This document shows positions 1 to 55,148 of a stretch of DNA of 55,148 nt, one piece after another; within the stretch, counting starts at the first letter, position 1, and each line of letters opens with the position of its first letter. The notes under the pieces were generated by a model. The model was not told the origin of the DNA, did no database searches, and saw only the letters and a list, made by a program, of their open reading frames with translations. The DNA is from Clostridiales bacterium (GTDB taxonomy: Bacteria > Bacillota > Clostridia > Christensenellales > Pumilibacteraceae), in NCBI GenBank assembly GCA_029066805.1, contig JAIEFT010000028.1:1-55148 (forward strand), given 5' to 3'. The position numbers and the translations under genes were made by a program.

Positions 1-248
1 CTAGCAAAGATAGCAAAATGGTTATTTTTGCTGCGGAGACAGAAAACGGCGAGAATAATGCCGCGCAAAAACTCAAAAACAAAAATGCCGATATGGTTGT
101 ACTCAACGACGTTACGGCTGCCGGCGCGGGTTTTGATGTAGATACTAATATCGTCACGCTTATCACGACAGAAAAAACCGAACGCCTTTCGCTCCTTACA
201 AAGCGCGAGGTGGCGGATGTCATTTTGGATAGAATTACCAAGCTATGA
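1..248 (+). CDS. coaBC: CoaBC bifunctional phosphopantothenoylcysteine synthetase/decarboxylase, C-terminal fragment
   Basis: This is the 3' end of a gene cut by the window edge; the reading frame is already open at position 3. The visible part carries the CoaB-type C-terminus: a FAAETEN stretch near the start, a VVLNDV segment (usually VANDV), a GFDVDTN motif and the closing KREVADVILD helix. CoaB joins cysteine to phosphopantothenate and CoaC decarboxylates the product, two steps of coenzyme A synthesis. The stop codon overlaps the priA start in an ATGA, so the two are probably cotranscribed and translationally coupled; coaBC-priA-def-fmt is a common gene order in Bacillota. The start codon and CoaC domain are not visible. 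Confidence 0.88.
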   Translation, partial: SKDSKMVIFAAETENGENNAAQKLKNKNADMVVLNDVTAAGAGFDVDTNIVTLITTEKTERLSLLTKREVADVILDRITKL

Positions 249-2443
249 TTGCAAAGGTCATCGTTGATATATCGGCGGGCGATGTCGACAGAGTGTTTGA
301 CTACCGTGTTAATTGCGACGCTACTCGCGGCTCGCGCGTGTTTGTGCCGTTTGGCAGACAGAGCGTTGAAGGCTACGTAATCGATATTACGGACACAACG
401 GACGTGCCGCAGGACAAACTTAAAAGCATTATTTCCGTACTTGACGACAGACCTATCGTGTCGGAAGAGTTTTTGTCGCTGTGCGATTATATGACAAGCC
501 GTTTCCACTTGCGCAAAATCGACGTATTTAGGTTGTTTTTGCCCGCAAAGATGCGCGGCGGCAGAATTAAAGCGCTGCAAAAAACTATCGTCTACGTCAA
601 TCCGGATTACATAGAAGTCGATCCAAACCTGTTTATAAAAAAATCCGCGCACTCGCAAATGGAAGTTTTTGAGTATCTGCTTGACGCGCAGAGTGCGGAA
701 CAGAGCTATCTAAATGCAAATTTTTCCGCGGCGGCAGTGCGCAACTTAATCGGGCGCGGCGTGTTCCTTACGCGTATGGAAAACGTACTTCGCACGCCAT
801 ATAAGGGGATCGTACAAAAGGACAACGAACTAGTTCTCACCGATGAGCAATCGGCGGCAGTGGAAAAAATTATGTCGAGCGAACGCCCCACGCTTCTTTT
901 CGGAGTTACAGGCAGCGGCAAGACAGAGGTGTATCTAAACTGTATAGAACGCGTGTTAAAGCAGGGCAAAACGGCAATCATGCTTGTTCCCGAAATTTCG
1001 CTCACGCCTCAGGTAATGCGCATATTTCGCTCGCGGTTCGGCGACGACGTTGCGCTTTTGCATTCCGGGCTTAGTGACGGCGAGCGTTTTGATGAGTGGC
1101 GCAGGCTGCTTACCGGCAGTGCGCGCGTAGCGGTTGGTGCGCGCTCGGCTATATTTGCGCCGCTAACCGATGTCGGACTTATCGTAATCGACGAGGAACA
1201 CGATACGTCGTATGTGTCGGAATCAAACCCGCGCTATATCACGCGCGACGTGGCTTTTTTTCGCGCTAAGTATAATGATGCTAAGGTTGTAATGGGCTCG
1301 GCTACGCCGTCGGTAGAAAGCTACTACGGTGCGCAAACGGGAAGGTACAATCTTGTCAGACTACCGCACAGAATCAATAAGCGAGAAATGCCCAAGATTC
1401 AGATTGTTAATATGTGCAAGGAAGTAACTTACGGTAATTCCGGTATGTTTTCCGCACAGCTCGTTACCGCGCTTGAGGAATGTTTAAGCTCTGGCAATCA
1501 GGCAATATTATTTTTGAACCGCCGCGGTTACAGCTCTTACGTAATGTGCAAAAAATGCGGTTATGTTGCTAAGTGTGAGGATTGCGACGTGTCGCTTGTG
1601 TATCACAAGGACGAAAACTTGCTCAAATGTCACTACTGTCAGCGACGATATTCTATGCTCGATCTGTGTCCCAACTGCAAAAGCCCGCACATCAAGCAGG
1701 GTTTTATGGGCACAGAGCGCGTGGTCGAGCAGGTGCAAAAGATGTTTCCGTCGGCGCGCGTTATTCGCATGGATAACGACACGACAAGGACAAAGGATGC
1801 ACATCTCAATTTGCTTGGCAGCTTTGCAAGCGGCAATGCCGATATACTTGTCGGCACGCAAATGGTTGCAAAGGGGCATGACTTTCCCAATGTAACGTTG
1901 GTAGGAATAATGGACGCGGACATGAGCTTACACTTTTCCGACTTTCGCGCCGTTGAACGCACGTTTCAGCTGATAACGCAGGTTGCCGGGAGGGCGGGGC
2001 GCGAGAAGAAGCAGGGTAATGTGATATTGCAGACTTATACTCCCGGACATTATGTGTACAAGTACGCTACAGATTACGATTACGAGGGTTTTTATTCCAA
2101 AGAAGTTAATCTGTTGCAGGCTACGGGCTTCCCTCCGTTTACCGAGATTTTGCGCATGCTGATATCGTGCGAAAACGAGGGCGTGGCGCTTGACGCGACA
2201 AAGCTCGCAATAGACAAAGTTCGCGCTCTTGCGGAAAACCAAAGCGATAGCTTTGTGTATCTAAACGCAATGCGCGCACCAAAAAAACGTATACAGACCA
2301 AACACCGCATGCAAGTGCTTATGCGCATAAAACCGGATAAAGAAGAAATAAGAAAGGCTGTTTACGATATTGCAGACGACGTCAGCGAAAAATACCCGCA
2401 GGTAACATGCTTTACCGAAATCAATCCAAACGACTTAAGTTAG
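245..2443 (+). CDS. priA: Primosomal protein N', replication restart helicase PriA
   Basis: This 732-residue superfamily 2 DNA helicase restarts stalled replication forks by loading the replicative helicase. It shows a Walker A motif GVTGSGKTEVY near residue 220, the DEEH Walker B box (VIDEEHDTSY) near residue 318, and a cysteine-rich zinc-binding insert (CKKCGY, CEDC, CHYC, CPNC) around residues 437-478. The helicase C-terminal motif with QVAGRAGR follows near residue 580. Length is normal for the family. The start ATG overlaps the coaBC stop by 4 nt. The next gene begins about 37 bp downstream after an AAGGAG ribosome binding site, consistent with one operon. Confidence 0.96.
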   Translation: MIAKVIVDISAGDVDRVFDYRVNCDATRGSRVFVPFGRQSVEGYVIDITDTTDVPQDKLKSIISVLDDRPIVSEEFLSLCDYMTSRFHLRKIDVFRLFLPAKMRGGRIKALQKTIVYVNPDYIEVDPNLFIKKSAHSQMEVFEYLLDAQSAEQSYLNANFSAAAVRNLIGRGVFLTRMENVLRTPYKGIVQKDNELVLTDEQSAAVEKIMSSERPTLLFGVTGSGKTEVYLNCIERVLKQGKTAIMLVPEISLTPQVMRIFRSRFGDDVALLHSGLSDGERFDEWRRLLTGSARVAVGARSAIFAPLTDVGLIVIDEEHDTSYVSESNPRYITRDVAFFRAKYNDAKVVMGSATPSVESYYGAQTGRYNLVRLPHRINKREMPKIQIVNMCKEVTYGNSGMFSAQLVTALEECLSSGNQAILFLNRRGYSSYVMCKKCGYVAKCEDCDVSLVYHKDENLLKCHYCQRRYSMLDLCPNCKSPHIKQGFMGTERVVEQVQKMFPSARVIRMDNDTTRTKDAHLNLLGSFASGNADILVGTQMVAKGHDFPNVTLVGIMDADMSLHFSDFRAVERTFQLITQVAGRAGREKKQGNVILQTYTPGHYVYKYATDYDYEGFYSKEVNLLQATGFPPFTEILRMLISCENEGVALDATKLAIDKVRALAENQSDSFVYLNAMRAPKKRIQTKHRMQVLMRIKPDKEEIRKAVYDIADDVSEKYPQVTCFTEINPNDLS

Positions 2444-2480
2444 TTTAAAATGACCTCAGTTATATTACAAGGAGTTAATT

Positions 2481-2936
2481 ATGGCAAGACGAAGAATTTA
2501 TCAAGTGGGCGACGATACGCTTAGACAGGTGAGTAAGCCCGTCACAGAATTTGACGACAAGCTTGCGCTGTTAATCGACGATATGCGCGACACGCTTATA
2601 TACGCCGACGGTGCGGGACTTGCCGCGCCGCAGATAGGCGTGCTCAAGCGAATATTCGTGGCAACGTTTGACGGCGGAAAAACTATAATAGAAGCCGTTA
2701 ATCCCACTATTGTTCAAGCCAAAGGCAAGCGCGTTGCACCCGAAGGCTGTCTATCCATTCCTCACGTTAGGGAAAAGGTTGAGCGTCCTCGTCACGTGGT
2801 TGTACATGCGTTCGACCGCCATGGCAATCCTATTGAGCTTGTAGGACACGGATTTGACGCGTCGTGCTTCTGTCACGAGATAGACCACCTTGACGGTATT
2901 TTGTTCACAGATAAAACCATTCAAGGACGTAAGTAA
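2481..2936 (+). CDS. def: Peptide deformylase
   Basis: The 151-residue protein removes the formyl group from the N-terminal methionine of new proteins. All three family motifs are present: GAGLAAPQIG (about residues 45-54), PEGCLSIP (about 91-98) with the metal-binding cysteine, and CHEIDHLDG (about 131-139) with the two metal-binding histidines and the catalytic glutamate. A clear AAGGAG site sits 8 nt before the ATG. The stop overlaps the fmt start as TAATG. Pairing of def with fmt, which adds the formyl group to initiator Met-tRNA, is one of the most conserved bacterial gene neighbourhoods. Confidence 0.97.
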   Translation: MARRRIYQVGDDTLRQVSKPVTEFDDKLALLIDDMRDTLIYADGAGLAAPQIGVLKRIFVATFDGGKTIIEAVNPTIVQAKGKRVAPEGCLSIPHVREKVERPRHVVVHAFDRHGNPIELVGHGFDASCFCHEIDHLDGILFTDKTIQGRK

Positions 2937-3844
2937 TGAAGATACTGTTTTTGGGCACACCCGAATTTGCCTCGGTGTCGCTTAATGCGCTCATAAATTC
3001 CAATCACACCGTGGTGGGCGTTGTAACTCAGCCCGACCGTGCGTTAAAGCACGGGAAGAGCGAGTTTTCGGCGGTAAAACAGCTTGCGCTAAGCGCGGGA
3101 CTGGAGGTTTATCAGCCGATCAAAATACGCACGGACGTGGAAAAGCTAAAAGCGTTCGGCGCGGACATTGCTGTGACTGCGGCATACGGACAGATACTTA
3201 ATAGCGACGTGATAAATGCATTTCCGAAAGGAATAATAAACGTTCACGCATCGTTACTGCCCAAGTACCGTGGCGCTTCGCCGATCCAGTCGGTTATTGC
3301 GGCGGGCGAAAACGTCACAGGAGTAACGATAATGCGTACCGAGCTCGGAATTGATACCGGCGACATACTGAGTAGCGTCACTACAGATATAGGCGAAACG
3401 GAAACGGCGGGCGAGCTTACTATTCGACTTGCCGAGTTGGGCGCAAAGCTGCTTGTTGAAACTCTTGATAATTACGATAATATCAATCCTGTAAAGCAGG
3501 ATGACAGCATAGCAACGCATTGCAAAATGATATCGAAGCAAGAGCAGTCAATCGATTTTTCGGCTGACAGCGTTGCAGTTGTAAATAAAATTCGCGCACT
3601 GTCGCCAAGCCCGTGCGCCAAAGCATTCATTGACGGCGAACAGTATAAGATTTACCGCGCGCATGTGTGCGAAGACATATGCGGCGATGTCGGTGAAATC
3701 GTTTGCACAAAGGATAAAATGTATATCGTGTGCGGTAGTGGCGCGATTTGCGTTGATGTGATACAAGCGCCGTCAAAGCGCGCTATGAATATAGCGGACT
3801 TTTTGCGCGGAAAAAAATTCAGAGAGGGGCTTTGTGCAAAATAA
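2936..3844 (+). CDS. fmt: Methionyl-tRNA formyltransferase
   Basis: The 302-residue enzyme formylates initiator Met-tRNA using 10-formyltetrahydrofolate. The N-terminal Rossmann segment begins FLGTPEFA, and the HASLLPKYRGASPIQ signature of the folate-binding site lies near residues 104-118, followed by the expected GIDTGDI region. A C-terminal OB-fold portion is present and overall length is typical (about 310). The start overlaps the def stop by one base. The 3' end overlaps the next gene's GTG start by 11 nt. Confidence 0.97.
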   Translation: MKILFLGTPEFASVSLNALINSNHTVVGVVTQPDRALKHGKSEFSAVKQLALSAGLEVYQPIKIRTDVEKLKAFGADIAVTAAYGQILNSDVINAFPKGIINVHASLLPKYRGASPIQSVIAAGENVTGVTIMRTELGIDTGDILSSVTTDIGETETAGELTIRLAELGAKLLVETLDNYDNINPVKQDDSIATHCKMISKQEQSIDFSADSVAVVNKIRALSPSPCAKAFIDGEQYKIYRAHVCEDICGDVGEIVCTKDKMYIVCGSGAICVDVIQAPSKRAMNIADFLRGKKFREGLCAK

Positions 3845-5093
3845 CCGTAGATCTAATAAGAGTATAGGCGACAATGGGCTTTCCGCAGACCGTGCGCTGT
3901 ATAACGCATTGCGCATGGTTTTTATAGAAGGCTCGTACTGTGCGCCTGCAATCACCCGCGCGCTCAAAGGGTTTAATAATACGCGCTCGCACCCGTTTGT
4001 TACAAGCGCGTTTTACGGTGTGCTCGATAACAACGTACGCCTTGAAAAGCTAATTTCGGAGTTGTGCGAAAAACGTCCCGACAAAAACAGCGTTGTCGTA
4101 CTTAAAATCGGTATGTATTACTGTAATTATGCCGATATGCCGTCGTATGCCGCAGTTAACCGCGGAGTGGAATTAGCCAAGGCAGTGGGCGCTTGCAGCG
4201 GCTTTATCAACGCGGTGCTCAAAAAATCGATAGGCTATAGCCCTAAGTTTTACAGCGAGCTTGAAAAGTTTTCGTATACTTATAATACTCCGCAGTGGCT
4301 TTGCCGACAGATAATAGCCGATTACGGCGAGGTTAAAGCAGCGGCTATACTCGGCGCTGTTTTGCCGCAAAAAACGCATATCCGCCCCGTGAACAAAAGA
4401 ATAAGCGTCGCGGAGTTTAAAAATGCTGTAGGCGACGTTGAGTTTACCGAATACGGTTGTTATGTCGATCGCGCCGCAATGGATAAGCTCGCACCCGGCA
4501 CTTACGCTGTGCAGTCTGTGTCATCGATCCGCGCAGTCAACACGTATGCAAAGGGCTTCAGTGGCGGCGACGCTCTGGACTTGTGCGCCGCACCGGGCGG
4601 AAAATCCGTATACTTGAGCGAGCTCGGCGACTTTAATATTACAGCATGCGATATATATCCGCACAAGCTTGATTTAATGCGCGGTTATGCAAAAAAGCTG
4701 GGTGCAAAAATCGAAGTTGCATTAAATGACGCAACAGTCCTAAATAAAGATTTTATCAATAAATTCGATATTGTTATAGCCGATTGCCCGTGCAGCGGAA
4801 CAGGAACACTAAAGACAAAGCCGGATATTCTGATCAATCGTAAGGCGGAGGATATAGGCGAGCTCGCCGAATTGCAAACAAAAATTTTGAACGCCGCTGC
4901 GGAGTACTGTCGCCCGGGCGGTGTGCTGTGTTATTCCACATGCTCTATACTGAAATCGGAAAACGAAGCGATAGTGGAGCAATTTGCGGCTGCGCACGAT
5001 AATTATAAATTGCTTGACACAACTAAGCTGCTGCCTGATACGGACAAATGCGACGGCTTTTACATAGCTCGGTTTTTGCGAGGGATTAAGTGA
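3834..5093 (+). CDS. rsmB: 16S rRNA (cytosine(967)-C(5))-methyltransferase RsmB
   Basis: This 419-residue protein has the NusB-like RNA-binding N-terminal domain (about residues 20-150) followed by a SAM-dependent RNA methyltransferase domain. Motifs include the SAM-binding DLCAAPGGKS (near residue 246), the catalytic DCPCSGTGTL (near 315) and YSTCSI (near 365), so both cysteines of the m5C mechanism are present. The chosen start is a GTG with GAGAGGGG immediately upstream, inside the end of fmt. The stop overlaps the rlmN start as GTGA. Confidence 0.94.
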   Translation: MQNNRRSNKSIGDNGLSADRALYNALRMVFIEGSYCAPAITRALKGFNNTRSHPFVTSAFYGVLDNNVRLEKLISELCEKRPDKNSVVVLKIGMYYCNYADMPSYAAVNRGVELAKAVGACSGFINAVLKKSIGYSPKFYSELEKFSYTYNTPQWLCRQIIADYGEVKAAAILGAVLPQKTHIRPVNKRISVAEFKNAVGDVEFTEYGCYVDRAAMDKLAPGTYAVQSVSSIRAVNTYAKGFSGGDALDLCAAPGGKSVYLSELGDFNITACDIYPHKLDLMRGYAKKLGAKIEVALNDATVLNKDFINKFDIVIADCPCSGTGTLKTKPDILINRKAEDIGELAELQTKILNAAAEYCRPGGVLCYSTCSILKSENEAIVEQFAAAHDNYKLLDTTKLLPDTDKCDGFYIARFLRGIK

Positions 5094-6139
5094 AAACTCC
5101 GCTGTGTGATTTGAATACGGATGAACTTGCCGAACTTGTCTCGCGCTTCGGTCAGCCAAAATATCGAGCAAAACAAATCTTGCGCCATGTTACGGCGTAC
5201 GATAGCTTTGAGGATTACACGGATTTGCCAAAAAGCTTTATTGCCGAGCTTTCGGAAAAGTATAGCGCGCAACCATTAACAGAAGAAACGCGTGTGACGG
5301 CGTCGGACGGTGCGGTTAGGTACTTGTTCAAAACTGAAAGCGGGGACTTTATAGAATCCGTGTATCTTCCGCACGACTACGGAAACAGCGTGTGCGTATC
5401 ATGTCAGGTCGGTTGCGGCATGGGTTGTGTTTTTTGCGCGTCGGGCAAGCACGGGCTTGTCCGTAACCTCTCGGCTGGAGAAATCTTGGCACAAGCGTTG
5501 TATATAGCGCGTGACAAAAAGGACGTAGGAGGCATCAACAAAATCGTAATGATGGGAAGCGGTGAACCGCTTGCAAATTACGACAACACGCTAAAGTTTA
5601 TAAAGCTCGTCAACGCGCCTGACGGACTTAATATCGGGATGCGCTCGATTTCGGTGTCCACATGCGGCTTACCCGAAAACATCATAAGGCTTGCAAACGA
5701 CGGGATCTCTTGTACGCTTTCGTTGTCGCTTCACGCGGCTACGGACATTAAGCGCAAACAGATAATGAGGGTTGCAAACACATATTCCGTGCGGGAACTT
5801 ATATCCGCGTTAGGCACATACTTTGACAAAACGGGTCGCAGGGTGATACTGGAATATATATTGATAGGCGGGTTCAACGATACTAAACAGGATGTGACTG
5901 AGCTTAGGCAATTGTTAAAGGGACTGTGTTGTCATGTGAATTTAATACCGCTCAATCCTACCGACAATTATAATATGAAACCGCCGACTAAAAAACAAGC
6001 ATATGCGTTCTGCGAGCAGTTAAAGGCAGTAGGTGTTTCCGCGTCGGTCAGGCGGTCTATGGGCTCGGACGTAGCCGGCGCGTGCGGTCAGCTAAAGAAT
6101 CGCACTGTCGAAGCAAAAGCGCGGAACAAAAGAACATAA
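5090..6139 (+). CDS. rlmN: Dual-specificity RNA methyltransferase RlmN (radical SAM)
   Basis: RlmN methylates C2 of adenosine 2503 in 23S rRNA and A37 in some tRNAs. The 349-residue sequence carries the radical SAM cluster-binding cysteines in GCGMGCVFCAS (about residues 106-116), a MGSGEPLAN motif, and the C-terminal catalytic cysteine in AGACGQL near residue 330. The start is GTG, overlapping the rsmB stop by 4 nt. This appears to be the last gene of the coaBC-to-rlmN operon. The protein phosphatase/PASTA kinase pair that often follows rlmN in Bacillota is not present here. Confidence 0.96.
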   Translation: MKTPLCDLNTDELAELVSRFGQPKYRAKQILRHVTAYDSFEDYTDLPKSFIAELSEKYSAQPLTEETRVTASDGAVRYLFKTESGDFIESVYLPHDYGNSVCVSCQVGCGMGCVFCASGKHGLVRNLSAGEILAQALYIARDKKDVGGINKIVMMGSGEPLANYDNTLKFIKLVNAPDGLNIGMRSISVSTCGLPENIIRLANDGISCTLSLSLHAATDIKRKQIMRVANTYSVRELISALGTYFDKTGRRVILEYILIGGFNDTKQDVTELRQLLKGLCCHVNLIPLNPTDNYNMKPPTKKQAYAFCEQLKAVGVSASVRRSMGSDVAGACGQLKNRTVEAKARNKRT

Positions 6140-6184
6140 TAAGCATTTATTCCGAAAAAATTGAAGTATGGTTTTCTTTTCTGT

Positions 6185-6206
6185 TTCTTTCCAAAAAGAA
6201 GTAGGA
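6185..6206. repeat. Copy 1 of a small hairpin repeat with core TTCTTTyCCAAAArGAAGTAGG
   Basis: Downstream of rlmN the sequence resembles the perfect hairpin found at 22862-22889 after hpf. This copy keeps the right arm and centre but has lost much of the left arm, so it forms only a short stem. It may be a decayed terminator or an interspersed hairpin repeat. Confidence 0.4.
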
Positions 6207-6243
6207 AATTTGTAAATTTTTCTGTAAAAGGCATTAAAATTGC

Positions 6244-6272
6244 TTGATTAAATTAATTTGATATGATATAAT
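6244..6272 (+). promoter_or_regulatory. Promoter of rplS
   Basis: TTGATT (6244-6249) is separated by 17 bp from TATAAT (6267-6272), with an extended TG one base before the -10. Predicted transcription start is about 6279, giving an untranslated leader of about 78 nt in front of rplS. Confidence 0.8.
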
Positions 6273-6356
6273 TTATCAGCAATATTAAGTGTCAACTTCG
6301 CACGGGCGGCAATTAGCCATGTTTTGCGATGTTTTTTAGCGACATAGGAGGTACAC

Positions 6357-6698
6357 ATGAGTAACATCATCGCCGAAATCGAAAAAGAGTATATGAAGAC
6401 AGACGTTCCGCAATTTAACGTAGGTGATACCGTACGTGTTTCCGTTAAGGTTAAGGAAGGCAACCGCGAACGTATTCAGGCTTTCGAGGGAATTGTTATT
6501 GCCAAAAAGAACGGGTCGGTCAGGGAATCCTTTACCGTTCGCCGCGTATCGTTTGGCGTAGGCATTGAGCGTACATTCCCGCTTCACTCGCCGCGCATCA
6601 CCGACATTGTTGTCATCAAACATGGCAAAGTGCGCAGAGCCAAGCTTTACTATCTTCGCAATCTTTCCGGCAAAGCTGCCAAGATTAAAGAGAAGTAA
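6357..6698 (+). CDS. rplS: Large ribosomal subunit protein bL19
   Basis: This 113-residue protein is ribosomal protein L19, located at the interface of the 30S and 50S subunits. Recognisable features are the [19 protein letters not shown] segment near residues 22-40, FEGIVIAKK, and the highly conserved [17 protein letters not shown] region near residues 64-80. A strong AGGAGG precedes the ATG by 6 nt. The gene is monocistronic: it has its own promoter and is closed by a strong intrinsic terminator. The long leader could hold an autoregulatory structure, as in some Bacillota, but I see no diagnostic motif. Confidence 0.97.
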
Positions 6699-6720
6699 TC
6701 TTTATTTATTGACATTATTA

Positions 6721-6750
6721 AAAATCGACGGAAATTCCGTCGATTTTTTT
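6721..6750 (+). terminator. Intrinsic terminator of rplS
   Basis: A perfect inverted repeat (AAATCGACGGAA with TTCCGTCGATTT) is followed directly by a run of seven T. Confidence 0.92.
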
Positions 6751-6801
6751 GTGTCAAAAAACGCTGTATTTTATGCATGGCGTTAGGCAACAATTTTACT
6801 T

Positions 6802-9800
6802 ATGCGTACGGCGTTTATAATAATCGCAATATTTGCCGCGGTAGTTTTGCTTGTAAAATTTGCCGCGCCATCAGCCAAGCCTATGTTTATAAGCGGCGAG
6901 CGCATTACTCAAAGTGCGCTTATTAACAACATCAGAGCGCTTGGCGTGAGGTGCGCCGTCACCGAAAACGGATTGGGTGTATCCCAATCTTTAGGTATCA
7001 AGCATGTTATAGACGAATGCAAAAAGCGTGTGAGCGCAAATACTGCCGACTATTGGCAAAATACTCTTTTGGGCGGGAGCGACGTGGTTTTGCGCGCGCT
7101 TTGCGACGGAAAAAAGTGCGCAAAGTATTCTGGAGGCTGTGCGCACGTCGGCAAATATCCGCGCGTCTATCTTTTCTGCGAAATGCTTACGCGTCAATCC
7201 GGTTGTTTATTCACGCGCGAATTGCTATTGAATTGTATATCCGCGTTCGAGGAAAATGCAACATTTACGCAGTCTGAAAGGAAAATCCTCTGTGGAATAT
7301 TGAGGTTTTGCTTGATAGGCCATTTATCGGTTGCGGCTGAAGAGGGGTTAAAGCGTGCGGAAATGTACGATAAGGGAATTGGCGACGGAAAAAGCGGGAG
7401 AGTGGATTTAACAAACATTCATGTTGACGATTATGTTTGCGGACTGATGGACGGATGCGCGGACAGCGAGCGCAAGGCTGTAGTCGGTTTGTTTGAACAT
7501 AACGGCGTGGACGTGAACGCAGCGAATAAAAATCGACGAAAATTCTTGGCGCAGATATATGTTACGGTCAGCTCGGTTTTGCGTTCGCTTTCCGTTGTGG
7601 ATGAGTGTGAAAATGACATTTATACGCCAATAAATCACGGCGAACATGCTAAGCGATATGAAAAGGCATTTAATATTATATTTCCGATATTGCTTGCTGT
7701 GTACGCGGTTTTAACGTGTATTTTCGCATCGCCAAAGTACGTTGCGCTGTTCTCCGTAGCGTCAATACTCACATATGGCGTTATGCGCATACCGGTTATT
7801 CTGTATTTTCCCGATGGCGCGATCAATATTTTTGCGCCTATAGAACGGTTGTTATTTGGATTTTTCAGACGAAAAAAGAATGTTGCATTGCTTGACAATG
7901 GCAAGCAATTGTTGAGTGAAACTGCGTACTTCGGTTCAGAGCCGCAATATGCTGAAAGTACGATCGAGGGTGGGCTGAATGTACATTGTGATAATCGCGG
8001 CGACATTCTGATCGATTCGGGCGAAAACGCCGACTCGCTTTATTTTGGTATCAAGGCGGATGAATTGACGACGAGCTTAAATGAATGCGACGGCGTTATA
8101 GAACGTCATCGTGCGACATACCATGTATGTAAGAGAGACATAGAAATGTGTGCGGAAGTTCTTGTCCCAATAGATATTTCGGCGTGCATAGTTAAGTTAA
8201 CTGTTATCAACCGAAGTGAAGCAGATAAAGCCGTGAGCATTACGAGCGCTGTAGTACGCAACACAGTGGCAGATTGTATAACCGAGGACGTTTGCGGCGG
8301 AGCAATGGTAAACTGTTATGACGGATTTGCGCTTTCAATAGACGGCGGAAAGTACGGCGGTGACTTATCGGCATTTTGCGCAAACGGAACTTTGCGGCAC
8401 GCACGCACAAATAAGCCTGCATTGATCGGCGTCAGTGATATAAATGTCAAAGGATTTTCCCGTGCTTGTATTCATGCTGTTATTGCATATGCTCATAGCA
8501 AGACAGAGGTAGAAAGTTTGTTTCGGTATATATCCGACGAACTGTTTTATTTGCGCGCGGAAGCCGCATCATCTGTATATTGCGGTTTGAACAAGTCTAT
8601 TGTTTTACCTACGGTGCAAGATGTCCGACGGGAAGCGCGAACGCATAAACCGGTAGCAAAATATCCTTCGCCCGATCTTCCCAAATGCGAGCTGTTGTTC
8701 AGTCTGCCCTTTGGCGGAATAACCGATGATAACAGTGTGGTGATTACCGACAATGCTTATTGTAAATCGTTAGATAACACAGTAACAAACGGCAGGATAA
8801 GCATGACAGTAAATCAATTCGGCATACAGAATATATCACTCGATGGGCTAAGCGTTACGCCTCCGCCCGACGCATATTTACATGTTCCGCGTGCTTTTGT
8901 CGTTATCGGCGAAAACGGTTCGTTGTGGTCGCCTACAAGCAGATTATTTGATTGCGGGAAAATGTATGCTGTTCACAGTCGCGGTTATACGGAATACACA
9001 TGCTCTTACGACGGCGCTGTGTGCACGCAAAAATGCTTTGCTGCCGAATCCGCCGTATTTATTGAGGTTACGCTATGCAACAAGACAAGCGCGTTGCGTG
9101 GTTTTGACATAATGTTTTCAACGCAATGCAAAAGCGAAAAAAGTGTTGCGCGTGCCGAAAGCGGTGTAACGACCGACGGATTATTGTTTTGCGCGCTCGG
9201 CGAGCATGCCGAATACGCGCTTTACAAGGAGGGGTACTATATTTATGGACATATTGCGCGTGCAAGCGGCTTTAGAGTAGGCGGTTGTACGCCTGCGCCT
9301 ACTTTGTCGGTAAACAAAATAGTTAAGCCTAAATCGGGCGTGAAAGTGGTGTTTTGCATAACTGACAGTACGTGTAAAAATCTTCCCGATATCGATGGTG
9401 TCGATGATTTATTCGATAGTGTTAAATGCTTTTATAATCGACTCGGACGTATATATCCGAATACCGACGACAGTATATTGAATATATCGTGTATTCAAGC
9501 ATTGTACAGTGCGTATACCGCTTTTATTTCGCAGACAAGCATGTCGCTTAGGGATGAAAGTCTTGTTATGAGTGCGGTAAAGTACGCCGACCCATCGGCG
9601 GTGAAAAACAGAATTTACAAGATTTTGGCAAATCAAGATTGTAACGGCGAGTTAGGGGAGTATGTCGATTGCTTGCAGTTTTTGCGTTGTGTATCGGAAT
9701 ATTCTCAGTTTATGCTCGATTGTGATTTTTGGGACGAAGTATTGCCATATGCCGCGCGGCGCAGACGTGCGGTTATAAAGGAAACGGCGTATGCTCACAT

Positions 9801-10458
9801 ATTGCGCGCGGTTAAGCACATTATCATTAATCCCGCCCCGTATACCGAAAGCTTGATTCAAAGCGTATGGACTAACAAAACCATCATTGAAGTTTTGCGG
9901 TTTTGGCAAGATAAAATTAAAGATGACGCATTGCTTGCGGCGTGCAAAAAACGTTTTGCCGTTGCGGCGAACGAGTATTCACGACAAGTAAAGCGACTTA
10001 TGAAGAATAACTTTTTTGAATTCGGCTCGGTTGCCGAGGCTTACATGTGCGCCATTCTTTTGTTCGACTTGGATCAAAACGAAAAAGCGTACAATATCAT
10101 TAAGTACAACAATCCGATTGAAAGATGTATGTATTACGGAGAGCGTGCAATAGACGAGTTTGATTATTTTTCCGATCCCGCAGCATCGGCGGTGTATTTT
10201 GTTGCGGTTGTAGAACGGTTGTTTGGAGTTAAATTTCGCGGTAAAACGGCGAAGATATGTCCGCATACGTCAAGCGTTACACCAAAAACGGAATTTTGTA
10301 TTTGCGGCAAAACCAAGGACATACACATAACCGTTGACGATACGCGCCTGTGCGGAAATTGGAAAATGCGCGTTAACCGAATAAATTATCCTGCGGACAG
10401 CGTGAAACTCAGCGAGCTGTCGGACGATATTGTATTCTACCGCGACGGAAACGAGTAA
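6802..10458 (+). CDS. Large membrane-anchored protein related to cyclic beta-glucan synthase/GH94 phosphorylases, lacking GT84 and the catalytic Asp motif
   Basis: The 1218-residue protein starts with a hydrophobic segment (residues 4-20) and has two more membrane segments near 290-310 and 313-337. I align it by eye with the cyclic beta-1,2-glucan synthase family. The PRVYLFCEML helix near residue 120 resembles the N-terminal helical region. Residues about 375-480 and 635-760 resemble the two GH94 beta-sandwich modules (NRSEADKAVSITS; FGGITDDNSVVI; NGSLWSPTSRL). Residues about 880-1090 resemble the (alpha/alpha)6 barrel (MSLRDESLVM, EYVDCLQFLRCVSEY, QSVWTN). The glycosyltransferase 84 region expected beside the membrane segments is absent, and so is the GDWNDGM motif with the general acid that should precede QSVW. 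It is therefore probably not an active phosphorylase or synthase. No clear ribosome binding site is visible. Confidence 0.6.
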   Translation: MRTAFIIIAIFAAVVLLVKFAAPSAKPMFISGERITQSALINNIRALGVRCAVTENGLGVSQSLGIKHVIDECKKRVSANTADYWQNTLLGGSDVVLRALCDGKKCAKYSGGCAHVGKYPRVYLFCEMLTRQSGCLFTRELLLNCISAFEENATFTQSERKILCGILRFCLIGHLSVAAEEGLKRAEMYDKGIGDGKSGRVDLTNIHVDDYVCGLMDGCADSERKAVVGLFEHNGVDVNAANKNRRKFLAQIYVTVSSVLRSLSVVDECENDIYTPINHGEHAKRYEKAFNIIFPILLAVYAVLTCIFASPKYVALFSVASILTYGVMRIPVILYFPDGAINIFAPIERLLFGFFRRKKNVALLDNGKQLLSETAYFGSEPQYAESTIEGGLNVHCDNRGDILIDSGENADSLYFGIKADELTTSLNECDGVIERHRATYHVCKRDIEMCAEVLVPIDISACIVKLTVINRSEADKAVSITSAVVRNTVADCITEDVCGGAMVNCYDGFALSIDGGKYGGDLSAFCANGTLRHARTNKPALIGVSDINVKGFSRACIHAVIAYAHSKTEVESLFRYISDELFYLRAEAASSVYCGLNKSIVLPTVQDVRREARTHKPVAKYPSPDLPKCELLFSLPFGGITDDNSVVITDNAYCKSLDNTVTNGRISMTVNQFGIQNISLDGLSVTPPPDAYLHVPRAFVVIGENGSLWSPTSRLFDCGKMYAVHSRGYTEYTCSYDGAVCTQKCFAAESAVFIEVTLCNKTSALRGFDIMFSTQCKSEKSVARAESGVTTDGLLFCALGEHAEYALYKEGYYIYGHIARASGFRVGGCTPAPTLSVNKIVKPKSGVKVVFCITDSTCKNLPDIDGVDDLFDSVKCFYNRLGRIYPNTDDSILNISCIQALYSAYTAFISQTSMSLRDESLVMSAVKYADPSAVKNRIYKILANQDCNGELGEYVDCLQFLRCVSEYSQFMLDCDFWDEVLPYAARRRRAVIKETAYAHILRAVKHIIINPAPYTESLIQSVWTNKTIIEVLRFWQDKIKDDALLAACKKRFAVAANEYSRQVKRLMKNNFFEFGSVAEAYMCAILLFDLDQNEKAYNIIKYNNPIERCMYYGERAIDEFDYFSDPAASAVYFVAVVERLFGVKFRGKTAKICPHTSSVTPKTEFCICGKTKDIHITVDDTRLCGNWKMRVNRINYPADSVKLSELSDDIVFYRDGNE

Positions 10459-10480
10459 ATCTACAAGATTTTCAAAACGC

Positions 10481-10509
10481 TTGATTATGCGTGCCTCACA
10501 TGATATAAT
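10481..10509 (+). promoter_or_regulatory. Promoter of rarA, predicted to give a leaderless mRNA
   Basis: TTGATT (10481-10486), a 17-bp spacer and TATAAT (10504-10509) with extended TG. The A of the rarA ATG is 7 nt after the last base of the -10, the usual position of transcription start, and there is no Shine-Dalgarno sequence. Confidence 0.78.
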
Positions 10510-10515
10510 AATCAT

Positions 10516-11814
10516 ATGGATTTATTTGATTTATCGGACAACAAAATAAAGTCCGCGCCGCTCGCAGAGCGTATGCGTCCGCAAACGCTCGGTGAATTTA
10601 TCGGGCAGAAGCATTTGTTGCATAACGGTTCGCTTCTTCGTCGTGCGATACAAGCGGACAGACTGGGTAGTTGCATATTTTTCGGCCCGCCGGGTACGGG
10701 AAAGACTACGCTTGCCGGTATAATTGCCGCAAGTACCAAGAGTGAGTTTGTCAAGCTTAACGCCGTGTCGTCGGGCGTAAGTGATGCAAAACGTGTAATA
10801 GAGGAAGCAACGGAACGGCTGCGCGTTTACGGTAAACGCACATATCTTTTGTTAGACGAATGTCACCGATGGAACAAGGCGCAGTCCGACTGTGTGCTAT
10901 CGGCTATCGAGACGGGCAGTATAATATTTATCGGCTCTACTACGGAAAATCCGTTTGTATCTATGACGCGAGCTATTGTGTCGCGTTGTCGCATATTTCA
11001 GCTTAAGCCGCTAACAGACGACGAAATTATTGACGGACTAAAACGCGCAGTTACCGCACCTAACGGGCTGAAAAGTTTTAGTCTCGATATAAAAGACGAA
11101 GCTTACCGCCATTTTGCTTGGGTCGCAAACGGGGATCTGCGCAATGCATACAACGCGCTCGAGCTTGCTGTTATGACCACGCCGCCGTCCGATAACGGTA
11201 CGATTGTTATTGATAAGGATGTGGCGCAGGAGAGTACACAGCAGCGAGTGCTTTCAATTGACGACAGTATGTATTACGATATGCTGTCGGCATTTTGCAA
11301 GTCGCTTCGCGGTTGCGATCCCGATGCGGCGCTGTATTGGGCGTTTAGGTTGATTGAGGCGGGCTGCGATCCGCTTTTGTTGTTCCGTCGAATGATGGCG
11401 CACGCGAGCGAGGATATAGGTATGGCGGACTCATCGGCGCTCAGTGTTGTTGTTTCGGCACTTACGGCATACGAGCATATAGGCGTGCCCGAAGGGTATT
11501 TGTCGCTCGCTCATGCGATAATAAAGGTGACAACCGCGCCCAAATCAAACGCTGTGTATCTTGCAAAGGCGGCGGCGCAAAAGGCAGTAAAAGAGCATGC
11601 CGACGATGTCGTTCCCGATTATCTTAAAAACAACAAGCTACCCAATGACAGCGACGCCGAATACATATATCCGCATGATACTCCCGCATATATAACGCAG
11701 CAGTATCTGCCAAAGAGCTTGCAGGGCGAAAAGTTCTATCGTCCGCAGGACAATCCCAACGAGCAAAAAATCAAGCTGTTTTTAGATGCGATAGGGCGAA
11801 ACAAACGCAATTAG
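10516..11814 (+). CDS. rarA: Replication-associated recombination protein A, AAA+ ATPase RarA/MgsA
   Basis: This 432-residue AAA+ ATPase is related to clamp loaders and acts at stalled replication forks. It has Walker A GPPGTGKTTLA (about residues 56-66), a Walker B region LLLDECHRWNKAQSD (about 113-127), sensor 1 (IGSTTENP) and the MgsA-type C-terminal helical and tetramerisation region. In most homologues the Walker B context reads DEIHRFNK; here it is DECHRWNK, a mild variation. The ATG is positioned at the predicted transcription start with no ribosome binding site, so the mRNA is probably leaderless. Confidence 0.95.
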   Translation: MDLFDLSDNKIKSAPLAERMRPQTLGEFIGQKHLLHNGSLLRRAIQADRLGSCIFFGPPGTGKTTLAGIIAASTKSEFVKLNAVSSGVSDAKRVIEEATERLRVYGKRTYLLLDECHRWNKAQSDCVLSAIETGSIIFIGSTTENPFVSMTRAIVSRCRIFQLKPLTDDEIIDGLKRAVTAPNGLKSFSLDIKDEAYRHFAWVANGDLRNAYNALELAVMTTPPSDNGTIVIDKDVAQESTQQRVLSIDDSMYYDMLSAFCKSLRGCDPDAALYWAFRLIEAGCDPLLLFRRMMAHASEDIGMADSSALSVVVSALTAYEHIGVPEGYLSLAHAIIKVTTAPKSNAVYLAKAAAQKAVKEHADDVVPDYLKNNKLPNDSDAEYIYPHDTPAYITQQYLPKSLQGEKFYRPQDNPNEQKIKLFLDAIGRNKRN

Positions 11815-11865
11815 GTAAATCTGCAAAATTTGCAAGTATATTGTAAAAACTGCATGAAAACTGCA

Positions 11866-11894
11866 TTGTAAACAAGTTTTTTCCATGCTACAAT
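11866..11894 (+). promoter_or_regulatory. Promoter of the ABC-2 exporter operon
   Basis: TTGTAA (11866-11871), 17-bp spacer, TACAAT (11889-11894) with an extended TG. The transcription start would be about 11901, 80 nt before the GTG start. Confidence 0.65.
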
Positions 11895-11982
11895 TAATAC
11901 AGTCAATTCGCTGTTTATGGGGAATACATTTTCACATTCATGTGCGATAATAATAGAACTGTGTTGCAAGGAGGAGTTAAAA

Positions 11983-12753
11983 GTGCAAGACACAATAAAC
12001 ATCACGCAAGAAAAGGCTGTTTTGGATATCAGCCACGTATCGATGTCGTATGCCAACGGCAAAGTCAAAGCGGTTGACGATCTTTCGTTCACACTTAAGT
12101 CAGGCGAGATATTCGGATTTTTAGGTGCGAACGGCGCGGGCAAAACCACCACTATCAAGATGGCTACGGGTATACTACCCGTTAAATCAGGAAGCATCAA
12201 GATTTGTGGACGCGACATTACGCACGATTCTTTAGAAGCAAAACGACATTTCGGGTTTGTTCCGGATTCGCCGATAATTTTCGATAAGTATACAGGCAGG
12301 GAATACATAGATTTTTTGGGCGATATATACGGCGTGAACAAGACTGCGCGCGAGACAATCACACAAGATTTGTTAAAAAGGTTCTCGCTTGAAGACGCTT
12401 TTGACAAGCGCATAAGCGCATATTCCCACGGTATGAAGCAAAAAATAGCCATTATCGGCTCGTTGATTCACAGTCCCGAGTTGTGGATATTGGACGAGCC
12501 TATGATGGGGCTTGACCCTCCGTCGGCATTCGCTCTGAAAGAGCTTATGCGACAGTATAAAGCTGAGGGCAAGACCGTGTTCTTTTCCACACACGTGCTG
12601 GACGTTGCCGAAAAGATTTGCGATCGTGTCGCTATAATAGGCAAAGGCAAGCTCGTTTTGTGCGGCGATATGGACGAAATCAAGCGTGCGCAAGGCGACG
12701 AGAGCTTGGAAGAGATTTTCCTTTCTGTGGCGGGCGAGAACAACAATGAATAA
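11983..12753 (+). CDS. ABC transporter ATP-binding protein
   Basis: This 256-residue ATPase powers the membrane protein encoded next. It has Walker A GANGAGKTT (about residues 48-56), a signature-like YSHGMKQKIAI segment, Walker B LWILDEPMMGLDP and the switch histidine in FFSTHVLD. The GTG at 11983 is chosen because AAGGAGGAG lies 7 nt upstream; a longer in-frame start at 11917 has no such site. The last codons overlap the permease start by 8 nt. The substrate is unknown; ABC-2 systems of this kind export drugs, peptides or lipids. Confidence 0.9.
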   Translation: MQDTINITQEKAVLDISHVSMSYANGKVKAVDDLSFTLKSGEIFGFLGANGAGKTTTIKMATGILPVKSGSIKICGRDITHDSLEAKRHFGFVPDSPIIFDKYTGREYIDFLGDIYGVNKTARETITQDLLKRFSLEDAFDKRISAYSHGMKQKIAIIGSLIHSPELWILDEPMMGLDPPSAFALKELMRQYKAEGKTVFFSTHVLDVAEKICDRVAIIGKGKLVLCGDMDEIKRAQGDESLEEIFLSVAGENNNE

Positions 12754-14401
12754 TTATTTAACGATTGTAAAAGCTTTGTTCAAGAACAAGCTTAGATTTG
12801 ACGATAGTAAGAAAAAGAGCAAAAAGATCGCATTTTTGCTGTTGATCGGCATAATGTACGCTATCGTTATGGCAATGTTTATATCCATAATAGTGTCGTT
12901 GAGCGATTTATTTTTGTACGTTCCATTTATGGCGCAAATGTTTTACTTTTTTGTGCTGATGACCGCGGCGATTATAGTGTTATTCTTTGGCATAGTACAT
13001 TTGGTAGCTGTGCTGTATCTATCCAAAGACACTGATTTTTATTCGATGTTGCCGGTAAAGCCCGCCACTGTTTTTACGGCTAAGCTGACTTATGTATACC
13101 TATCCGAAACGGCGATTGTTGCGGCTATTGCGCTACCTTTGTTGATAGCATTCGGTATAGTCGCAAAGATGTGGGTATGGTTTTATGTGATTTCAATTGC
13201 AACGCTACTTATTGTTCCCGTGCTTCCTCTTGTGGTTGCGGCAATTGTGGCCGTGCCTGTAATGTTGATTGCAAGCAGACTGAAAAACCGCAACGTAATT
13301 TCGCTTATATTCTATTTGGTGCTGTTCGGCGGAGTGTTTGCTCTGTACATATATTTTATTTATACGTCTTCTTCGGGAGCGGTTACGCCCGAGGAAATGT
13401 CCGAGATGCTAAACGCGTTGCAAGCTGTACTCAACGTGCTGTATCCGTACCAAGTGCTTTCTGCCGCGGCATGCGGATTGCCGATGTACGGACTGAATTT
13501 GGGCGCGTCAACCGTTGTAGGGATTGTGATATTCCTTGCGATTTCCGCAGCTCTGCTTGCGATTATATGGATTTTGGCAAAATTCATGTACGCGCGATCT
13601 GTCAAAGCCAATAATCAGACCGACAGCTCTAAGGCGAAAAAGGGCGAGTTTAGAACTACTTCCGGCACTCGCGCACTTATTAAGCGTGAATATATCAGCT
13701 CGCTTCGTACCACACAGATAGCTTTTCAGTGTTATGCCGTAATGTTGCTTCCTGTTATTATGGCGGTAATATTCGGTTTTATGTCGAGAAACGCCTATAG
13801 TGTTGACGCCGGAATGGATGCGTCGTTTTATACCGGATTTTTCAGACTGATAACGTACTGTGTAATGTGTGCCGTGTTTGCTACTCTCGGCAACGGCGCG
13901 AGCACAACATTCTCACGTGAGGGCGAAGCAATGGCGTCGCTGAAGGTTTTGCCTGTCAACATAAAAACAATATTCAAAGCTAAGGCCGTGGCGTGGCTGT
14001 TCCTGGCCGTACCTATTGCAATCGTTACTGTTTTGGTGTTCAGTCTGATGAACTTTGCTTGGCAGGACATGTTGCTTGCTCTGTTCTCGTTAGTGCCTAT
14101 GGTGATCGCTTTTGTCATTTTCGGCGCGCTGTGGGATTTATCTTCGCCTAAGCTGAAATGGACAGATCCCATGCAAGCGGTAAAGCACAATATGCACGTA
14201 CTCGGCGGACAGATATTGGCTATGGCTAGCGGACTTGTAATAATCATAATAATGTTGGTGCTTGTATCATGCGGTGTAGAATTATCTGTGATCTATGCTG
14301 TGTGCTGGTCGCTGTTGTACGCCGTGCTTGCCGTGTTTGCCGTTGTGGACGTGGTCATGTATCGCAACATAAGCAAGCTTTACAACCGAATTGAAATGTA
14401 A
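12746..14401 (+). CDS. ABC-2 type transporter permease
   Basis: The 551-residue protein has about 12 hydrophobic segments in two halves (roughly residues 28-245 and 330-545), separated by a hydrophilic stretch of lysines and short polar residues. This looks like two fused ABC-2 permease halves. The ATG overlaps the end of the ATPase gene by 8 nt, so the two proteins are probably made together. An ORF in this frame extends further upstream inside the ATPase gene, but the start beginning MNNYLTIVKALF is the plausible one. Substrate unknown. Confidence 0.82.
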   Translation: MNNYLTIVKALFKNKLRFDDSKKKSKKIAFLLLIGIMYAIVMAMFISIIVSLSDLFLYVPFMAQMFYFFVLMTAAIIVLFFGIVHLVAVLYLSKDTDFYSMLPVKPATVFTAKLTYVYLSETAIVAAIALPLLIAFGIVAKMWVWFYVISIATLLIVPVLPLVVAAIVAVPVMLIASRLKNRNVISLIFYLVLFGGVFALYIYFIYTSSSGAVTPEEMSEMLNALQAVLNVLYPYQVLSAAACGLPMYGLNLGASTVVGIVIFLAISAALLAIIWILAKFMYARSVKANNQTDSSKAKKGEFRTTSGTRALIKREYISSLRTTQIAFQCYAVMLLPVIMAVIFGFMSRNAYSVDAGMDASFYTGFFRLITYCVMCAVFATLGNGASTTFSREGEAMASLKVLPVNIKTIFKAKAVAWLFLAVPIAIVTVLVFSLMNFAWQDMLLALFSLVPMVIAFVIFGALWDLSSPKLKWTDPMQAVKHNMHVLGGQILAMASGLVIIIIMLVLVSCGVELSVIYAVCWSLLYAVLAVFAVVDVVMYRNISKLYNRIEM

Positions 14402-14433
14402 CGAAAAAACTTTGCACAAAAATTAAAAACGTA

Positions 14434-14462
14434 TTGCATGTGTTGTATGATTGTGATATACT
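14434..14462 (+). promoter_or_regulatory. Promoter of the dCMP deaminase gene
   Basis: TTGCAT (14434-14439), 17-bp spacer, TATACT (14457-14462) with extended TG. Confidence 0.7.
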
Positions 14463-14503
14463 AATTGAGCTGTTAAATTAATTCATACAAAAGGAATCAA
14501 ACA

Positions 14504-14968
14504 ATGGATAAATGGGATGCACGTTTTATGGAGATAGCTCATACCGTGGCAACTTGGTCGAGCTGCTATCAGGAAAATAGGCAAATAGGCGCGGTAATCG
14601 CTAAAAATAAGCGCATAATGACAACAGGCTATAACGGTGCGAGCGCGGGCATAAAAAGCTGTAAGGAAAAGGGCGAGTGTATCAGGCGCAAGCTGAACAT
14701 ACCATCCGGCACTAGGCATGAGCTGTGCTACGCCACGCACGCCGAACAGAACGCGATTATACAAGCGGCAAAGATGGGAATTTGTATTGACGGCGCTACG
14801 CTGTACTGCACTCATCAGCCGTGCGCTATCTGCACAAAAATGATTATAAACAGCGGTATAAAACGCGTTGTATATCAGTACGGTTATCCCGATGACTTCT
14901 CGTTGGAGCTTTTTGCCGAGGCGGGTGTAACAATTGAAAAGTTCGATCCTGAAGCTTCCGTTAAATAA
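14504..14968 (+). CDS. Deoxycytidylate deaminase (ComEB-type)
   Basis: The 154-residue zinc enzyme deaminates dCMP to dUMP, supplying thymidylate synthesis. The zinc and catalytic motifs are THAEQNAIIQAA (HAE, near residues 84-86) and HQPCAICTKMI (PCxxC, near 107-111). A further cysteine-rich loop (residues about 49-60) is typical of the dCMP-deaminase subgroup. AAAAGGAATC precedes the ATG. It is transcribed alone from its own promoter and ends at a strong palindrome. Confidence 0.92.
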   Translation: MDKWDARFMEIAHTVATWSSCYQENRQIGAVIAKNKRIMTTGYNGASAGIKSCKEKGECIRRKLNIPSGTRHELCYATHAEQNAIIQAAKMGICIDGATLYCTHQPCAICTKMIINSGIKRVVYQYGYPDDFSLELFAEAGVTIEKFDPEASVK

Positions 14969-14993
14969 GAATGTGATAGGTTAGTAATTGGAC

Positions 14994-15026
14994 AAGAGCT
15001 CCCGAACAACGTGTTCGGGAGCTCTT
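14994..15026. terminator. Long perfect hairpin between convergent genes
   Basis: A 15-bp perfect stem (AAGAGCTCCCGAACA / TGTTCGGGAGCTCTT) with a 3-nt ACG loop lies between the dCMP deaminase gene and the convergent ABC operon. There is no T run on either strand, so it may be a processing or blocking hairpin shared by both directions rather than a classical intrinsic terminator. Confidence 0.6.
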
Positions 15027-15063
15027 AGAGCGTTTAAGCTAAATTAAAATTGGTTTTAAGGAA

Positions 15064-15774
15064 TCACCGCTTGACTTTTAATTTTAATAGTAATGCGATA
15101 ACTCCGCAAAGAACGACAAATTCAGCAAGCAATACAGGAATGTGCCAAACTTGAAAACTTGTCATTGCCTTGAATGCTATTGTTGCGGGAAAGGCGTAAG
15201 CAATATATTGCATAAACTGTGGTAGCATATCTGCGGGGAACATAGTGCCCGACAGCATAACGGACGGCAAAAATACTATCATTGCTATCATTGTTAGTTT
15301 TGCTTGCTGCTTAAATAACAACCCTATAATACATCCGATAGCCAATGTTACCGCAAGTAATGCTATTAGCGGTAAAAAATACCATAATAATGCGGACGGT
15401 AATTCTGCTTTGAATACAAGTGGCGAAACGGCAAAAATAATCAAACAAACTATAATTGTGTGAATAAAGGAAGAAATAAACTGCGTAATTATTCCAAACC
15501 ATATCGGTACTCCGTTTGCCTTATATGCTTTTTTTATGTCTGTGCAGTAAATTTCGGCAAGCGCAGGCGGTAGTCCCATTAAAGCGCTCATTGTTATAGT
15601 AAATACCGTCATAGAAGATATAAGTGTTTTTGTAGCCGTTGTATCAATCGATGTAAATATTCCGCTCATAAAAAAGAAGAACACCAAAGGCACTAAATAG
15701 CAAGTAATAAGCATACTTTTACTGCGTATATCAAACTTGAATTGCAAACCAATTCCGTAAAGTAAACCTCTCAT
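15064..15774 (-). CDS. ABC-2 type transporter permease
   Basis: This 236-residue protein has six hydrophobic segments in the ABC-2 arrangement (roughly residues 21-40, 54-72, 90-117, 130-152, 160-180, 212-232). It is the membrane part of the exporter whose ATPase is encoded just upstream; the two genes overlap as TAATG. The operon is headed by a MerR-family regulator with a drug-sensing type C-terminus, which suggests export of a toxic compound. Substrate not identifiable from sequence. Confidence 0.85.
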   Translation of the reverse strand: MRGLLYGIGLQFKFDIRSKSMLITCYLVPLVFFFFMSGIFTSIDTTATKTLISSMTVFTITMSALMGLPPALAEIYCTDIKKAYKANGVPIWFGIITQFISSFIHTIIVCLIIFAVSPLVFKAELPSALLWYFLPLIALLAVTLAIGCIIGLLFKQQAKLTMIAMIVFLPSVMLSGTMFPADMLPQFMQYIAYAFPATIAFKAMTSFQVWHIPVLLAEFVVLCGVIALLLKLKVKR

Positions 15775-16586
15775 TATTTTGCACCTCTTATAACATTTAT
15801 AAAATTCTGTTCAAGTGATACTCTGTCTGTTTGTATATCCAATATGGCTCTCTCTTTTTGCTTGTATTCCGTCAATACTGTAAATAATGTTTCCGTTATG
15901 TTTTCCGTTTCATAATCTTTTTGCCCGTCGGCAGTTTTAATACGAATAATATGCCTTTTTCCGCCAATAGCGGTAAATTCGTCAACTGTTCCGACGAAAG
16001 CAATATTGCCGCCTTGTAAAATGGCGATCCTGTCGCATAAATCTTCAACTTCCGCCATATCGTGAGTTGCAAGAATTATTGTTTTGCCTTGTAATTTTAA
16101 CGCGCGTATTTGTTCGTGTAGCGATACGCGCCCCTCAACATCAAGCCCCGCCGTCGGCTCGTCAAGAAAAATTATATCGGGGTTGCCGATAAGTGCAAGC
16201 GCAAGGTGTAATCTGCGTTTTTGTCCGGTTGATAAATCGGCATATTTGTTTTTGGACAGTTCGAGTATTCCGAGAGAATTAAGCATTTCGTAATCGGGGA
16301 CTGTTTTGTTCCATTTTGCAAATAGCTTAATGGCTTCCATAGGCTTAATATGCGCTTGCAAAGCAGAGGACTGTAGCTGAATACCTATTTTTCCGTTTAC
16401 GATTATATTTCCGCTATCATAAGTACGCAAGCCCTCGACACATTCCAAAGTAGTTGTTTTGCCCGTACCGTTTGCGCCGAGCAAAGCAAAGATTTCGCCT
16501 TTATGCACGACTAAATTTATACCTTTCAATACGGCGTTATTGCCATAACTCTTTTTTAATTCCTTTATCTCGATTATACTACTCAT
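15774..16586 (-). CDS. ABC transporter ATP-binding protein (MerR-controlled exporter)
   Basis: The 270-residue ATPase has Walker A GANGTGKTT (about residues 34-42), signature LSTGQKRRL, Walker B IIFLDEPTAGLD and the H-loop in LATHDMAEVE. It overlaps the upstream merR-type gene by 8 nt and the downstream permease by 1 nt, so the three form one coupled transcript. The arrangement of regulator, ATPase and permease resembles drug-resistance exporters of Bacillota. Confidence 0.92.
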   Translation of the reverse strand: MSSIIEIKELKKSYGNNAVLKGINLVVHKGEIFALLGANGTGKTTTLECVEGLRTYDSGNIIVNGKIGIQLQSSALQAHIKPMEAIKLFAKWNKTVPDYEMLNSLGILELSKNKYADLSTGQKRRLHLALALIGNPDIIFLDEPTAGLDVEGRVSLHEQIRALKLQGKTIILATHDMAEVEDLCDRIAILQGGNIAFVGTVDEFTAIGGKRHIIRIKTADGQKDYETENITETLFTVLTEYKQKERAILDIQTDRVSLEQNFINVIRGAK

Positions 16587-17376
16587 CTTTTACCTCGAAA
16601 GGGTTAATACTCGAATTGCTAAAATAAACGCCAAGCGCAGGCTCGATAAAACCGTTTAATGTGTTTTGCATATTGTGACCGCTGTCTTTTGTTTGTGTAT
16701 TTGCCAAATTCATTAGTTGCGGTAGCATACTCGTATCGCCGTCGGTAAACTCCGTTATTAGTTGCCAAAATTCTTTTGCAATAATTTGTCCTTGTTCGCT
16801 GTCGGGCGCAATACCGCTTTTATAAGCATGCTCGGCTTTTTCTACAATCAAATCGAATTTATCCAAAAACGCCGCGCCGCTTTTTTTGTCGAAACGCTTA
16901 TGACAATAGTCGAGCATATCTTCGCTAAAATATTTTATCAACCCGTAATTCTTATTGCCCATTTGTAAGTTGATAATAATATCCGCATATTTTTTAAAAT
17001 CGACGGTTTGCATTTGTAATGCTTCCGCTTTTAGTGCTTCGATTGCCTGTAAAGATTGCGTAAGCGCGTTGATTTGCGCTTGTATGACGTTGCTTTGTTC
17101 CGTCAATGCATCTATTGCTTTTTGCGGTGTGTCAATAGCAATTAGATGATTTTTAATTTCATCGAAAGAAAATCCTAACGATTTAAGGGCAAGTATCTGA
17201 TGCAGCTTAACTATATCTTTGTCGCTATATAAACGCCGTCCGCCGTCGCTGATACAAGACGGACTGAACAGCCCCTCGCGGTCATAATATTGCAATGCAC
17301 GAACGGTTACACCCATTTTCTTTGCAACTTCGCCAACTGTCATATATCCTTGTGGAATTGCTTTATACTTTGTCAT
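16579..17376 (-). CDS. MerR family transcriptional regulator with TipAS-like C-terminal domain
   Basis: The 265-residue regulator has an N-terminal MerR winged helix (MTVGEVAKKMGVTVRALQYY), a long coiled coil near residues 75-125, and a C-terminal alpha-helical region near 145-250 that resembles the TipAS drug-recognition domain. The start at 17376 is preferred because GAGGAAA lies just upstream; an in-frame start at 17406 would lie upstream of the predicted transcription start. The promoter has a 19-bp spacer with an internal dyad, the classical MerR activation site, so the protein likely controls its own operon. The inducing ligand is unknown. Confidence 0.88.
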   Translation of the reverse strand: MTKYKAIPQGYMTVGEVAKKMGVTVRALQYYDREGLFSPSCISDGGRRLYSDKDIVKLHQILALKSLGFSFDEIKNHLIAIDTPQKAIDALTEQSNVIQAQINALTQSLQAIEALKAEALQMQTVDFKKYADIIINLQMGNKNYGLIKYFSEDMLDYCHKRFDKKSGAAFLDKFDLIVEKAEHAYKSGIAPDSEQGQIIAKEFWQLITEFTDGDTSMLPQLMNLANTQTKDSGHNMQNTLNGFIEPALGVYFSNSSINPFEVKDE

Positions 17377-17394
17377 AATATTTTCCTCATCTAT

Positions 17395-17425
17395 ATTATA
17401 ATTCATTACGCGACGTAACGAGCAA
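17395..17425 (-). promoter_or_regulatory. MerR-type promoter with 19-bp spacer and operator dyad
   Basis: Read on the minus strand: TTGCTC (17425-17420), a 19-bp spacer, TATAAT (17400-17395). The spacer contains the dyad CGTTACG-TCG-CGTAATG (17420-17404). Over-long spacers with a central dyad are the hallmark of promoters activated by MerR proteins through DNA untwisting. Confidence 0.8.
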
Positions 17426-17563
17426 GCATTTTTATGTGTTTTCTAAAAAATAATTTCTATGACAAAGAGTACTACGGTAAATGCCCGTGCTTTTGCGTGA
17501 AACAGCAGGCTAGGACCTTTTGAGCGTTGCTGAAAAAAATATTTATAATATTCCTTAAAAGAC

Positions 17564-17592
17564 TTGACATGATTGATTCAGTGTTGTATACT
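17564..17592 (+). promoter_or_regulatory. Promoter of the ctsR operon
   Basis: Consensus TTGACA (17564-17569), 17-bp spacer, TATACT (17587-17592). Predicted transcription start near 17599, a few bases before the CtsR operator. The stretch from the merR-type promoter to here (about 17426-17563) shows no gene. Confidence 0.85.
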
Positions 17593-17603
17593 CTGTTTAA
17601 CAG

Positions 17604-17627
17604 TTTGACTATCTTTGACCTTTGACC
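17604..17627 (+). promoter_or_regulatory. CtsR operator with an extra third half-site
   Basis: On the minus strand the sequence at 17620-17604 is GGTCAAA-GAT-AGTCAAA, a full match to the CtsR heptad tandem repeat RGTCAAANANRGTCAAA. A third GGTCAAA (17627-17621) directly abuts it. The site lies just downstream of the predicted start of transcription, where bound CtsR would block transcription until heat shock. Confidence 0.9.
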
Positions 17628-17660
17628 TTAGTCGACTGTATACTTCAGGGAGGAAGCTAG

Positions 17661-18128
17661 GTGACGGTAAGCGATATTATAGAAAAGTTTCTGCTTGACA
17701 CATTGGGCGACGAGCTGTCTGTTAACTTTAACCGTAACGAGTTGGCTACGTATTTTGCCGTAGCGCCAAGTCAGATCAACTATGTATTATCCACGCGGTT
17801 CACGCCTGAGCGCGGATATATTATAGAAAGCCGCCGCGGCGGGGGCGGATATATCACGCTCATTCGCGTTAGTCAAAATGTGGATGACGTTTTGTCCGGG
17901 TATATTGACCGGACGTTGTCGGATGGGATAGACTATGGCAAGGCATGTCAGATATTGGAACGACTTACGGTTGACGGCATATTTACAGAGAGCGAGGCGC
18001 AATTGATAAAAGCCGCTATTTCAGACAAGGCTCTGCTTGCGCCCACGGTTGCAAAAAACAAACTTCGCGGATCTATACTAAAATGTGTATTACTTGAAAC
18101 GTTAAAAACTCACGAGGACGGTGAATAA
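17661..18128 (+). CDS. ctsR: Transcriptional repressor CtsR of class III heat-shock genes
   Basis: CtsR represses clp genes and is inactivated by heat and by McsB/ClpC action. The 155-residue sequence has the N-terminal winged helix (DIIEKFLLD, NRNELATYFAVAPSQINYVL) and the glycine-rich DNA-contacting wing ESRRGGGGYI near residues 55-64, followed by the helical C-terminal domain. The start is GTG with AGGGAGGAAGC upstream. The gene heads the operon ctsR-mcsA-mcsB-clpC and has a matching operator in its own leader. Confidence 0.96.
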   Translation: MTVSDIIEKFLLDTLGDELSVNFNRNELATYFAVAPSQINYVLSTRFTPERGYIIESRRGGGGYITLIRVSQNVDDVLSGYIDRTLSDGIDYGKACQILERLTVDGIFTESEAQLIKAAISDKALLAPTVAKNKLRGSILKCVLLETLKTHEDGE

Positions 18129-18129
18129 T

Positions 18130-18639
18130 ATGAAGTGTACTAATTGCGGTCTGCGCGAAGCCACCACGGAGGTGCTTGTTCGTCGCAATGACCATGTGGA
18201 AAAAATGTTTTTGTGCGGTGAATGCGCAAAGAACTTCCGTCCCGATATGGGGCTTGACAGCTTTGATATGCTTAATAAGCTTATCAACGGCTCGCCAATG
18301 GGGTTGCTCAACAGTTTCAATAACCTGTTTGACACGCATACGGTGCGAACGCTTGTTTGTCCGGACTGTAAAACTACGAGCGAGGAGTTTATGAAAACGG
18401 GTTTTGTAGGCTGTCCCAAATGCTACAAGGTGTTTGAGCCGCTTGTTGTACAAACCGTAAAAAAGTTACAGCAGTCCGATAGGCACGTGGGCAAAACGCC
18501 GCACGGCATTGACACGACAACAGAGGCACAGCTCAAAGCCGAGCTCCAGTCCGCTATCGACCGAGGAGATTACACCGAAATTTTCGCGCTTAGCGAAAAA
18601 CTCAAAAAGCTTTTGAACAGCAAGCGGGAGGGCAATTGA
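18130..18639 (+). CDS. mcsA: McsA, zinc-finger activator of the protein arginine kinase
   Basis: McsA binds and activates McsB. The 169-residue protein has four paired-cysteine motifs (CTNCG at the N-terminus, CGEC, CPDC, CPKC) for zinc binding and a C-terminal UVR motif (ALSEKLKKLLNSK). I take the ATG at 18130 (MKCTNCG), as in other McsA proteins; a GTG at 18121 in the same frame is too close to the GAGG site. The stop overlaps the mcsB start as TGATG. Confidence 0.93.
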   Translation: MKCTNCGLREATTEVLVRRNDHVEKMFLCGECAKNFRPDMGLDSFDMLNKLINGSPMGLLNSFNNLFDTHTVRTLVCPDCKTTSEEFMKTGFVGCPKCYKVFEPLVVQTVKKLQQSDRHVGKTPHGIDTTTEAQLKAELQSAIDRGDYTEIFALSEKLKKLLNSKREGN

Positions 18640-19646
18640 TGAATCCGTCCGAAACAATAATAATTTCTACACGCTTGAGGCTTGCGCGCAACATAGCGGG
18701 AATGCCGTTTCCGCACAAGCTAAACGAAATGTCGTCGCGGAAAATAGTCGACAATGTAGAGCAGTCGCTCGCGCCAATCGATAACTTTTGCCGTTATGAT
18801 ATGAAGGGCATATCGCAGCTTGACGGCACGATTTTACAGGAAAAACACCTTATCAGTCCCGATTTGTTGGAAGATTGTCCGTTCGGCGCTGTGCTTATAA
18901 GCGCGGACGAGAACGTGTCGATTATGGTAAACGAGGAGGATCATATCCGTGAGCAGGTGATCTTGCCGGGCTTGTCGCTTGACCAAGCATACGACAGAGT
19001 AAACCGTATCGACGACATACTCGGCAAAAACCTTGAGTTTGCGTTTGACAATCGGTTTGGGTATCTTACATCTTGCGCGACAAATCTCGGCACGGGCATG
19101 CGGGCGTCGGTCATGATGTTTTTGCCCGCGCTGACCATGCAGAATATGATTGACGGTTGTATCAACGACGTGGGGCGGCTTAATATGACGGTTCGAGGCG
19201 TGTATGGCGAGGGTAGCAAGGCGGAAGGATATCTGTACCAAGTGAGCAATCAGCGCTCTTTGGGATTACGGGAAGGCGATATAATAGACTCGGTCAAGGG
19301 TGCGATCAACCACATAGTAGATGCGGAGCTTCGCGCGCGCGAACTGCTTAAGCGCGACGAGCCTGAGTTGAAAGACAAAATATCACGTGCCTGGGGCATA
19401 GCTACCAATGCGTACAAGCTGTCTACAGAGGAAGCCATGCAGTATTTGGCTCTTGTGCGTTTAGGCAGTCATTATCGGTATATAGATATATCCGACGTAA
19501 CGGAATTTCAAAAACTTATTACAGACTGTCAGCCTGCGTCCATGCAAAAGAACGGCGGCAGCAACATGAATGTACGTGAACGCGACGAGCTTCGCGCGCG
19601 GCATGTGGCGCAAACTCTTACATCACTTTGCAAAAAAATAATATAA
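18639..19646 (+). CDS. mcsB: Protein arginine kinase McsB
   Basis: McsB phosphorylates arginine residues and so marks proteins for ClpCP degradation. The 335-residue sequence belongs to the guanidino kinase family: a STRLRLARNI start, the VNEEDHIREQ motif with the catalytic glutamate and neighbouring histidine near residues 95-104, and SCATNLGTGMRAS near 146-158. The ATG at 18639 has GGGAGGG upstream and overlaps the mcsA stop. Position and order match the canonical heat-shock operon. Confidence 0.95.
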   Translation: MNPSETIIISTRLRLARNIAGMPFPHKLNEMSSRKIVDNVEQSLAPIDNFCRYDMKGISQLDGTILQEKHLISPDLLEDCPFGAVLISADENVSIMVNEEDHIREQVILPGLSLDQAYDRVNRIDDILGKNLEFAFDNRFGYLTSCATNLGTGMRASVMMFLPALTMQNMIDGCINDVGRLNMTVRGVYGEGSKAEGYLYQVSNQRSLGLREGDIIDSVKGAINHIVDAELRARELLKRDEPELKDKISRAWGIATNAYKLSTEEAMQYLALVRLGSHYRYIDISDVTEFQKLITDCQPASMQKNGGSNMNVRERDELRARHVAQTLTSLCKKII

Positions 19647-19662
19647 GGAGAAAGATAAATAT

Positions 19663-22152
19663 ATGGAATATTCAATGAATGACAGCGCGCTCAAAGCGTA
19701 TGAGATAGCGCGAAAAACAGCCAAGTATTACTCAAACGAATACACCGGAACAGAACATCTTTTGTACGGCATACTCAAAGTGGAATGCTACGCGTCCAAG
19801 ATTTTTGCCGCAAACGGTTTCGATCCCGACAGATTGATACAGATATTCGAGGACGAATCCAACAAGCCCGCGATTGACGAGCCCATGGATTCCGACCGCG
19901 TGCGCAAGTCCATTCCGTTTACGGCGTACAGCATATCCACACAGCTCGGTGCGTCGCAGATTTCGCCCGACCACATAATGCTCGCGATTTTGGAAGATCG
20001 CAACTGCCTTGCGTCTGAGGCGCTGTACAGGATTTACAACGTCAACGTCGCTGCATACCGCAGATCTATTCTCAAAATTTTGCAGAACAGTCAGCCCAAA
20101 AATGACGGACCGTTGTTTTCGAGCGGCATGTTCGGCATGCCCGGTTTCGGCAATGATTACTATGCGAGTAACGCAGGCGCAAACGACAGTGGTGTAAACG
20201 GCAATTCTCACGCTTTGCCTGCTCAGCTCGCGGATTTAGGCGTTGATGTAACCGCTAAGGCGCGACAAAACAAGCTTGACCCTGTTATAGGCAGAGAGCA
20301 GGAGGTTTCACGACTGATTGAAATTCTGTGCCGTAAGACCAAGAACAATCCGGTACTGATTGGCGAGCCCGGCGTAGGTAAAAGCGCGATTATTGACGGG
20401 CTTGCAAAAGCGATAGTGGACGGAAAAGTCCCGCGCCAGCTGCAAAACAACATAATATTTTCGCTTAATATAGGTTCGCTCATGGCGGGTACTAAATATC
20501 GCGGTCAGCTTGAGGAAAAGCTGAAATCCGCCATCGATCTAATAATCAACAGCGGCAATATCATAGTGTTTATTGACGAGTTGCACACGCTGATGCAAGC
20601 AGGATCAAAGGACGGCGAGGTCACGCCCGCGGATATTCTTAAACCGTACCTCGCGCGCGGCGAAATGCAGACGATAGGCGCGACAACAACCGACGAATAT
20701 CGCAAGTATATAGAAGTAGACAAGGCTATGGAGCGCAGATTCCAGCCGATAATAGTTGAGCCGCCTACGGTTGAGCAGACCGTGGAGATACTAAAAGGTT
20801 TGCGTAGCAATTACGAAAATTTCCACAACGTAAAGCTTTCGGATGAGGCAATCGTCGCGGCAGCCAAGCTTTCGGATAAGTATATTGCGGATAGATTTCT
20901 GCCGGACAAGGCGATTGACCTTATTGACGAGGCTATGAGCTGCGCCAAGGTAGGAGCGAGCTTTGCGCCGGCCGACTTGTCCGAGCTTAACGCACAGCTT
21001 GCCGAATGCAAAAGAAAAATGCGCGAGTATGCCGAAAGACAGGACTACACCGAGGCTGAAAAGTGCAAGCGCCGCGCCGAAGAACTTGAAAACACTATTA
21101 AGCAGCGATCATTGCAAAGCTCGGCACAGCAGGAAAAAACGACCAAAATAATATCCGAAGAGGATATCGCGGACGTGGTTTCTCGGTGGACTAAAATTCC
21201 CGTCAGTAAGCTTACCGAAACCGAAACGACAAGACTGCAAAATCTTGAGGCATTATTGCACAAACGTGTTATCGGTCAGAACCGCGCGGTTGAGGCTGTG
21301 TCAAAGGCGATAAGGCGCGCGCGAGCGGGGCTTAAAAGCGATAATAGACCCATAGGATCGTTTATATTCTTAGGGCCTACGGGTGTTGGCAAGACCGAAC
21401 TGACAAAGGCGCTTGCCGAAGCGATGTTCGACAATGAAAATTCTATTATTCGTTTGGATATGAGCGAATTTATGGAAGCGCATTCGGTATCTAAGCTGAT
21501 AGGCGCACCTCCCGGATATGTCGGGTTTGACGACGGCGGACAGCTTACCGAACGCGTAAGACGTCACCCGTATTCGGTTGTGTTGTTTGACGAGATAGAA
21601 AAAGCGCATCCGGATGTTTTTAATGCGCTTTTGCAAATACTGGATGACGGCAGGCTTACGGATTCTCAAGGCAGAACCGTCTCGTTTAAGAATACCATAA
21701 TAATAATGACGAGCAACGTCGGAGCGACAGATGCGGCGGCAAAGCGTGAAATCGGATTTAATGCGATAGGCAAACGCGACAGCGACGTTCGCGACGAAGT
21801 ATACATGAACGCACTTCGTTCAATGTTCCGTCCCGAGTTTTTAAACCGTATTGACGTAATTTGCGTTTTTGACAAGCTAACAAAGGACGACGTATCCAAG
21901 ATAGCGGAAATCATGCTCAAAAAGGTGGAAAAGTCGCTTGCCGATAAGAACATCACGCTAACGGTTACGTCCGCCGCGATGAATTGGCTTATCGAAAAAG
22001 GATACGACGCGGAATACGGCGCGCGCCCGCTGCGCAGGGTTATCGAGCAGAATGTTGAAGACGAGATAGCCGAGGCAATTATAGGCGGCAGAGTAAGGAA
22101 TAACAGCGCCGTGCGCGTGGACTGCATGAATGACAAAATCATCATAGCATAA
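19663..22152 (+). CDS. clpC: ATP-dependent Clp protease ATP-binding subunit ClpC
   Basis: The 829-residue Hsp100 unfoldase delivers substrates, including arginine-phosphorylated proteins, to ClpP. It has the repeated Clp N-domain (residues 1-150), a first AAA+ module with GEPGVGKS (near 227), a middle region with a UVR-like coiled coil (near 430-475) that binds McsB-type adaptors, and a second AAA+ module with GPTGVGKT (near 570), followed by the C-terminal D2-small domain. AAGGAGAAAG precedes the ATG. It ends the CtsR-controlled operon; no clear terminator follows. Confidence 0.96.
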
Positions 22153-22167
22153 ATTTTTCGAAAGGCA

Positions 22168-22196
22168 TTTACAACGTCCACAATTTGTGTTACAAT
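22168..22196 (+). promoter_or_regulatory. Promoter of hpf
   Basis: TTTACA (22168-22173), 17-bp spacer, TACAAT (22191-22196) with extended TG. The predicted 38-nt leader contains a small hairpin ACGGG-TTTG-CCCGT (22214-22227) immediately before the ribosome binding site GGAGGG. Confidence 0.6.
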
Positions 22197-22240
22197 ATAT
22201 ACAGAAATTTATAACGGGTTTGCCCGTATGGAGGGAAAAT

Positions 22241-22789
22241 ATGACAATCGAATATCTTTGCAAAAACTACGACGCGAGCGACAAACTTAAATCGGTCATC
22301 GACAAAAAGGTGCAAAAGCTGGATAAGTTTTTCGACGACGATACGCGAATCAAAATAGCGCTCAAAAAGGGCAATACCCGCAGTAGCGACGACCTTTACA
22401 CGCTTGAGCTTACCATACGCTTGGATAGCACTGTGCTTCGTGCGGAGGTTACCAGCGACAATATGTATAACAATATCGACCTTGCGCTGCCTAAACTTGA
22501 AAAGCAGATTATTCGTCACCACAAAAAGCTTGAGTCCAAGTCCAAAAAGTTCCGCGGCAAAGATCTGTCTGTTCCCGAAGAGGTGGACGAAGAGGAGGTT
22601 GCGGAAGAAAAATCCGTCGTACGCTCCAAATGCTATACGCTTATTCCCATGTCTATCGACGACGCTATAGAGGAATTAGAGCTTGTCGGGCACAATTTTT
22701 ACGTTTTCCTCAACAAATCCACCAATTCCATTAACGTGCTCTACGTGCGTAACGACGGAAACTACGGTCTTATCGAAACAGTTGTGTGA
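22241..22789 (+). CDS. hpf: Long-form ribosome hibernation promoting factor
   Basis: The 182-residue protein has the N-terminal S30AE/HPF fold (residues 1-100), an acidic linker (near 108-125) and the C-terminal dimerisation domain with FYVFLNKSTNSINVLYVRNDGNYGLIE split across residues about 155-180. Long HPF dimerises 70S ribosomes into inactive 100S particles during stress or stationary phase. The start ATG has GGAGGG 6 nt upstream; an in-frame start at 22187 lies before the predicted transcription start and is rejected. It is monocistronic. Confidence 0.94.
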   Translation: MTIEYLCKNYDASDKLKSVIDKKVQKLDKFFDDDTRIKIALKKGNTRSSDDLYTLELTIRLDSTVLRAEVTSDNMYNNIDLALPKLEKQIIRHHKKLESKSKKFRGKDLSVPEEVDEEEVAEEKSVVRSKCYTLIPMSIDDAIEELELVGHNFYVFLNKSTNSINVLYVRNDGNYGLIETVV

Positions 22790-22803
22790 TAGTTTATAAA
22801 TAC

Positions 22804-22829
22804 AGATGGTAGCCAAGATGGTAGCCAAT
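22804..22829. repeat. Tandem duplication of a 12-bp unit
   Basis: The unit AGATGGTAGCCA occurs twice in a row between hpf and its terminator. It is short and probably neutral. Confidence 0.6.
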
Positions 22830-22861
22830 AAACAAAAATGCAATTGAAGTAAAGTTTTTTT

Positions 22862-22898
22862 GCCTACTTCTTTTCCAAAAGAAGTAGGCGCTTTTTTG
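22862..22898 (+). terminator. Intrinsic terminator of hpf (perfect 13-bp stem)
   Basis: GCCTACTTCTTTT and AAAAGAAGTAGGC form a perfect stem around a CC centre, followed by GC and six T. A degenerate relative of the same hairpin lies at 6185-6206. Confidence 0.88.
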
Positions 22899-22922
22899 TG
22901 TTAAAAAAACATGCTGTAACGC

Positions 22923-22952
22923 TTGATTTTTTCGTCATCGATATGGTATAAT
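22923..22952 (+). promoter_or_regulatory. Promoter of pgi
   Basis: TTGATT (22923-22928), 18-bp spacer, TATAAT (22947-22952) with an extended TG one base upstream. Confidence 0.78.
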
Positions 22953-22978
22953 GCTTTCGTGTAAAAGGAGATATTTGT

Positions 22979-24370
22979 ATGAAACTCAAATTCGATTACA
23001 ACAACATGATGGATTCTTCTATCGGCGCTCACGGCATTAAAAAAGCCGAAATCGACAAAGCGCAAAATGCTCATGCGGCTGCATACGCCGATGTTATCGA
23101 CAACAGTGGCAAGGGCTGGCAGGAATGGACGGAAACACCCATGATAAGCGACAAGACTGTCGATGAGCTTTGCGCTTTCGGCAAGGCTATTCGCGAAAAA
23201 GCTTCGAGCTTTGTGGTACTCGGCATAGGCGGATCGGCGCTTGGTCCTATCTGCGTGTTCAATGCTCTTTTGCATTTGCACCACAACGAATTGCCTGCTG
23301 CAATGCGCAAAGCGCCCAAGCTGTACGTGGAAGACAACGTCGATCCCGAACGTATGGCGTCGCTTTTGGACGTAATCGACATTAAGACTACATACTTAAA
23401 CGTTATCACCAAATCCGGCGAAACGAGCGAAACTCTAAGCCAGTTCATTATTCTGTACAATCTGCTCAAAAAAGAGCTGGGCGAGGCTGCGGCAAAAGAG
23501 CATATCTTTGTTACAACAACAGACGGCAAGGGTTCGCTGTACAACGTAGCCAAGAAAGAAGGATTCAAGATTTTCGGTATCCCTGCGGGCGTCGGCGGCA
23601 GGTTCTCGGTGCTTTCCAACGTCGGTCTTGTGCCGTTTGCCGTTATGGGCGTGGACGTAAAGAGCATGCTTGCCGGTGCAAGATCCATGCGCGAAGCTTG
23701 CGAGCGTAAAGACATATACGCCAATCCCGCACTTATGACCGCGTTTTTGCAGGTCAAGTCCATGCAGGCGGGTAAGAATATTTCCGTAATGATGCCGTAT
23801 GCCGACGGACTCAAAACCATGGCGGACTTCTACTGCCAGATTTGGGCGGAATCGCTCGGCAAAGCCGTGGACAAAGCGGGCAAAACCGTTAACTGCGGTC
23901 AAACTCCCGCTAAATCTTTGGGCGTTACCGATCAGCACAGCCAAGTCCAACTGTATACAGAAGGTCCGTACGACAAGGTCGTAACCTTTATCGGTGTGGA
24001 AAAGTACGGAGCAACGGTGGATATCCCGCAAGATAGCGCGGACGTCGGCAATTTCCTTAAAGGTCATTCGCTTAACGAGCTTATTACCGCAGAACGCAAG
24101 TCAACAGAGTACGCGCTTACCAAGGCGGGCAGATCCAACTTTACGATTATTATGCCCGAAGTAAACGCCGAAACGGTGGGTGAGCTGCTCATGTACTTTA
24201 TGTATGAAACGGCGTTTGCCGGCGCGTATCTCGATATCGATACGTTCAACCAGCCGGGCGTAGAGGAGGGCAAAAAAGCTACGTTCGCCATGATAGGCAG
24301 GGCGGGCTACGAGGAGAAGCTTAAAGAGCTCAATTCTTTAGTAAAAAACGACGCATATATTATTGGATAG
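22979..24370 (+). CDS. pgi: Glucose-6-phosphate isomerase
   Basis: The 463-residue enzyme interconverts glucose-6-phosphate and fructose-6-phosphate in glycolysis. The phosphosugar-binding motif VLGIGGSALGP (near residues 79-89), SKSGET-like TKSGETSET (near 142-150) and the C-terminal VNPFDQPGVE-like motif (DTFNQPGVEEGK, near 421-432) are present. AAAAGGAG lies 9 nt before the ATG. It has its own promoter and no terminator is obvious downstream. Confidence 0.94.
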   Translation: MKLKFDYNNMMDSSIGAHGIKKAEIDKAQNAHAAAYADVIDNSGKGWQEWTETPMISDKTVDELCAFGKAIREKASSFVVLGIGGSALGPICVFNALLHLHHNELPAAMRKAPKLYVEDNVDPERMASLLDVIDIKTTYLNVITKSGETSETLSQFIILYNLLKKELGEAAAKEHIFVTTTDGKGSLYNVAKKEGFKIFGIPAGVGGRFSVLSNVGLVPFAVMGVDVKSMLAGARSMREACERKDIYANPALMTAFLQVKSMQAGKNISVMMPYADGLKTMADFYCQIWAESLGKAVDKAGKTVNCGQTPAKSLGVTDQHSQVQLYTEGPYDKVVTFIGVEKYGATVDIPQDSADVGNFLKGHSLNELITAERKSTEYALTKAGRSNFTIIMPEVNAETVGELLMYFMYETAFAGAYLDIDTFNQPGVEEGKKATFAMIGRAGYEEKLKELNSLVKNDAYIIG

Positions 24371-24401
24371 GATATTGCAGACTTAAAATTTGCAAAACAT
24401 A

Positions 24402-24430
24402 TTGCAATATTAATTTGACTGTGATAAAAT
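24402..24430 (+). promoter_or_regulatory. Promoter of the HPr-like gene
   Basis: TTGCAA (24402-24407), 17-bp spacer, TAAAAT (24425-24430) with extended TG. Predicted start is about 24437. Confidence 0.6.
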
Positions 24431-24460
24431 ATTTTTAGCAACAGACCGTAGGAGGTTATT

Positions 24461-24691
24461 ATGAAAGCTGTTAATGTTTATTTTCCCACCATGGATAGCG
24501 TAAAAGACTTTGTTAACGCAGTATCAAGCTATCCGTACGAAATCGATTTGCATAGCGGCAGATACGTTGTTGACGCAAAGTCGCTTCTCGGAATTTTCTC
24601 GCTCGACCTCGGCAAGCCCATCGTTTGCGAAATCTACAATGACAATTGCGATGAGCTGCTTAAAGATATCAATAAGTTTATAGCTAAATAG
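24461..24691 (+). CDS. HPr-like protein lacking the active-site histidine
   Basis: The 76-residue protein has HPr length and pattern: after a variable N-terminus, the segment EIDLHSGRYVVDAKSLLGIFSLDLGK corresponds in two pieces to the HPr beta strand and the regulatory-serine helix, and the C-terminal DELLKDINKFI matches the last HPr helix. The phosphorylatable His15 with its HARPA context is replaced by a TMDSVKDF stretch without histidine, while the serine in KSLLG at the Ser46 position is kept. It therefore cannot work as a normal PTS phosphocarrier and may be a Crh-like regulatory relative. AGGAGG precedes the ATG. Confidence 0.75.
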   Translation: MKAVNVYFPTMDSVKDFVNAVSSYPYEIDLHSGRYVVDAKSLLGIFSLDLGKPIVCEIYNDNCDELLKDINKFIAK

Positions 24692-24710
24692 CTTTAGACT
24701 TTTGCTGTTA

Positions 24711-24739
24711 TTGCAGCATATAAGTATCGGGTTTATAAT
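24711..24739 (+). promoter_or_regulatory. Promoter of the following unrecognised gene
   Basis: TTGCAG (24711-24716), 17-bp spacer, TATAAT (24734-24739). Transcription should start about 24746, only some 9 nt before the ATG; the short leader contains GGAG. Confidence 0.6.
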
Positions 24740-24754
24740 AAAATCGGAGCGATT

Positions 24755-25510
24755 ATGCGACGTAATTATTTGGAGAGCATGAAGTCTGACGGACTCGGCG
24801 AGTTTTTGTCTGCTTGTGAAGCTCTGAAAAATTGCAAATATGTACTTGCGGAAGGCAAAATCACAGCGCTGCTTAAATCGATAGCGGATAATAAGCAGTT
24901 GTATTCTATGTTTGCCGTGTCGCTGTACGGGTTTGATTACAGCCGTACTTTTTCCGCATGCGTAAACAACGGTACGTTTGTCTTGCCGTCCGACCAGAAA
25001 AAAGCTGTTGCGCTTGTTTTTAGAATACTGCTTGACATAGACAGCGGAAAAATCGAGCTTCGCAACTTCTTGGAAGCATACTTTTACAGTCCAATGATAA
25101 ACGAATCGTATGCGCGGTTCTGCTTGGAGATTATTACACCGTTTCAATCGTACTGTCGTGCGCTGTTTTCTCAGCCGCTGACGATGCAGGGAATTCCTAA
25201 TCCCGGTGCGGAAAATACTTATTCGCAGGTAAACGATAAGTTCCGAATCGACCTTAAAACCGACGCTTTAGACTGCGTGGCGACGCTTATTGATATTGCC
25301 GAAAATACTCTGACCGGCGCTATTGAGAGTGCAGAGTATACGGCATGCTTAAACGGCTTGACGCGCGCAATAAACAGCGGCGATTACGAGAATATCATAT
25401 CTGCGTATCTTGGCGTAAAGTATGCCGTGGCGTACTTCTTCAAGTCAACCAAAACCGTCATGGATATCTGCAAAAAATTGGAATACGACGTTAAGCATAT
25501 GGCAGGCTAA
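24755..25510 (+). CDS. Unrecognised protein, 251 residues
   Basis: I do not recognise this protein. It is soluble by eye, without a signal peptide or membrane segment, and appears mostly alpha-helical, with a proline- and glycine-containing loop near residues 146-155. No enzyme motif stands out. Codon use resembles the neighbours and GGAGCG precedes the ATG, so it is very probably a real gene. It follows the HPr-like gene and lies next to the inverted-repeat element at 25521-25965, with its stop codon only 11 bp from that element's left end. Confidence 0.7.
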   Translation: MRRNYLESMKSDGLGEFLSACEALKNCKYVLAEGKITALLKSIADNKQLYSMFAVSLYGFDYSRTFSACVNNGTFVLPSDQKKAVALVFRILLDIDSGKIELRNFLEAYFYSPMINESYARFCLEIITPFQSYCRALFSQPLTMQGIPNPGAENTYSQVNDKFRIDLKTDALDCVATLIDIAENTLTGAIESAEYTACLNGLTRAINSGDYENIISAYLGVKYAVAYFFKSTKTVMDICKKLEYDVKHMAG

Positions 25511-25520
25511 GGGTAAATAC

Positions 25521-25965
25521 ATAAAACCGCACAAAATGGTGTCTTTTATAGGAATTTACTTGTGAAAAATAGCCCACTTACTTCGCTTATAAAGTAGTGG
25601 GCTATTGCTTTATATGTTTATAGCGCTAAATTGAAATTTATCGATTATAAAATGTTATGATTATGCGGCTTCGCCTTTTTCTGCCCACATTTCTCCACTC
25701 CGCGCTACGCGCTACGGTCGAAATGATGGGAATATAGACCAAGCATTTTTTAGAAAAGCAAAGCTATAACTCACATCATCCCGAGCATAGTCGAGGAATC
25801 TAGGCAAACCGCCGCAGAACTGTAAAGTAATAATCACTCGCAGTTAAAACATTAAATTATTGTTTATCGTGCGGTCATTATAGCAAAAACACAAATAAAA
25901 AGCAAGGATTGTCTTATCATTGCTTCTTATTCCTATAAAATATACCGCAAGAGGTGCGGTTTTAT
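25521..25965. mobile_element. Putative non-autonomous element (MITE-like) with two-block terminal inverted repeats
   Basis: No gene is found in 25511-26000. Its left end has ATAAAACCGCAC (25521-25532) and TTTTATAGGAAT (25544-25555). Its right end has exact reverse complements in mirrored order: ATTCCTATAAAA (25929-25940) and GTGCGGTTTTAT (25954-25965). Two 12-bp exact inverted matches at similar spacing define a 445-bp unit. Inside are a hairpin at 25568-25606 and GC-rich stretches (around 25693-25719 and 25775-25801) that resemble interspersed intergenic repeats known from gut Firmicutes. No transposase and no clear target duplication are seen. Confidence 0.5.
25568..25606. terminator. Hairpin with AATAGCCCAC / GTGGGCTATT arms
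   Basis: The stem is followed by TTTTTC on the minus strand and GCTTTATATG on the plus strand, so it could end transcription in either direction. It lies inside the inverted-repeat element. Confidence 0.5.
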
Positions 25966-25969
25966 TTTG
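25944..25969. terminator. Short hairpin ACCGCA-AGAGG-TGCGGT with T-rich flanks
   Basis: It is followed by TTTATTTT on the plus strand and TATATTTTAT on the minus strand. It lies 32 bp beyond the stop of the minus-strand GtrA gene and could terminate that operon; it also forms part of the right terminal repeat of the element. Confidence 0.55.
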
Positions 25970-26000
25970 CAGTTAATTATCGAGCTGATATCGCAGTCGG

Positions 26001-26519
26001 TCAAAGACTTATAGTGTTTTCGTCGTCGCGGATTAAGTTAACGTTGAATATGAATAACCTGCGTGTGATAAAGTTGTATACAAATACTATAAGCTGAACT
26101 ATCAGCTTGACTACCCATATATTGCCACCCAGTAAGTCGTAACCGATCCAGCTGCCGAGCGACGTTAATCCCAAACCGATCGCGGAAAAGAATAGGAATT
26201 TTAAAAATCCGTATTTATTTTTGCCGACATTGCCGTATTTGAATACGAAAATCGAAGATAGCAAGTAATTAACAAGTATAGCCGAAATGTAGCCTATGAC
26301 GGTGGCTGTTATGTATACCGAAAATTGCGGGGAATACGGTGTGCCTCCGACAGTTGCGCCAGAAAACACACCCCAAAAACCATCGTAATGTTCGTGCCCG
26401 TACGCATACAAAAACACAGCGGTCAACAGAAAGTCAACCGCATTTGACGCTAAACCCACAGCGACGGATTTCAAAAATTCCAGCGTTGTTTGTTTTTTTA
26501 AAAAATCAATGATTTTCAT
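26001..26519 (-). CDS. GtrA family membrane protein
   Basis: The 172-residue protein has four hydrophobic segments (about residues 15-38, 68-92, 102-124, 131-153) with the spacing and charged ends of the GtrA/DPMS family, whose members are linked to translocation of lipid-linked sugars or to cell-surface glycosylation. It lies 15 bp downstream of the glycerophosphodiesterase gene on the same strand and probably shares its transcript. No strong ribosome binding site is visible before the ATG. Confidence 0.75.
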   Translation of the reverse strand: MKIIDFLKKQTTLEFLKSVAVGLASNAVDFLLTAVFLYAYGHEHYDGFWGVFSGATVGGTPYSPQFSVYITATVIGYISAILVNYLLSSIFVFKYGNVGKNKYGFLKFLFFSAIGLGLTSLGSWIGYDLLGGNIWVVKLIVQLIVFVYNFITRRLFIFNVNLIRDDENTISL

Positions 26520-26534
26520 GCGTACAATACTGTG

Positions 26535-27287
26535 CTAATTGGTAGATTCGCTGTTTTTGTCGCGGGGGATAAACCCTTCAAATATATAATTGTCGCAGAA
26601 CTTGAGCGCCTTTTGTGCTTCCAGTTCGCTACGTACAGTCCAAGCAACAACAGGCAGCCCTGCGGCAGTCACGTACTTGTTAGGTAGATTCGTCACTTTA
26701 TACGCGATAAATCCGGGGTGCGAGATGTCGTTATACTTAAGCTTTTTAAGCCGCTTTTTTTCCCGTCTGGGCACGTCGATATCGTTGTGGTGGAAGTATG
26801 ACGAAAGCTGTCCGCGAGTGATGTGCGGCGCATTCTTGTAGAAGTAGTGCATAGATTGCGGGTCAAACGACTCTACGGCATAATCGCCGTTATACGACTT
26901 GAGCATTTCTATGATTTTTTCTTCTAATGCAAAAGACTGTTCGGCTTTTTTTATTTCTATCAAAAGGGGAACTTTGCCGTTTACCGTCTCTAACACTTGT
27001 TCCAGAGTGGGAATGGTGCAGTCTGTCTTGAGTAAGCGGATATCGCTAAGCTCCGCCGCCTTAAGCGTGGATACATAACCGTCACGGTTGGTCATTCTAC
27101 TCAATTTTTCATCGTGAAAAACAATCACGGTTTGGTCGTCTATAATACGAACGTCCAATTCTATGGCAAAACCGTGCTTTACGGAATTTTCAAAAGCAGG
27201 GAGTGAGTTTTCGGGAATATTATCTGTATCGTGCAAGCCACGATGCGCTATGGGCTTATCAAGCACCCATGAAGTTTTAGTTTCCAT
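26535..27287 (-). CDS. Glycerophosphodiester phosphodiesterase
   Basis: The 250-residue enzyme hydrolyses glycerophosphodiesters, products of phospholipid turnover. It shows the GDPD signature: AHRGLHDTDNIPENSLPAF near the N-terminus with the catalytic His-Arg, ELDVRIIDDQTVIVFHD near residues 44-60 with metal-binding Glu/Asp and the second histidine, then EIKK and a C-terminal VVAWTV. No signal peptide is seen, so it acts in the cytoplasm. I take the ATG at 27287 rather than a TTG three codons earlier, because the TTG overlaps the predicted -10 box. There is no Shine-Dalgarno sequence; the leader would be 0-2 nt. Confidence 0.92.
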   Translation of the reverse strand: METKTSWVLDKPIAHRGLHDTDNIPENSLPAFENSVKHGFAIELDVRIIDDQTVIVFHDEKLSRMTNRDGYVSTLKAAELSDIRLLKTDCTIPTLEQVLETVNGKVPLLIEIKKAEQSFALEEKIIEMLKSYNGDYAVESFDPQSMHYFYKNAPHITRGQLSSYFHHNDIDVPRREKKRLKKLKYNDISHPGFIAYKVTNLPNKYVTAAGLPVVAWTVRSELEAQKALKFCDNYIFEGFIPRDKNSESTN

Positions 27288-27295
27288 ACTAATCA

Positions 27296-27324
27296 ATTAT
27301 ATCATCTTTGAATTTATTTTACAA
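27296..27324 (-). promoter_or_regulatory. Promoter of the glycerophosphodiesterase operon, nearly leaderless
   Basis: On the minus strand: TTGTAA (27324-27319), 17-bp spacer, TATAAT (27301-27296) with extended TG. The ATG at 27287 is 9 nt beyond the -10 box, so little or no leader is expected. Confidence 0.7.
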
Positions 27325-27393
27325 TAGTTTTTCGATAACTTTACTGAAAATAGTGGTAATTTAATTAATTTTTAAGTGATTTGGTAAAAATAT

Positions 27394-27422
27394 TTGCTGT
27401 TTTGCGTAGCTTATGATATACT
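27394..27422 (+). promoter_or_regulatory. Promoter of lepA-hemW, predicted to give a leaderless mRNA
   Basis: TTGCTG (27394-27399), 17-bp spacer, TATACT (27417-27422) with extended TG. The lepA ATG begins 7 nt after the last base of the -10 box. Confidence 0.75.
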
Positions 27423-27428
27423 TTAAGT

Positions 27429-29234
27429 ATGGACAGACAAAAATTTATTCGCAATTTTTGTATAATCGCTCACATCGATCATGGAAAATCGACGCTTGCG
27501 GATAGGCTTATGGAGGCGACGGCTACGCTTACAAAACGCGAACTTTCCGATCAAATGCTTGACAGTATGGATATCGAGCGTGAGCGCGGTATCACAATCA
27601 AGCTTACGCCCGTAAGAATGTTTTACGAGTATAACGGCGAACGCTACACGTTTAACCTTATCGATACGCCGGGGCATGTTGACTTTACGTATGAGGTGTC
27701 GCGCTCGCTTGCGGCTTGCGAGGGCGCGGTGCTCGTTGTGGACGCAGCGCAGGGCGTGGAAGCTCAAACGCTTGCCAACGTGTACCTTGCGCTAGACAAC
27801 AATCTCGAGATTGTGCCTGTCATAAACAAAATCGATTTGCCCGCCGCCCGTCCCGACGAGGTAAAAAAGGAGATAGAGGATATTATCGGTCTGCCCGCAG
27901 ACGAAGCGCCGTGCATTTCCGCTAAAGAGGGAATTAATATCGACGCAGTGCTCCGCGCCATAGCCGAGCAAGTCCCGCCGCCGCATGGGGATAACGGCAA
28001 ACCGCTTAAGGCGCTGATTTTCGATTCATATTACGATAACTACAAAGGCGCGGTTTGTCTTATCCGTGTTATCGACGGCTCGGCAAAGGCAGGCGACCGC
28101 ATTACCATGATGTCTAACGGCAAGGTGTACGATGTAACCGAAGTGGGAGTGTTTCAGCCCAAGCCCGTGCCGATTGAATGCTTGTCGGCAGGCGACGTCG
28201 GTTATTTGTGTGCGTCCATAAAATCAATTGCCGATACTGCGCCCGGGGACACTATTACTTATGCCAATAATCCCACGGCTGAGCCGTGCCCCGGCTACAA
28301 AAAAGTTAAGCCTGTCGTTTACAGCGGTATATATCCTGCCGACGGCTCAAAATACGAGGACCTAAAGGACGCTTTAGAGCGGCTAAAGCTCAACGACGCG
28401 TCGTTGTTTTATGAGCCGGAAACGTCATCTGCGCTCGGCTTCGGTTTTCGTTGCGGATTTTTGGGACTTCTGCATATGGAAATAATCGAGGAACGACTTG
28501 AGCGTGAGTTCGATCTTGATATAATAACAACTGCGCCGGGCGTTGTTTACAAGGTTTACACAAGTGGTGGTATGGTCGAAGTAACCAACCCGTCCAATCT
28601 TCCGCCCGCGGGTGAAATCGATTATATGGAAGAGCCCGTTGTAACTGCTTCGATATACACGCCGCCCGAGTACATCGGTCCTATTATGGAGCTTTGTCAA
28701 GACAAGCGCGGCGAGTACATCAACATGACTTATATAGAAAAAACGCGCGTGCTCATCACTTACACTATGCCGCTTAACGAGATTGTGTATGACTTTTTTG
28801 ACGGGCTTAAAAGTCGCTCGCGCGGGTATGCGAGTTTCGATTACGAGCAGGATGGCTATCGCAAGAGCGATTTGGTCAAGCTGGACATCATGCTCAACGG
28901 CGATATTTGCGACGCGCTCAGCATAATTGTACACCGTGATAAGGCGTACTCGCGCGGTCGAGCAATGGCGGAAAAGCTTAAGGACGTTATTCCGCGCAAG
29001 CTGTTTGAAATTCCCATTCAAGCGGCTATCGGTGGCAAAGTAATTGCACGCGAGACGATTAAGGCGTTACGCAAAGATGTTTTGGCTAAGTGCTACGGCG
29101 GCGACGTAACGCGCAAAAAGAAGCTTTTGGAAAAGCAGAAGGAAGGCAAAAAGCGCATGCGCCAGTTCGGTACTGTTGAAATCCCGTCAGAAGCGTTTAT
29201 GTCTGTTCTTAAACTCGATAACGATAAAAAATGA
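27429..29234 (+). CDS. lepA: Elongation factor 4 (LepA)
   Basis: The 601-residue GTPase acts on the ribosome, with proposed roles in back-translocation and initiation/assembly. G motifs are [14 protein letters not shown] (near residues 13-26), DTPGHVDF (near 79-86) and NKIDLP (near 133-138); EF-G-like domains and the LepA-specific C-terminal domain with PRQLFE-like [16 protein letters not shown] near 523-538 follow. No Shine-Dalgarno sequence is present and the ATG sits at the predicted transcription start. The stop overlaps the hemW start as ATGA. Confidence 0.97.
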
Positions 29235-30334
29235 CAATAAGCGGCAAAACACACGGCGTATATATTCACGTGCCGTTTTGCAAGGCTAAGTGCAAATACT
29301 GCGCGTTTATATCCACGCCCGATTTTTCGTTGCAAAAATCGTATGTAGCCGCATTGATTGAAGAAATTAAGACAAGTCCGCTAGTCGGCAGCGCTGTAGA
29401 TAGTATTTACATTGGCGGTGGAACTCCGTCGTGTCTGTATCGTGGAGGGATCGCCGAGATACTTGCAGCAGTAAAAAGCAGCTTTATTGTAGCGGATGAC
29501 GCAGAAATCACATCGGAATGTAATCCGGAAAGCGTAGATGAAGCGTTTGTCGACGAATGTAAAAATTCCGGCGTAAACAGAATCAGCATGGGTTTGCAAT
29601 CGTGCGGCAACGATGTTTTGCGCGCATGCGGCAGAATTCACACTTTCGAACAGTACGAGGATGCAATTGCGATTTTATCCGAGCGATTTGACAACATATC
29701 ATCGGACATTATTTTGGGTTTGCCGATGCAAAAGCTGAGCGATATAGATGAGTCAATAAAAAGCATGACCTGCGTAAAACATATTTCCATGTACGCGCTG
29801 GCTGTTGAGCACGGCACGCCGCTGTATACAGATGGATACAGTGTAGATGACGATATGATCGCCGATTGGTACGAATATGCGTGCGCAAAACTTTCGGATA
29901 TTGGTTTTTACCGTTACGAAGTCAGCAATTTTGCCAAAAGCGGTTACGAGAGTAAACACAACAAAAAATACTGGAGTTGTATGCCGTATATAGGATTCGG
30001 TGTGGCGGCACACGGATATGACGGCGAGCGTACACGTTTTTTGCACGGGGATGATATTATCGAATATATCAGCTCGCCTAAAGCGGAAAGCTACACGCTT
30101 ACCGACAAAGATATGTACAACGAGTATATAATGCTGCGGTTGCGCACCGAAAATGGAATTGTGCTGAGCGATTTTACGGGTCGATTCGGATATGACTTTT
30201 ACGAGCGCAACAAAGATATTATAGACAAGCTAAAGCGCGAAAAACTGATTGTTTGCCGCGACGGCGCTATCGCGATTGCGCCGGAAAGAATGTTTGTGAT
30301 GAATACGATCATCGAGCAGTTGATGCTTGACTGA
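29231..30334 (+). CDS. hemW: Radical SAM heme chaperone HemW
   Basis: The 367-residue protein begins [18 protein letters not shown], with the radical SAM CxxxCxxC cysteines, then GGGTPS (near 60-65) and ECNPES. These place it in the HemN/HemW group; the CxxxCxxCAF form and the length favour HemW, which inserts heme into proteins, over true coproporphyrinogen dehydrogenase. The C-terminal HemN domain is present. Coupling to lepA by a 4-nt overlap is a common arrangement in Bacillota, where the next genes are usually hrcA-grpE-dnaK-dnaJ, as here apart from one insertion. Confidence 0.93.
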
Positions 30335-30355
30335 AGCTACGTATTTTGGTATAGT
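30327..30355 (+). promoter_or_regulatory. Promoter of the DUF3267 gene, predicted to give a leaderless mRNA
   Basis: TTGACT (30327-30332), overlapping the hemW stop, 17-bp spacer, TATAGT (30350-30355) with extended TG. The ATG at 30362 is 7 nt from the end of the -10 box. Confidence 0.75.
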
Positions 30356-30361
30356 GTGATT

Positions 30362-30943
30362 ATGAAAAACGTTTACGACTACAAAGCGATAAATAGATTG
30401 GATCTGTCCGATCCCAAGTTCAAAATGCTGAATAAACTCAATATATTTGCATTTATCACAATATTAGTCAGTTGTGTTGTTGGCATTTCTCTCAACTACT
30501 TTTTACGTATGGCAGGGCAACCCGGTGGAATGTACTTTATTTACATTCTCATAGGCGTTGTGTTGTGTTTGATATATCCATATTTTCACGAATTTGCGCA
30601 CGCATTTGCTATAGTTATTTCCCGCGGAAAAAAGCCTTGCATCAAGTTCGGGAAGTTTGCGGCGTACTGCGGTTCGCCGGATATTATATTCACAAAGGCT
30701 CAATACTTCTTTGCTGCGTCGTTTCCGTTCGTTTTTTTCTGTGCCGTGCTTATTCCGTTGTGTGTATATCTGCCTGCGGAGTATTTTGTGCTGCCGTTTA
30801 TGCCGCTTATGTACAACGTATTCGGAAGCGTTGCCGACTATTTTATGATATATGTGGTTCTTTCCAGCCCCAAACGCGGCATAGTGGTGGATTGCGGGAC
30901 GGATATTGTTATTTATGTACCTGGTAACTGCGAAGCAAATTGA
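30362..30943 (+). CDS. DUF3267-type putative membrane zinc metalloprotease
   Basis: The 193-residue protein has four hydrophobic segments (roughly residues 23-44, 57-75, 118-138 and 142-165). An HEFAH motif (HExxH, near residue 80) sits at the end of the second one, as in DUF3267 and other integral membrane zincins. A KPCIKFGKFAAYC segment follows. The family is poorly characterised; intramembrane proteolysis is an inference from the motif. The start is the ATG at 30362; an upstream GTG in frame lies at the edge of the -10 box. It separates hemW from the hrcA operon and has its own promoter. Confidence 0.72.
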   Translation: MKNVYDYKAINRLDLSDPKFKMLNKLNIFAFITILVSCVVGISLNYFLRMAGQPGGMYFIYILIGVVLCLIYPYFHEFAHAFAIVISRGKKPCIKFGKFAAYCGSPDIIFTKAQYFFAASFPFVFFCAVLIPLCVYLPAEYFVLPFMPLMYNVFGSVADYFMIYVVLSSPKRGIVVDCGTDIVIYVPGNCEAN

Positions 30944-31034
30944 TTTGATTTTATAATATTGTGCATATGCTGTATTTAAAAAATACTTATCATACTATTT
31001 TTAGAAAACAGCATGATATTTTTTGAAAAAATGA

Positions 31035-31063
31035 TTGACAAAGGTATGTTCTTATGGTAAACT
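31035..31063 (+). promoter_or_regulatory. Promoter of the hrcA heat-shock operon
   Basis: Consensus TTGACA (31035-31040), 17-bp spacer, TAAACT (31058-31063) with extended TG. The predicted start (about 31070) falls inside the CIRCE element. Confidence 0.82.
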
Positions 31064-31067
31064 TATT

Positions 31068-31094
31068 TTAGCACTCTATGGCAGAGTTTGCTAA
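31068..31094 (+). promoter_or_regulatory. CIRCE operator (HrcA binding site)
   Basis: TTAGCACTC, nine bases, then GTTTGCTAA. The left arm matches CIRCE exactly and the right arm matches 7 of 9 bases of GAGTGCTAA. Location over the transcription start of hrcA fits autorepression by HrcA. Confidence 0.9.
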
Positions 31095-31114
31095 TTCGTA
31101 AGCGAAGTCGTAAA

Positions 31115-32203
31115 ATGGGTTTGACGAGCAGAAAAGAAAAAATACTTCAAGCAGTTGTGGACGGTTATATCGAGAACTGTCAGCCCGTTTCCAGTTCGGA
31201 AATCAGGGAGAAGCATTTGCCCGCTCTGTCGTCCGCAACCATTCGCAACGAGATGGCGGCGCTCGAGGAGATGGGGTATTTGACACAGCTTCACACCTCG
31301 TCGGGAAGAGTGCCCACAGCGGAAGCGTACAGGCTGTATGTGGAAAAGCTTATGCCGCGTCGTAAGCTTACGCGGTCGGAGCTTAAGATAGTAAAACGGT
31401 ACTTTAATAAAAAAATCACAGAGCTGGACGACGTGCTTAAAAGTACGGCTAAGGTTATATCCGAGATTACCAATCTGACGTCGGTTGCATATGTGCAAAA
31501 TCCGGATGACGCGACAATACTCAATATTCGTATAGTCCGCATAACGGATTCCTCGGCGCTTATCATTATTGTAACTAACATGGGCGTACTTAAAGACGCT
31601 ACGGTTCATATAGGCAACGGAGTTACGGACGAGTATTGCGATCAGGCTTCACAGTTTGTTACACAAGCGTTTTCGGGGCATAAAATCAGTGAAATCAACA
31701 ATAAACCTAACAAACTTGTCAAGCAGGTAAAAAAGGAGTACGAGCGTGTATTTTCCACGCTGCTCAAAATTTTTAAGAGCTATTCGCATGAGGACATGTT
31801 TTCGGACATTGTACTGGAGGGTAGCGCTAAAATCCTCGAGCAACCCGAGTACGCCAATCTGAAAAAAGCCAAGGCGATGTTGGAATTTTTGGACGCCAAG
31901 GAAGAGCTTGTTCCGGTTCTGCAAAACTCGGACGACATGAACATTACGTTTAAAATAGGTAAGGACAACGAGATCCGAGACGGTATGCCGGAATGTGCCA
32001 TAGTGACCGCTACATATAATATAGGCGGCGTTACGGTTGGCAATGCCGGAGTTATCGGACCTATCCGCATGGATTACAGTAAGGTTGTTTCCGTGCTGGA
32101 TTATTTGTCAAGAACCGTGCAAATGTTGCCGGCTGGCGAGAGTTCGCAAGGCGAAAGCACGGAAGAATATAGTTCGTCGGTAACTTCCGATACGGACGAA
32201 TAA
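31115..32203 (+). CDS. hrcA: Heat-inducible transcription repressor HrcA
   Basis: The 362-residue repressor controls the dnaK and often groE operons. The N-terminal winged helix (SRKEKILQAVVDGYIENCQPVSS, then SATIRNEMAALEEMGYL) is followed by the HSSGRVPT-like TSSGRVPTAEAYRLYV motif near residues 61-76 and the GAF-like core. I choose the ATG at 31115, giving MGLTSRKEK; the in-frame TTG at 31088 lies within the CIRCE element. The acidic serine-rich tail (last 20 residues) is not conserved. First gene of hrcA-grpE-dnaK-dnaJ. Confidence 0.95.
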   Translation: MGLTSRKEKILQAVVDGYIENCQPVSSSEIREKHLPALSSATIRNEMAALEEMGYLTQLHTSSGRVPTAEAYRLYVEKLMPRRKLTRSELKIVKRYFNKKITELDDVLKSTAKVISEITNLTSVAYVQNPDDATILNIRIVRITDSSALIIIVTNMGVLKDATVHIGNGVTDEYCDQASQFVTQAFSGHKISEINNKPNKLVKQVKKEYERVFSTLLKIFKSYSHEDMFSDIVLEGSAKILEQPEYANLKKAKAMLEFLDAKEELVPVLQNSDDMNITFKIGKDNEIRDGMPECAIVTATYNIGGVTVGNAGVIGPIRMDYSKVVSVLDYLSRTVQMLPAGESSQGESTEEYSSSVTSDTDE

Positions 32204-32225
32204 AAATTTTTGGACGGAGGACATA

Positions 32226-32783
32226 ATGGACGAAAAGACGAGAGAGCGCACCCGTGAGCTGCCGATTGTAGAGGTTTCGCAGGAAGACTACAAAGCCATG
32301 CAAAACCAGATTGCAACCGCCACTCAAAACCTTAGCATAGCGCAAGCTATTGCAGTAAAGGAAAAAGCAAAATCGGAAGAGCTTTCTAACTTGGTCAATC
32401 GTATGCAGGCGGACTTTGACAACTACCGCAAGCGCATGAACGAGAGCAACAAAAAGCTCAAAGAGGACGGGATTTGCGCCGTGCTCGAAAAGATTATTCC
32501 TGAGCTTGACGTGCTGAAGCAGGCTATTCAGACAATTACGGACGAAAAGGTTGCAGAGGGCGTTAAAATGATTTATCGTCGTATGGTGGACGTACTTACA
32601 TCGTTCGGTGTGGAAGAAATCCCTGCGCTTGGTCAGCAGTTCGATCCCAACCTTCACAACGCGGTAATGCAGACAAAAACGACAGACCCGAGCAAAGTCA
32701 ATATGATAGTCGAGGTCTACAACAAGGGCTACAAATTGGGCGACCGCATATTAAGACACAGTATTGTGCGCGTTGCCAATTAG
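32226..32783 (+). CDS. grpE: Nucleotide exchange factor GrpE
   Basis: GrpE releases ADP from DnaK. The 185-residue protein has a long N-terminal coiled coil (about residues 20-75), the conserved DFDNYRKRM segment near residue 63 and the C-terminal beta domain with FDPNLHNAVM, VEVYNKGYKLGDRILRHSIV near 140-183. GGAGG precedes the ATG. It is cotranscribed with hrcA (22-bp gap) and dnaK. Confidence 0.96.
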   Translation: MDEKTRERTRELPIVEVSQEDYKAMQNQIATATQNLSIAQAIAVKEKAKSEELSNLVNRMQADFDNYRKRMNESNKKLKEDGICAVLEKIIPELDVLKQAIQTITDEKVAEGVKMIYRRMVDVLTSFGVEEIPALGQQFDPNLHNAVMQTKTTDPSKVNMIVEVYNKGYKLGDRILRHSIVRVAN

Positions 32784-32827
32784 AGCATATTTACTTAGTT
32801 TAAAAACATTTTTTGGAGGATTCATTT

Positions 32828-34636
32828 ATGGGCAAAATCATTGGTATCGACTTAGGTACTACCAATTCATGTGTGGCGGTGTTGGAAGGCGGCGAGCCCG
32901 TTGTTATTCCCAATGCAGAAGGCGGCCGCACAACCCCTTCCGTCGTCGGTTTTGCAAAAGACGGCGAAAGACTTGTAGGTCAGGTTGCAAAGCGTCAGGC
33001 TGTTGCCAATCCCGACAGAACCATCATATCGATCAAGCGCGATATGGGTACGGCAAGAAAGGTCAATATTGACAAAAAGGATTACTCGCCGCAAGAAATT
33101 TCCGCTATGATTCTTACCAAGCTCAAGAAGGACGCGGAAGCATACCTCGGCGAGCCCGTTACGCAGGCTGTTATTACCGTTCCCGCGTACTTCAACGACT
33201 CCCAACGTCAGGCAACCAAGGACGCTGGCAAAATCGCAGGTCTCGAAGTTCTTCGTATTATTAACGAGCCCACAGCGGCAGCGCTTGCTTATGGTCTCGA
33301 CAAGGGGCAAGGCTCTAGTCAAAAGGTATTCATTTACGACCTTGGCGGCGGTACGTTCGATATTTCCATTCTTGAAATAGGCGACGGTGTGTTCGAAGTT
33401 GTTGCAACCTCGGGCGACACACATCTCGGCGGTGACGACTTTGACCAAGTAATCATCGACTACCTCGTTCAGGAATTCAAGAACGATCAGGGTATTGATC
33501 TCAGCAAAGACCGTATGGCTATGCAGAGACTTAAAGAAGCTGCCGAAAAGGCGAAAATCGACCTTTCGGGCACTCAAAAGACTACTGTCAGCCTTCCTTT
33601 CATCACGGCCGACGCGACCGGTCCTAAGCACTTGGAATACGAAATCACTCGCGCCAAGTTTGAAGCGCTGTCCCAGCGCCTTGTAGACCGCTCGATCGAG
33701 CTTACCAAAAAAGCTATGGCGGACGCGCACTACACCAACAACGATATCGACAAGGTTATCATGGTCGGTGGTTCAACGCGTATTCCCGCGGTTGTGGAGG
33801 CTGTCCGCAAGCTTTCCGGCAAAGAGCCGTTCAAGGGCATTAACCCCGACGAATGTGTTGCCGTAGGTGCTGCTATTCAAGGCGGTGTTCTTGCAGGCGA
33901 GGTTAAGGATGTATTGCTTCTTGACGTTACGCCGCTTTCGCTCGGTATCGAAACTGTCGGCGGTATATTCACCAAGCTTATTCCGAGAAACACTACAATC
34001 CCGACCAAAAAGTCGCAGGTGTTCTCCACGGCTACAGATAATCAGCCGTCGGTCGATATTCACGTTTTGCAGGGCGAGCGCGAAATCGCTGCACACAACA
34101 AGACTCTTGCACGCTTCGAGCTCGGCGGCATTCCGCCTGCACCGCGTGGCGTCCCTCAAATCGAGGTTACTTTCGATATTGACGCCAACGGCATAGTGCA
34201 CGTATCGGCTAAGGACAAGGGTACAGGCAAGGAACAACGCGTTACCGTTACAGCATCCACAAACCTTACCGAATCGCAAATTCAGCAGGCTATTAAGGAC
34301 GCCGAAAAGTTTGCGGAAGAGGACGCACAGCGCAAAGAGGTTGTGGAAGCAAAGAACCAAGCCGATATGCTTGTATTCTCCATCGAGAAGTTCTTGCGCG
34401 AAAACGGCGACACCATCACGGCAGAGCAGAAAGACGAGCTCAACAAGGAAATGGCTAACGTACGCGAAGTCATTAAGACCGAAGAACTCGAAGCCATTCG
34501 CGACGCGGTGGAAACCTTGCAAAAGCTGTCCAACGACATCTTCTCCAAGCTTTATGAAAACAACGCTACTCCTCCCGAGGAAGACGTTGTTGTGGATAAC
34601 GCAGAGGTTGTCGACGACGGCGAAAATAATAACTAA
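32828..34636 (+). CDS. dnaK: Chaperone DnaK (Hsp70)
   Basis: The 602-residue chaperone begins [18 protein letters not shown], with the phosphate-1 motif, then [14 protein letters not shown] (phosphate-2) and the adenosine motif [10 protein letters not shown]. The substrate-binding domain begins after the [14 protein letters not shown] linker (near residue 370). The shorter nucleotide-binding domain is typical of Gram-positive DnaK. GGAGG lies 9 nt before the ATG; a TTG five codons earlier overlaps that site and is rejected. The acidic C-terminus is normal. Confidence 0.97.
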
Positions 34637-34656
34637 TAGTAAGTAGTACAATATCA

Positions 34657-34688
34657 GCAACAGGAGTCGAAATTTCGGCTCTTGTTGC
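34657..34688 (+). terminator. Hairpin between dnaK and dnaJ
   Basis: GCAACAGGAGTCGAAA pairs with TTTCGGCTCTTGTTGC (16 positions, two of them G-T). It is followed by GGTATTATATT rather than a T run, so it may be an attenuator or an RNA-stability hairpin that lowers dnaJ relative to dnaK. Confidence 0.55.
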
Positions 34689-34777
34689 GGTATTATATTA
34701 ATAATATCGTTCGATTGGATATTTCCGGCTTTGCCGTTAACTATACGAAGAGTGCGGAATATCTTGCGGAGTAAAGA

Positions 34778-35878
34778 ATGGCTAAGAATTTTTATGAAGT
34801 ATTGGGTGTGAGCAAAACAGCCAATGACGACGAGCTTAAATCTGCTTTTCGTAAATTGGCGCGTCAGTATCACCCCGACCTGCATCCCGGCGACGAAGCA
34901 GCAGCTAACAAATTCAAGGAAGTAAACGAAGCGTACGAAACGCTTTCCGACCCGCAAAAGCGTGCCGAGTACGACGCTGCTCAAGCGGGTGGTGGTGGCG
35001 CTGCGGGCGCAGGCGCTGGCGGTCCCGGCGGAGCGCGTGGCAACAGCTTCTTTGACGAGTTTGTCAATATGTTCGGCAACGAGCATCATGCCGGCGGTGG
35101 TGCGCACGGCGGTGGCGGCGATATAAGTCTTAACGTAACGCTTACTTTTGAGGAAGCGGCATACGGCACGCAAAAGGAGATAACCGTAAATAGGTTTGAG
35201 CCTTGCGCAGCATGTCGCGGCACGGGCGCTAAGGGCGGTACGCAGTTTGTCAAGTGTACAAACTGCGGCGGCTCTGGTAAAGTTCGGTACGCTCAAGAAA
35301 CGCCGTTTGGCAGGGTCGTCAGTATGAAGCCGTGTAACGTCTGCGGCGGTAGCGGCAGAATTATAAAAGAGCCTTGTCCGTCGTGTGGCGGGCGCGGTTC
35401 GTTGCGCAAAAATTCCAACCTGCGCATAACATTCCCTGCCGGCATAGAACCCAATCAAATTCTTACCATTCCCAACGAGGGCGAGCGCACAAGGACGGGT
35501 GCAAAAGCGGGAAATCTTATTCTTAATATTACGGTATTGCCTCACAAGCTTTTCCGTCGTAAGGGTTTGGATTTGCTTGTTGATATTCCCGTGGCGTTTA
35601 CGCAAGCGCTTATGGGCGATAAGGTACTTGTACCTACGCTCAAAGGCAATAAAATTGCGTTCACTCTACCCGAAGGCGCGCAGAGCGGTATGACCTTCAA
35701 GCTGAAAGAGCAGGGCTTGGAAAATCCCAAGAAACAGCTTAAAGGCGATTTGCTTGTTACAATAGATATTGAATTGCCCAAAAATCTTTCCAAAGAACAG
35801 CGGCAAAAAATCAAAGAGCTTCACGAAAGCTTAAAACCCGAACAGTACGACAAAGCTCGGGAATTCTTGAAAAAGTAA
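34778..35878 (+). CDS. dnaJ: Chaperone DnaJ (Hsp40)
   Basis: The 366-residue type I DnaJ has an N-terminal J domain with the HPD tripeptide (YHPDLHPGD, near residues 30-38), a glycine-rich linker (near 70-113), four zinc-finger repeats [24 protein letters not shown] and CPSCGGRG (near 140-210), and the C-terminal substrate-binding domains. It stimulates DnaK ATPase. The gap to dnaK (141 bp) holds a hairpin; TTGCGGAGTAAAG precedes the ATG. Confidence 0.96.
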
Positions 35879-35894
35879 ATTATATCACGCAATG

Positions 35895-35913
35895 CCGCCG
35901 AACTTTTCGGCGG
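35895..35913 (+). terminator. Short GC-rich hairpin between dnaJ and ackA
   Basis: CCGCCGAA-CTT-TTCGGCGG followed by TTGTTTG. Probably a moderate terminator of the heat-shock operon. Confidence 0.7.
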
Positions 35914-35934
35914 TTGTTTGCGTTTGGAGGTACT

Positions 35935-37128
35935 ATGAAGATACTTGTTATAAACGCGGGTAGTTCGTCGCTTAAATATCAGCTTATCGAAACCGAAACG
36001 CAATACGTTCTTGCCAAAGGTGTTTGCGAGCGCATAGGCTTGGACGGAGCTGTCCTTAAACATTCCGGCAAAACCAAGGTTGAAATCAAAGAAAAAATGC
36101 CCACGCACAAGGAGGCTATTAAATTCGTTTTAGACGCGCTTGTTTCCAAGGAGTACGGCGTTATTGCCGACATGTCGGAGATTGCCGCCGTCGGTCACCG
36201 CGTGCTGCACGCCGGCGAAAACTTTAACGATTCTGTGCTTGTAACTCCGGAAACGTTAAAGCTTATCGAATCCAATACCGACCTCGGACCGCTGCACATG
36301 CCTGCCAACATCATGGGGATAAAGGCGTGTCGTGAGGCTATGCCTAATGCGCCGATGGTAGCAGTATTTGACACGACATTTCACTCGACAATGCCCGAAT
36401 ATGCGTATATGTACGGCATAAAATACGAGGACTACAAACAGTATAAAGTTCGCAAGTACGGCTTTCACGGCACAAGCCATGCGTATGTGTCAGGCAGAGC
36501 GTCTGCTCTTATGGGCACAGATAAGATCAAAACCGTTGTGTGTCATCTCGGCAACGGCGCGAGTATAAGCGCAGTTAAGGACGGCAAGTGTGTGGATACG
36601 TCCATGGGCTTAACTCCGCTTGAAGGGCTTATTATGGGCACACGCAGCGGCGATATCGACCCGGCTGTCATGGAATATCTGATGGGCAAAAAAGGCTGTG
36701 ATATTCACGAAATGACCAATTACCTCAACAAGGAGTGCGGCGTTTTGGGTATAAGCGGCGTCAGTTCGGACTTCCGTGACTTGGAGGCTGCAGCAAAAGC
36801 CAAAAATCCGCGTGCACAGCTCGCAATAGAAATGTTCAGCTACAGGGTCAAAAAGTATGTAGGCTCGTATGCTGCCGCTATGGGTGGGCTTGACTGCTTG
36901 GTATTTACGGGCGGCATAGGCGAACATACAGAGTGCGTCAGAGAGCTTGTTTGTAAGGACATGGAGTTTTTGGGCGTAAAACTCGATTTTGAAAAGAACG
37001 ACAATCCACCGCGCGATGCGGAAACGCTTATATCCGCGCCCGATTCCAAGGTTAAGGTGTATATCATTCCGACAAATGAGGAGCTGTACATCGCGCGCGA
37101 AACGTTAAAGCACAAAGACGATAAGTAA
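35935..37128 (+). CDS. ackA: Acetate kinase
   Basis: The 397-residue enzyme interconverts acetyl phosphate plus ADP with acetate plus ATP, the main ATP-forming step of acetate fermentation. Family motifs are NAGSSSLKYQL at the start, MPANI and FDTTFHSTMP (near residues 122 and 147), GFHGTSHAYV, CHLGNGAS (near 205), and the C-terminal TNEELYIARET. The ATG at 35935 follows TTGGAGG; an in-frame start at 35914 is upstream of that site. The partner phosphotransacetylase gene is not next to it. Confidence 0.96.
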   Translation: MKILVINAGSSSLKYQLIETETQYVLAKGVCERIGLDGAVLKHSGKTKVEIKEKMPTHKEAIKFVLDALVSKEYGVIADMSEIAAVGHRVLHAGENFNDSVLVTPETLKLIESNTDLGPLHMPANIMGIKACREAMPNAPMVAVFDTTFHSTMPEYAYMYGIKYEDYKQYKVRKYGFHGTSHAYVSGRASALMGTDKIKTVVCHLGNGASISAVKDGKCVDTSMGLTPLEGLIMGTRSGDIDPAVMEYLMGKKGCDIHEMTNYLNKECGVLGISGVSSDFRDLEAAAKAKNPRAQLAIEMFSYRVKKYVGSYAAAMGGLDCLVFTGGIGEHTECVRELVCKDMEFLGVKLDFEKNDNPPRDAETLISAPDSKVKVYIIPTNEELYIARETLKHKDDK

Positions 37129-37129
37129 A

Positions 37130-37873
37130 TTGAAACTTTCTGTCAAAAACGAAATAATTCGTATGCTCTTTCCGGACGACATCAAGTGTATTGTTTGCGG
37201 GAAAGAGATACATCCCAACCGTTACGGACTATGTGACGATTGCAAGCTTGCTATTAACGATAATTTCTGCTTGCGGTGCGGCAGGCACAAAATAGGAATA
37301 GGCGATTACTGTGATGAATGTAGTAGTCTGAGTATGCACTTTGACGAGGCGCGATCGGCCGTCAGCTACGACGGCAACGCAAAAGATTTGGTGCGCAGAC
37401 TAAAATACGGCAATGCCAGATATTTAGCTAACACGTTGAGTCAATATTTGCTCGACGTGTTATTGCTTGCCGATTGGCAAGCGGACTGCTTGACGTATGT
37501 TCCTATTCACATGTCGCGGCAAAAAATGCGTGGCTACAATCAAGCCGAATTATTGGCGCGTGAGCTTTCCGAACGCACCGATCTGCCTTGCTTGCGCTTG
37601 CTTGAAAAGTCGTACAAAACAAAAAATCAAGCAAAGCTGAACAGGGAAGAACGGCTTGAAAACTTAAAGGGCTCGTTTGCTGCCGTCGGCACTCCGCCCG
37701 AACACGTCATAATTGTCGACGACGTTATGACAACAGGCTCTACTGCGGATGAGTGCAGCAGAGTACTCAAAAAGGCGGGTGCAAAAGTTGTGTACATACT
37801 CACGTTCGCATCTGTGCCCGAACGTCCCGTTTTGGATGCTCCCGTGCAAAATATAACGGATTTTCGCAGATAA
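37130..37873 (+). CDS. ComF family phosphoribosyltransferase-like protein
   Basis: The 247-residue protein starts with a cysteine-rich zinc-binding region (CIVC, CDDC, CLRC, CDEC within residues 18-63) and ends with a type I phosphoribosyltransferase fold carrying the PRPP motif VIIVDDVMTTGSTADEC near residues 200-216. ComF takes part in DNA uptake in naturally competent bacteria, although many non-competent species carry it. The start is uncertain: TTG at 37130, 1 nt after the ackA stop, has no clear Shine-Dalgarno; an ATG 11 codons later is possible. Confidence 0.85.
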   Translation: MKLSVKNEIIRMLFPDDIKCIVCGKEIHPNRYGLCDDCKLAINDNFCLRCGRHKIGIGDYCDECSSLSMHFDEARSAVSYDGNAKDLVRRLKYGNARYLANTLSQYLLDVLLLADWQADCLTYVPIHMSRQKMRGYNQAELLARELSERTDLPCLRLLEKSYKTKNQAKLNREERLENLKGSFAAVGTPPEHVIIVDDVMTTGSTADECSRVLKKAGAKVVYILTFASVPERPVLDAPVQNITDFRR

Positions 37874-37878
37874 ATAAC

Positions 37879-37907
37879 TTGACTATTGCTGCTTTTAATG
37901 TTAAAAT
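37879..37907 (+). promoter_or_regulatory. Promoter of rny
   Basis: TTGACT (37879-37884), 17-bp spacer, TAAAAT (37902-37907) with extended TG. Transcription should start at about 37914. Confidence 0.78.
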
Positions 37908-37912
37908 ATAGT

Positions 37913-37964
37913 CGGTACAGTATGTGTACCGCAATAGATTGTTCGCCGAGAGTTTATATTCGGC
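37913..37964 (+). promoter_or_regulatory. Structured 5' leader of rny with a terminal stem-loop
   Basis: A perfect 7-bp stem CGGTACA-GTATG-TGTACCG (37913-37931) would be the first thing in the transcript. A second hairpin, GCCGA with TCGGC (37945-37964), follows. The leader of about 100 nt ends in AAAAGGAG before the ATG. Confidence 0.55.
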
Positions 37965-38015
37965 ATAATCATAAAAAACAATTCACATACAAAAATATCA
38001 AAAGGAGAATGTAGT

Positions 38016-39599
38016 ATGACCCTACTTTGTGCAAGTACGGCGTTTGTTTTAGCTATTGTTTTGCCGATTGTAGCGGTGATTGTCGGCGCATTTGTCGGTT
38101 TATTTGTTGATCGTGCTTACCAAAACAAAAAGCGCAGCGACGCCAAACAAGCGGCAAATAAGATGCTGGAAGACGCTGTAAACGAAGTAAAAGAAATGCG
38201 CAAAACCGCAACGCGCGAAGCAAGAGAAGAACTGGCAAAAGAACGTAGCGCACAGGAAAAAGAGTTGCGCGAAAAGCAAGCGGGTATATCCCGTTCCGAG
38301 CAAAGAATAATTCAGCGCGAGGAAACGTTAGACAAAAAAGAGCAGTTGCTCGATAAAAAATCCGATGACCTCGACGCGCAAAAGGCGACGTTAGCGCAAA
38401 AACATGCTGAAGCGGACAAGCTCAAAGCCGAGCTTGCGGCAGCCAACAGTAAGATTTTGGAAGAAATTCAGCGTGTTGCCGGCATGTCTAAGGACGAGGC
38501 TAAGTCGCAGTTGATTGACGCAATTCGCGACGAAGCCAAGCACGACGCAGCCAAAATGGTACGCGACATCGACGCAGAAGCCAAGGAAGAAGCGGACAAG
38601 CGCGCACAAAAGATTGTTGCGCTCGCCGTACAGCGTTGTGCAGTCGATCACAGCTCGGAAATCACCGTGTCTACAGTAGCGTTGCCCAACGACGAAATGA
38701 AGGGCAGGATTATCGGCAGAGAGGGTCGCAATATTCGCGCGCTCGAAACTGCCACCGGCTGCGACCTTATTATCGACGATACGCCCGAAGCCGTTGTGCT
38801 TTCGTGTTTTGACCCAATTCGCCGCGAAGTTGCGCGTATTGCGTTGGAAAAGCTTATCAGTGACGGGCGCATTCACCCCGGCAGAATTGAGGACTTGGTA
38901 GAAAAAGCGCAAAAGGAAGTCGATGTTAAAATCAAGGAAGCTGGCGAGAACGCGATGTACGAGACAGGCGTGTTCGGACTCAATCCCGAGCTTGCAAAAA
39001 TACTCGGCAGGCTGCGCTTCCGCACCAGTTACGGTCAAAACGTTCTTCGCCATTCCATAGAGGCGTCACACCTTGCGGGTATTATGGCGGCAGAGCTTGG
39101 CGCAAACGTTCCGCTGTGCAAGCGCGCGGGACTGCTTCACGACATAGGTAAAGCGCTCGACCATGAGCTTGAAGGCACTCACGTATCTATTGGTGTGGAC
39201 GTTGCCAAAAAGTATAAGGAGAGCAAGGAAGTTATCCACTGTATTGCGGCGCACCACAACGACGTTGATCCGGAAACGATCGAGGCGGTAATAGTGCAGT
39301 GTGCGGACGCAATATCGGGCGCACGCCCCGGCGCACGCAGAGAATCGCTTGACAACTACGTAAAACGCCTTGAAAAGCTCGAGGAAATCGCCAACGGCTT
39401 CGAGGGCGTAGAAAAGTCATTCGCCGTTCAGGCGGGGCGTGAGATACGTATAATCGTCAAGCCCGAAGTCGTGGACGACGTTCAAGCCATGTATATGTCT
39501 AAGGAAATCGCAAAGCAAATCGAACAAGATATGCAATATCCCGGACAGATAAAGGTAAACGTGATCCGCGAGACCCGCGCTGTCGAGTATGCAAAATAA
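38016..39599 (+). CDS. rny: Ribonuclease Y
   Basis: RNase Y is the membrane-bound endonuclease that starts mRNA decay in many Bacillota. The 527-residue protein has an N-terminal membrane segment (about residues 7-30), a long charged coiled coil (about 35-200), a KH RNA-binding domain with [13 protein letters not shown] (near 231-243), and an HD domain with [11 protein letters not shown] and [12 protein letters not shown] (near 346-385) containing the catalytic His-Asp pair. It is transcribed alone, with its own promoter and terminator. Confidence 0.97.
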
Positions 39600-39605
39600 C
39601 AGATA

Positions 39606-39642
39606 ATTGCCGTAAGCAACAACCTGCTTGCGGTAATTTTTT
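39606..39642 (+). terminator. Intrinsic terminator of rny
   Basis: ATTGCCGTAAGCA pairs with TGCTTGCGGTAAT (13 positions with two G-T pairs), followed by six T. Confidence 0.85.
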
Positions 39643-39683
39643 ATAAGCTGAATTTCATTCATCAAATACAGATAATTATCTAC

Positions 39684-39714
39684 AAATACGGACAAAATTG
39701 TCCGTATTTTTTTT
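39684..39714 (+). terminator. Second intrinsic terminator, just before spoIIAA
   Basis: AAATACGGACAA-AA-TTGTCCGTATTT is a perfect 12-bp stem, followed by a T run. It lies only 27 bp before the spoIIAA start and insulates the sporulation operon from rny. Confidence 0.88.
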
Positions 39715-39740
39715 GCTACCATAAATAAGGAGTTTGCAGT

Positions 39741-40049
39741 ATGAAAATCGAGCATTACAAAAAATTTGACTCACTGTACGTCAAGTTGTGCGGGGAATTG
39801 GACGAGCATCACAGCGCGTATGTTCGCACAACTATAGACGAGCTAACGGACGGAAATGCAGTCAAAAGGCTGTATATAGACATGTCAAACCTTGACTTTA
39901 TGGATTCGACGGGCATAGGTGTGCTTATTGGCAGATACAAGCGGCTAAAGCCGCGTGGTATTCCCATATTCATTCAGTCGCCGCCGCCCGCGGTAGACAA
40001 GGTGCTTAGACTATCCGGAATTTACGAAATCATGACAAAGGCAGGTTGA
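39741..40049 (+). CDS. spoIIAA: Anti-sigma F factor antagonist SpoIIAA
   Basis: The 102-residue STAS-domain protein releases sigma F by binding SpoIIAB when dephosphorylated. The regulatory serine lies in FMDSTGIGVLIGRYK near residues 54-68. AAGGAG sits 8 nt before the ATG. It starts the spoIIA operon and is followed within 3 bp by spoIIAB. I find no convincing sigma-A or sigma-H promoter in the short gap after the upstream terminator. Confidence 0.93.
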   Translation: MKIEHYKKFDSLYVKLCGELDEHHSAYVRTTIDELTDGNAVKRLYIDMSNLDFMDSTGIGVLIGRYKRLKPRGIPIFIQSPPPAVDKVLRLSGIYEIMTKAG

Positions 40050-40052
40050 TTT

Positions 40053-40502
40053 ATGGAAAACCAAATGACTGTGATTTTTGACGCTATTACGGAAAACGAG
40101 GCGTTTGCGCGCAACACGGTTGCGGCGTTTTGCGTTGCGCTCGATCCGACGGTCGATCAAATTAACGATATTAAAACCGCCGTATCGGAAGCGGTAACAA
40201 ACTGCATTGTACACGCCTACACAGACAAGTCGCAACCTGGTAAAATAACAATAACTACAACTATTTCGGAAAACTCCGTACATATCGTCATATCGGACAC
40301 AGGTGTCGGCATAGAGGACGTGGATAGCGCCATGCAGCCGTTCTTTACCACCAAACCCGAACAGGAGCGCAGCGGCATGGGCTTTACCGTAATGGAGTCG
40401 TTCACGGACAGTCTTACGGTAGAAAAGAATGAGCCTGTCGGCACCGTCGTGTCCATGACAAAGACGATTAGGGGTGCGGATTGGAAAAAGAAGAAACACT
40501 AA
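40053..40502 (+). CDS. spoIIAB: Anti-sigma F factor SpoIIAB
   Basis: The 149-residue protein kinase of the GHKL family holds sigma F inactive and phosphorylates SpoIIAA. The N box VSEAVTNCIVHAY (near residues 44-56), G1 box SDTGVGIED (near 80-88) and G2 box ERSGMGFTVMESF (near 106-118) are intact. Its 3' end overlaps the sigF start by 22 nt, implying coupled translation, as usual for this operon. Confidence 0.95.
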   Translation: MENQMTVIFDAITENEAFARNTVAAFCVALDPTVDQINDIKTAVSEAVTNCIVHAYTDKSQPGKITITTTISENSVHIVISDTGVGIEDVDSAMQPFFTTKPEQERSGMGFTVMESFTDSLTVEKNEPVGTVVSMTKTIRGADWKKKKH

Positions 40503-41194
40503 ACTTAATAGCCGCCGCGCAAAACGGCGATAGTTTGGCGTGCGAGCAGTTGCTATCGAGTAACTCGCCGCTTATAAAGTCGGTAATTCGTCGTTACAAA
40601 AACAAGGGCGTAGAGTACGACGATTTATACCAACTTGGTTGCGTGGGGTTTATCAAGGCGGTTAAGAACTTTTCGTTCGAGTACGAAGTGAGATTTTCCA
40701 CCTATGCCGTGCCGATGATAGCAGGCGAGGTCAAAAGGTTTTTACGCGACGACGGTCCGGTCAAGGTTTCGCGCGGGACAAAGACTGCGGCTATCAAGAT
40801 AGCGCGCTATGTAGAACTGTACAAAAAGGAACACGGCGAGTCGCCGACTATCGATATGATAGCTAATGAGTTCGATATAGAAGCTTCTGAAGCGGTGTTC
40901 ATTATGGATTCGTGTAAGTTTCCGATTTCTATATACGACAGCAACGACGACAGCGGGCGCACGATTATGGACAAGCTACAATCCTCCGAGAACGAGGAGG
41001 AAAAGCTCGACAAAATGATGTTAAAGCAGATTATAAACGAGCTTTCTCCGCGCGACAAAAAAATTATTCTTTTACGTTATTTTGCCGACAAAACGCAGTC
41101 GGAGGTTGCGCGTGCGCTGTCAGTATCGCAAGTTCAAATTTCGCGATTGGAAAGCAAGATACTCAGCAGAATACGCTCAAGATACGGAGAGTAA
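40481..41194 (+). CDS. sigF: RNA polymerase sigma-F factor (SpoIIAC)
   Basis: This 237-residue sporulation sigma factor directs early forespore transcription. Region 2 (YDDLYQLGCVGFIKAVKNF, FSTYAVPMIAGEVKRFLRD), region 3, and region 4 (ELSPRDKKIILLRYF, SQVQISRLESKIL) are complete. The start is TTG with AGGGGTGCGG upstream, inside spoIIAB. Sigma F rather than sigma G is assigned from its position after spoIIAA-spoIIAB. Confidence 0.94.
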   Translation: MEKEETLNLIAAAQNGDSLACEQLLSSNSPLIKSVIRRYKNKGVEYDDLYQLGCVGFIKAVKNFSFEYEVRFSTYAVPMIAGEVKRFLRDDGPVKVSRGTKTAAIKIARYVELYKKEHGESPTIDMIANEFDIEASEAVFIMDSCKFPISIYDSNDDSGRTIMDKLQSSENEEEKLDKMMLKQIINELSPRDKKIILLRYFADKTQSEVARALSVSQVQISRLESKILSRIRSRYGE

Positions 41195-41207
41195 ATTACT
41201 TTTGATA

Positions 41208-41236
41208 TTGACTTGATATGCTATGTTTGATATAAT
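41208..41236 (+). promoter_or_regulatory. Promoter of the AraC-type regulator, predicted to give a leaderless mRNA
   Basis: TTGACT (41208-41213), 17-bp spacer, TATAAT (41231-41236) with extended TG. The ATG at 41243 begins 7 nt after the -10 box and there is no Shine-Dalgarno sequence. Confidence 0.8.
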
Positions 41237-41242
41237 ATCAAT

Positions 41243-42046
41243 ATGGCATTTTCATTGGATAAAATATTTACTACGCGTACGGCACTGCCTAGCAACGGTG
41301 GGATAACCGAGATAGAACCTATAGCGGCGTTAAAGCCGTATATACGGTGTTTTTGGACTTACAAGCGTGGTACTTGCGCTATGAAGACGCGAATAATCCC
41401 CGATTGCTGTGCAGATATAATAATAAATCTTGACGATGAAAGTGCCGGATTTGTCGGTATGTGCTTTGACAGTTTTTTCGCCGAAAACGTAAGTACTGTA
41501 TTCGGTATACGGTTTTATGCATGGTCTGTGCCTCGTTTTGCGCGTACAAATGCTGTCCGATCGTACGGTTTTGATTCTAATCCTCAAAATCTTTTCTATA
41601 AATTTACGGATTTTAAAGATAGTATAATAGAGGCAAAAAATACTGCGCAGCGCGTGGAGTTATCGCAAAAGTATTTTCTCGAACTTCTGGATGAGAGTTG
41701 CGACAGCGATGTTATGAATTGTTTATACACGGCTATAAAATGCAACGGAAGTATATCGATACATGAATTATCGCGCAGTATGGCGGTAAGCAGGCGCACT
41801 TTGGAGCGCAAATTTATGCAAAATATAGGCGTTTCGCCCAAATCGATAATCGAGCTTATTAGATATCAATTGTTGTGGCAGGACTGTATATCGAGTAATT
41901 TTTGCGCGCATGACTTGGTAGATAAATTCGGATATTACGATCAAGCGCATATGTACAACGACTTTAAAAAGTATCACGGTATAGGGCTTGGCGATGCGTG
42001 GCAAGAATATTTCAAATTGTCGCATTTTTACAATACAACATTTTAA
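41243..42046 (+). CDS. AraC family transcriptional regulator
   Basis: The 267-residue protein has an N-terminal sensor region with an ALKPYIRCFWTY motif and IIPDCCADIIINL, as in the DUF6597 group of AraC regulators, and a C-terminal double helix-turn-helix (SIHELSRSMAVSRRTLERKF, then AHDLVDKFGYYDQAHMYNDF, each near residues 175-245). Target genes are unknown. The following two small genes on the same strand could be among them. The start codon coincides with the predicted transcription start. Confidence 0.87.
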   Translation: MAFSLDKIFTTRTALPSNGGITEIEPIAALKPYIRCFWTYKRGTCAMKTRIIPDCCADIIINLDDESAGFVGMCFDSFFAENVSTVFGIRFYAWSVPRFARTNAVRSYGFDSNPQNLFYKFTDFKDSIIEAKNTAQRVELSQKYFLELLDESCDSDVMNCLYTAIKCNGSISIHELSRSMAVSRRTLERKFMQNIGVSPKSIIELIRYQLLWQDCISSNFCAHDLVDKFGYYDQAHMYNDFKKYHGIGLGDAWQEYFKLSHFYNTTF

Positions 42047-42083
42047 TTATATGATATTATTATGTTAACGGAGGATAAATACT

Positions 42084-42347
42084 ATGGTAGAATCAAGATG
42101 CGGATTACTTTGCAGTTCATGCGAATATAAGGAAAAAATGGGTTGCAAGGGATGTACTCAGATGGATAAGCCGTTTTGGGGCGATAGTTGTCCCGTAAAG
42201 TCGTGTTGTGAAAACAAAAAACATAATCACTGCGGCGCGTGCGATAGCTTTACTTGCGAGCTTTTACATTCTTTTGCTTATGACGAGAATCAGGGCGACA
42301 ACGGTAAGCGTATAGAGCAGTGCAAGATTTGGAAATGTCAGTCGTAA
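42084..42347 (+). CDS. Small cysteine-rich DUF3795-like protein
   Basis: The 87-residue protein contains 12 cysteines, several in pairs (CGLLCSSCEY, CKGC, CGAC, CELL), and ends with EQCKIWKC. This matches the DUF3795 pattern of small putative metal-binding proteins of unknown function. ACGGAGGATAAA precedes the ATG, and an extended TGATATTAT -10 sequence (42052-42060) could start transcription between it and the araC-type gene. Confidence 0.72.
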   Translation: MVESRCGLLCSSCEYKEKMGCKGCTQMDKPFWGDSCPVKSCCENKKHNHCGACDSFTCELLHSFAYDENQGDNGKRIEQCKIWKCQS

Positions 42348-42365
42348 TTTTTTTAGGAGCGAAAA

Positions 42366-42854
42366 ATGAAATACTGTAATACTTTGATCGCAGTCAAGGA
42401 CATGAATAAGTCCATTGATTTTTACAATACTTTATTCGGACAAGATGTGATTGTTGATTTGGGATGGTGCAAAACTTTGACATGTGGTTTAACATTGCAA
42501 GAGCATTTTGACGAGATTGCAGGTTTTCCTATAGATTCTATGCGTTACCGCTCTAACACAATGGAACTGTATTTTGAAACAGATGATTTTGACGCATTTA
42601 TTGAGCTATTGAATAAATATCCGAATATAGAACGATTGCATGAAGCTAAAACATATCCGTGGTTACAAAGAGGCATTCACATATTCGACCCTAACGGGCA
42701 TTTGATTGAGGTCGCCGAAAGCATGTATTCGGTTGCGTGCAAACTGTTTGTACAAGGTAAAAATGTAGAGCAAACAGCAACAGCAATAATGCATCCCGTT
42801 GATGTCGTCGAAAAGTGGTACTATGATTATCTAAAAAGTACAAGCGAGTTATAG
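42366..42854 (+). CDS. VOC (glyoxalase/bleomycin-resistance) family protein
   Basis: The 162-residue protein has the vicinal oxygen chelate fold in its first 120 residues: AVKDMNKSIDFYNTLFGQDV near the N-terminus and IHIFDPNGHLIEVAES near 105-120, with the usual metal-binding glutamate. The last 35 residues are an additional helical tail. The substrate cannot be told from sequence. TTTAGGAGCG precedes the ATG, and the gene lies 18 bp after the DUF3795 gene, so the two are likely cotranscribed. Confidence 0.82.
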   Translation: MKYCNTLIAVKDMNKSIDFYNTLFGQDVIVDLGWCKTLTCGLTLQEHFDEIAGFPIDSMRYRSNTMELYFETDDFDAFIELLNKYPNIERLHEAKTYPWLQRGIHIFDPNGHLIEVAESMYSVACKLFVQGKNVEQTATAIMHPVDVVEKWYYDYLKSTSEL

Positions 42855-42885
42855 TAAAGTCTATTTTTATAGATTTTTCAAATAG

Positions 42886-42908
42886 TGCGGCGTAAGCTGC
42901 ATTTTTTG
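42886..42908 (+). terminator. Intrinsic terminator of the DUF3795-VOC gene pair
   Basis: TGCGGC-GTAA-GCTGCA followed by six T. Confidence 0.8.
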
Positions 42909-42915
42909 TTTGTAT

Positions 42916-42945
42916 GAATAATATTTTTTACCTTTCCGCAAATTA
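42916..42945 (+). promoter_or_regulatory. Possible sigma-G type forespore promoter of the spoVA genes
   Basis: GAATA (42916-42920), 18-bp spacer, CAAATTA (42939-42945). This fits the sigma G pattern GnATR-N18-CATnnTA except one base, upstream of genes known to be under sigma G in Bacillus subtilis. No sigma-A-like site is seen here. Confidence 0.5.
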
Positions 42946-42950
42946 CTAAT

Positions 42951-43049
42951 ATGATTAACAAGAACGAACAAATCGGCGAGGGGCTTATTGACGTTACCGA
43001 GCGTGAGCAGTGGATGCGACAGAGCGTAACTCCCGAAAAACATAGGTAG
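42951..43049 (+). CDS. Possible 32-residue protein upstream of spoVAC
   Basis: An ATG-initiated frame ends with TAG 6 bp before the spoVAC start. The peptide is hydrophilic and rich in Glu and Arg (it contains QIGEGLIDVTEREQW). I do not recognise it. There is no Shine-Dalgarno sequence, but its ATG lies 6 nt after the sigma-G-like -10 sequence, the same leaderless geometry as several other genes in this window. It could equally be chance coding in a leader. Confidence 0.35.
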   Translation: MINKNEQIGEGLIDVTEREQWMRQSVTPEKHR

Positions 43050-43055
43050 GTAAAT

Positions 43056-43526
43056 ATGGCGGAAAGTACAAATGCGGTAAAGGCGCGTAACGACAGATAC
43101 AACAAGTATGTAGAAACGGTTACGCCAAAAACAAGCATACCTAAAGCGTTGTTTCACAGCTTTGTTGTCGGTGGAATAACATGTATGATCGGGCAAGGCA
43201 TAGGCGATATAGTTATGTTGATTTCGCCGTCAATGCCAAAGGATATGGTTAGCAATATCACATCCATGATTCTTGTAACGGTTGCGATTTTGCTTACGGG
43301 ATTGGGTGTATTCGACGTTATAGCACGACAGGGCGGCGCGGGGTCGTTTTTGCCGATTACCGGCTTTGCAAACGCAATGGCGAGCGCTTCCATGGAGTTT
43401 AAGACCGAAGGACTGATATTCGGCACGAGCGTCAAGCTGTTCTCGGTAGTAGGACCTGTTGTTGTAAACGGCATTGTTTGGTCGTCCGTAGCAGGGCTGC
43501 TTAATCTTTGGATCATGGGGATGTAA
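43056..43526 (+). CDS. spoVAC: Stage V sporulation protein AC
   Basis: SpoVAC is a membrane channel component of the complex that moves dipicolinic acid into spores and releases it at germination. The 156-residue protein has hydrophobic segments near residues 28-60, 65-90 and 125-150, with the conserved GGITCMIGQ and GVFDVIARQGGAGSFLPITGFANAM motifs (near 40 and 85-108). TAGGTAGG precedes the ATG. The next gene begins one base after its stop. Confidence 0.94.
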   Translation: MAESTNAVKARNDRYNKYVETVTPKTSIPKALFHSFVVGGITCMIGQGIGDIVMLISPSMPKDMVSNITSMILVTVAILLTGLGVFDVIARQGGAGSFLPITGFANAMASASMEFKTEGLIFGTSVKLFSVVGPVVVNGIVWSSVAGLLNLWIMGM

Positions 43527-43527
43527 T

Positions 43528-44628
43528 ATGGCAATAAAGCACAGTGAACCTTTATCGATGAACGATAGCAATATAGATGTTTTGCCGCCGCCTACGGGAT
43601 ATAGCAAGCGCCCGCGCGTAATGCGATTTTACAATACTCCGCGTATAATAGGCAGAATGAGTGTTGTGGGCGAAAAGGAATCAAAAGGTCCGGTCGGTAA
43701 GTACTTCCATAAATGCGAAACGGACGACAAAATGGGTGAAAAGACCTTTGAACGTGCAGAAATACGCATGTTTGACACCGCCGTCCGCGGTGCTGTGCGC
43801 GACGCACGGCTAAACATTGAGGACGTCGACTTAATGATTTCGGGCGATTTGCTCAACCAAATGACTACTTCGAGCTATGCCGCAAGAGATATCGGCGTAC
43901 CGCATATAGGTATTTACGGTGCGTGCTCAACAATGACCGAAGGACTTATGATGTCGGCGGCATTCGTAGACGCGGGGTATTTTACCAACATCGTTTGTGC
44001 GGCGTCCAGTCACTTTGCCACAGCGGAGCGACAGTTCAGATACCCGTTGGAATACGGCTGCCAGCGTCCGCCTTATGCTCAGTGGACCGTTACCGGCGCG
44101 GCGGCGTCGGTCGTAGGCAAAAACTGCAAACAGACCGAAAGATTTCCCAAGATTGTAATGGCAATCCCCGGACTGATTACAGACTACGGCGTAAACGACC
44201 TTAACAATATGGGTGCTGCAATGGCCCCTGCCGCCATGGATACCATGTTCACTCTGCTAACGCAGTCGGGCTTTAATGTTGACGACTTTGATATGATTGT
44301 GACCGGCGATCTTGGCAAACTCGGATCGGACATTTTGCGCGATCTTATGCGCGAGCGAGGAATTAAGCTCGGACAAAACTATATCGATTGCGGCAATATA
44401 ATATACGACGTGGAGCAGAAGTGCTATCAGGGCGGCAGCGGTTGCGCGTGTTCGGCCACGATATTTAATTCGTTTATAATGGACAAGCTGATGAGCGGCG
44501 AATTCAAGCGCATAGCGTATCTCGCAACAGGCGCGCTTATGAGCACGCAAAGCTGTTATCAGGGTGAAACTATTCCGGGCATATCTCATGCGGTTGTGGT
44601 GGAAAGTCCGTATTGTGGGGAGGATTAA
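43528..44628 (+). CDS. spoVAD: Stage V sporulation protein AD
   Basis: SpoVAD binds dipicolinic acid and resembles beta-ketoacyl synthases (thiolase fold). The 366-residue sequence shows IGIYGACSTMTEGLMMSA (near 128-145) with the cysteine position of the fold, AASSHFATAERQFRYPLEYG and a C-terminal GGSGCACSA. It is about 25 residues longer at the N-terminus than I expect for the family. It lies between spoVAC and spoVAE with nearly no gaps. Confidence 0.94.
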   Translation: MAIKHSEPLSMNDSNIDVLPPPTGYSKRPRVMRFYNTPRIIGRMSVVGEKESKGPVGKYFHKCETDDKMGEKTFERAEIRMFDTAVRGAVRDARLNIEDVDLMISGDLLNQMTTSSYAARDIGVPHIGIYGACSTMTEGLMMSAAFVDAGYFTNIVCAASSHFATAERQFRYPLEYGCQRPPYAQWTVTGAAASVVGKNCKQTERFPKIVMAIPGLITDYGVNDLNNMGAAMAPAAMDTMFTLLTQSGFNVDDFDMIVTGDLGKLGSDILRDLMRERGIKLGQNYIDCGNIIYDVEQKCYQGGSGCACSATIFNSFIMDKLMSGEFKRIAYLATGALMSTQSCYQGETIPGISHAVVVESPYCGED

Positions 44629-44631
44629 CTT

Positions 44632-45006
44632 ATGGAAGTATGGCAAAAGATAGGAACTTACGCTATTGTTTTCGCCGTCGGTGGCGGATTGTGCGCAATA
44701 GCCGAGCTTTTGATAGTCAGGACTAAGCTGACGCCTGCGCGAATACTTGTTATTTTTTTGATTGCGGGAATAATCCTCGAAGGCGTTGGGGTGTACGACT
44801 ATATCTTCAAGGTATGCCAAGCGGGTATAAGCGTGCCGATTGTCGGGTTTGGTGCGGCGCTTGCTAAAGGCTCGATAGAAATGGCCAAGTCTGTCGGATT
44901 TATCGGCGCGTTTGCAGGCGGTCTAATACGTACTGCTTATGGAGTGGGCGTTGCTATAGTAATGAGTTATATTGTAACGCTTCTGTTCAGCGCAAAAGCA
45001 AAGTGA
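44632..45006 (+). CDS. spoVAE: Stage V sporulation protein AE (SpoVAEb type)
   Basis: The 124-residue membrane protein has four hydrophobic segments and the family motifs GGGLCAIAELLI (near 18-29), LTPARILV and GFGAALAKGSIEMAKSVGFIGAF (near 70-92). It completes the minimal spoVAC-D-E set found in many Clostridia; spoVAA, spoVAB and spoVAF are not nearby. GGGGAGG lies before the ATG inside the intergenic gap and end of spoVAD. Confidence 0.92.
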   Translation: MEVWQKIGTYAIVFAVGGGLCAIAELLIVRTKLTPARILVIFLIAGIILEGVGVYDYIFKVCQAGISVPIVGFGAALAKGSIEMAKSVGFIGAFAGGLIRTAYGVGVAIVMSYIVTLLFSAKAK

Positions 45007-45043
45007 TGTATCAATCGGATACCTTTTAGCATATATATTGTTT

Positions 45044-45721
45044 GTGAAAGATGGTTGCAGAGTAGTAAAAAAGAAGCGCAACAAACGAAAGATATTGTTT
45101 GTTGTGCTTTTTATTATAAGCGCTATTATTGTGGGAGTAACAGTGTTCATCAAGCACAATGTTACGCCCATGATACTTGCATTGTCCGAGGAACGTGTGC
45201 GCTCGCTAACTGCGGACGCCGTCAGTTTAGCGGTAGTAGACGTCATGTCGCAAAATAACGATGTGGATTATCTTAATATAATACGCGATGACGATCAAAA
45301 TATAAAAAGCGTTAGCGTGGACGGAAAAGCGGCGACTGTGCTTGCCGAGCAGATCGCGCTTACCGCACAACAGTACATAACCGACGTAGGTAATGACGGT
45401 ATAAAAATACCGTTAGGCTCGCTAAGCGGACTTGCGGTGTTTACGGGGCTCGGTCCGGATATCAACATGCGTGTATATCTTGTAGGATCGACTTATGCGG
45501 AAATGACTTCCGTGTTCACGTCGGCAGGAATTAACCAAACTCTGCATAGGTTATATTTTACCATATACGGCAATATTGCGGTGGCAGTGCCGGGTATACC
45601 GTCGACGATAAAGGTTTCGGCGCAAGTGCTAATGGGCGAAACTTTAATTGTAGGCGAAGTCCCGCCTACGTATTTGCAGTCTACTTCGGTGGGTGATATG
45701 CTTGATTTGGCGGTAAAATAG
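45044..45721 (+). CDS. yunB: Sporulation protein YunB
   Basis: The protein has a basic N-terminus, one membrane segment (about residues 15-35) and an extracytoplasmic domain of about 190 residues. The NxDVDYLNII, IPLGSLSGLAVFTGLGP and TLIVGEVPPTY motifs match YunB, a mother-cell sporulation protein of poorly known function. The start is uncertain: GTG at 45044 (225 residues) or TTG at 45038, neither with a Shine-Dalgarno sequence. A CATATATA sequence just upstream resembles a sigma-E -10 region only weakly. Confidence 0.85.
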   Translation: MKDGCRVVKKKRNKRKILFVVLFIISAIIVGVTVFIKHNVTPMILALSEERVRSLTADAVSLAVVDVMSQNNDVDYLNIIRDDDQNIKSVSVDGKAATVLAEQIALTAQQYITDVGNDGIKIPLGSLSGLAVFTGLGPDINMRVYLVGSTYAEMTSVFTSAGINQTLHRLYFTIYGNIAVAVPGIPSTIKVSAQVLMGETLIVGEVPPTYLQSTSVGDMLDLAVK

Positions 45722-45754
45722 AGAGTTTATCTGTGAAATTATTGTCAAAAATGA

Positions 45755-45783
45755 TTGCATAGCATTTTGTGTTGTGGTATAAT
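45755..45783 (+). promoter_or_regulatory. Promoter of the T-box/pheS operon
   Basis: TTGCAT (45755-45760), 17-bp spacer, TATAAT (45778-45783) with extended TG. Transcription should start near 45790. Confidence 0.78.
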
Positions 45784-45789
45784 AGTTTT

Positions 45790-46010
45790 GTTATAGATGC
45801 GTTTGAGTGCGGCATAAGAGTAAGCGCATATACAGAGAGTCGTCCGCGGCTGAAAGACGACGCGCGCTAAAAGATTTTCACCGTACAAGCACTGTTGCCG
45901 AAATTTCAGTAAGCAATGGCGTAGACTGCGTAATAGTCTAAAAGAGTTACAAATTCGGGTGGTACCGCGTAATATTACGCCCCGTGTGCATTATGCATGC
46001 GGGTTTTTTT
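45790..46010 (+). promoter_or_regulatory. T-box leader, phenylalanine-specific
   Basis: The leader has the stem I features AGAGAG (45834-45839) with GCTGAAAGACGAC (45849-45861), and the diagnostic T-box sequence CGGGTGGTACCGCG (45956-45969). A UUC codon (45877-45879), in AAGATTTTCACC, is in the place expected for the specifier and fits phenylalanine. A terminator hairpin (45981-46003) with seven T follows. Uncharged tRNA-Phe should favour the antiterminator and turn on pheS and the genes after it. Confidence 0.92.
45981..46010 (+). terminator. Conditional terminator of the T-box
   Basis: CCCGTGTGCAT and ATGCATGCGGG (with two G-T pairs) followed by TTTTTTT. It competes with the antiterminator formed by the T-box sequence. 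Confidence 0.85.
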
Positions 46011-46033
46011 GTTTTAAATTATTCGGAGGTAAT

Positions 46034-47053
46034 ATGAATCTTAAAGAAATTCGTGACGAAGCACTTAAAAAGCTTGAAAGTCCCGACGTCAAAACCGAGC
46101 GTGATTTGACCGAGCTAAAGACATATCTTTTCGGCAAGTCGGGTGTGCTGACCGGGCTTATGAAGGGACTCAAAGACCTTCCTCCCGAGCAAAAGCCGCA
46201 AGCGGGCAAAGAGATTAACGATTTGCGCGTAGAGCTGACGGCGTTATGCGAGCAAAAGGAGAAGGAGCTTCACCGTCTTGCAATAGAGCAATCCATAAAT
46301 TCTCAGACGATAGATTTGTCTGTAGATAGACCTTATCATGCTATCGGCTGTGCGCATCCGTTAAATCAAGTCCGTCGTCGCCTTACCGATTACTTTGTCG
46401 GCAACGGATATATCGTGTACGACAGTCCCGAAATAGAAACGGATTACTACAATTTTCAGGCACTCAATGTTCCGCTCGATCACCCGGCGCGCGACATGCA
46501 GGACACGTTTTTTATAAACGATAACATTCTGTTGCGCACGCAGACATCTGCCGGACAAGTTAGGCTTATGGAACAGTACAAGCCGCCGCTCAAAATGATT
46601 TGCCCGGGCAGGGTTTTTCGCAACGACGACGATTCCACGCATTCGCCGGTGTTCCACCAAATGGAGGGGCTTGTTATAGACAAAAACGTCACGCTGTGCG
46701 ACCTTAAGGGCGCGCTTGACGGCTTTGCCAAGTTCATTTTCGGCGAGCAAACGCAAATACGGTTCAGACCGAGTTATTTTCCGTTTACCGAGCCGAGCGT
46801 GGAGGTTGACGTATCGTGCTTTAACTGCGGCGGAAGCGGTTGCAGAGTGTGCAAAAACACAGGTTGGATAGAGATTTTAGGCGCGGGTATGGTCAACCGC
46901 AAGGTGCTTGCAAACTGCGGCATAGATCCCGATGAGTACCATGGATTTGCGTTTGGCATGGGGCTTGACCGCATAACAATGATACTTTGCGCTATCAACG
47001 ATATCAAGTTGATGTGGGAAAACGATGTGCGTTTCTTGCACATGTTCAAGTAG
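46034..47053 (+). CDS. pheS: Phenylalanine-tRNA ligase alpha subunit
   Basis: The 339-residue catalytic subunit of the alpha2-beta2 enzyme charges tRNA-Phe. After an N-terminal coiled coil (residues 1-85) come the class II motifs: HPLNQVRRRLTDYF (near 100), ETDYYNFQALNVPLDHPARDMQDTF split around residues 135-160, GRVFRNDD (near 195) and FGMGLDR (near 310). The ATG at 46034 has CGGAGG 7 nt upstream; a longer in-frame start at 45959 lies in the T-box itself. First gene of pheS-pheT-U32-mutS2. Confidence 0.97.
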   Translation: MNLKEIRDEALKKLESPDVKTERDLTELKTYLFGKSGVLTGLMKGLKDLPPEQKPQAGKEINDLRVELTALCEQKEKELHRLAIEQSINSQTIDLSVDRPYHAIGCAHPLNQVRRRLTDYFVGNGYIVYDSPEIETDYYNFQALNVPLDHPARDMQDTFFINDNILLRTQTSAGQVRLMEQYKPPLKMICPGRVFRNDDDSTHSPVFHQMEGLVIDKNVTLCDLKGALDGFAKFIFGEQTQIRFRPSYFPFTEPSVEVDVSCFNCGGSGCRVCKNTGWIEILGAGMVNRKVLANCGIDPDEYHGFAFGMGLDRITMILCAINDIKLMWENDVRFLHMFK

Positions 47054-47062
47054 GAGGATAGT

Positions 47063-49438
47063 ATGAAACTTCCGTTGAGTTGGTTAAAGGATTATGTGAA
47101 TATCGGCGATATTACGCCGCAGGAATTATCGGACAAGCTTGTTTCTATCGGGTTTGAGGTCGAGGAAATAATTATGCCGCGCAGCGACATTAAGGGCGTT
47201 GTAGTCGGGCATGTATTGGATATTGTTCACCACGACAATTCCGATAAATTATGGATTTGTCAGGTCGATATCGGTAATGAGATAGTGCAGATAGTCACGG
47301 GCGCACAAAACGTAAAAAAAGGCGACTATGTTCCCGTTGCTACCGTCGGCGCGGAATTGCCCGACGGCACGCATATTAAGCCCGCAAAATTGCGCGGCGT
47401 GGAAAGCTTCGGCATGATGTGCGGCGGTAGAGAGCTTGGCGTTGATGACAGCATTATAGACGGCGCGAGCTATGACGGCATTTTGATTTTGCCCGGCGAT
47501 AGTATTGTAGGCGAAAACATTTTGCACACACTCGGTCAAGACGATACCGTTTTGGACGTTTCCATAACCGCCAATCGTCCCGATTGCCAAGCTATAGTAA
47601 ACCTTGCGCGCGAAATTTCCGTTCTGCTTGATAAGCCGTTCAAAATGCCAAAGCTTACGTACAAGACCGTGGATATCGGTACGGGCAAAATGCCGACTGT
47701 AAAGATAGCCGAAAAGGATTTGTGCAGCCGTTATATCGGGAGAATGATTTACAATATAAAAATCGAAAAATCGCCCAAATGGATGCGCGATAGGCTGCGT
47801 ATGTGTGGAATTCGCCCTATAAACAACCTTGTTGATATTACAAATTACGTATTGCTGGAAATAGGTCAGCCTATGCATGCCTTTGACCGAAAGTATATCG
47901 ACGGCGGCATTAACGTGCGTAAAGGCGTTGTCGGCGAAAGTATAGTGGCGCTTGACGGCAAAAAGTACAACGTAGGCGACGTGCTTTTGATTGCCGACGA
48001 CAAAAAGCCGCTCGCCATTGCAGGTATTATGGGCGGAGAATACACAAGCATTTTTCCCGATACGCAAATGGTATTTTTGGAGGCGGCGCGATTTGAGCGC
48101 AGCAACATTCGCAGAACGTCGCGCAAGATAGGTTTGCGTTCCGATTCCTCGGCGCGGTATGAAAAGGGCGTAGATTGGCATTCGGTAGAAATAGGTTCGG
48201 AGCGCGCTCTGGCGCTTATCGACGAGCTTAAATGCGGAACTATTGTGAACGCACGCGTATCAGACGGCATAGAAGCGCCGGAGCAAAAAATTATTCGCAC
48301 CACCAAGGAAGAAATCTGTGCGTTGCTGGGTATAGATATCGACAAAAAGATAATAGTGTCGTTGCTCAAAAAACAAGGTATTGCAGTTAAGTCCGAGGGT
48401 AAAACGCTTGTCTGTACAATTCCGCTTGTTCGTGAGGATATAGACGGATATCCCGATCTTGCCGAGGACATTATGCGCTTTTACGGTTACGACAAGATTA
48501 TATCCACGCATTCGGAAAATACGCACCAAACGCGTGGATACTTGTCAACTCACGACGAGAACGTGCAAAAGGTTAAAGACCGATTACAAGCGCTCGGCGC
48601 AGACGAAATACTGAACTATTCGTTTGTTTCGCCCGATGCCGCCGATAAGCTGTTGCTTGCCGCCGACGACGAGTGGCGAAAGGTTATTCCAATTTTAAAC
48701 CCGCTAAGCCGTGATATTTCGGTAATGCGTACACAACTTGTGTACGGTATGCTTACTTCGATTGCTCGCAACTATGCGAGAAAAAACAGTGCAATGCGCT
48801 TTTACGAGCTTGGCAAAGTTTTTGTTGCGGAAAAATTACCGTTGGAAAAATTGCCGGTGGAGCGTGACGTTTTGTGCGTCGGCTTTTGCAACGACGGCAA
48901 CTTTTTCACGCTCAAAAATATAGTAGGCGAGATTGTAGGCATGTTCGGAAAAGTCGAATATACGCCGTCGTCCGCGCCGTATTTACACCCCAAACAATCG
49001 TTGCATGTTGATGCCTGCGGCATAGTAGGCGACTTCGGCAAGCTCCATCCGCTTGTTTGCGAAAATTACGACTTGCCGGAATGCGTGTTTGTAGCGCATT
49101 TGGATATTACGGATGCGCTTAACGCCGTGCTGCCTACAGCAAAGTACGTGCAGCTATCCAAACAGCACCCTATTGATAGGGATTTGGCGGTGGTTGTTAA
49201 AAAATCCGTAGCGGTGGGCGATATGCTTGCAGCAGTCAAAGCGGTCAATCCGTATATATCGGAAGTTAAGCTGTTTGATATTTACGAAGGCGAGCAGATT
49301 GCAGACGGCTACAAAAGCGTTGCATTTTCCGTGCGGTTACAGCCTACGGACGCGCCGTTCTCCGACAGTCAAATCAAAGAGATTATAGACAAGATTATAC
49401 AAAAAGTCGAAACGCAATTCGAGGCTAAGCTAAGGTAA
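47063..49438 (+). CDS. pheT: Phenylalanine-tRNA ligase beta subunit
   Basis: The 791-residue subunit carries a tRNA-binding OB fold (about residues 40-150, with NSDKLWICQVDIG), the B3/B4 editing domain (RNLVDITNYVLLE-like NNLVDITNYVLLEIGQPMHAFD near 254-275), a B5 domain, the catalytic-like core and the C-terminal ferredoxin-fold anticodon-binding domain (near 700-791). Length is typical. AGGAGG precedes the ATG. Its stop overlaps the next start as TAATG. Confidence 0.97.
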   Translation: MKLPLSWLKDYVNIGDITPQELSDKLVSIGFEVEEIIMPRSDIKGVVVGHVLDIVHHDNSDKLWICQVDIGNEIVQIVTGAQNVKKGDYVPVATVGAELPDGTHIKPAKLRGVESFGMMCGGRELGVDDSIIDGASYDGILILPGDSIVGENILHTLGQDDTVLDVSITANRPDCQAIVNLAREISVLLDKPFKMPKLTYKTVDIGTGKMPTVKIAEKDLCSRYIGRMIYNIKIEKSPKWMRDRLRMCGIRPINNLVDITNYVLLEIGQPMHAFDRKYIDGGINVRKGVVGESIVALDGKKYNVGDVLLIADDKKPLAIAGIMGGEYTSIFPDTQMVFLEAARFERSNIRRTSRKIGLRSDSSARYEKGVDWHSVEIGSERALALIDELKCGTIVNARVSDGIEAPEQKIIRTTKEEICALLGIDIDKKIIVSLLKKQGIAVKSEGKTLVCTIPLVREDIDGYPDLAEDIMRFYGYDKIISTHSENTHQTRGYLSTHDENVQKVKDRLQALGADEILNYSFVSPDAADKLLLAADDEWRKVIPILNPLSRDISVMRTQLVYGMLTSIARNYARKNSAMRFYELGKVFVAEKLPLEKLPVERDVLCVGFCNDGNFFTLKNIVGEIVGMFGKVEYTPSSAPYLHPKQSLHVDACGIVGDFGKLHPLVCENYDLPECVFVAHLDITDALNAVLPTAKYVQLSKQHPIDRDLAVVVKKSVAVGDMLAAVKAVNPYISEVKLFDIYEGEQIADGYKSVAFSVRLQPTDAPFSDSQIKEIIDKIIQKVETQFEAKLR

Positions 49439-51537
49439 TGCAGATTGTTGCTCCGGCAGGTAATAATAGCGGGCTTATCGCAAGTATCAACGGCGGCGCG
49501 GACGCAGTTTATTTGGGTATGCCCAATTTCGGCGCACGCGCAAAAGCGGAAAACTTTGACGAGCAGTCGCTTTTGAGTGCGATCGAGCTTGCGCACCTAT
49601 ATGGAGTTAAAGTATTTGTCACGCTAAATACGCTCATCAAAGACGGAGAGATAAAGTCCGCTATCGACGCGGCAAAGCTTGCATATTCTTTGGGCGCGGA
49701 TGCCGCTATTGTTCAGGATATTAGGTTTATCAAGCAATTAAAGCAGGCTCTGCCGGATTTCGCATTGCATGCAAGTACTCAAATGGGTATTCACAATGCC
49801 GATGGCGCAAGGGTTTTGCTTGATTTGGGGATAGCGCGCGCGGTGCTTGCCAGAGAAACGTTGCCGCAGGATATAATAGAAATCAAGCAAACCGGAATAG
49901 AAATCGAATATTTTGTGCAGGGCGCGCTTTGTGTTAGTTTCTCCGGAAATTGCTATTTTTCATCGCTTGCTTCATCATATAGCGGCAATAGGGGCAAATG
50001 CATGCAGCTGTGCCGCAAACCATATTACTTTAACGGAAAGCGCGGTTATTTTTTGTCGGCTAAAGATTTGTGCTTATTCGACAAGCTTGATTATCTTGCC
50101 GAGCTCGGCGTTGACGCTATAAAGATTGAGGGGCGTATGCGTTCGGACGAGTATGCATATACTGCGGTCAGCGTGTACAAAAACAAGAGTGTGAATGCAA
50201 AAAACGCGCTTAAATCGGTTTTTAACAGGGGAGACTACTGTGACGGGTATTTGAGCGATGGCGCGCCGTTTAATGTCATATACCCAAAAATACAAGGCAA
50301 TATCGGCATAAAAGTTGGTAAAATCACATCTGTAAACGGTAATTATATCTCGGTCAAAGGATTTACACCGCACAAAAATGACGGTTTTAAAGTAGTTCGT
50401 GCCGGAGAGGAGGTTTGCGGTGCGACAGTTAACGGCGACAAAATTGTTTGCGACGGACGCTGTAAACCGGGCGACGAGCTCAGAAAAACTTTTGACGGTT
50501 CGCTATCCGAAAAGGTCAAATCCGTCAAGCGTAATATCGATATGTGGGTTGACATTAAATTGTCGTGCGGCGAGCAACCGACGGCAAATGTGACTTTGCC
50601 CGACAAGTCTATTATTACTGTGTCGGGAGATTTTGTTGTCGACCAAGCCAGAACCCGAGGTATAACTCGAGACGACGTTGTTCGTGTATTCAACAAAACT
50701 TCCGATTTTCCGTTTACTCCGAATATAACTGTTGATATCAAAGATGAACTGTTCGCTCAGATAGCTGCGCTGAATGAGTTTAGGCGCAAGGTGTACAAAA
50801 CCGCAAAACAAGCCATTTTGAACGGGTATACAATTAAACGCAGTTCGCTATCCTATGTTGGATTGAGATATAACAAGTTTACAGGTAGCGGTAAAATTTT
50901 AATGGTGGAAAGTGAAAATCAGCTTACTGCGGAAATACTAAGTAAAGTTGATTATGTCGTTTTTAATCCGAGTAATTATGAGGATTTTGTAATCCCGGAT
51001 ATCGATAAACCGATTTTGCTCAATCTTCCTATCACTATGCGTGGTGACGACAGGGAAATTATACTTAAGGCAGTTAACAATCCCAAAGTATACGGCGTAG
51101 TGTCCAACAATCTGTATTCGCTTAGCTTGACAGATAAGCCCATACTTTTGGGTACGGGGCACAATATAATAGGTGAGTGCGAATATCCGCATGTTACTTC
51201 GATCGAGGCAGACAGTGCAAGCAACGGGTTTACGTATGTGTACGGCTACGCTCCTGTCATGACGTTGTGTCATTGCCCGTACGGTAAGTGCGTTAATTGT
51301 TCCGGCAAGGATGAATTGATAGACGAAAATGGCAGAACTTTCGCGCTAAGGCGATACAAGGCAGCGCATTGCTATTGGCAACTGCTTAATTGTGTCCCAA
51401 GCTATCAAGACAAACCGAAAACAACAAACTTGTTTTTTGACTGCACTACGTCCGATTGTAACAAAATCCTTGCCGTATTACGCTTTGATTATAACGGCAA
51501 TTACACGCGTGGCAATATGAATAAGGTACTGAAATAA
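49438..51537 (+). CDS. U32 family peptidase/RNA-hydroxylase-like protein
   Basis: The 699-residue protein begins with a TIM-barrel-like region (VAPAGNNSGLIASINGGADAVYLG) and contains the U32 signature EYFVQGALCVSFSGNCYFS near residues 155-173, followed by NRGKCMQLCR. The long C-terminal part resembles the DUF3656-containing U32 subgroup. Relatives include RlhA, which hydroxylates 23S rRNA C2501 in Escherichia coli, and proteins once described as collagenases; rRNA hydroxylation is a better guess than proteolysis. It overlaps pheT and mutS2 by one base each, so it is transcribed under the phenylalanine T-box. Confidence 0.85.
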   Translation: MQIVAPAGNNSGLIASINGGADAVYLGMPNFGARAKAENFDEQSLLSAIELAHLYGVKVFVTLNTLIKDGEIKSAIDAAKLAYSLGADAAIVQDIRFIKQLKQALPDFALHASTQMGIHNADGARVLLDLGIARAVLARETLPQDIIEIKQTGIEIEYFVQGALCVSFSGNCYFSSLASSYSGNRGKCMQLCRKPYYFNGKRGYFLSAKDLCLFDKLDYLAELGVDAIKIEGRMRSDEYAYTAVSVYKNKSVNAKNALKSVFNRGDYCDGYLSDGAPFNVIYPKIQGNIGIKVGKITSVNGNYISVKGFTPHKNDGFKVVRAGEEVCGATVNGDKIVCDGRCKPGDELRKTFDGSLSEKVKSVKRNIDMWVDIKLSCGEQPTANVTLPDKSIITVSGDFVVDQARTRGITRDDVVRVFNKTSDFPFTPNITVDIKDELFAQIAALNEFRRKVYKTAKQAILNGYTIKRSSLSYVGLRYNKFTGSGKILMVESENQLTAEILSKVDYVVFNPSNYEDFVIPDIDKPILLNLPITMRGDDREIILKAVNNPKVYGVVSNNLYSLSLTDKPILLGTGHNIIGECEYPHVTSIEADSASNGFTYVYGYAPVMTLCHCPYGKCVNCSGKDELIDENGRTFALRRYKAAHCYWQLLNCVPSYQDKPKTTNLFFDCTTSDCNKILAVLRFDYNGNYTRGNMNKVLK

Positions 51538-53855
51538 TGAAAGTATTCAAAGACTTGGAATTCGATTTAATTTTGAATAATATATCGGCTCTTGCAGCAT
51601 CGCCGGTGGTTGCCGAAGCGATACAAAACACCGTACCGACTACGGATTTAAATGACGCAAAAAAACTTTTGACGCAGACCGGCAACGCAGTAAACGTGCT
51701 TGCATCGCATCGCCCGAGCCTCGCTTTTGATGACATAGGGGTGTTGTTGAGCAAAGCAAAAGTGGGCGGAGTGCTCACACCGAAAGAATTATTGTCTGTT
51801 ACGGAACATATTCGAGCTTTGCGGTCGCTTAAAAATAGTGTCGAAAGCACCGAGGGTTGCGATAGTCTTAAGGACATAACCGCATATGCTCGTGTGTGTG
51901 ACGAACTGGAGTACGCAATCGATTCCGCTATCGAAAATGAAACCGATATAAAGGATAACGCAAGCGAAAAACTGTACGGCATCCGTAGAGCTATTATTCG
52001 CGCCAATGCTCGTTTGAGAGAAAAGCTTGATAGCTTTACGCGCCAAAACAATATTAGCAAGTATTTACAGGATAATATTGTAACCGTGCGCGGCGGCCGA
52101 TATGTTTTGCCGGTTCGCAACGATTGCAGGGGAAATGTCAAAGGTTTGGTTCACGATATATCTTCGACCGGTGCGACGGTATTTATTGAGCCGTTCGCAG
52201 TGGTGGAAGCGAATAACGAGATCATCACCTTAAAAACCGAGGAATCTAACGAGATTGAGCGCATACTTGCCGAACTGAGCGAAAAGGTGGTAAAAAACGC
52301 GCATGAGCTAGCCGTCGCGCAAGAAGTGCTTACCGAGTGTGGTATTATATTTGCAAAAGCCGAGTACGCCAAACAGACCAATGCATATTGTCCGAACATT
52401 AATGATGTCGGCAATATCAATATCATAGGGGCGCGTCACCCGTTGATTGATTCCGTCACTGTCGTACCGGTAGATATATCCTTGGGCGACAAAAGATTGC
52501 TATTAATATCCGGTCCAAACACTGGTGGAAAGACCGTTGCTTTAAAGACAGTCGGACTGTTTTCACTTATGGCGGCGTGCGGAATATTTGTGCTCGCCAA
52601 CGAGGGTAGCGCGGTAAGTATTTTTGATAAAATCTATTGCGATATAGGTGATTCGCAAAGTATATCGCAGTCGCTTAGCACATTTTCCGCGCACGTTACC
52701 AATCTTTCGCGTATAATGTCCGAAATGGACGAGCGGTCGCTTGTACTATTGGACGAGGTGGGTGACGGCACAGATCCCGACGAGGGAGCTGCGCTCGCAA
52801 TAGCCGTAATAAAAAAGATTTTACGTACGCGGTCTACTTCGGTAATAACCACTCATTTTAATTCCGTAAAGGAGTTTGCGCTTGGAAGCAATAGCATAGC
52901 CAATGCGTGTATGCAGTTCGACAACGTCAACTTCCGCCCGACATACAAAATTCTCAACGGTGTGTCAGGATCGAGCTACGCTTTAGAGATAGCCGAAAGG
53001 CTCGGTTTGGAAAAGGATATAGTGGACGATGCAAAAGCCGCATTGAGCACCGAAAAGGTTGCGTTTGACCGAATATTACGCGAAGCGGAAAACTTGCGCA
53101 ATCAAGCAGAAAAAGAAAGATCGGATAGCGAAGCGCTTCGCATACAAGCGCGTATCGACGCAGATAAGTCACGGCAAATTAAATACGAGTATGAGCAAAA
53201 GCTTAAGGAAGTCAACGAAAAATCGCGCGCTATGATTAAACATCTTGCCGACGAATATTCGGACCGAGCGGAAGCAGTTATTGAAGAAATTAAGAAATGT
53301 TTAAAGACTGCCGATGAAGCAGTGTTATTTAAAGCACGCAAAATAGCCAAGCAAATTTATAACGGTGTGCCGTCGGAGCAAGTGAAACCCGAAGTGTCGG
53401 AGCGTCCGCCGCAACCGAGCGAATTGACAGTGGGAAAAAGCGTATTTGTTACCGGACTTAATAAACACGGAATAATAGCAAGCCCTCCCCGTAGTAACAA
53501 AGTGCTTGTATCTATCGGCTCAGTCAAAACGGAAATACCGATTTCGTCACTTTTGTTGGTAGTAGAACAAACCGAAAAACAAAGTCAGAACAAATCGTCT
53601 CGCGACAGCAGAGACCCGGAAAATAAAGAGATAATGCTTCTTGGCAAAACAGTCGATGAAGCAACCTCTGAAATAGAGTTAATATTGTCGGACATTCCAC
53701 CCCGTAGCGTTTTAAGAATTGTGCACGGAAAGGGAACAGGCGCGCTGGGTAAGGGAATTCAGGCGTATTTAAAACATCACAAAAGAATTAAATCGTTCCG
53801 TTACGGTAGATACGGCGAGGGCGATACGGGCGTCACTATTGCCGAAATAAAGTAA
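51537..53855 (+). CDS. mutS2: MutS2 family ATPase with altered Smr domain
   Basis: The 772-residue protein has the MutS core and ATPase: Walker A SGPNTGGKTVALKTVG (near residues 327-342), LSTFSAHVTNLSRI, Walker B LVLLDEVGDGTDPDEG (near 401-416), then a coiled-coil region, a KOW-like segment and a C-terminal Smr domain with VHGKGTGALGKGIQ near 723-736. MutS2 acts on branched DNA and on collided ribosomes in Bacillus subtilis. The Smr entry motif, usually LDLRG, reads IMLLGK here, so the conserved Asp and Arg are missing. It shares TAATG with the U32 gene. Confidence 0.94.
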   Translation: MKVFKDLEFDLILNNISALAASPVVAEAIQNTVPTTDLNDAKKLLTQTGNAVNVLASHRPSLAFDDIGVLLSKAKVGGVLTPKELLSVTEHIRALRSLKNSVESTEGCDSLKDITAYARVCDELEYAIDSAIENETDIKDNASEKLYGIRRAIIRANARLREKLDSFTRQNNISKYLQDNIVTVRGGRYVLPVRNDCRGNVKGLVHDISSTGATVFIEPFAVVEANNEIITLKTEESNEIERILAELSEKVVKNAHELAVAQEVLTECGIIFAKAEYAKQTNAYCPNINDVGNINIIGARHPLIDSVTVVPVDISLGDKRLLLISGPNTGGKTVALKTVGLFSLMAACGIFVLANEGSAVSIFDKIYCDIGDSQSISQSLSTFSAHVTNLSRIMSEMDERSLVLLDEVGDGTDPDEGAALAIAVIKKILRTRSTSVITTHFNSVKEFALGSNSIANACMQFDNVNFRPTYKILNGVSGSSYALEIAERLGLEKDIVDDAKAALSTEKVAFDRILREAENLRNQAEKERSDSEALRIQARIDADKSRQIKYEYEQKLKEVNEKSRAMIKHLADEYSDRAEAVIEEIKKCLKTADEAVLFKARKIAKQIYNGVPSEQVKPEVSERPPQPSELTVGKSVFVTGLNKHGIIASPPRSNKVLVSIGSVKTEIPISSLLLVVEQTEKQSQNKSSRDSRDPENKEIMLLGKTVDEATSEIELILSDIPPRSVLRIVHGKGTGALGKGIQAYLKHHKRIKSFRYGRYGEGDTGVTIAEIK

Positions 53856-53880
53856 ACCGTCAGTTCAAATAATAATGATT

Positions 53881-53908
53881 TTACCGCGCTCAATAGTGCG
53901 GTAATTTT
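53881..53908. terminator. Bidirectional terminator between mutS2 and the convergent small gene
   Basis: TTACCGC pairs with GCGGTAA, followed on the plus strand by TTTTAT and on the minus strand by AAATCATTATTATT. The stop codon of the minus-strand gene (53892-53890) lies inside the hairpin. Confidence 0.7.
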
Positions 53909-54360
53909 ATAGTAGTTAATTCCTGATACGAGTACGCTAAATAATATATTTCCTGAGGATAAATATCGTGATTGTTGAATAAATCAATAGATAAAACATA
54001 TACAATATAGTTAGTAGCGCGCAAATCAAGCGTCTTTATATCGTCATACTTGTTGGCTAATATCGCTTTAGCGTATTCTTCAAATCTGTCTTCTATAGGA
54101 AAATATGCACTGTCTACAGTAGTGTAAAACGATCTATTCCGTCGACGAATGCATGTTATTATCTCGTCCGCGGAATAGGGTGTTATCTTATCGTTGAGTA
54201 GAAGATTAAGAGTGACGCAATCGCAAATCAGTTTACTCGATAAGTATTGCATACTTTTAAAATGCTGTGAAACCACGCCGGCGACTTGCGCTCTACAGCC
54301 GCTCTTTAACGACGCTTCGGCAAGTTTGAATATAGTGTTTTCATCGATTTTTGTTTTCAT
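53890..54360 (-). CDS. Unrecognised protein, 156 residues, downstream of tmcAL
   Basis: I do not recognise this protein. It is hydrophilic, probably helical, with no signal peptide or membrane segment, and contains an RRRNRSFY basic patch near residue 72 and many Asp and Tyr residues in the second half. Its ATG overlaps the tmcAL stop by 4 nt (ATGA), so translation is coupled to that tRNA-modification gene. Its last codons lie within the intergenic hairpin. Cysteines near residues 21, 46, 48 and 69 do not form a clear metal site. Confidence 0.68.
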   Translation of the reverse strand: MKTKIDENTIFKLAEASLKSGCRAQVAGVVSQHFKSMQYLSSKLICDCVTLNLLLNDKITPYSADEIITCIRRRNRSFYTTVDSAYFPIEDRFEEYAKAILANKYDDIKTLDLRATNYIVYVLSIDLFNNHDIYPQEIYYLAYSYQELTTIKLPHY

Positions 54361-55148
54361 ATTTTCACCAAAGAGTAGTTATAATAGTCGCCTATTATAT
54401 CTGATAGAGTATTATAAAGCGATATTGCATTAAAATCCGCACTAGATACACTAAAAATATCACTGTTTTCTATAGATTTTTTAATTTCTGCATTGTTTGT
54501 CTTTACAAATTCAGGCAATATCGAAAAATCAAATTTTTTGCTACAAGCTAATAGGCGAGTTATAAACGGCTTGCACGTAAGGGTTTTATCTATGCCTAAC
54601 AGCAAGTCCAAATATAATCTATTAATGCGTTTTTTACTGTAACGTTTACCGATTACCGCTTCTGTAATATCGTTTATGTTACTTAAGTGAGAAACATTTT
54701 TCAGCAGATATTCCATCCCTTCGGAGCAATCGCGCAAATTTTTTATTTCGTCTATATTTGCTCGTTTTAGCGCATACAGAGCTAATTTATTAAATAGCTT
54801 CATGTCTGCGGCGTGCGTGCGGCGTTGCTCACAAATTTTGTCGTATTTAAACGGGATATATCTTTGCATGGTGCTTAGGTCTGCGGCGCGTATTGCTGTT
54901 GCTGAAGCATATACGCCGTTTATTGTTGTGTCGTTATATTGTGAGCCTATACGCTGAATAATCAGCGGTTGTATATTCGCGCAGTATTTATATATAGCGG
55001 AAATGTATTCTATGCAAAGTATATTGTTGGGATCGTTAAATAGTGGTGCGATTGTGTGGCTATTTGGGTACAATTCGTCAAATATTTTGGCAAGCGCCGT
55101 GGCGGATGCTGCATTATAGCTTTTTCCGCAATCTAGCTGGGCTTTTAG
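54357..55148 (-). CDS. tmcAL: tRNA(Met) cytidine acetate ligase TmcAL, C-terminal part
   Basis: The frame is open to the window edge, so the N-terminus is missing. The visible part matches the second half of TmcAL (formerly DUF795), which activates acetate with ATP to acetylate the wobble cytidine of elongator tRNA-Met in Bacillota. Motifs are LFNDPNNILCIEYISAI (usually PNNILGIEY), SATAIRAA (the ISSATAIR motif), and the helical C-terminus with CSEGMEYLL, KRYSKKRINRLYLDLLLGI. The usual glycine of NNILGIEY is a cysteine. It overlaps the following small gene by 4 nt. Confidence 0.9.
   Translation of the reverse strand, partial: LKAQLDCGKSYNAASATALAKIFDELYPNSHTIAPLFNDPNNILCIEYISAIYKYCANIQPLIIQRIGSQYNDTTINGVYASATAIRAADLSTMQRYIPFKYDKICEQRRTHAADMKLFNKLALYALKRANIDEIKNLRDCSEGMEYLLKNVSHLSNINDITEAVIGKRYSKKRINRLYLDLLLGIDKTLTCKPFITRLLACSKKFDFSILPEFVKTNNAEIKKSIENSDIFSVSSADFNAISLYNTLSDIIGDYYNYSLVKI

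Follow-up and report, generated by a model that had tools for sequence, protein, structure and literature searches.

A predicted set of leaderless genes beside a Shine-Dalgarno majority in a family of uncultured Clostridia related to Christensenella

Results

Promoter-start units in the window

The window, the whole stretch of 55,148 nt analyzed here, contains four genes in which a candidate promoter runs directly into the start codon (Table 1). A preliminary description had reported an extended -10 box at a constant distance from the ATG of rarA, lepA, a DUF3267 gene and an AraC-type gene, and no Shine-Dalgarno (SD) sequence at any of them. The coordinates proved correct, and in all four cases the spacer is 17 bp, the -10 box is extended, and the gap (the nucleotides between the -10 box and the start codon) is 6 nt. 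None of the four ATGs (0/4) has an SD motif of at least 4 bases, and the gene names agree with Pfam (MgsA/RarA, LepA, DUF3267, and HTH_18/AraC). The rarA promoter unit, which is conserved across orthologs, scores 13.8. The -35 element of the DUF3267 gene falls within the end of the upstream open reading frame, and an in-frame GTG lies at position 30356, upstream of the ATG at 30362. Divergent from lepA, a GDPD gene on the minus strand has an 8-nt gap between box and ATG and a predicted leader of about 2 nt. No known RNA family or tRNA was found in the 55,148 nt.

Table 1. Promoters and predicted leaderless genes in the window.
Feature	Position	Strand	Elements or supporting match
rarA promoter-start unit	10481..10518	+	TTGATT 10481-10486; TGaTATAAT box 10504-10509; ATG 10516-10518
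rarA (MgsA/RarA AAA+ ATPase), predicted leaderless	10516..11814	+	Pfam MgsA_C 1.1e-53
GDPD gene promoter, divergent from lepA	27285..27324	-	TTGTAA 27324-27319; 17 bp; extended -10 TATAAT 27301-27296; ATG 27287
lepA promoter-start unit	27394..27431	+	TTGCTG 27394-27399; TGaTATACT box 27417-27422; ATG 27429-27431
lepA (EF4), predicted leaderless	27429..29234	+	Pfam LepA_C 1e-50; start aligned, 30 family loci
DUF3267 promoter-start unit	30327..30364	+	TTGACT 30327-30332; TGgTATAGT box 30350-30355; ATG 30362-30364
DUF3267 putative zincin peptidase gene, predicted leaderless	30362..30943	+	Pfam DUF3267 3.5e-13
AraC-type promoter-start unit	41208..41245	+	TTGACT 41208-41213; TGaTATAAT box 41231-41236; ATG 41243-41245
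AraC-type regulator gene, predicted leaderless	41243..42046	+	Pfam DUF6597 + HTH_18

Excess and exact spacing in the source genome

Gene starts in a sample of 768,270 bases (40% of the source genome, 629 genes) were taken from a purpose-made simple gene caller, and sigma-A-type promoters were accepted at a score of at least 8. Of the 14 extended-box gap-6 ATG sites in this sample, 4 fall in the window, which makes up 7% of its length; the window caught attention because its sites stand out in this way. A promoter at gap 6 precedes the candidate ATG of 22 of the 629 genes, as against 1 gene at gap 5, 5 at gap 7, and 2 at gap 8, and only 1.1 genes when the upstream regions are Markov-resampled. 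The genome-wide excess of the exact spacing, proposed in the preliminary description as a check, is thus present. It takes the form of -10-like boxes whose first T clusters about 12 bp ahead of the start codon. Gaps of 12-60 average 3.8 genes per gap (highest 13); a second promoter peak, at gaps 27-35, fits leadered genes. Widening the range to gaps 6-8 gives 34 of 629 genes (34 of 627 in the decoy test, where 20 runs on resampled upstreams averaged 1.5), and the motif TTG-N20-TAWANT-N6-ATG occurs 53 times in the source genome versus 2 for its backward control. Among 8064 internal in-frame ATG and GTG codons there are 6 matches at gap 6 and 19 at gap 7 (mean 6.2 per gap); each of these 19 falls in a separate gene, and they may be an effect of codon phase. 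Within the sample, about 5% of genes, or about one in twenty, have the predicted leaderless layout, as do about 8% of those that look operon-first.

Start codons and Shine-Dalgarno motifs

Of the 22 gap-6 ATG sites in the 768-kb sample, 21 are the candidate start of a called gene, versus 886 of 19,865 ATGs overall (4.5%). Other triplets at the same place are ATA (6), ATC (4), AAG (3), TTG (0), and CTG (0). The GTG part of the case is weaker, because just 4 of 8 gap-6 GTG sites start a called gene. In three congeneric genomes, 67 of 71 sites have a pyrimidine immediately before the ATG, as expected of the position just ahead of a +1 purine. At gap-12 sites the seventh base, which no codon constrains there, is a purine in 31 of 37 instances.

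SD motifs of at least 4 bases were sought at the chosen start and at any in-frame start within 60 nt. Only 2 of the 34 candidates with gaps of 6-8 have one at the chosen start, and 7 of 34 have one at any in-frame start, compared with 474 of 595 other genes under the same rule. The candidates, mostly without SD, do not resemble the SD-led type, in which the motif stands just before the start and the promoter about 30 nt upstream. Both kinds of gene therefore sit side by side, as the preliminary description had it. It also named true starts further downstream, behind ribosome-binding sites, as an objection; for most candidates this did not hold, since no SD-led in-frame start was found within 60 nt in 27 of 34, and the N-termini of LepA and of RarA can be aligned with those of relatives. 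A search of the source assembly for 16S rRNA and its anti-SD end gave no match.

Conservation and distribution

Each motif was counted in 74 genomes of the family and paired with a backward control. TTG-N20-TATAAT-N6-ATG occurs 1652 times versus 16 in the control, the same motif ending in GTG 300 versus 16, and that ending in TTG 75 versus 28. A gap-12 version occurs 211 times versus 27, an excess attributable to promoters lying upstream of genes anyway.

The spacing is also conserved in relatives for each of the four genes, if not in every ortholog. For rarA the gap is 6-8 in 25 of 30 loci (gap 8 itself in 7) and is kept across genera; 2 loci have gap 9, 1 has gap 10, and 2 lack the promoter. 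For lepA it is 6-7 in 17 of 30 loci, with 2 more at gap 9; the other 11 have no scoring promoter at gaps 4-10, 4 of these having an SD motif instead and 1 being cut by a contig end. The DUF3267 gene has gap 6-7 in 10 of 15 genomes (1 at gap 9, 4 without promoter), and the AraC-type gene shows the layout in 2 of 2. Judged from these orthologs, particular genes inherit the layout across the family.

In a sample of the phylum (n = 398), the source genome leads with 32 sites, followed by 18 and then 9. This comparison demanded TTG at -35 and a perfect TATAAT box, and it therefore undercounts any lineage with leaderless promoters that have no -35, a type suggested for Lactococcus (PMC3160421). Some families of the same order have few such sites. 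The best reading of these counts is that the layout is a trait of this family of uncultured gut-type bacteria, kin of Christensenella, and of several other families of the order, and that by this pattern it is scarce in the phylum sample.

Discussion

The sequence data are very probably explained by true leaderless genes that coexist with an SD majority. A housekeeping sigma-A-type promoter would set +1 seven bases past the -10 box, exactly where the start codon begins. The resulting mRNA, starting with AUG, would presumably be bound by a 70S ribosome and initiator tRNA without SD pairing, while most other genes would use SD leaders. Translation by 70S ribosomes without a leader is known from E. 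coli work and is also mentioned in PMC6431027; that transcripts start at these codons, that 70S ribosomes initiate on them and that living cells make use of them is what we infer here.

The strongest alternative, although an improbable one, accepts the start-adjacent promoter as real and supposes that a second promoter or read-through yields a leadered mRNA that does most of the translation, the leaderless form being minor. Nine of the 34 candidates are not operon-first (at most 60 nt from, or overlapping, a same-strand upstream gene), and leadered mRNAs of potentially leaderless genes are among the transcripts described for C. phytofermentans in PMC5171806. However, a leadered form would here usually lack an SD motif, unlike in C. 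phytofermentans, and the preservation of the -10-to-ATG gap across genera in rarA also speaks against this alternative. It is scarcely credible that the RNA polymerase of this lineage merely prefers YATG at +1, with the ATG unused as a start codon. Such a preference would account for the pyrimidine before the ATG, but as a sole explanation it is rejected by the near-confinement of the sites to gene starts; moreover, LepA and RarA homologs begin at the ATG, and GTG is also in excess. Wrongly called starts, with genes beginning downstream behind ribosome-binding sites, carry hardly any weight either. The idea draws on the 7 candidates with a 4- or 5-base SD-like match near some in-frame start; the other 27 of 34 have none, and for LepA and RarA the alignment in relatives rejects it. 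Chance or AT-rich composition, which the short motif and AT-rich upstream regions might suggest, is rejected by the decoys and by the backward controls in both genome and family, and its probability is negligible.

An arrangement of this kind has no earlier report for this branch in the literature searched. The preliminary description regarded Bacillota as strongly SD-dependent; the known exceptions in streptococci and Mycoplasma had been overlooked, and what is new is therefore the lineage rather than the phenomenon. Among 209 Firmicutes genomes, 56 were predicted to contain leaderless genes, with a concentration in Lactobacillales and Mycoplasma (PMC3160421), and mapped leaderless mRNAs in Streptococcus pyogenes are put at 8.6% in PMC6431027. 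The TA-led genes of those groups (PMC3160421) likewise have a TATAAT-like box whose first T lies about 12 bp upstream of the start codon; in several low-GC genomes TG precedes the box, and there too the genes are a minority beside SD genes. Inheritance of the layout has its parallel in Streptococcus, where 54 S. pyogenes leaderless transcripts (81%) are given as also leaderless in S. agalactiae (PMC6431027). In contrast, the present genomes belong to another class, Clostridia (NCBI order Christensenellales for the nearest named kin), and the sites counted have a TTG -35.

For Clostridia, SD-led initiation is the usual assumption. A lineage in which leaderless genes are inherited throughout a family, beside families of the same order with few, would offer a natural comparison for the gain and loss of leaderless initiation in an SD-using phylum, and bears on the annotation of gene starts in these uncultured genomes. 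Some antibiotics block leadered but not leaderless initiation (PMC9581028). A broader proposal, which we hold tentatively and at somewhat less than even chance, is that the family and several sister families join Lactobacillales and Mycoplasma as another Bacillota lineage with leaderless initiation, here in a stable, gene-specific and inherited form. The set would include clamp-loader, repair, tRNA-modification and lepA genes, AUG would be far ahead of GUG with UUG last, and ribosomes or initiation factors would in that case be tuned to a 5′-terminal AUG even as most genes depend on SD.

Within the same class, PMC5171806, PMC9045289 and PMC4533764 describe mRNAs whose 5′ end falls on the start codon or close to it. 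Leaderless transcripts are put at about 4% in C. phytofermentans (PMC5171806) and 2-3% in three solventogenic species (PMC9045289), and 212 were reported in C. acetobutylicum, some changing under stress (PMC4533764). The C. phytofermentans cases, as presented there, have a ribosome-binding site and a second transcription start (PMC5171806). Relative to the Clostridia as so described, the genes studied here differ in that most lack SD motifs and their spacing is conserved throughout a family. In Actinobacteria and Deinococcus-Thermus, too, the start at the codon is set by the promoter, and there leaderless genes are predicted to make up about 20% and about 40% of genes, respectively (PMC3160421), as against the roughly 5% predicted here.

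The promoter layout in the window and its excess in the genome

The four window genes share one layout, in which a TTGnnn hexamer, a 17-bp spacer, a TGn element with a TATAAT-like box and six nucleotides precede the ATG. On re-reading the coordinates we could confirm this arrangement, as well as the lack of a Shine-Dalgarno (SD) motif at all four sites under the rule applied to the sampled genes below. A gap of 6 nt between the end of the -10 box and the start codon would place +1 on the first base of the codon. The gene divergent from lepA has a predicted leader of about 2 nt, and both members of this pair look leaderless or nearly so. Some of the window genes carrying neither signal may be translationally coupled to the preceding gene.

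Promoter-start units and called genes of the window
Feature	Position	Strand	Remark
rarA	ATG 10516		Pfam MgsA/RarA
lepA	ATG 27429		Pfam LepA
DUF3267 gene	ATG 30362		Pfam DUF3267
AraC-type gene	ATG 41243		Pfam AraC-type regulator
GDPD gene	promoter-start 27285-27324	-	divergent from lepA; own extended promoter, 8-nt gap to ATG
Genes without SD motif or start-adjacent promoter	near 245, 6802, 11917, 12746, 29231, 31115, 37130, 43558, 45038	+	
Gene without SD motif or start-adjacent promoter	26001-26519	-	

The genome of the window, G000, comprises 1.93 Mb in 61 contigs; within the collection scanned, the named relative with the most similar LepA (76% identity) is Candidatus Ornithoclostridium excrementipullorum, placed by NCBI in Clostridia, Christensenellales. 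Forty stretches of G000 plus the window (768,270 bases) were searched with a generic sigma-A promoter score (threshold 8) before the candidate ATGs of 629 genes, called by a simple hexamer-based caller written for the analysis. A gap of 6 was found for 22 genes, against 1.1 in Markov-resampled upstreams, and the genome-wide excess anticipated in the preliminary description is therefore present. Gaps 5, 7 and 8 gave 1, 5 and 2 genes, and gaps 12-60 a mean of 3.8 and a maximum of 13. The gap-6 count was 23, 20 and 14 at thresholds of 6, 10 and 12. The same scan gave 6 candidate GTGs at gap 6 (mean 0.9) and no candidate TTG (mean 1.8). In four sampled genes the -10 box of a strong promoter abuts a candidate GTG (gap 0), cases that are possibly repeats or wrong start candidates.

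With gaps 6-8 pooled and penalties applied, 34 of 629 genes (5.4%) are predicted to be leaderless, including 25 of 323 operon-first-like genes (7.7%); resampled decoys gave a mean of 1.5 (range 0-4; 20 runs, 627 genes). Twenty shifted gap triples held 2-28 genes each, with the top count of 28 at gaps 30-32 and adjoining triples at 18 and 14. The latter peak is the expected position for ordinary leadered genes, so that promoters have two favored positions, one at the codon and one about 30 nt before it. Across the whole of G000, TTG-N20-TAWANT-N6-ATG occurs 53 times, versus 2 for the reversed pattern used as a control. The finding is real and extends beyond the four window genes.

Translation initiation at the candidate starts

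In the G000 sample, 21 of the 22 gap-6 ATGs are candidate starts of called genes, against a background of 886 of 19,865 ATGs (4.5%, both strands). Other codons at this place were ATA (6), ATC (4) and AAG (3), with no TTG or CTG. Use of GTG is less sure than that of AUG, because a called gene begins at only four of eight gap-6 GTG sites.

An SD motif, counted when at least 4 bases match at one of the in-frame starts within 60 nt, accompanies 7 of the 34 candidates (two at the chosen start itself) versus 474 of the 595 other genes (472 by a slightly different rule). In the G000 sample SD use is thus the norm and the candidates are exceptions; the two gene types do sit side by side as first described, 27 of the 34 candidates having no SD. 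No match to 16S rRNA, the source of the anti-SD end, was found in the G000 assembly, which is 94% complete.

Candidate genes and known leaderless genes

A Pfam scan covered 30 of the 34 candidates (cut-off 1e-5), five of which had no match; those matched include RarA, DnaX, an AddB-like nuclease and an AlkZ-related protein, with a DNA polymerase III delta-like protein at 27.3 bits (cut-off 27). Other candidates encode LepA, TilS, D-Tyr-tRNA deacylase, a class I tRNA-synthetase-like protein (308 aa), an ECF sigma factor, NAD kinase, GcpE and ribulose-phosphate epimerase. According to Zheng and co-workers, leaderless genes are commoner in the categories of information storage and processing, with the exception of translation, where they are fewer (PMC3160421).

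Leaderless genes are an already known phenomenon, Bacillota included. The same survey predicts them for 56 of its 209 Firmicutes genomes, with a concentration in Lactobacillales and Mycoplasma and a table entry of 4.2 (2.4, 16.6) that we take as percent of genes. Other reports give 8.6% for S. pyogenes and 9% each for S. agalactiae and S. pneumoniae (PMC6431027), 2-3% for three clostridia (PMC9045289), 212 leaderless transcripts in C. acetobutylicum (PMC4533764), and 4% of one transcription start site (TSS) class in C. phytofermentans, where genes with a leaderless TSS generally retain a ribosome binding site and another TSS (PMC5171806). No report of the trait in Christensenellales was found in the one open-access library searched; in the available part of PMC10039858 the term leaderless occurs in the reference list only. 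Pending 5′-end mapping, three things are new: the lineage, the sharpness and the way in which families within a single order differ.

Distribution in the family, order and phylum

The cross-genome pattern (TTG -35, exact TATAAT, N6, start codon) would undercount lineages whose leaderless promoters have no -35 element. It occurs in all 74 genomes of the Pumilibacteraceae, with 1652 ATG matches (5-37 per genome) against 16 for the control. In the same genomes a 12-nt gap gave 211 (control 27), and GTG and TTG at gap 6 gave 300 (16) and 75 (28), respectively. In a phylum sample of 398 genomes, 299 of them with at least one match, G000 had 32, followed by a genome of the same class with 18 and then 9.

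The order was sampled with 248 genomes, 231 of these outside the family. Counts are strongly unequal among its families, with medians of 0-19, some families being represented by one genome. High medians were seen in f146 (19), f155 (18), f157 (13) and f165 (11), and low medians in f144 (3), f172 (3) and f164 (2). Repeated gain or loss may account for this inequality.

An additional set, listed without kinship, comprised the genomes behind 17 of 80 LepA loci. Controls were 0 throughout for Ca. Ornithoclostridium (24 matches), one uncultured member of the Christensenellaceae (20) and seven genomes from uncultured Clostridia or Clostridiales (9-30). Counts (controls) were 8 (1) for Anaerotignum, 7 (3) for Clostridium sp., 5 (1) for Drancourtella, 4 (1) for Fusibacillus, 4 (3) for Neobacillus, 3 (1) for both Acetobacterium and Listeria, and 0 (0) for Aedoeadaptatus. 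Among 24 of the 80 lepA upstreams viewed by eye, three (L003, L007 and L012) have TATAAT 6-7 nt before the ATG.

Transcription start signature

Bacterial RNA polymerase usually initiates at a purine (+1) that has a pyrimidine directly before it. We read 71 of the 1652 family matches, all those in three congeneric genomes (G398, G399 and G401); C or T directly precedes the ATG in 67 of these sites, which are not all independent since some are orthologous, and makes up 39-62% at each of the five remaining positions of the gap. The corresponding values are 24 of 30 for GTG (30 of the 300 matches) and 25 of 27 for gap-6 candidates in the G000 sample. Gap-12 matches carry no codon constraint at this place; of 37 that were read among the 211, 31 have a purine seven bases after the box, and 62% have a pyrimidine at the sixth base.

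Gene-by-gene conservation

Promoters were also scored at starts homologous to those of the window genes. Not all of the loci keep the spacing. For rarA (30 loci, identity down to 61%), gaps of 6, 7, 8, 9 and 10 occur at 16, 2, 7, 2 and 1 loci; of the two loci scored as having none, one has its promoter at gap 11, and the other combines an SD-like AAGG with a promoter placed at gap 58. A match to DUF3267 was found in 22 of 38 loci, seven from genomes already counted, and the 15 distinct genomes show gap 6 in nine, gap 7 in one, gap 9 in one and none in four, although two of these four do have strong promoters, located at gaps 11 and 42. With identities of only 41% and 45%, two DUF3267 matches at gap 6 may be paralogs. 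The AraC-type gene was matched in two of eight loci, both with gap 6. Gaps of 8-10 correspond to predicted leaders of about 2-4 nt.

Between many loci the hexamers and gap length are kept while the spacer and gap sequences vary, and the use of such promoters, with +1 predicted to fall on the start codon, is family-wide and inherited. For lepA (30 loci, identity down to 76%), gap 6 was scored at 14, gap 7 at three, gap 9 at two and none at 11. The last group includes L132, cut by a contig end yet with a visible gap-6 box, and L134, with a gap-7 promoter just below threshold. It also includes four loci of genus g274 (L137, L139, L141 and L147), in which the start-adjacent promoter is replaced by an SD motif, with the promoter lying further upstream. 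The initiation mode of lepA differs in this respect within the family.
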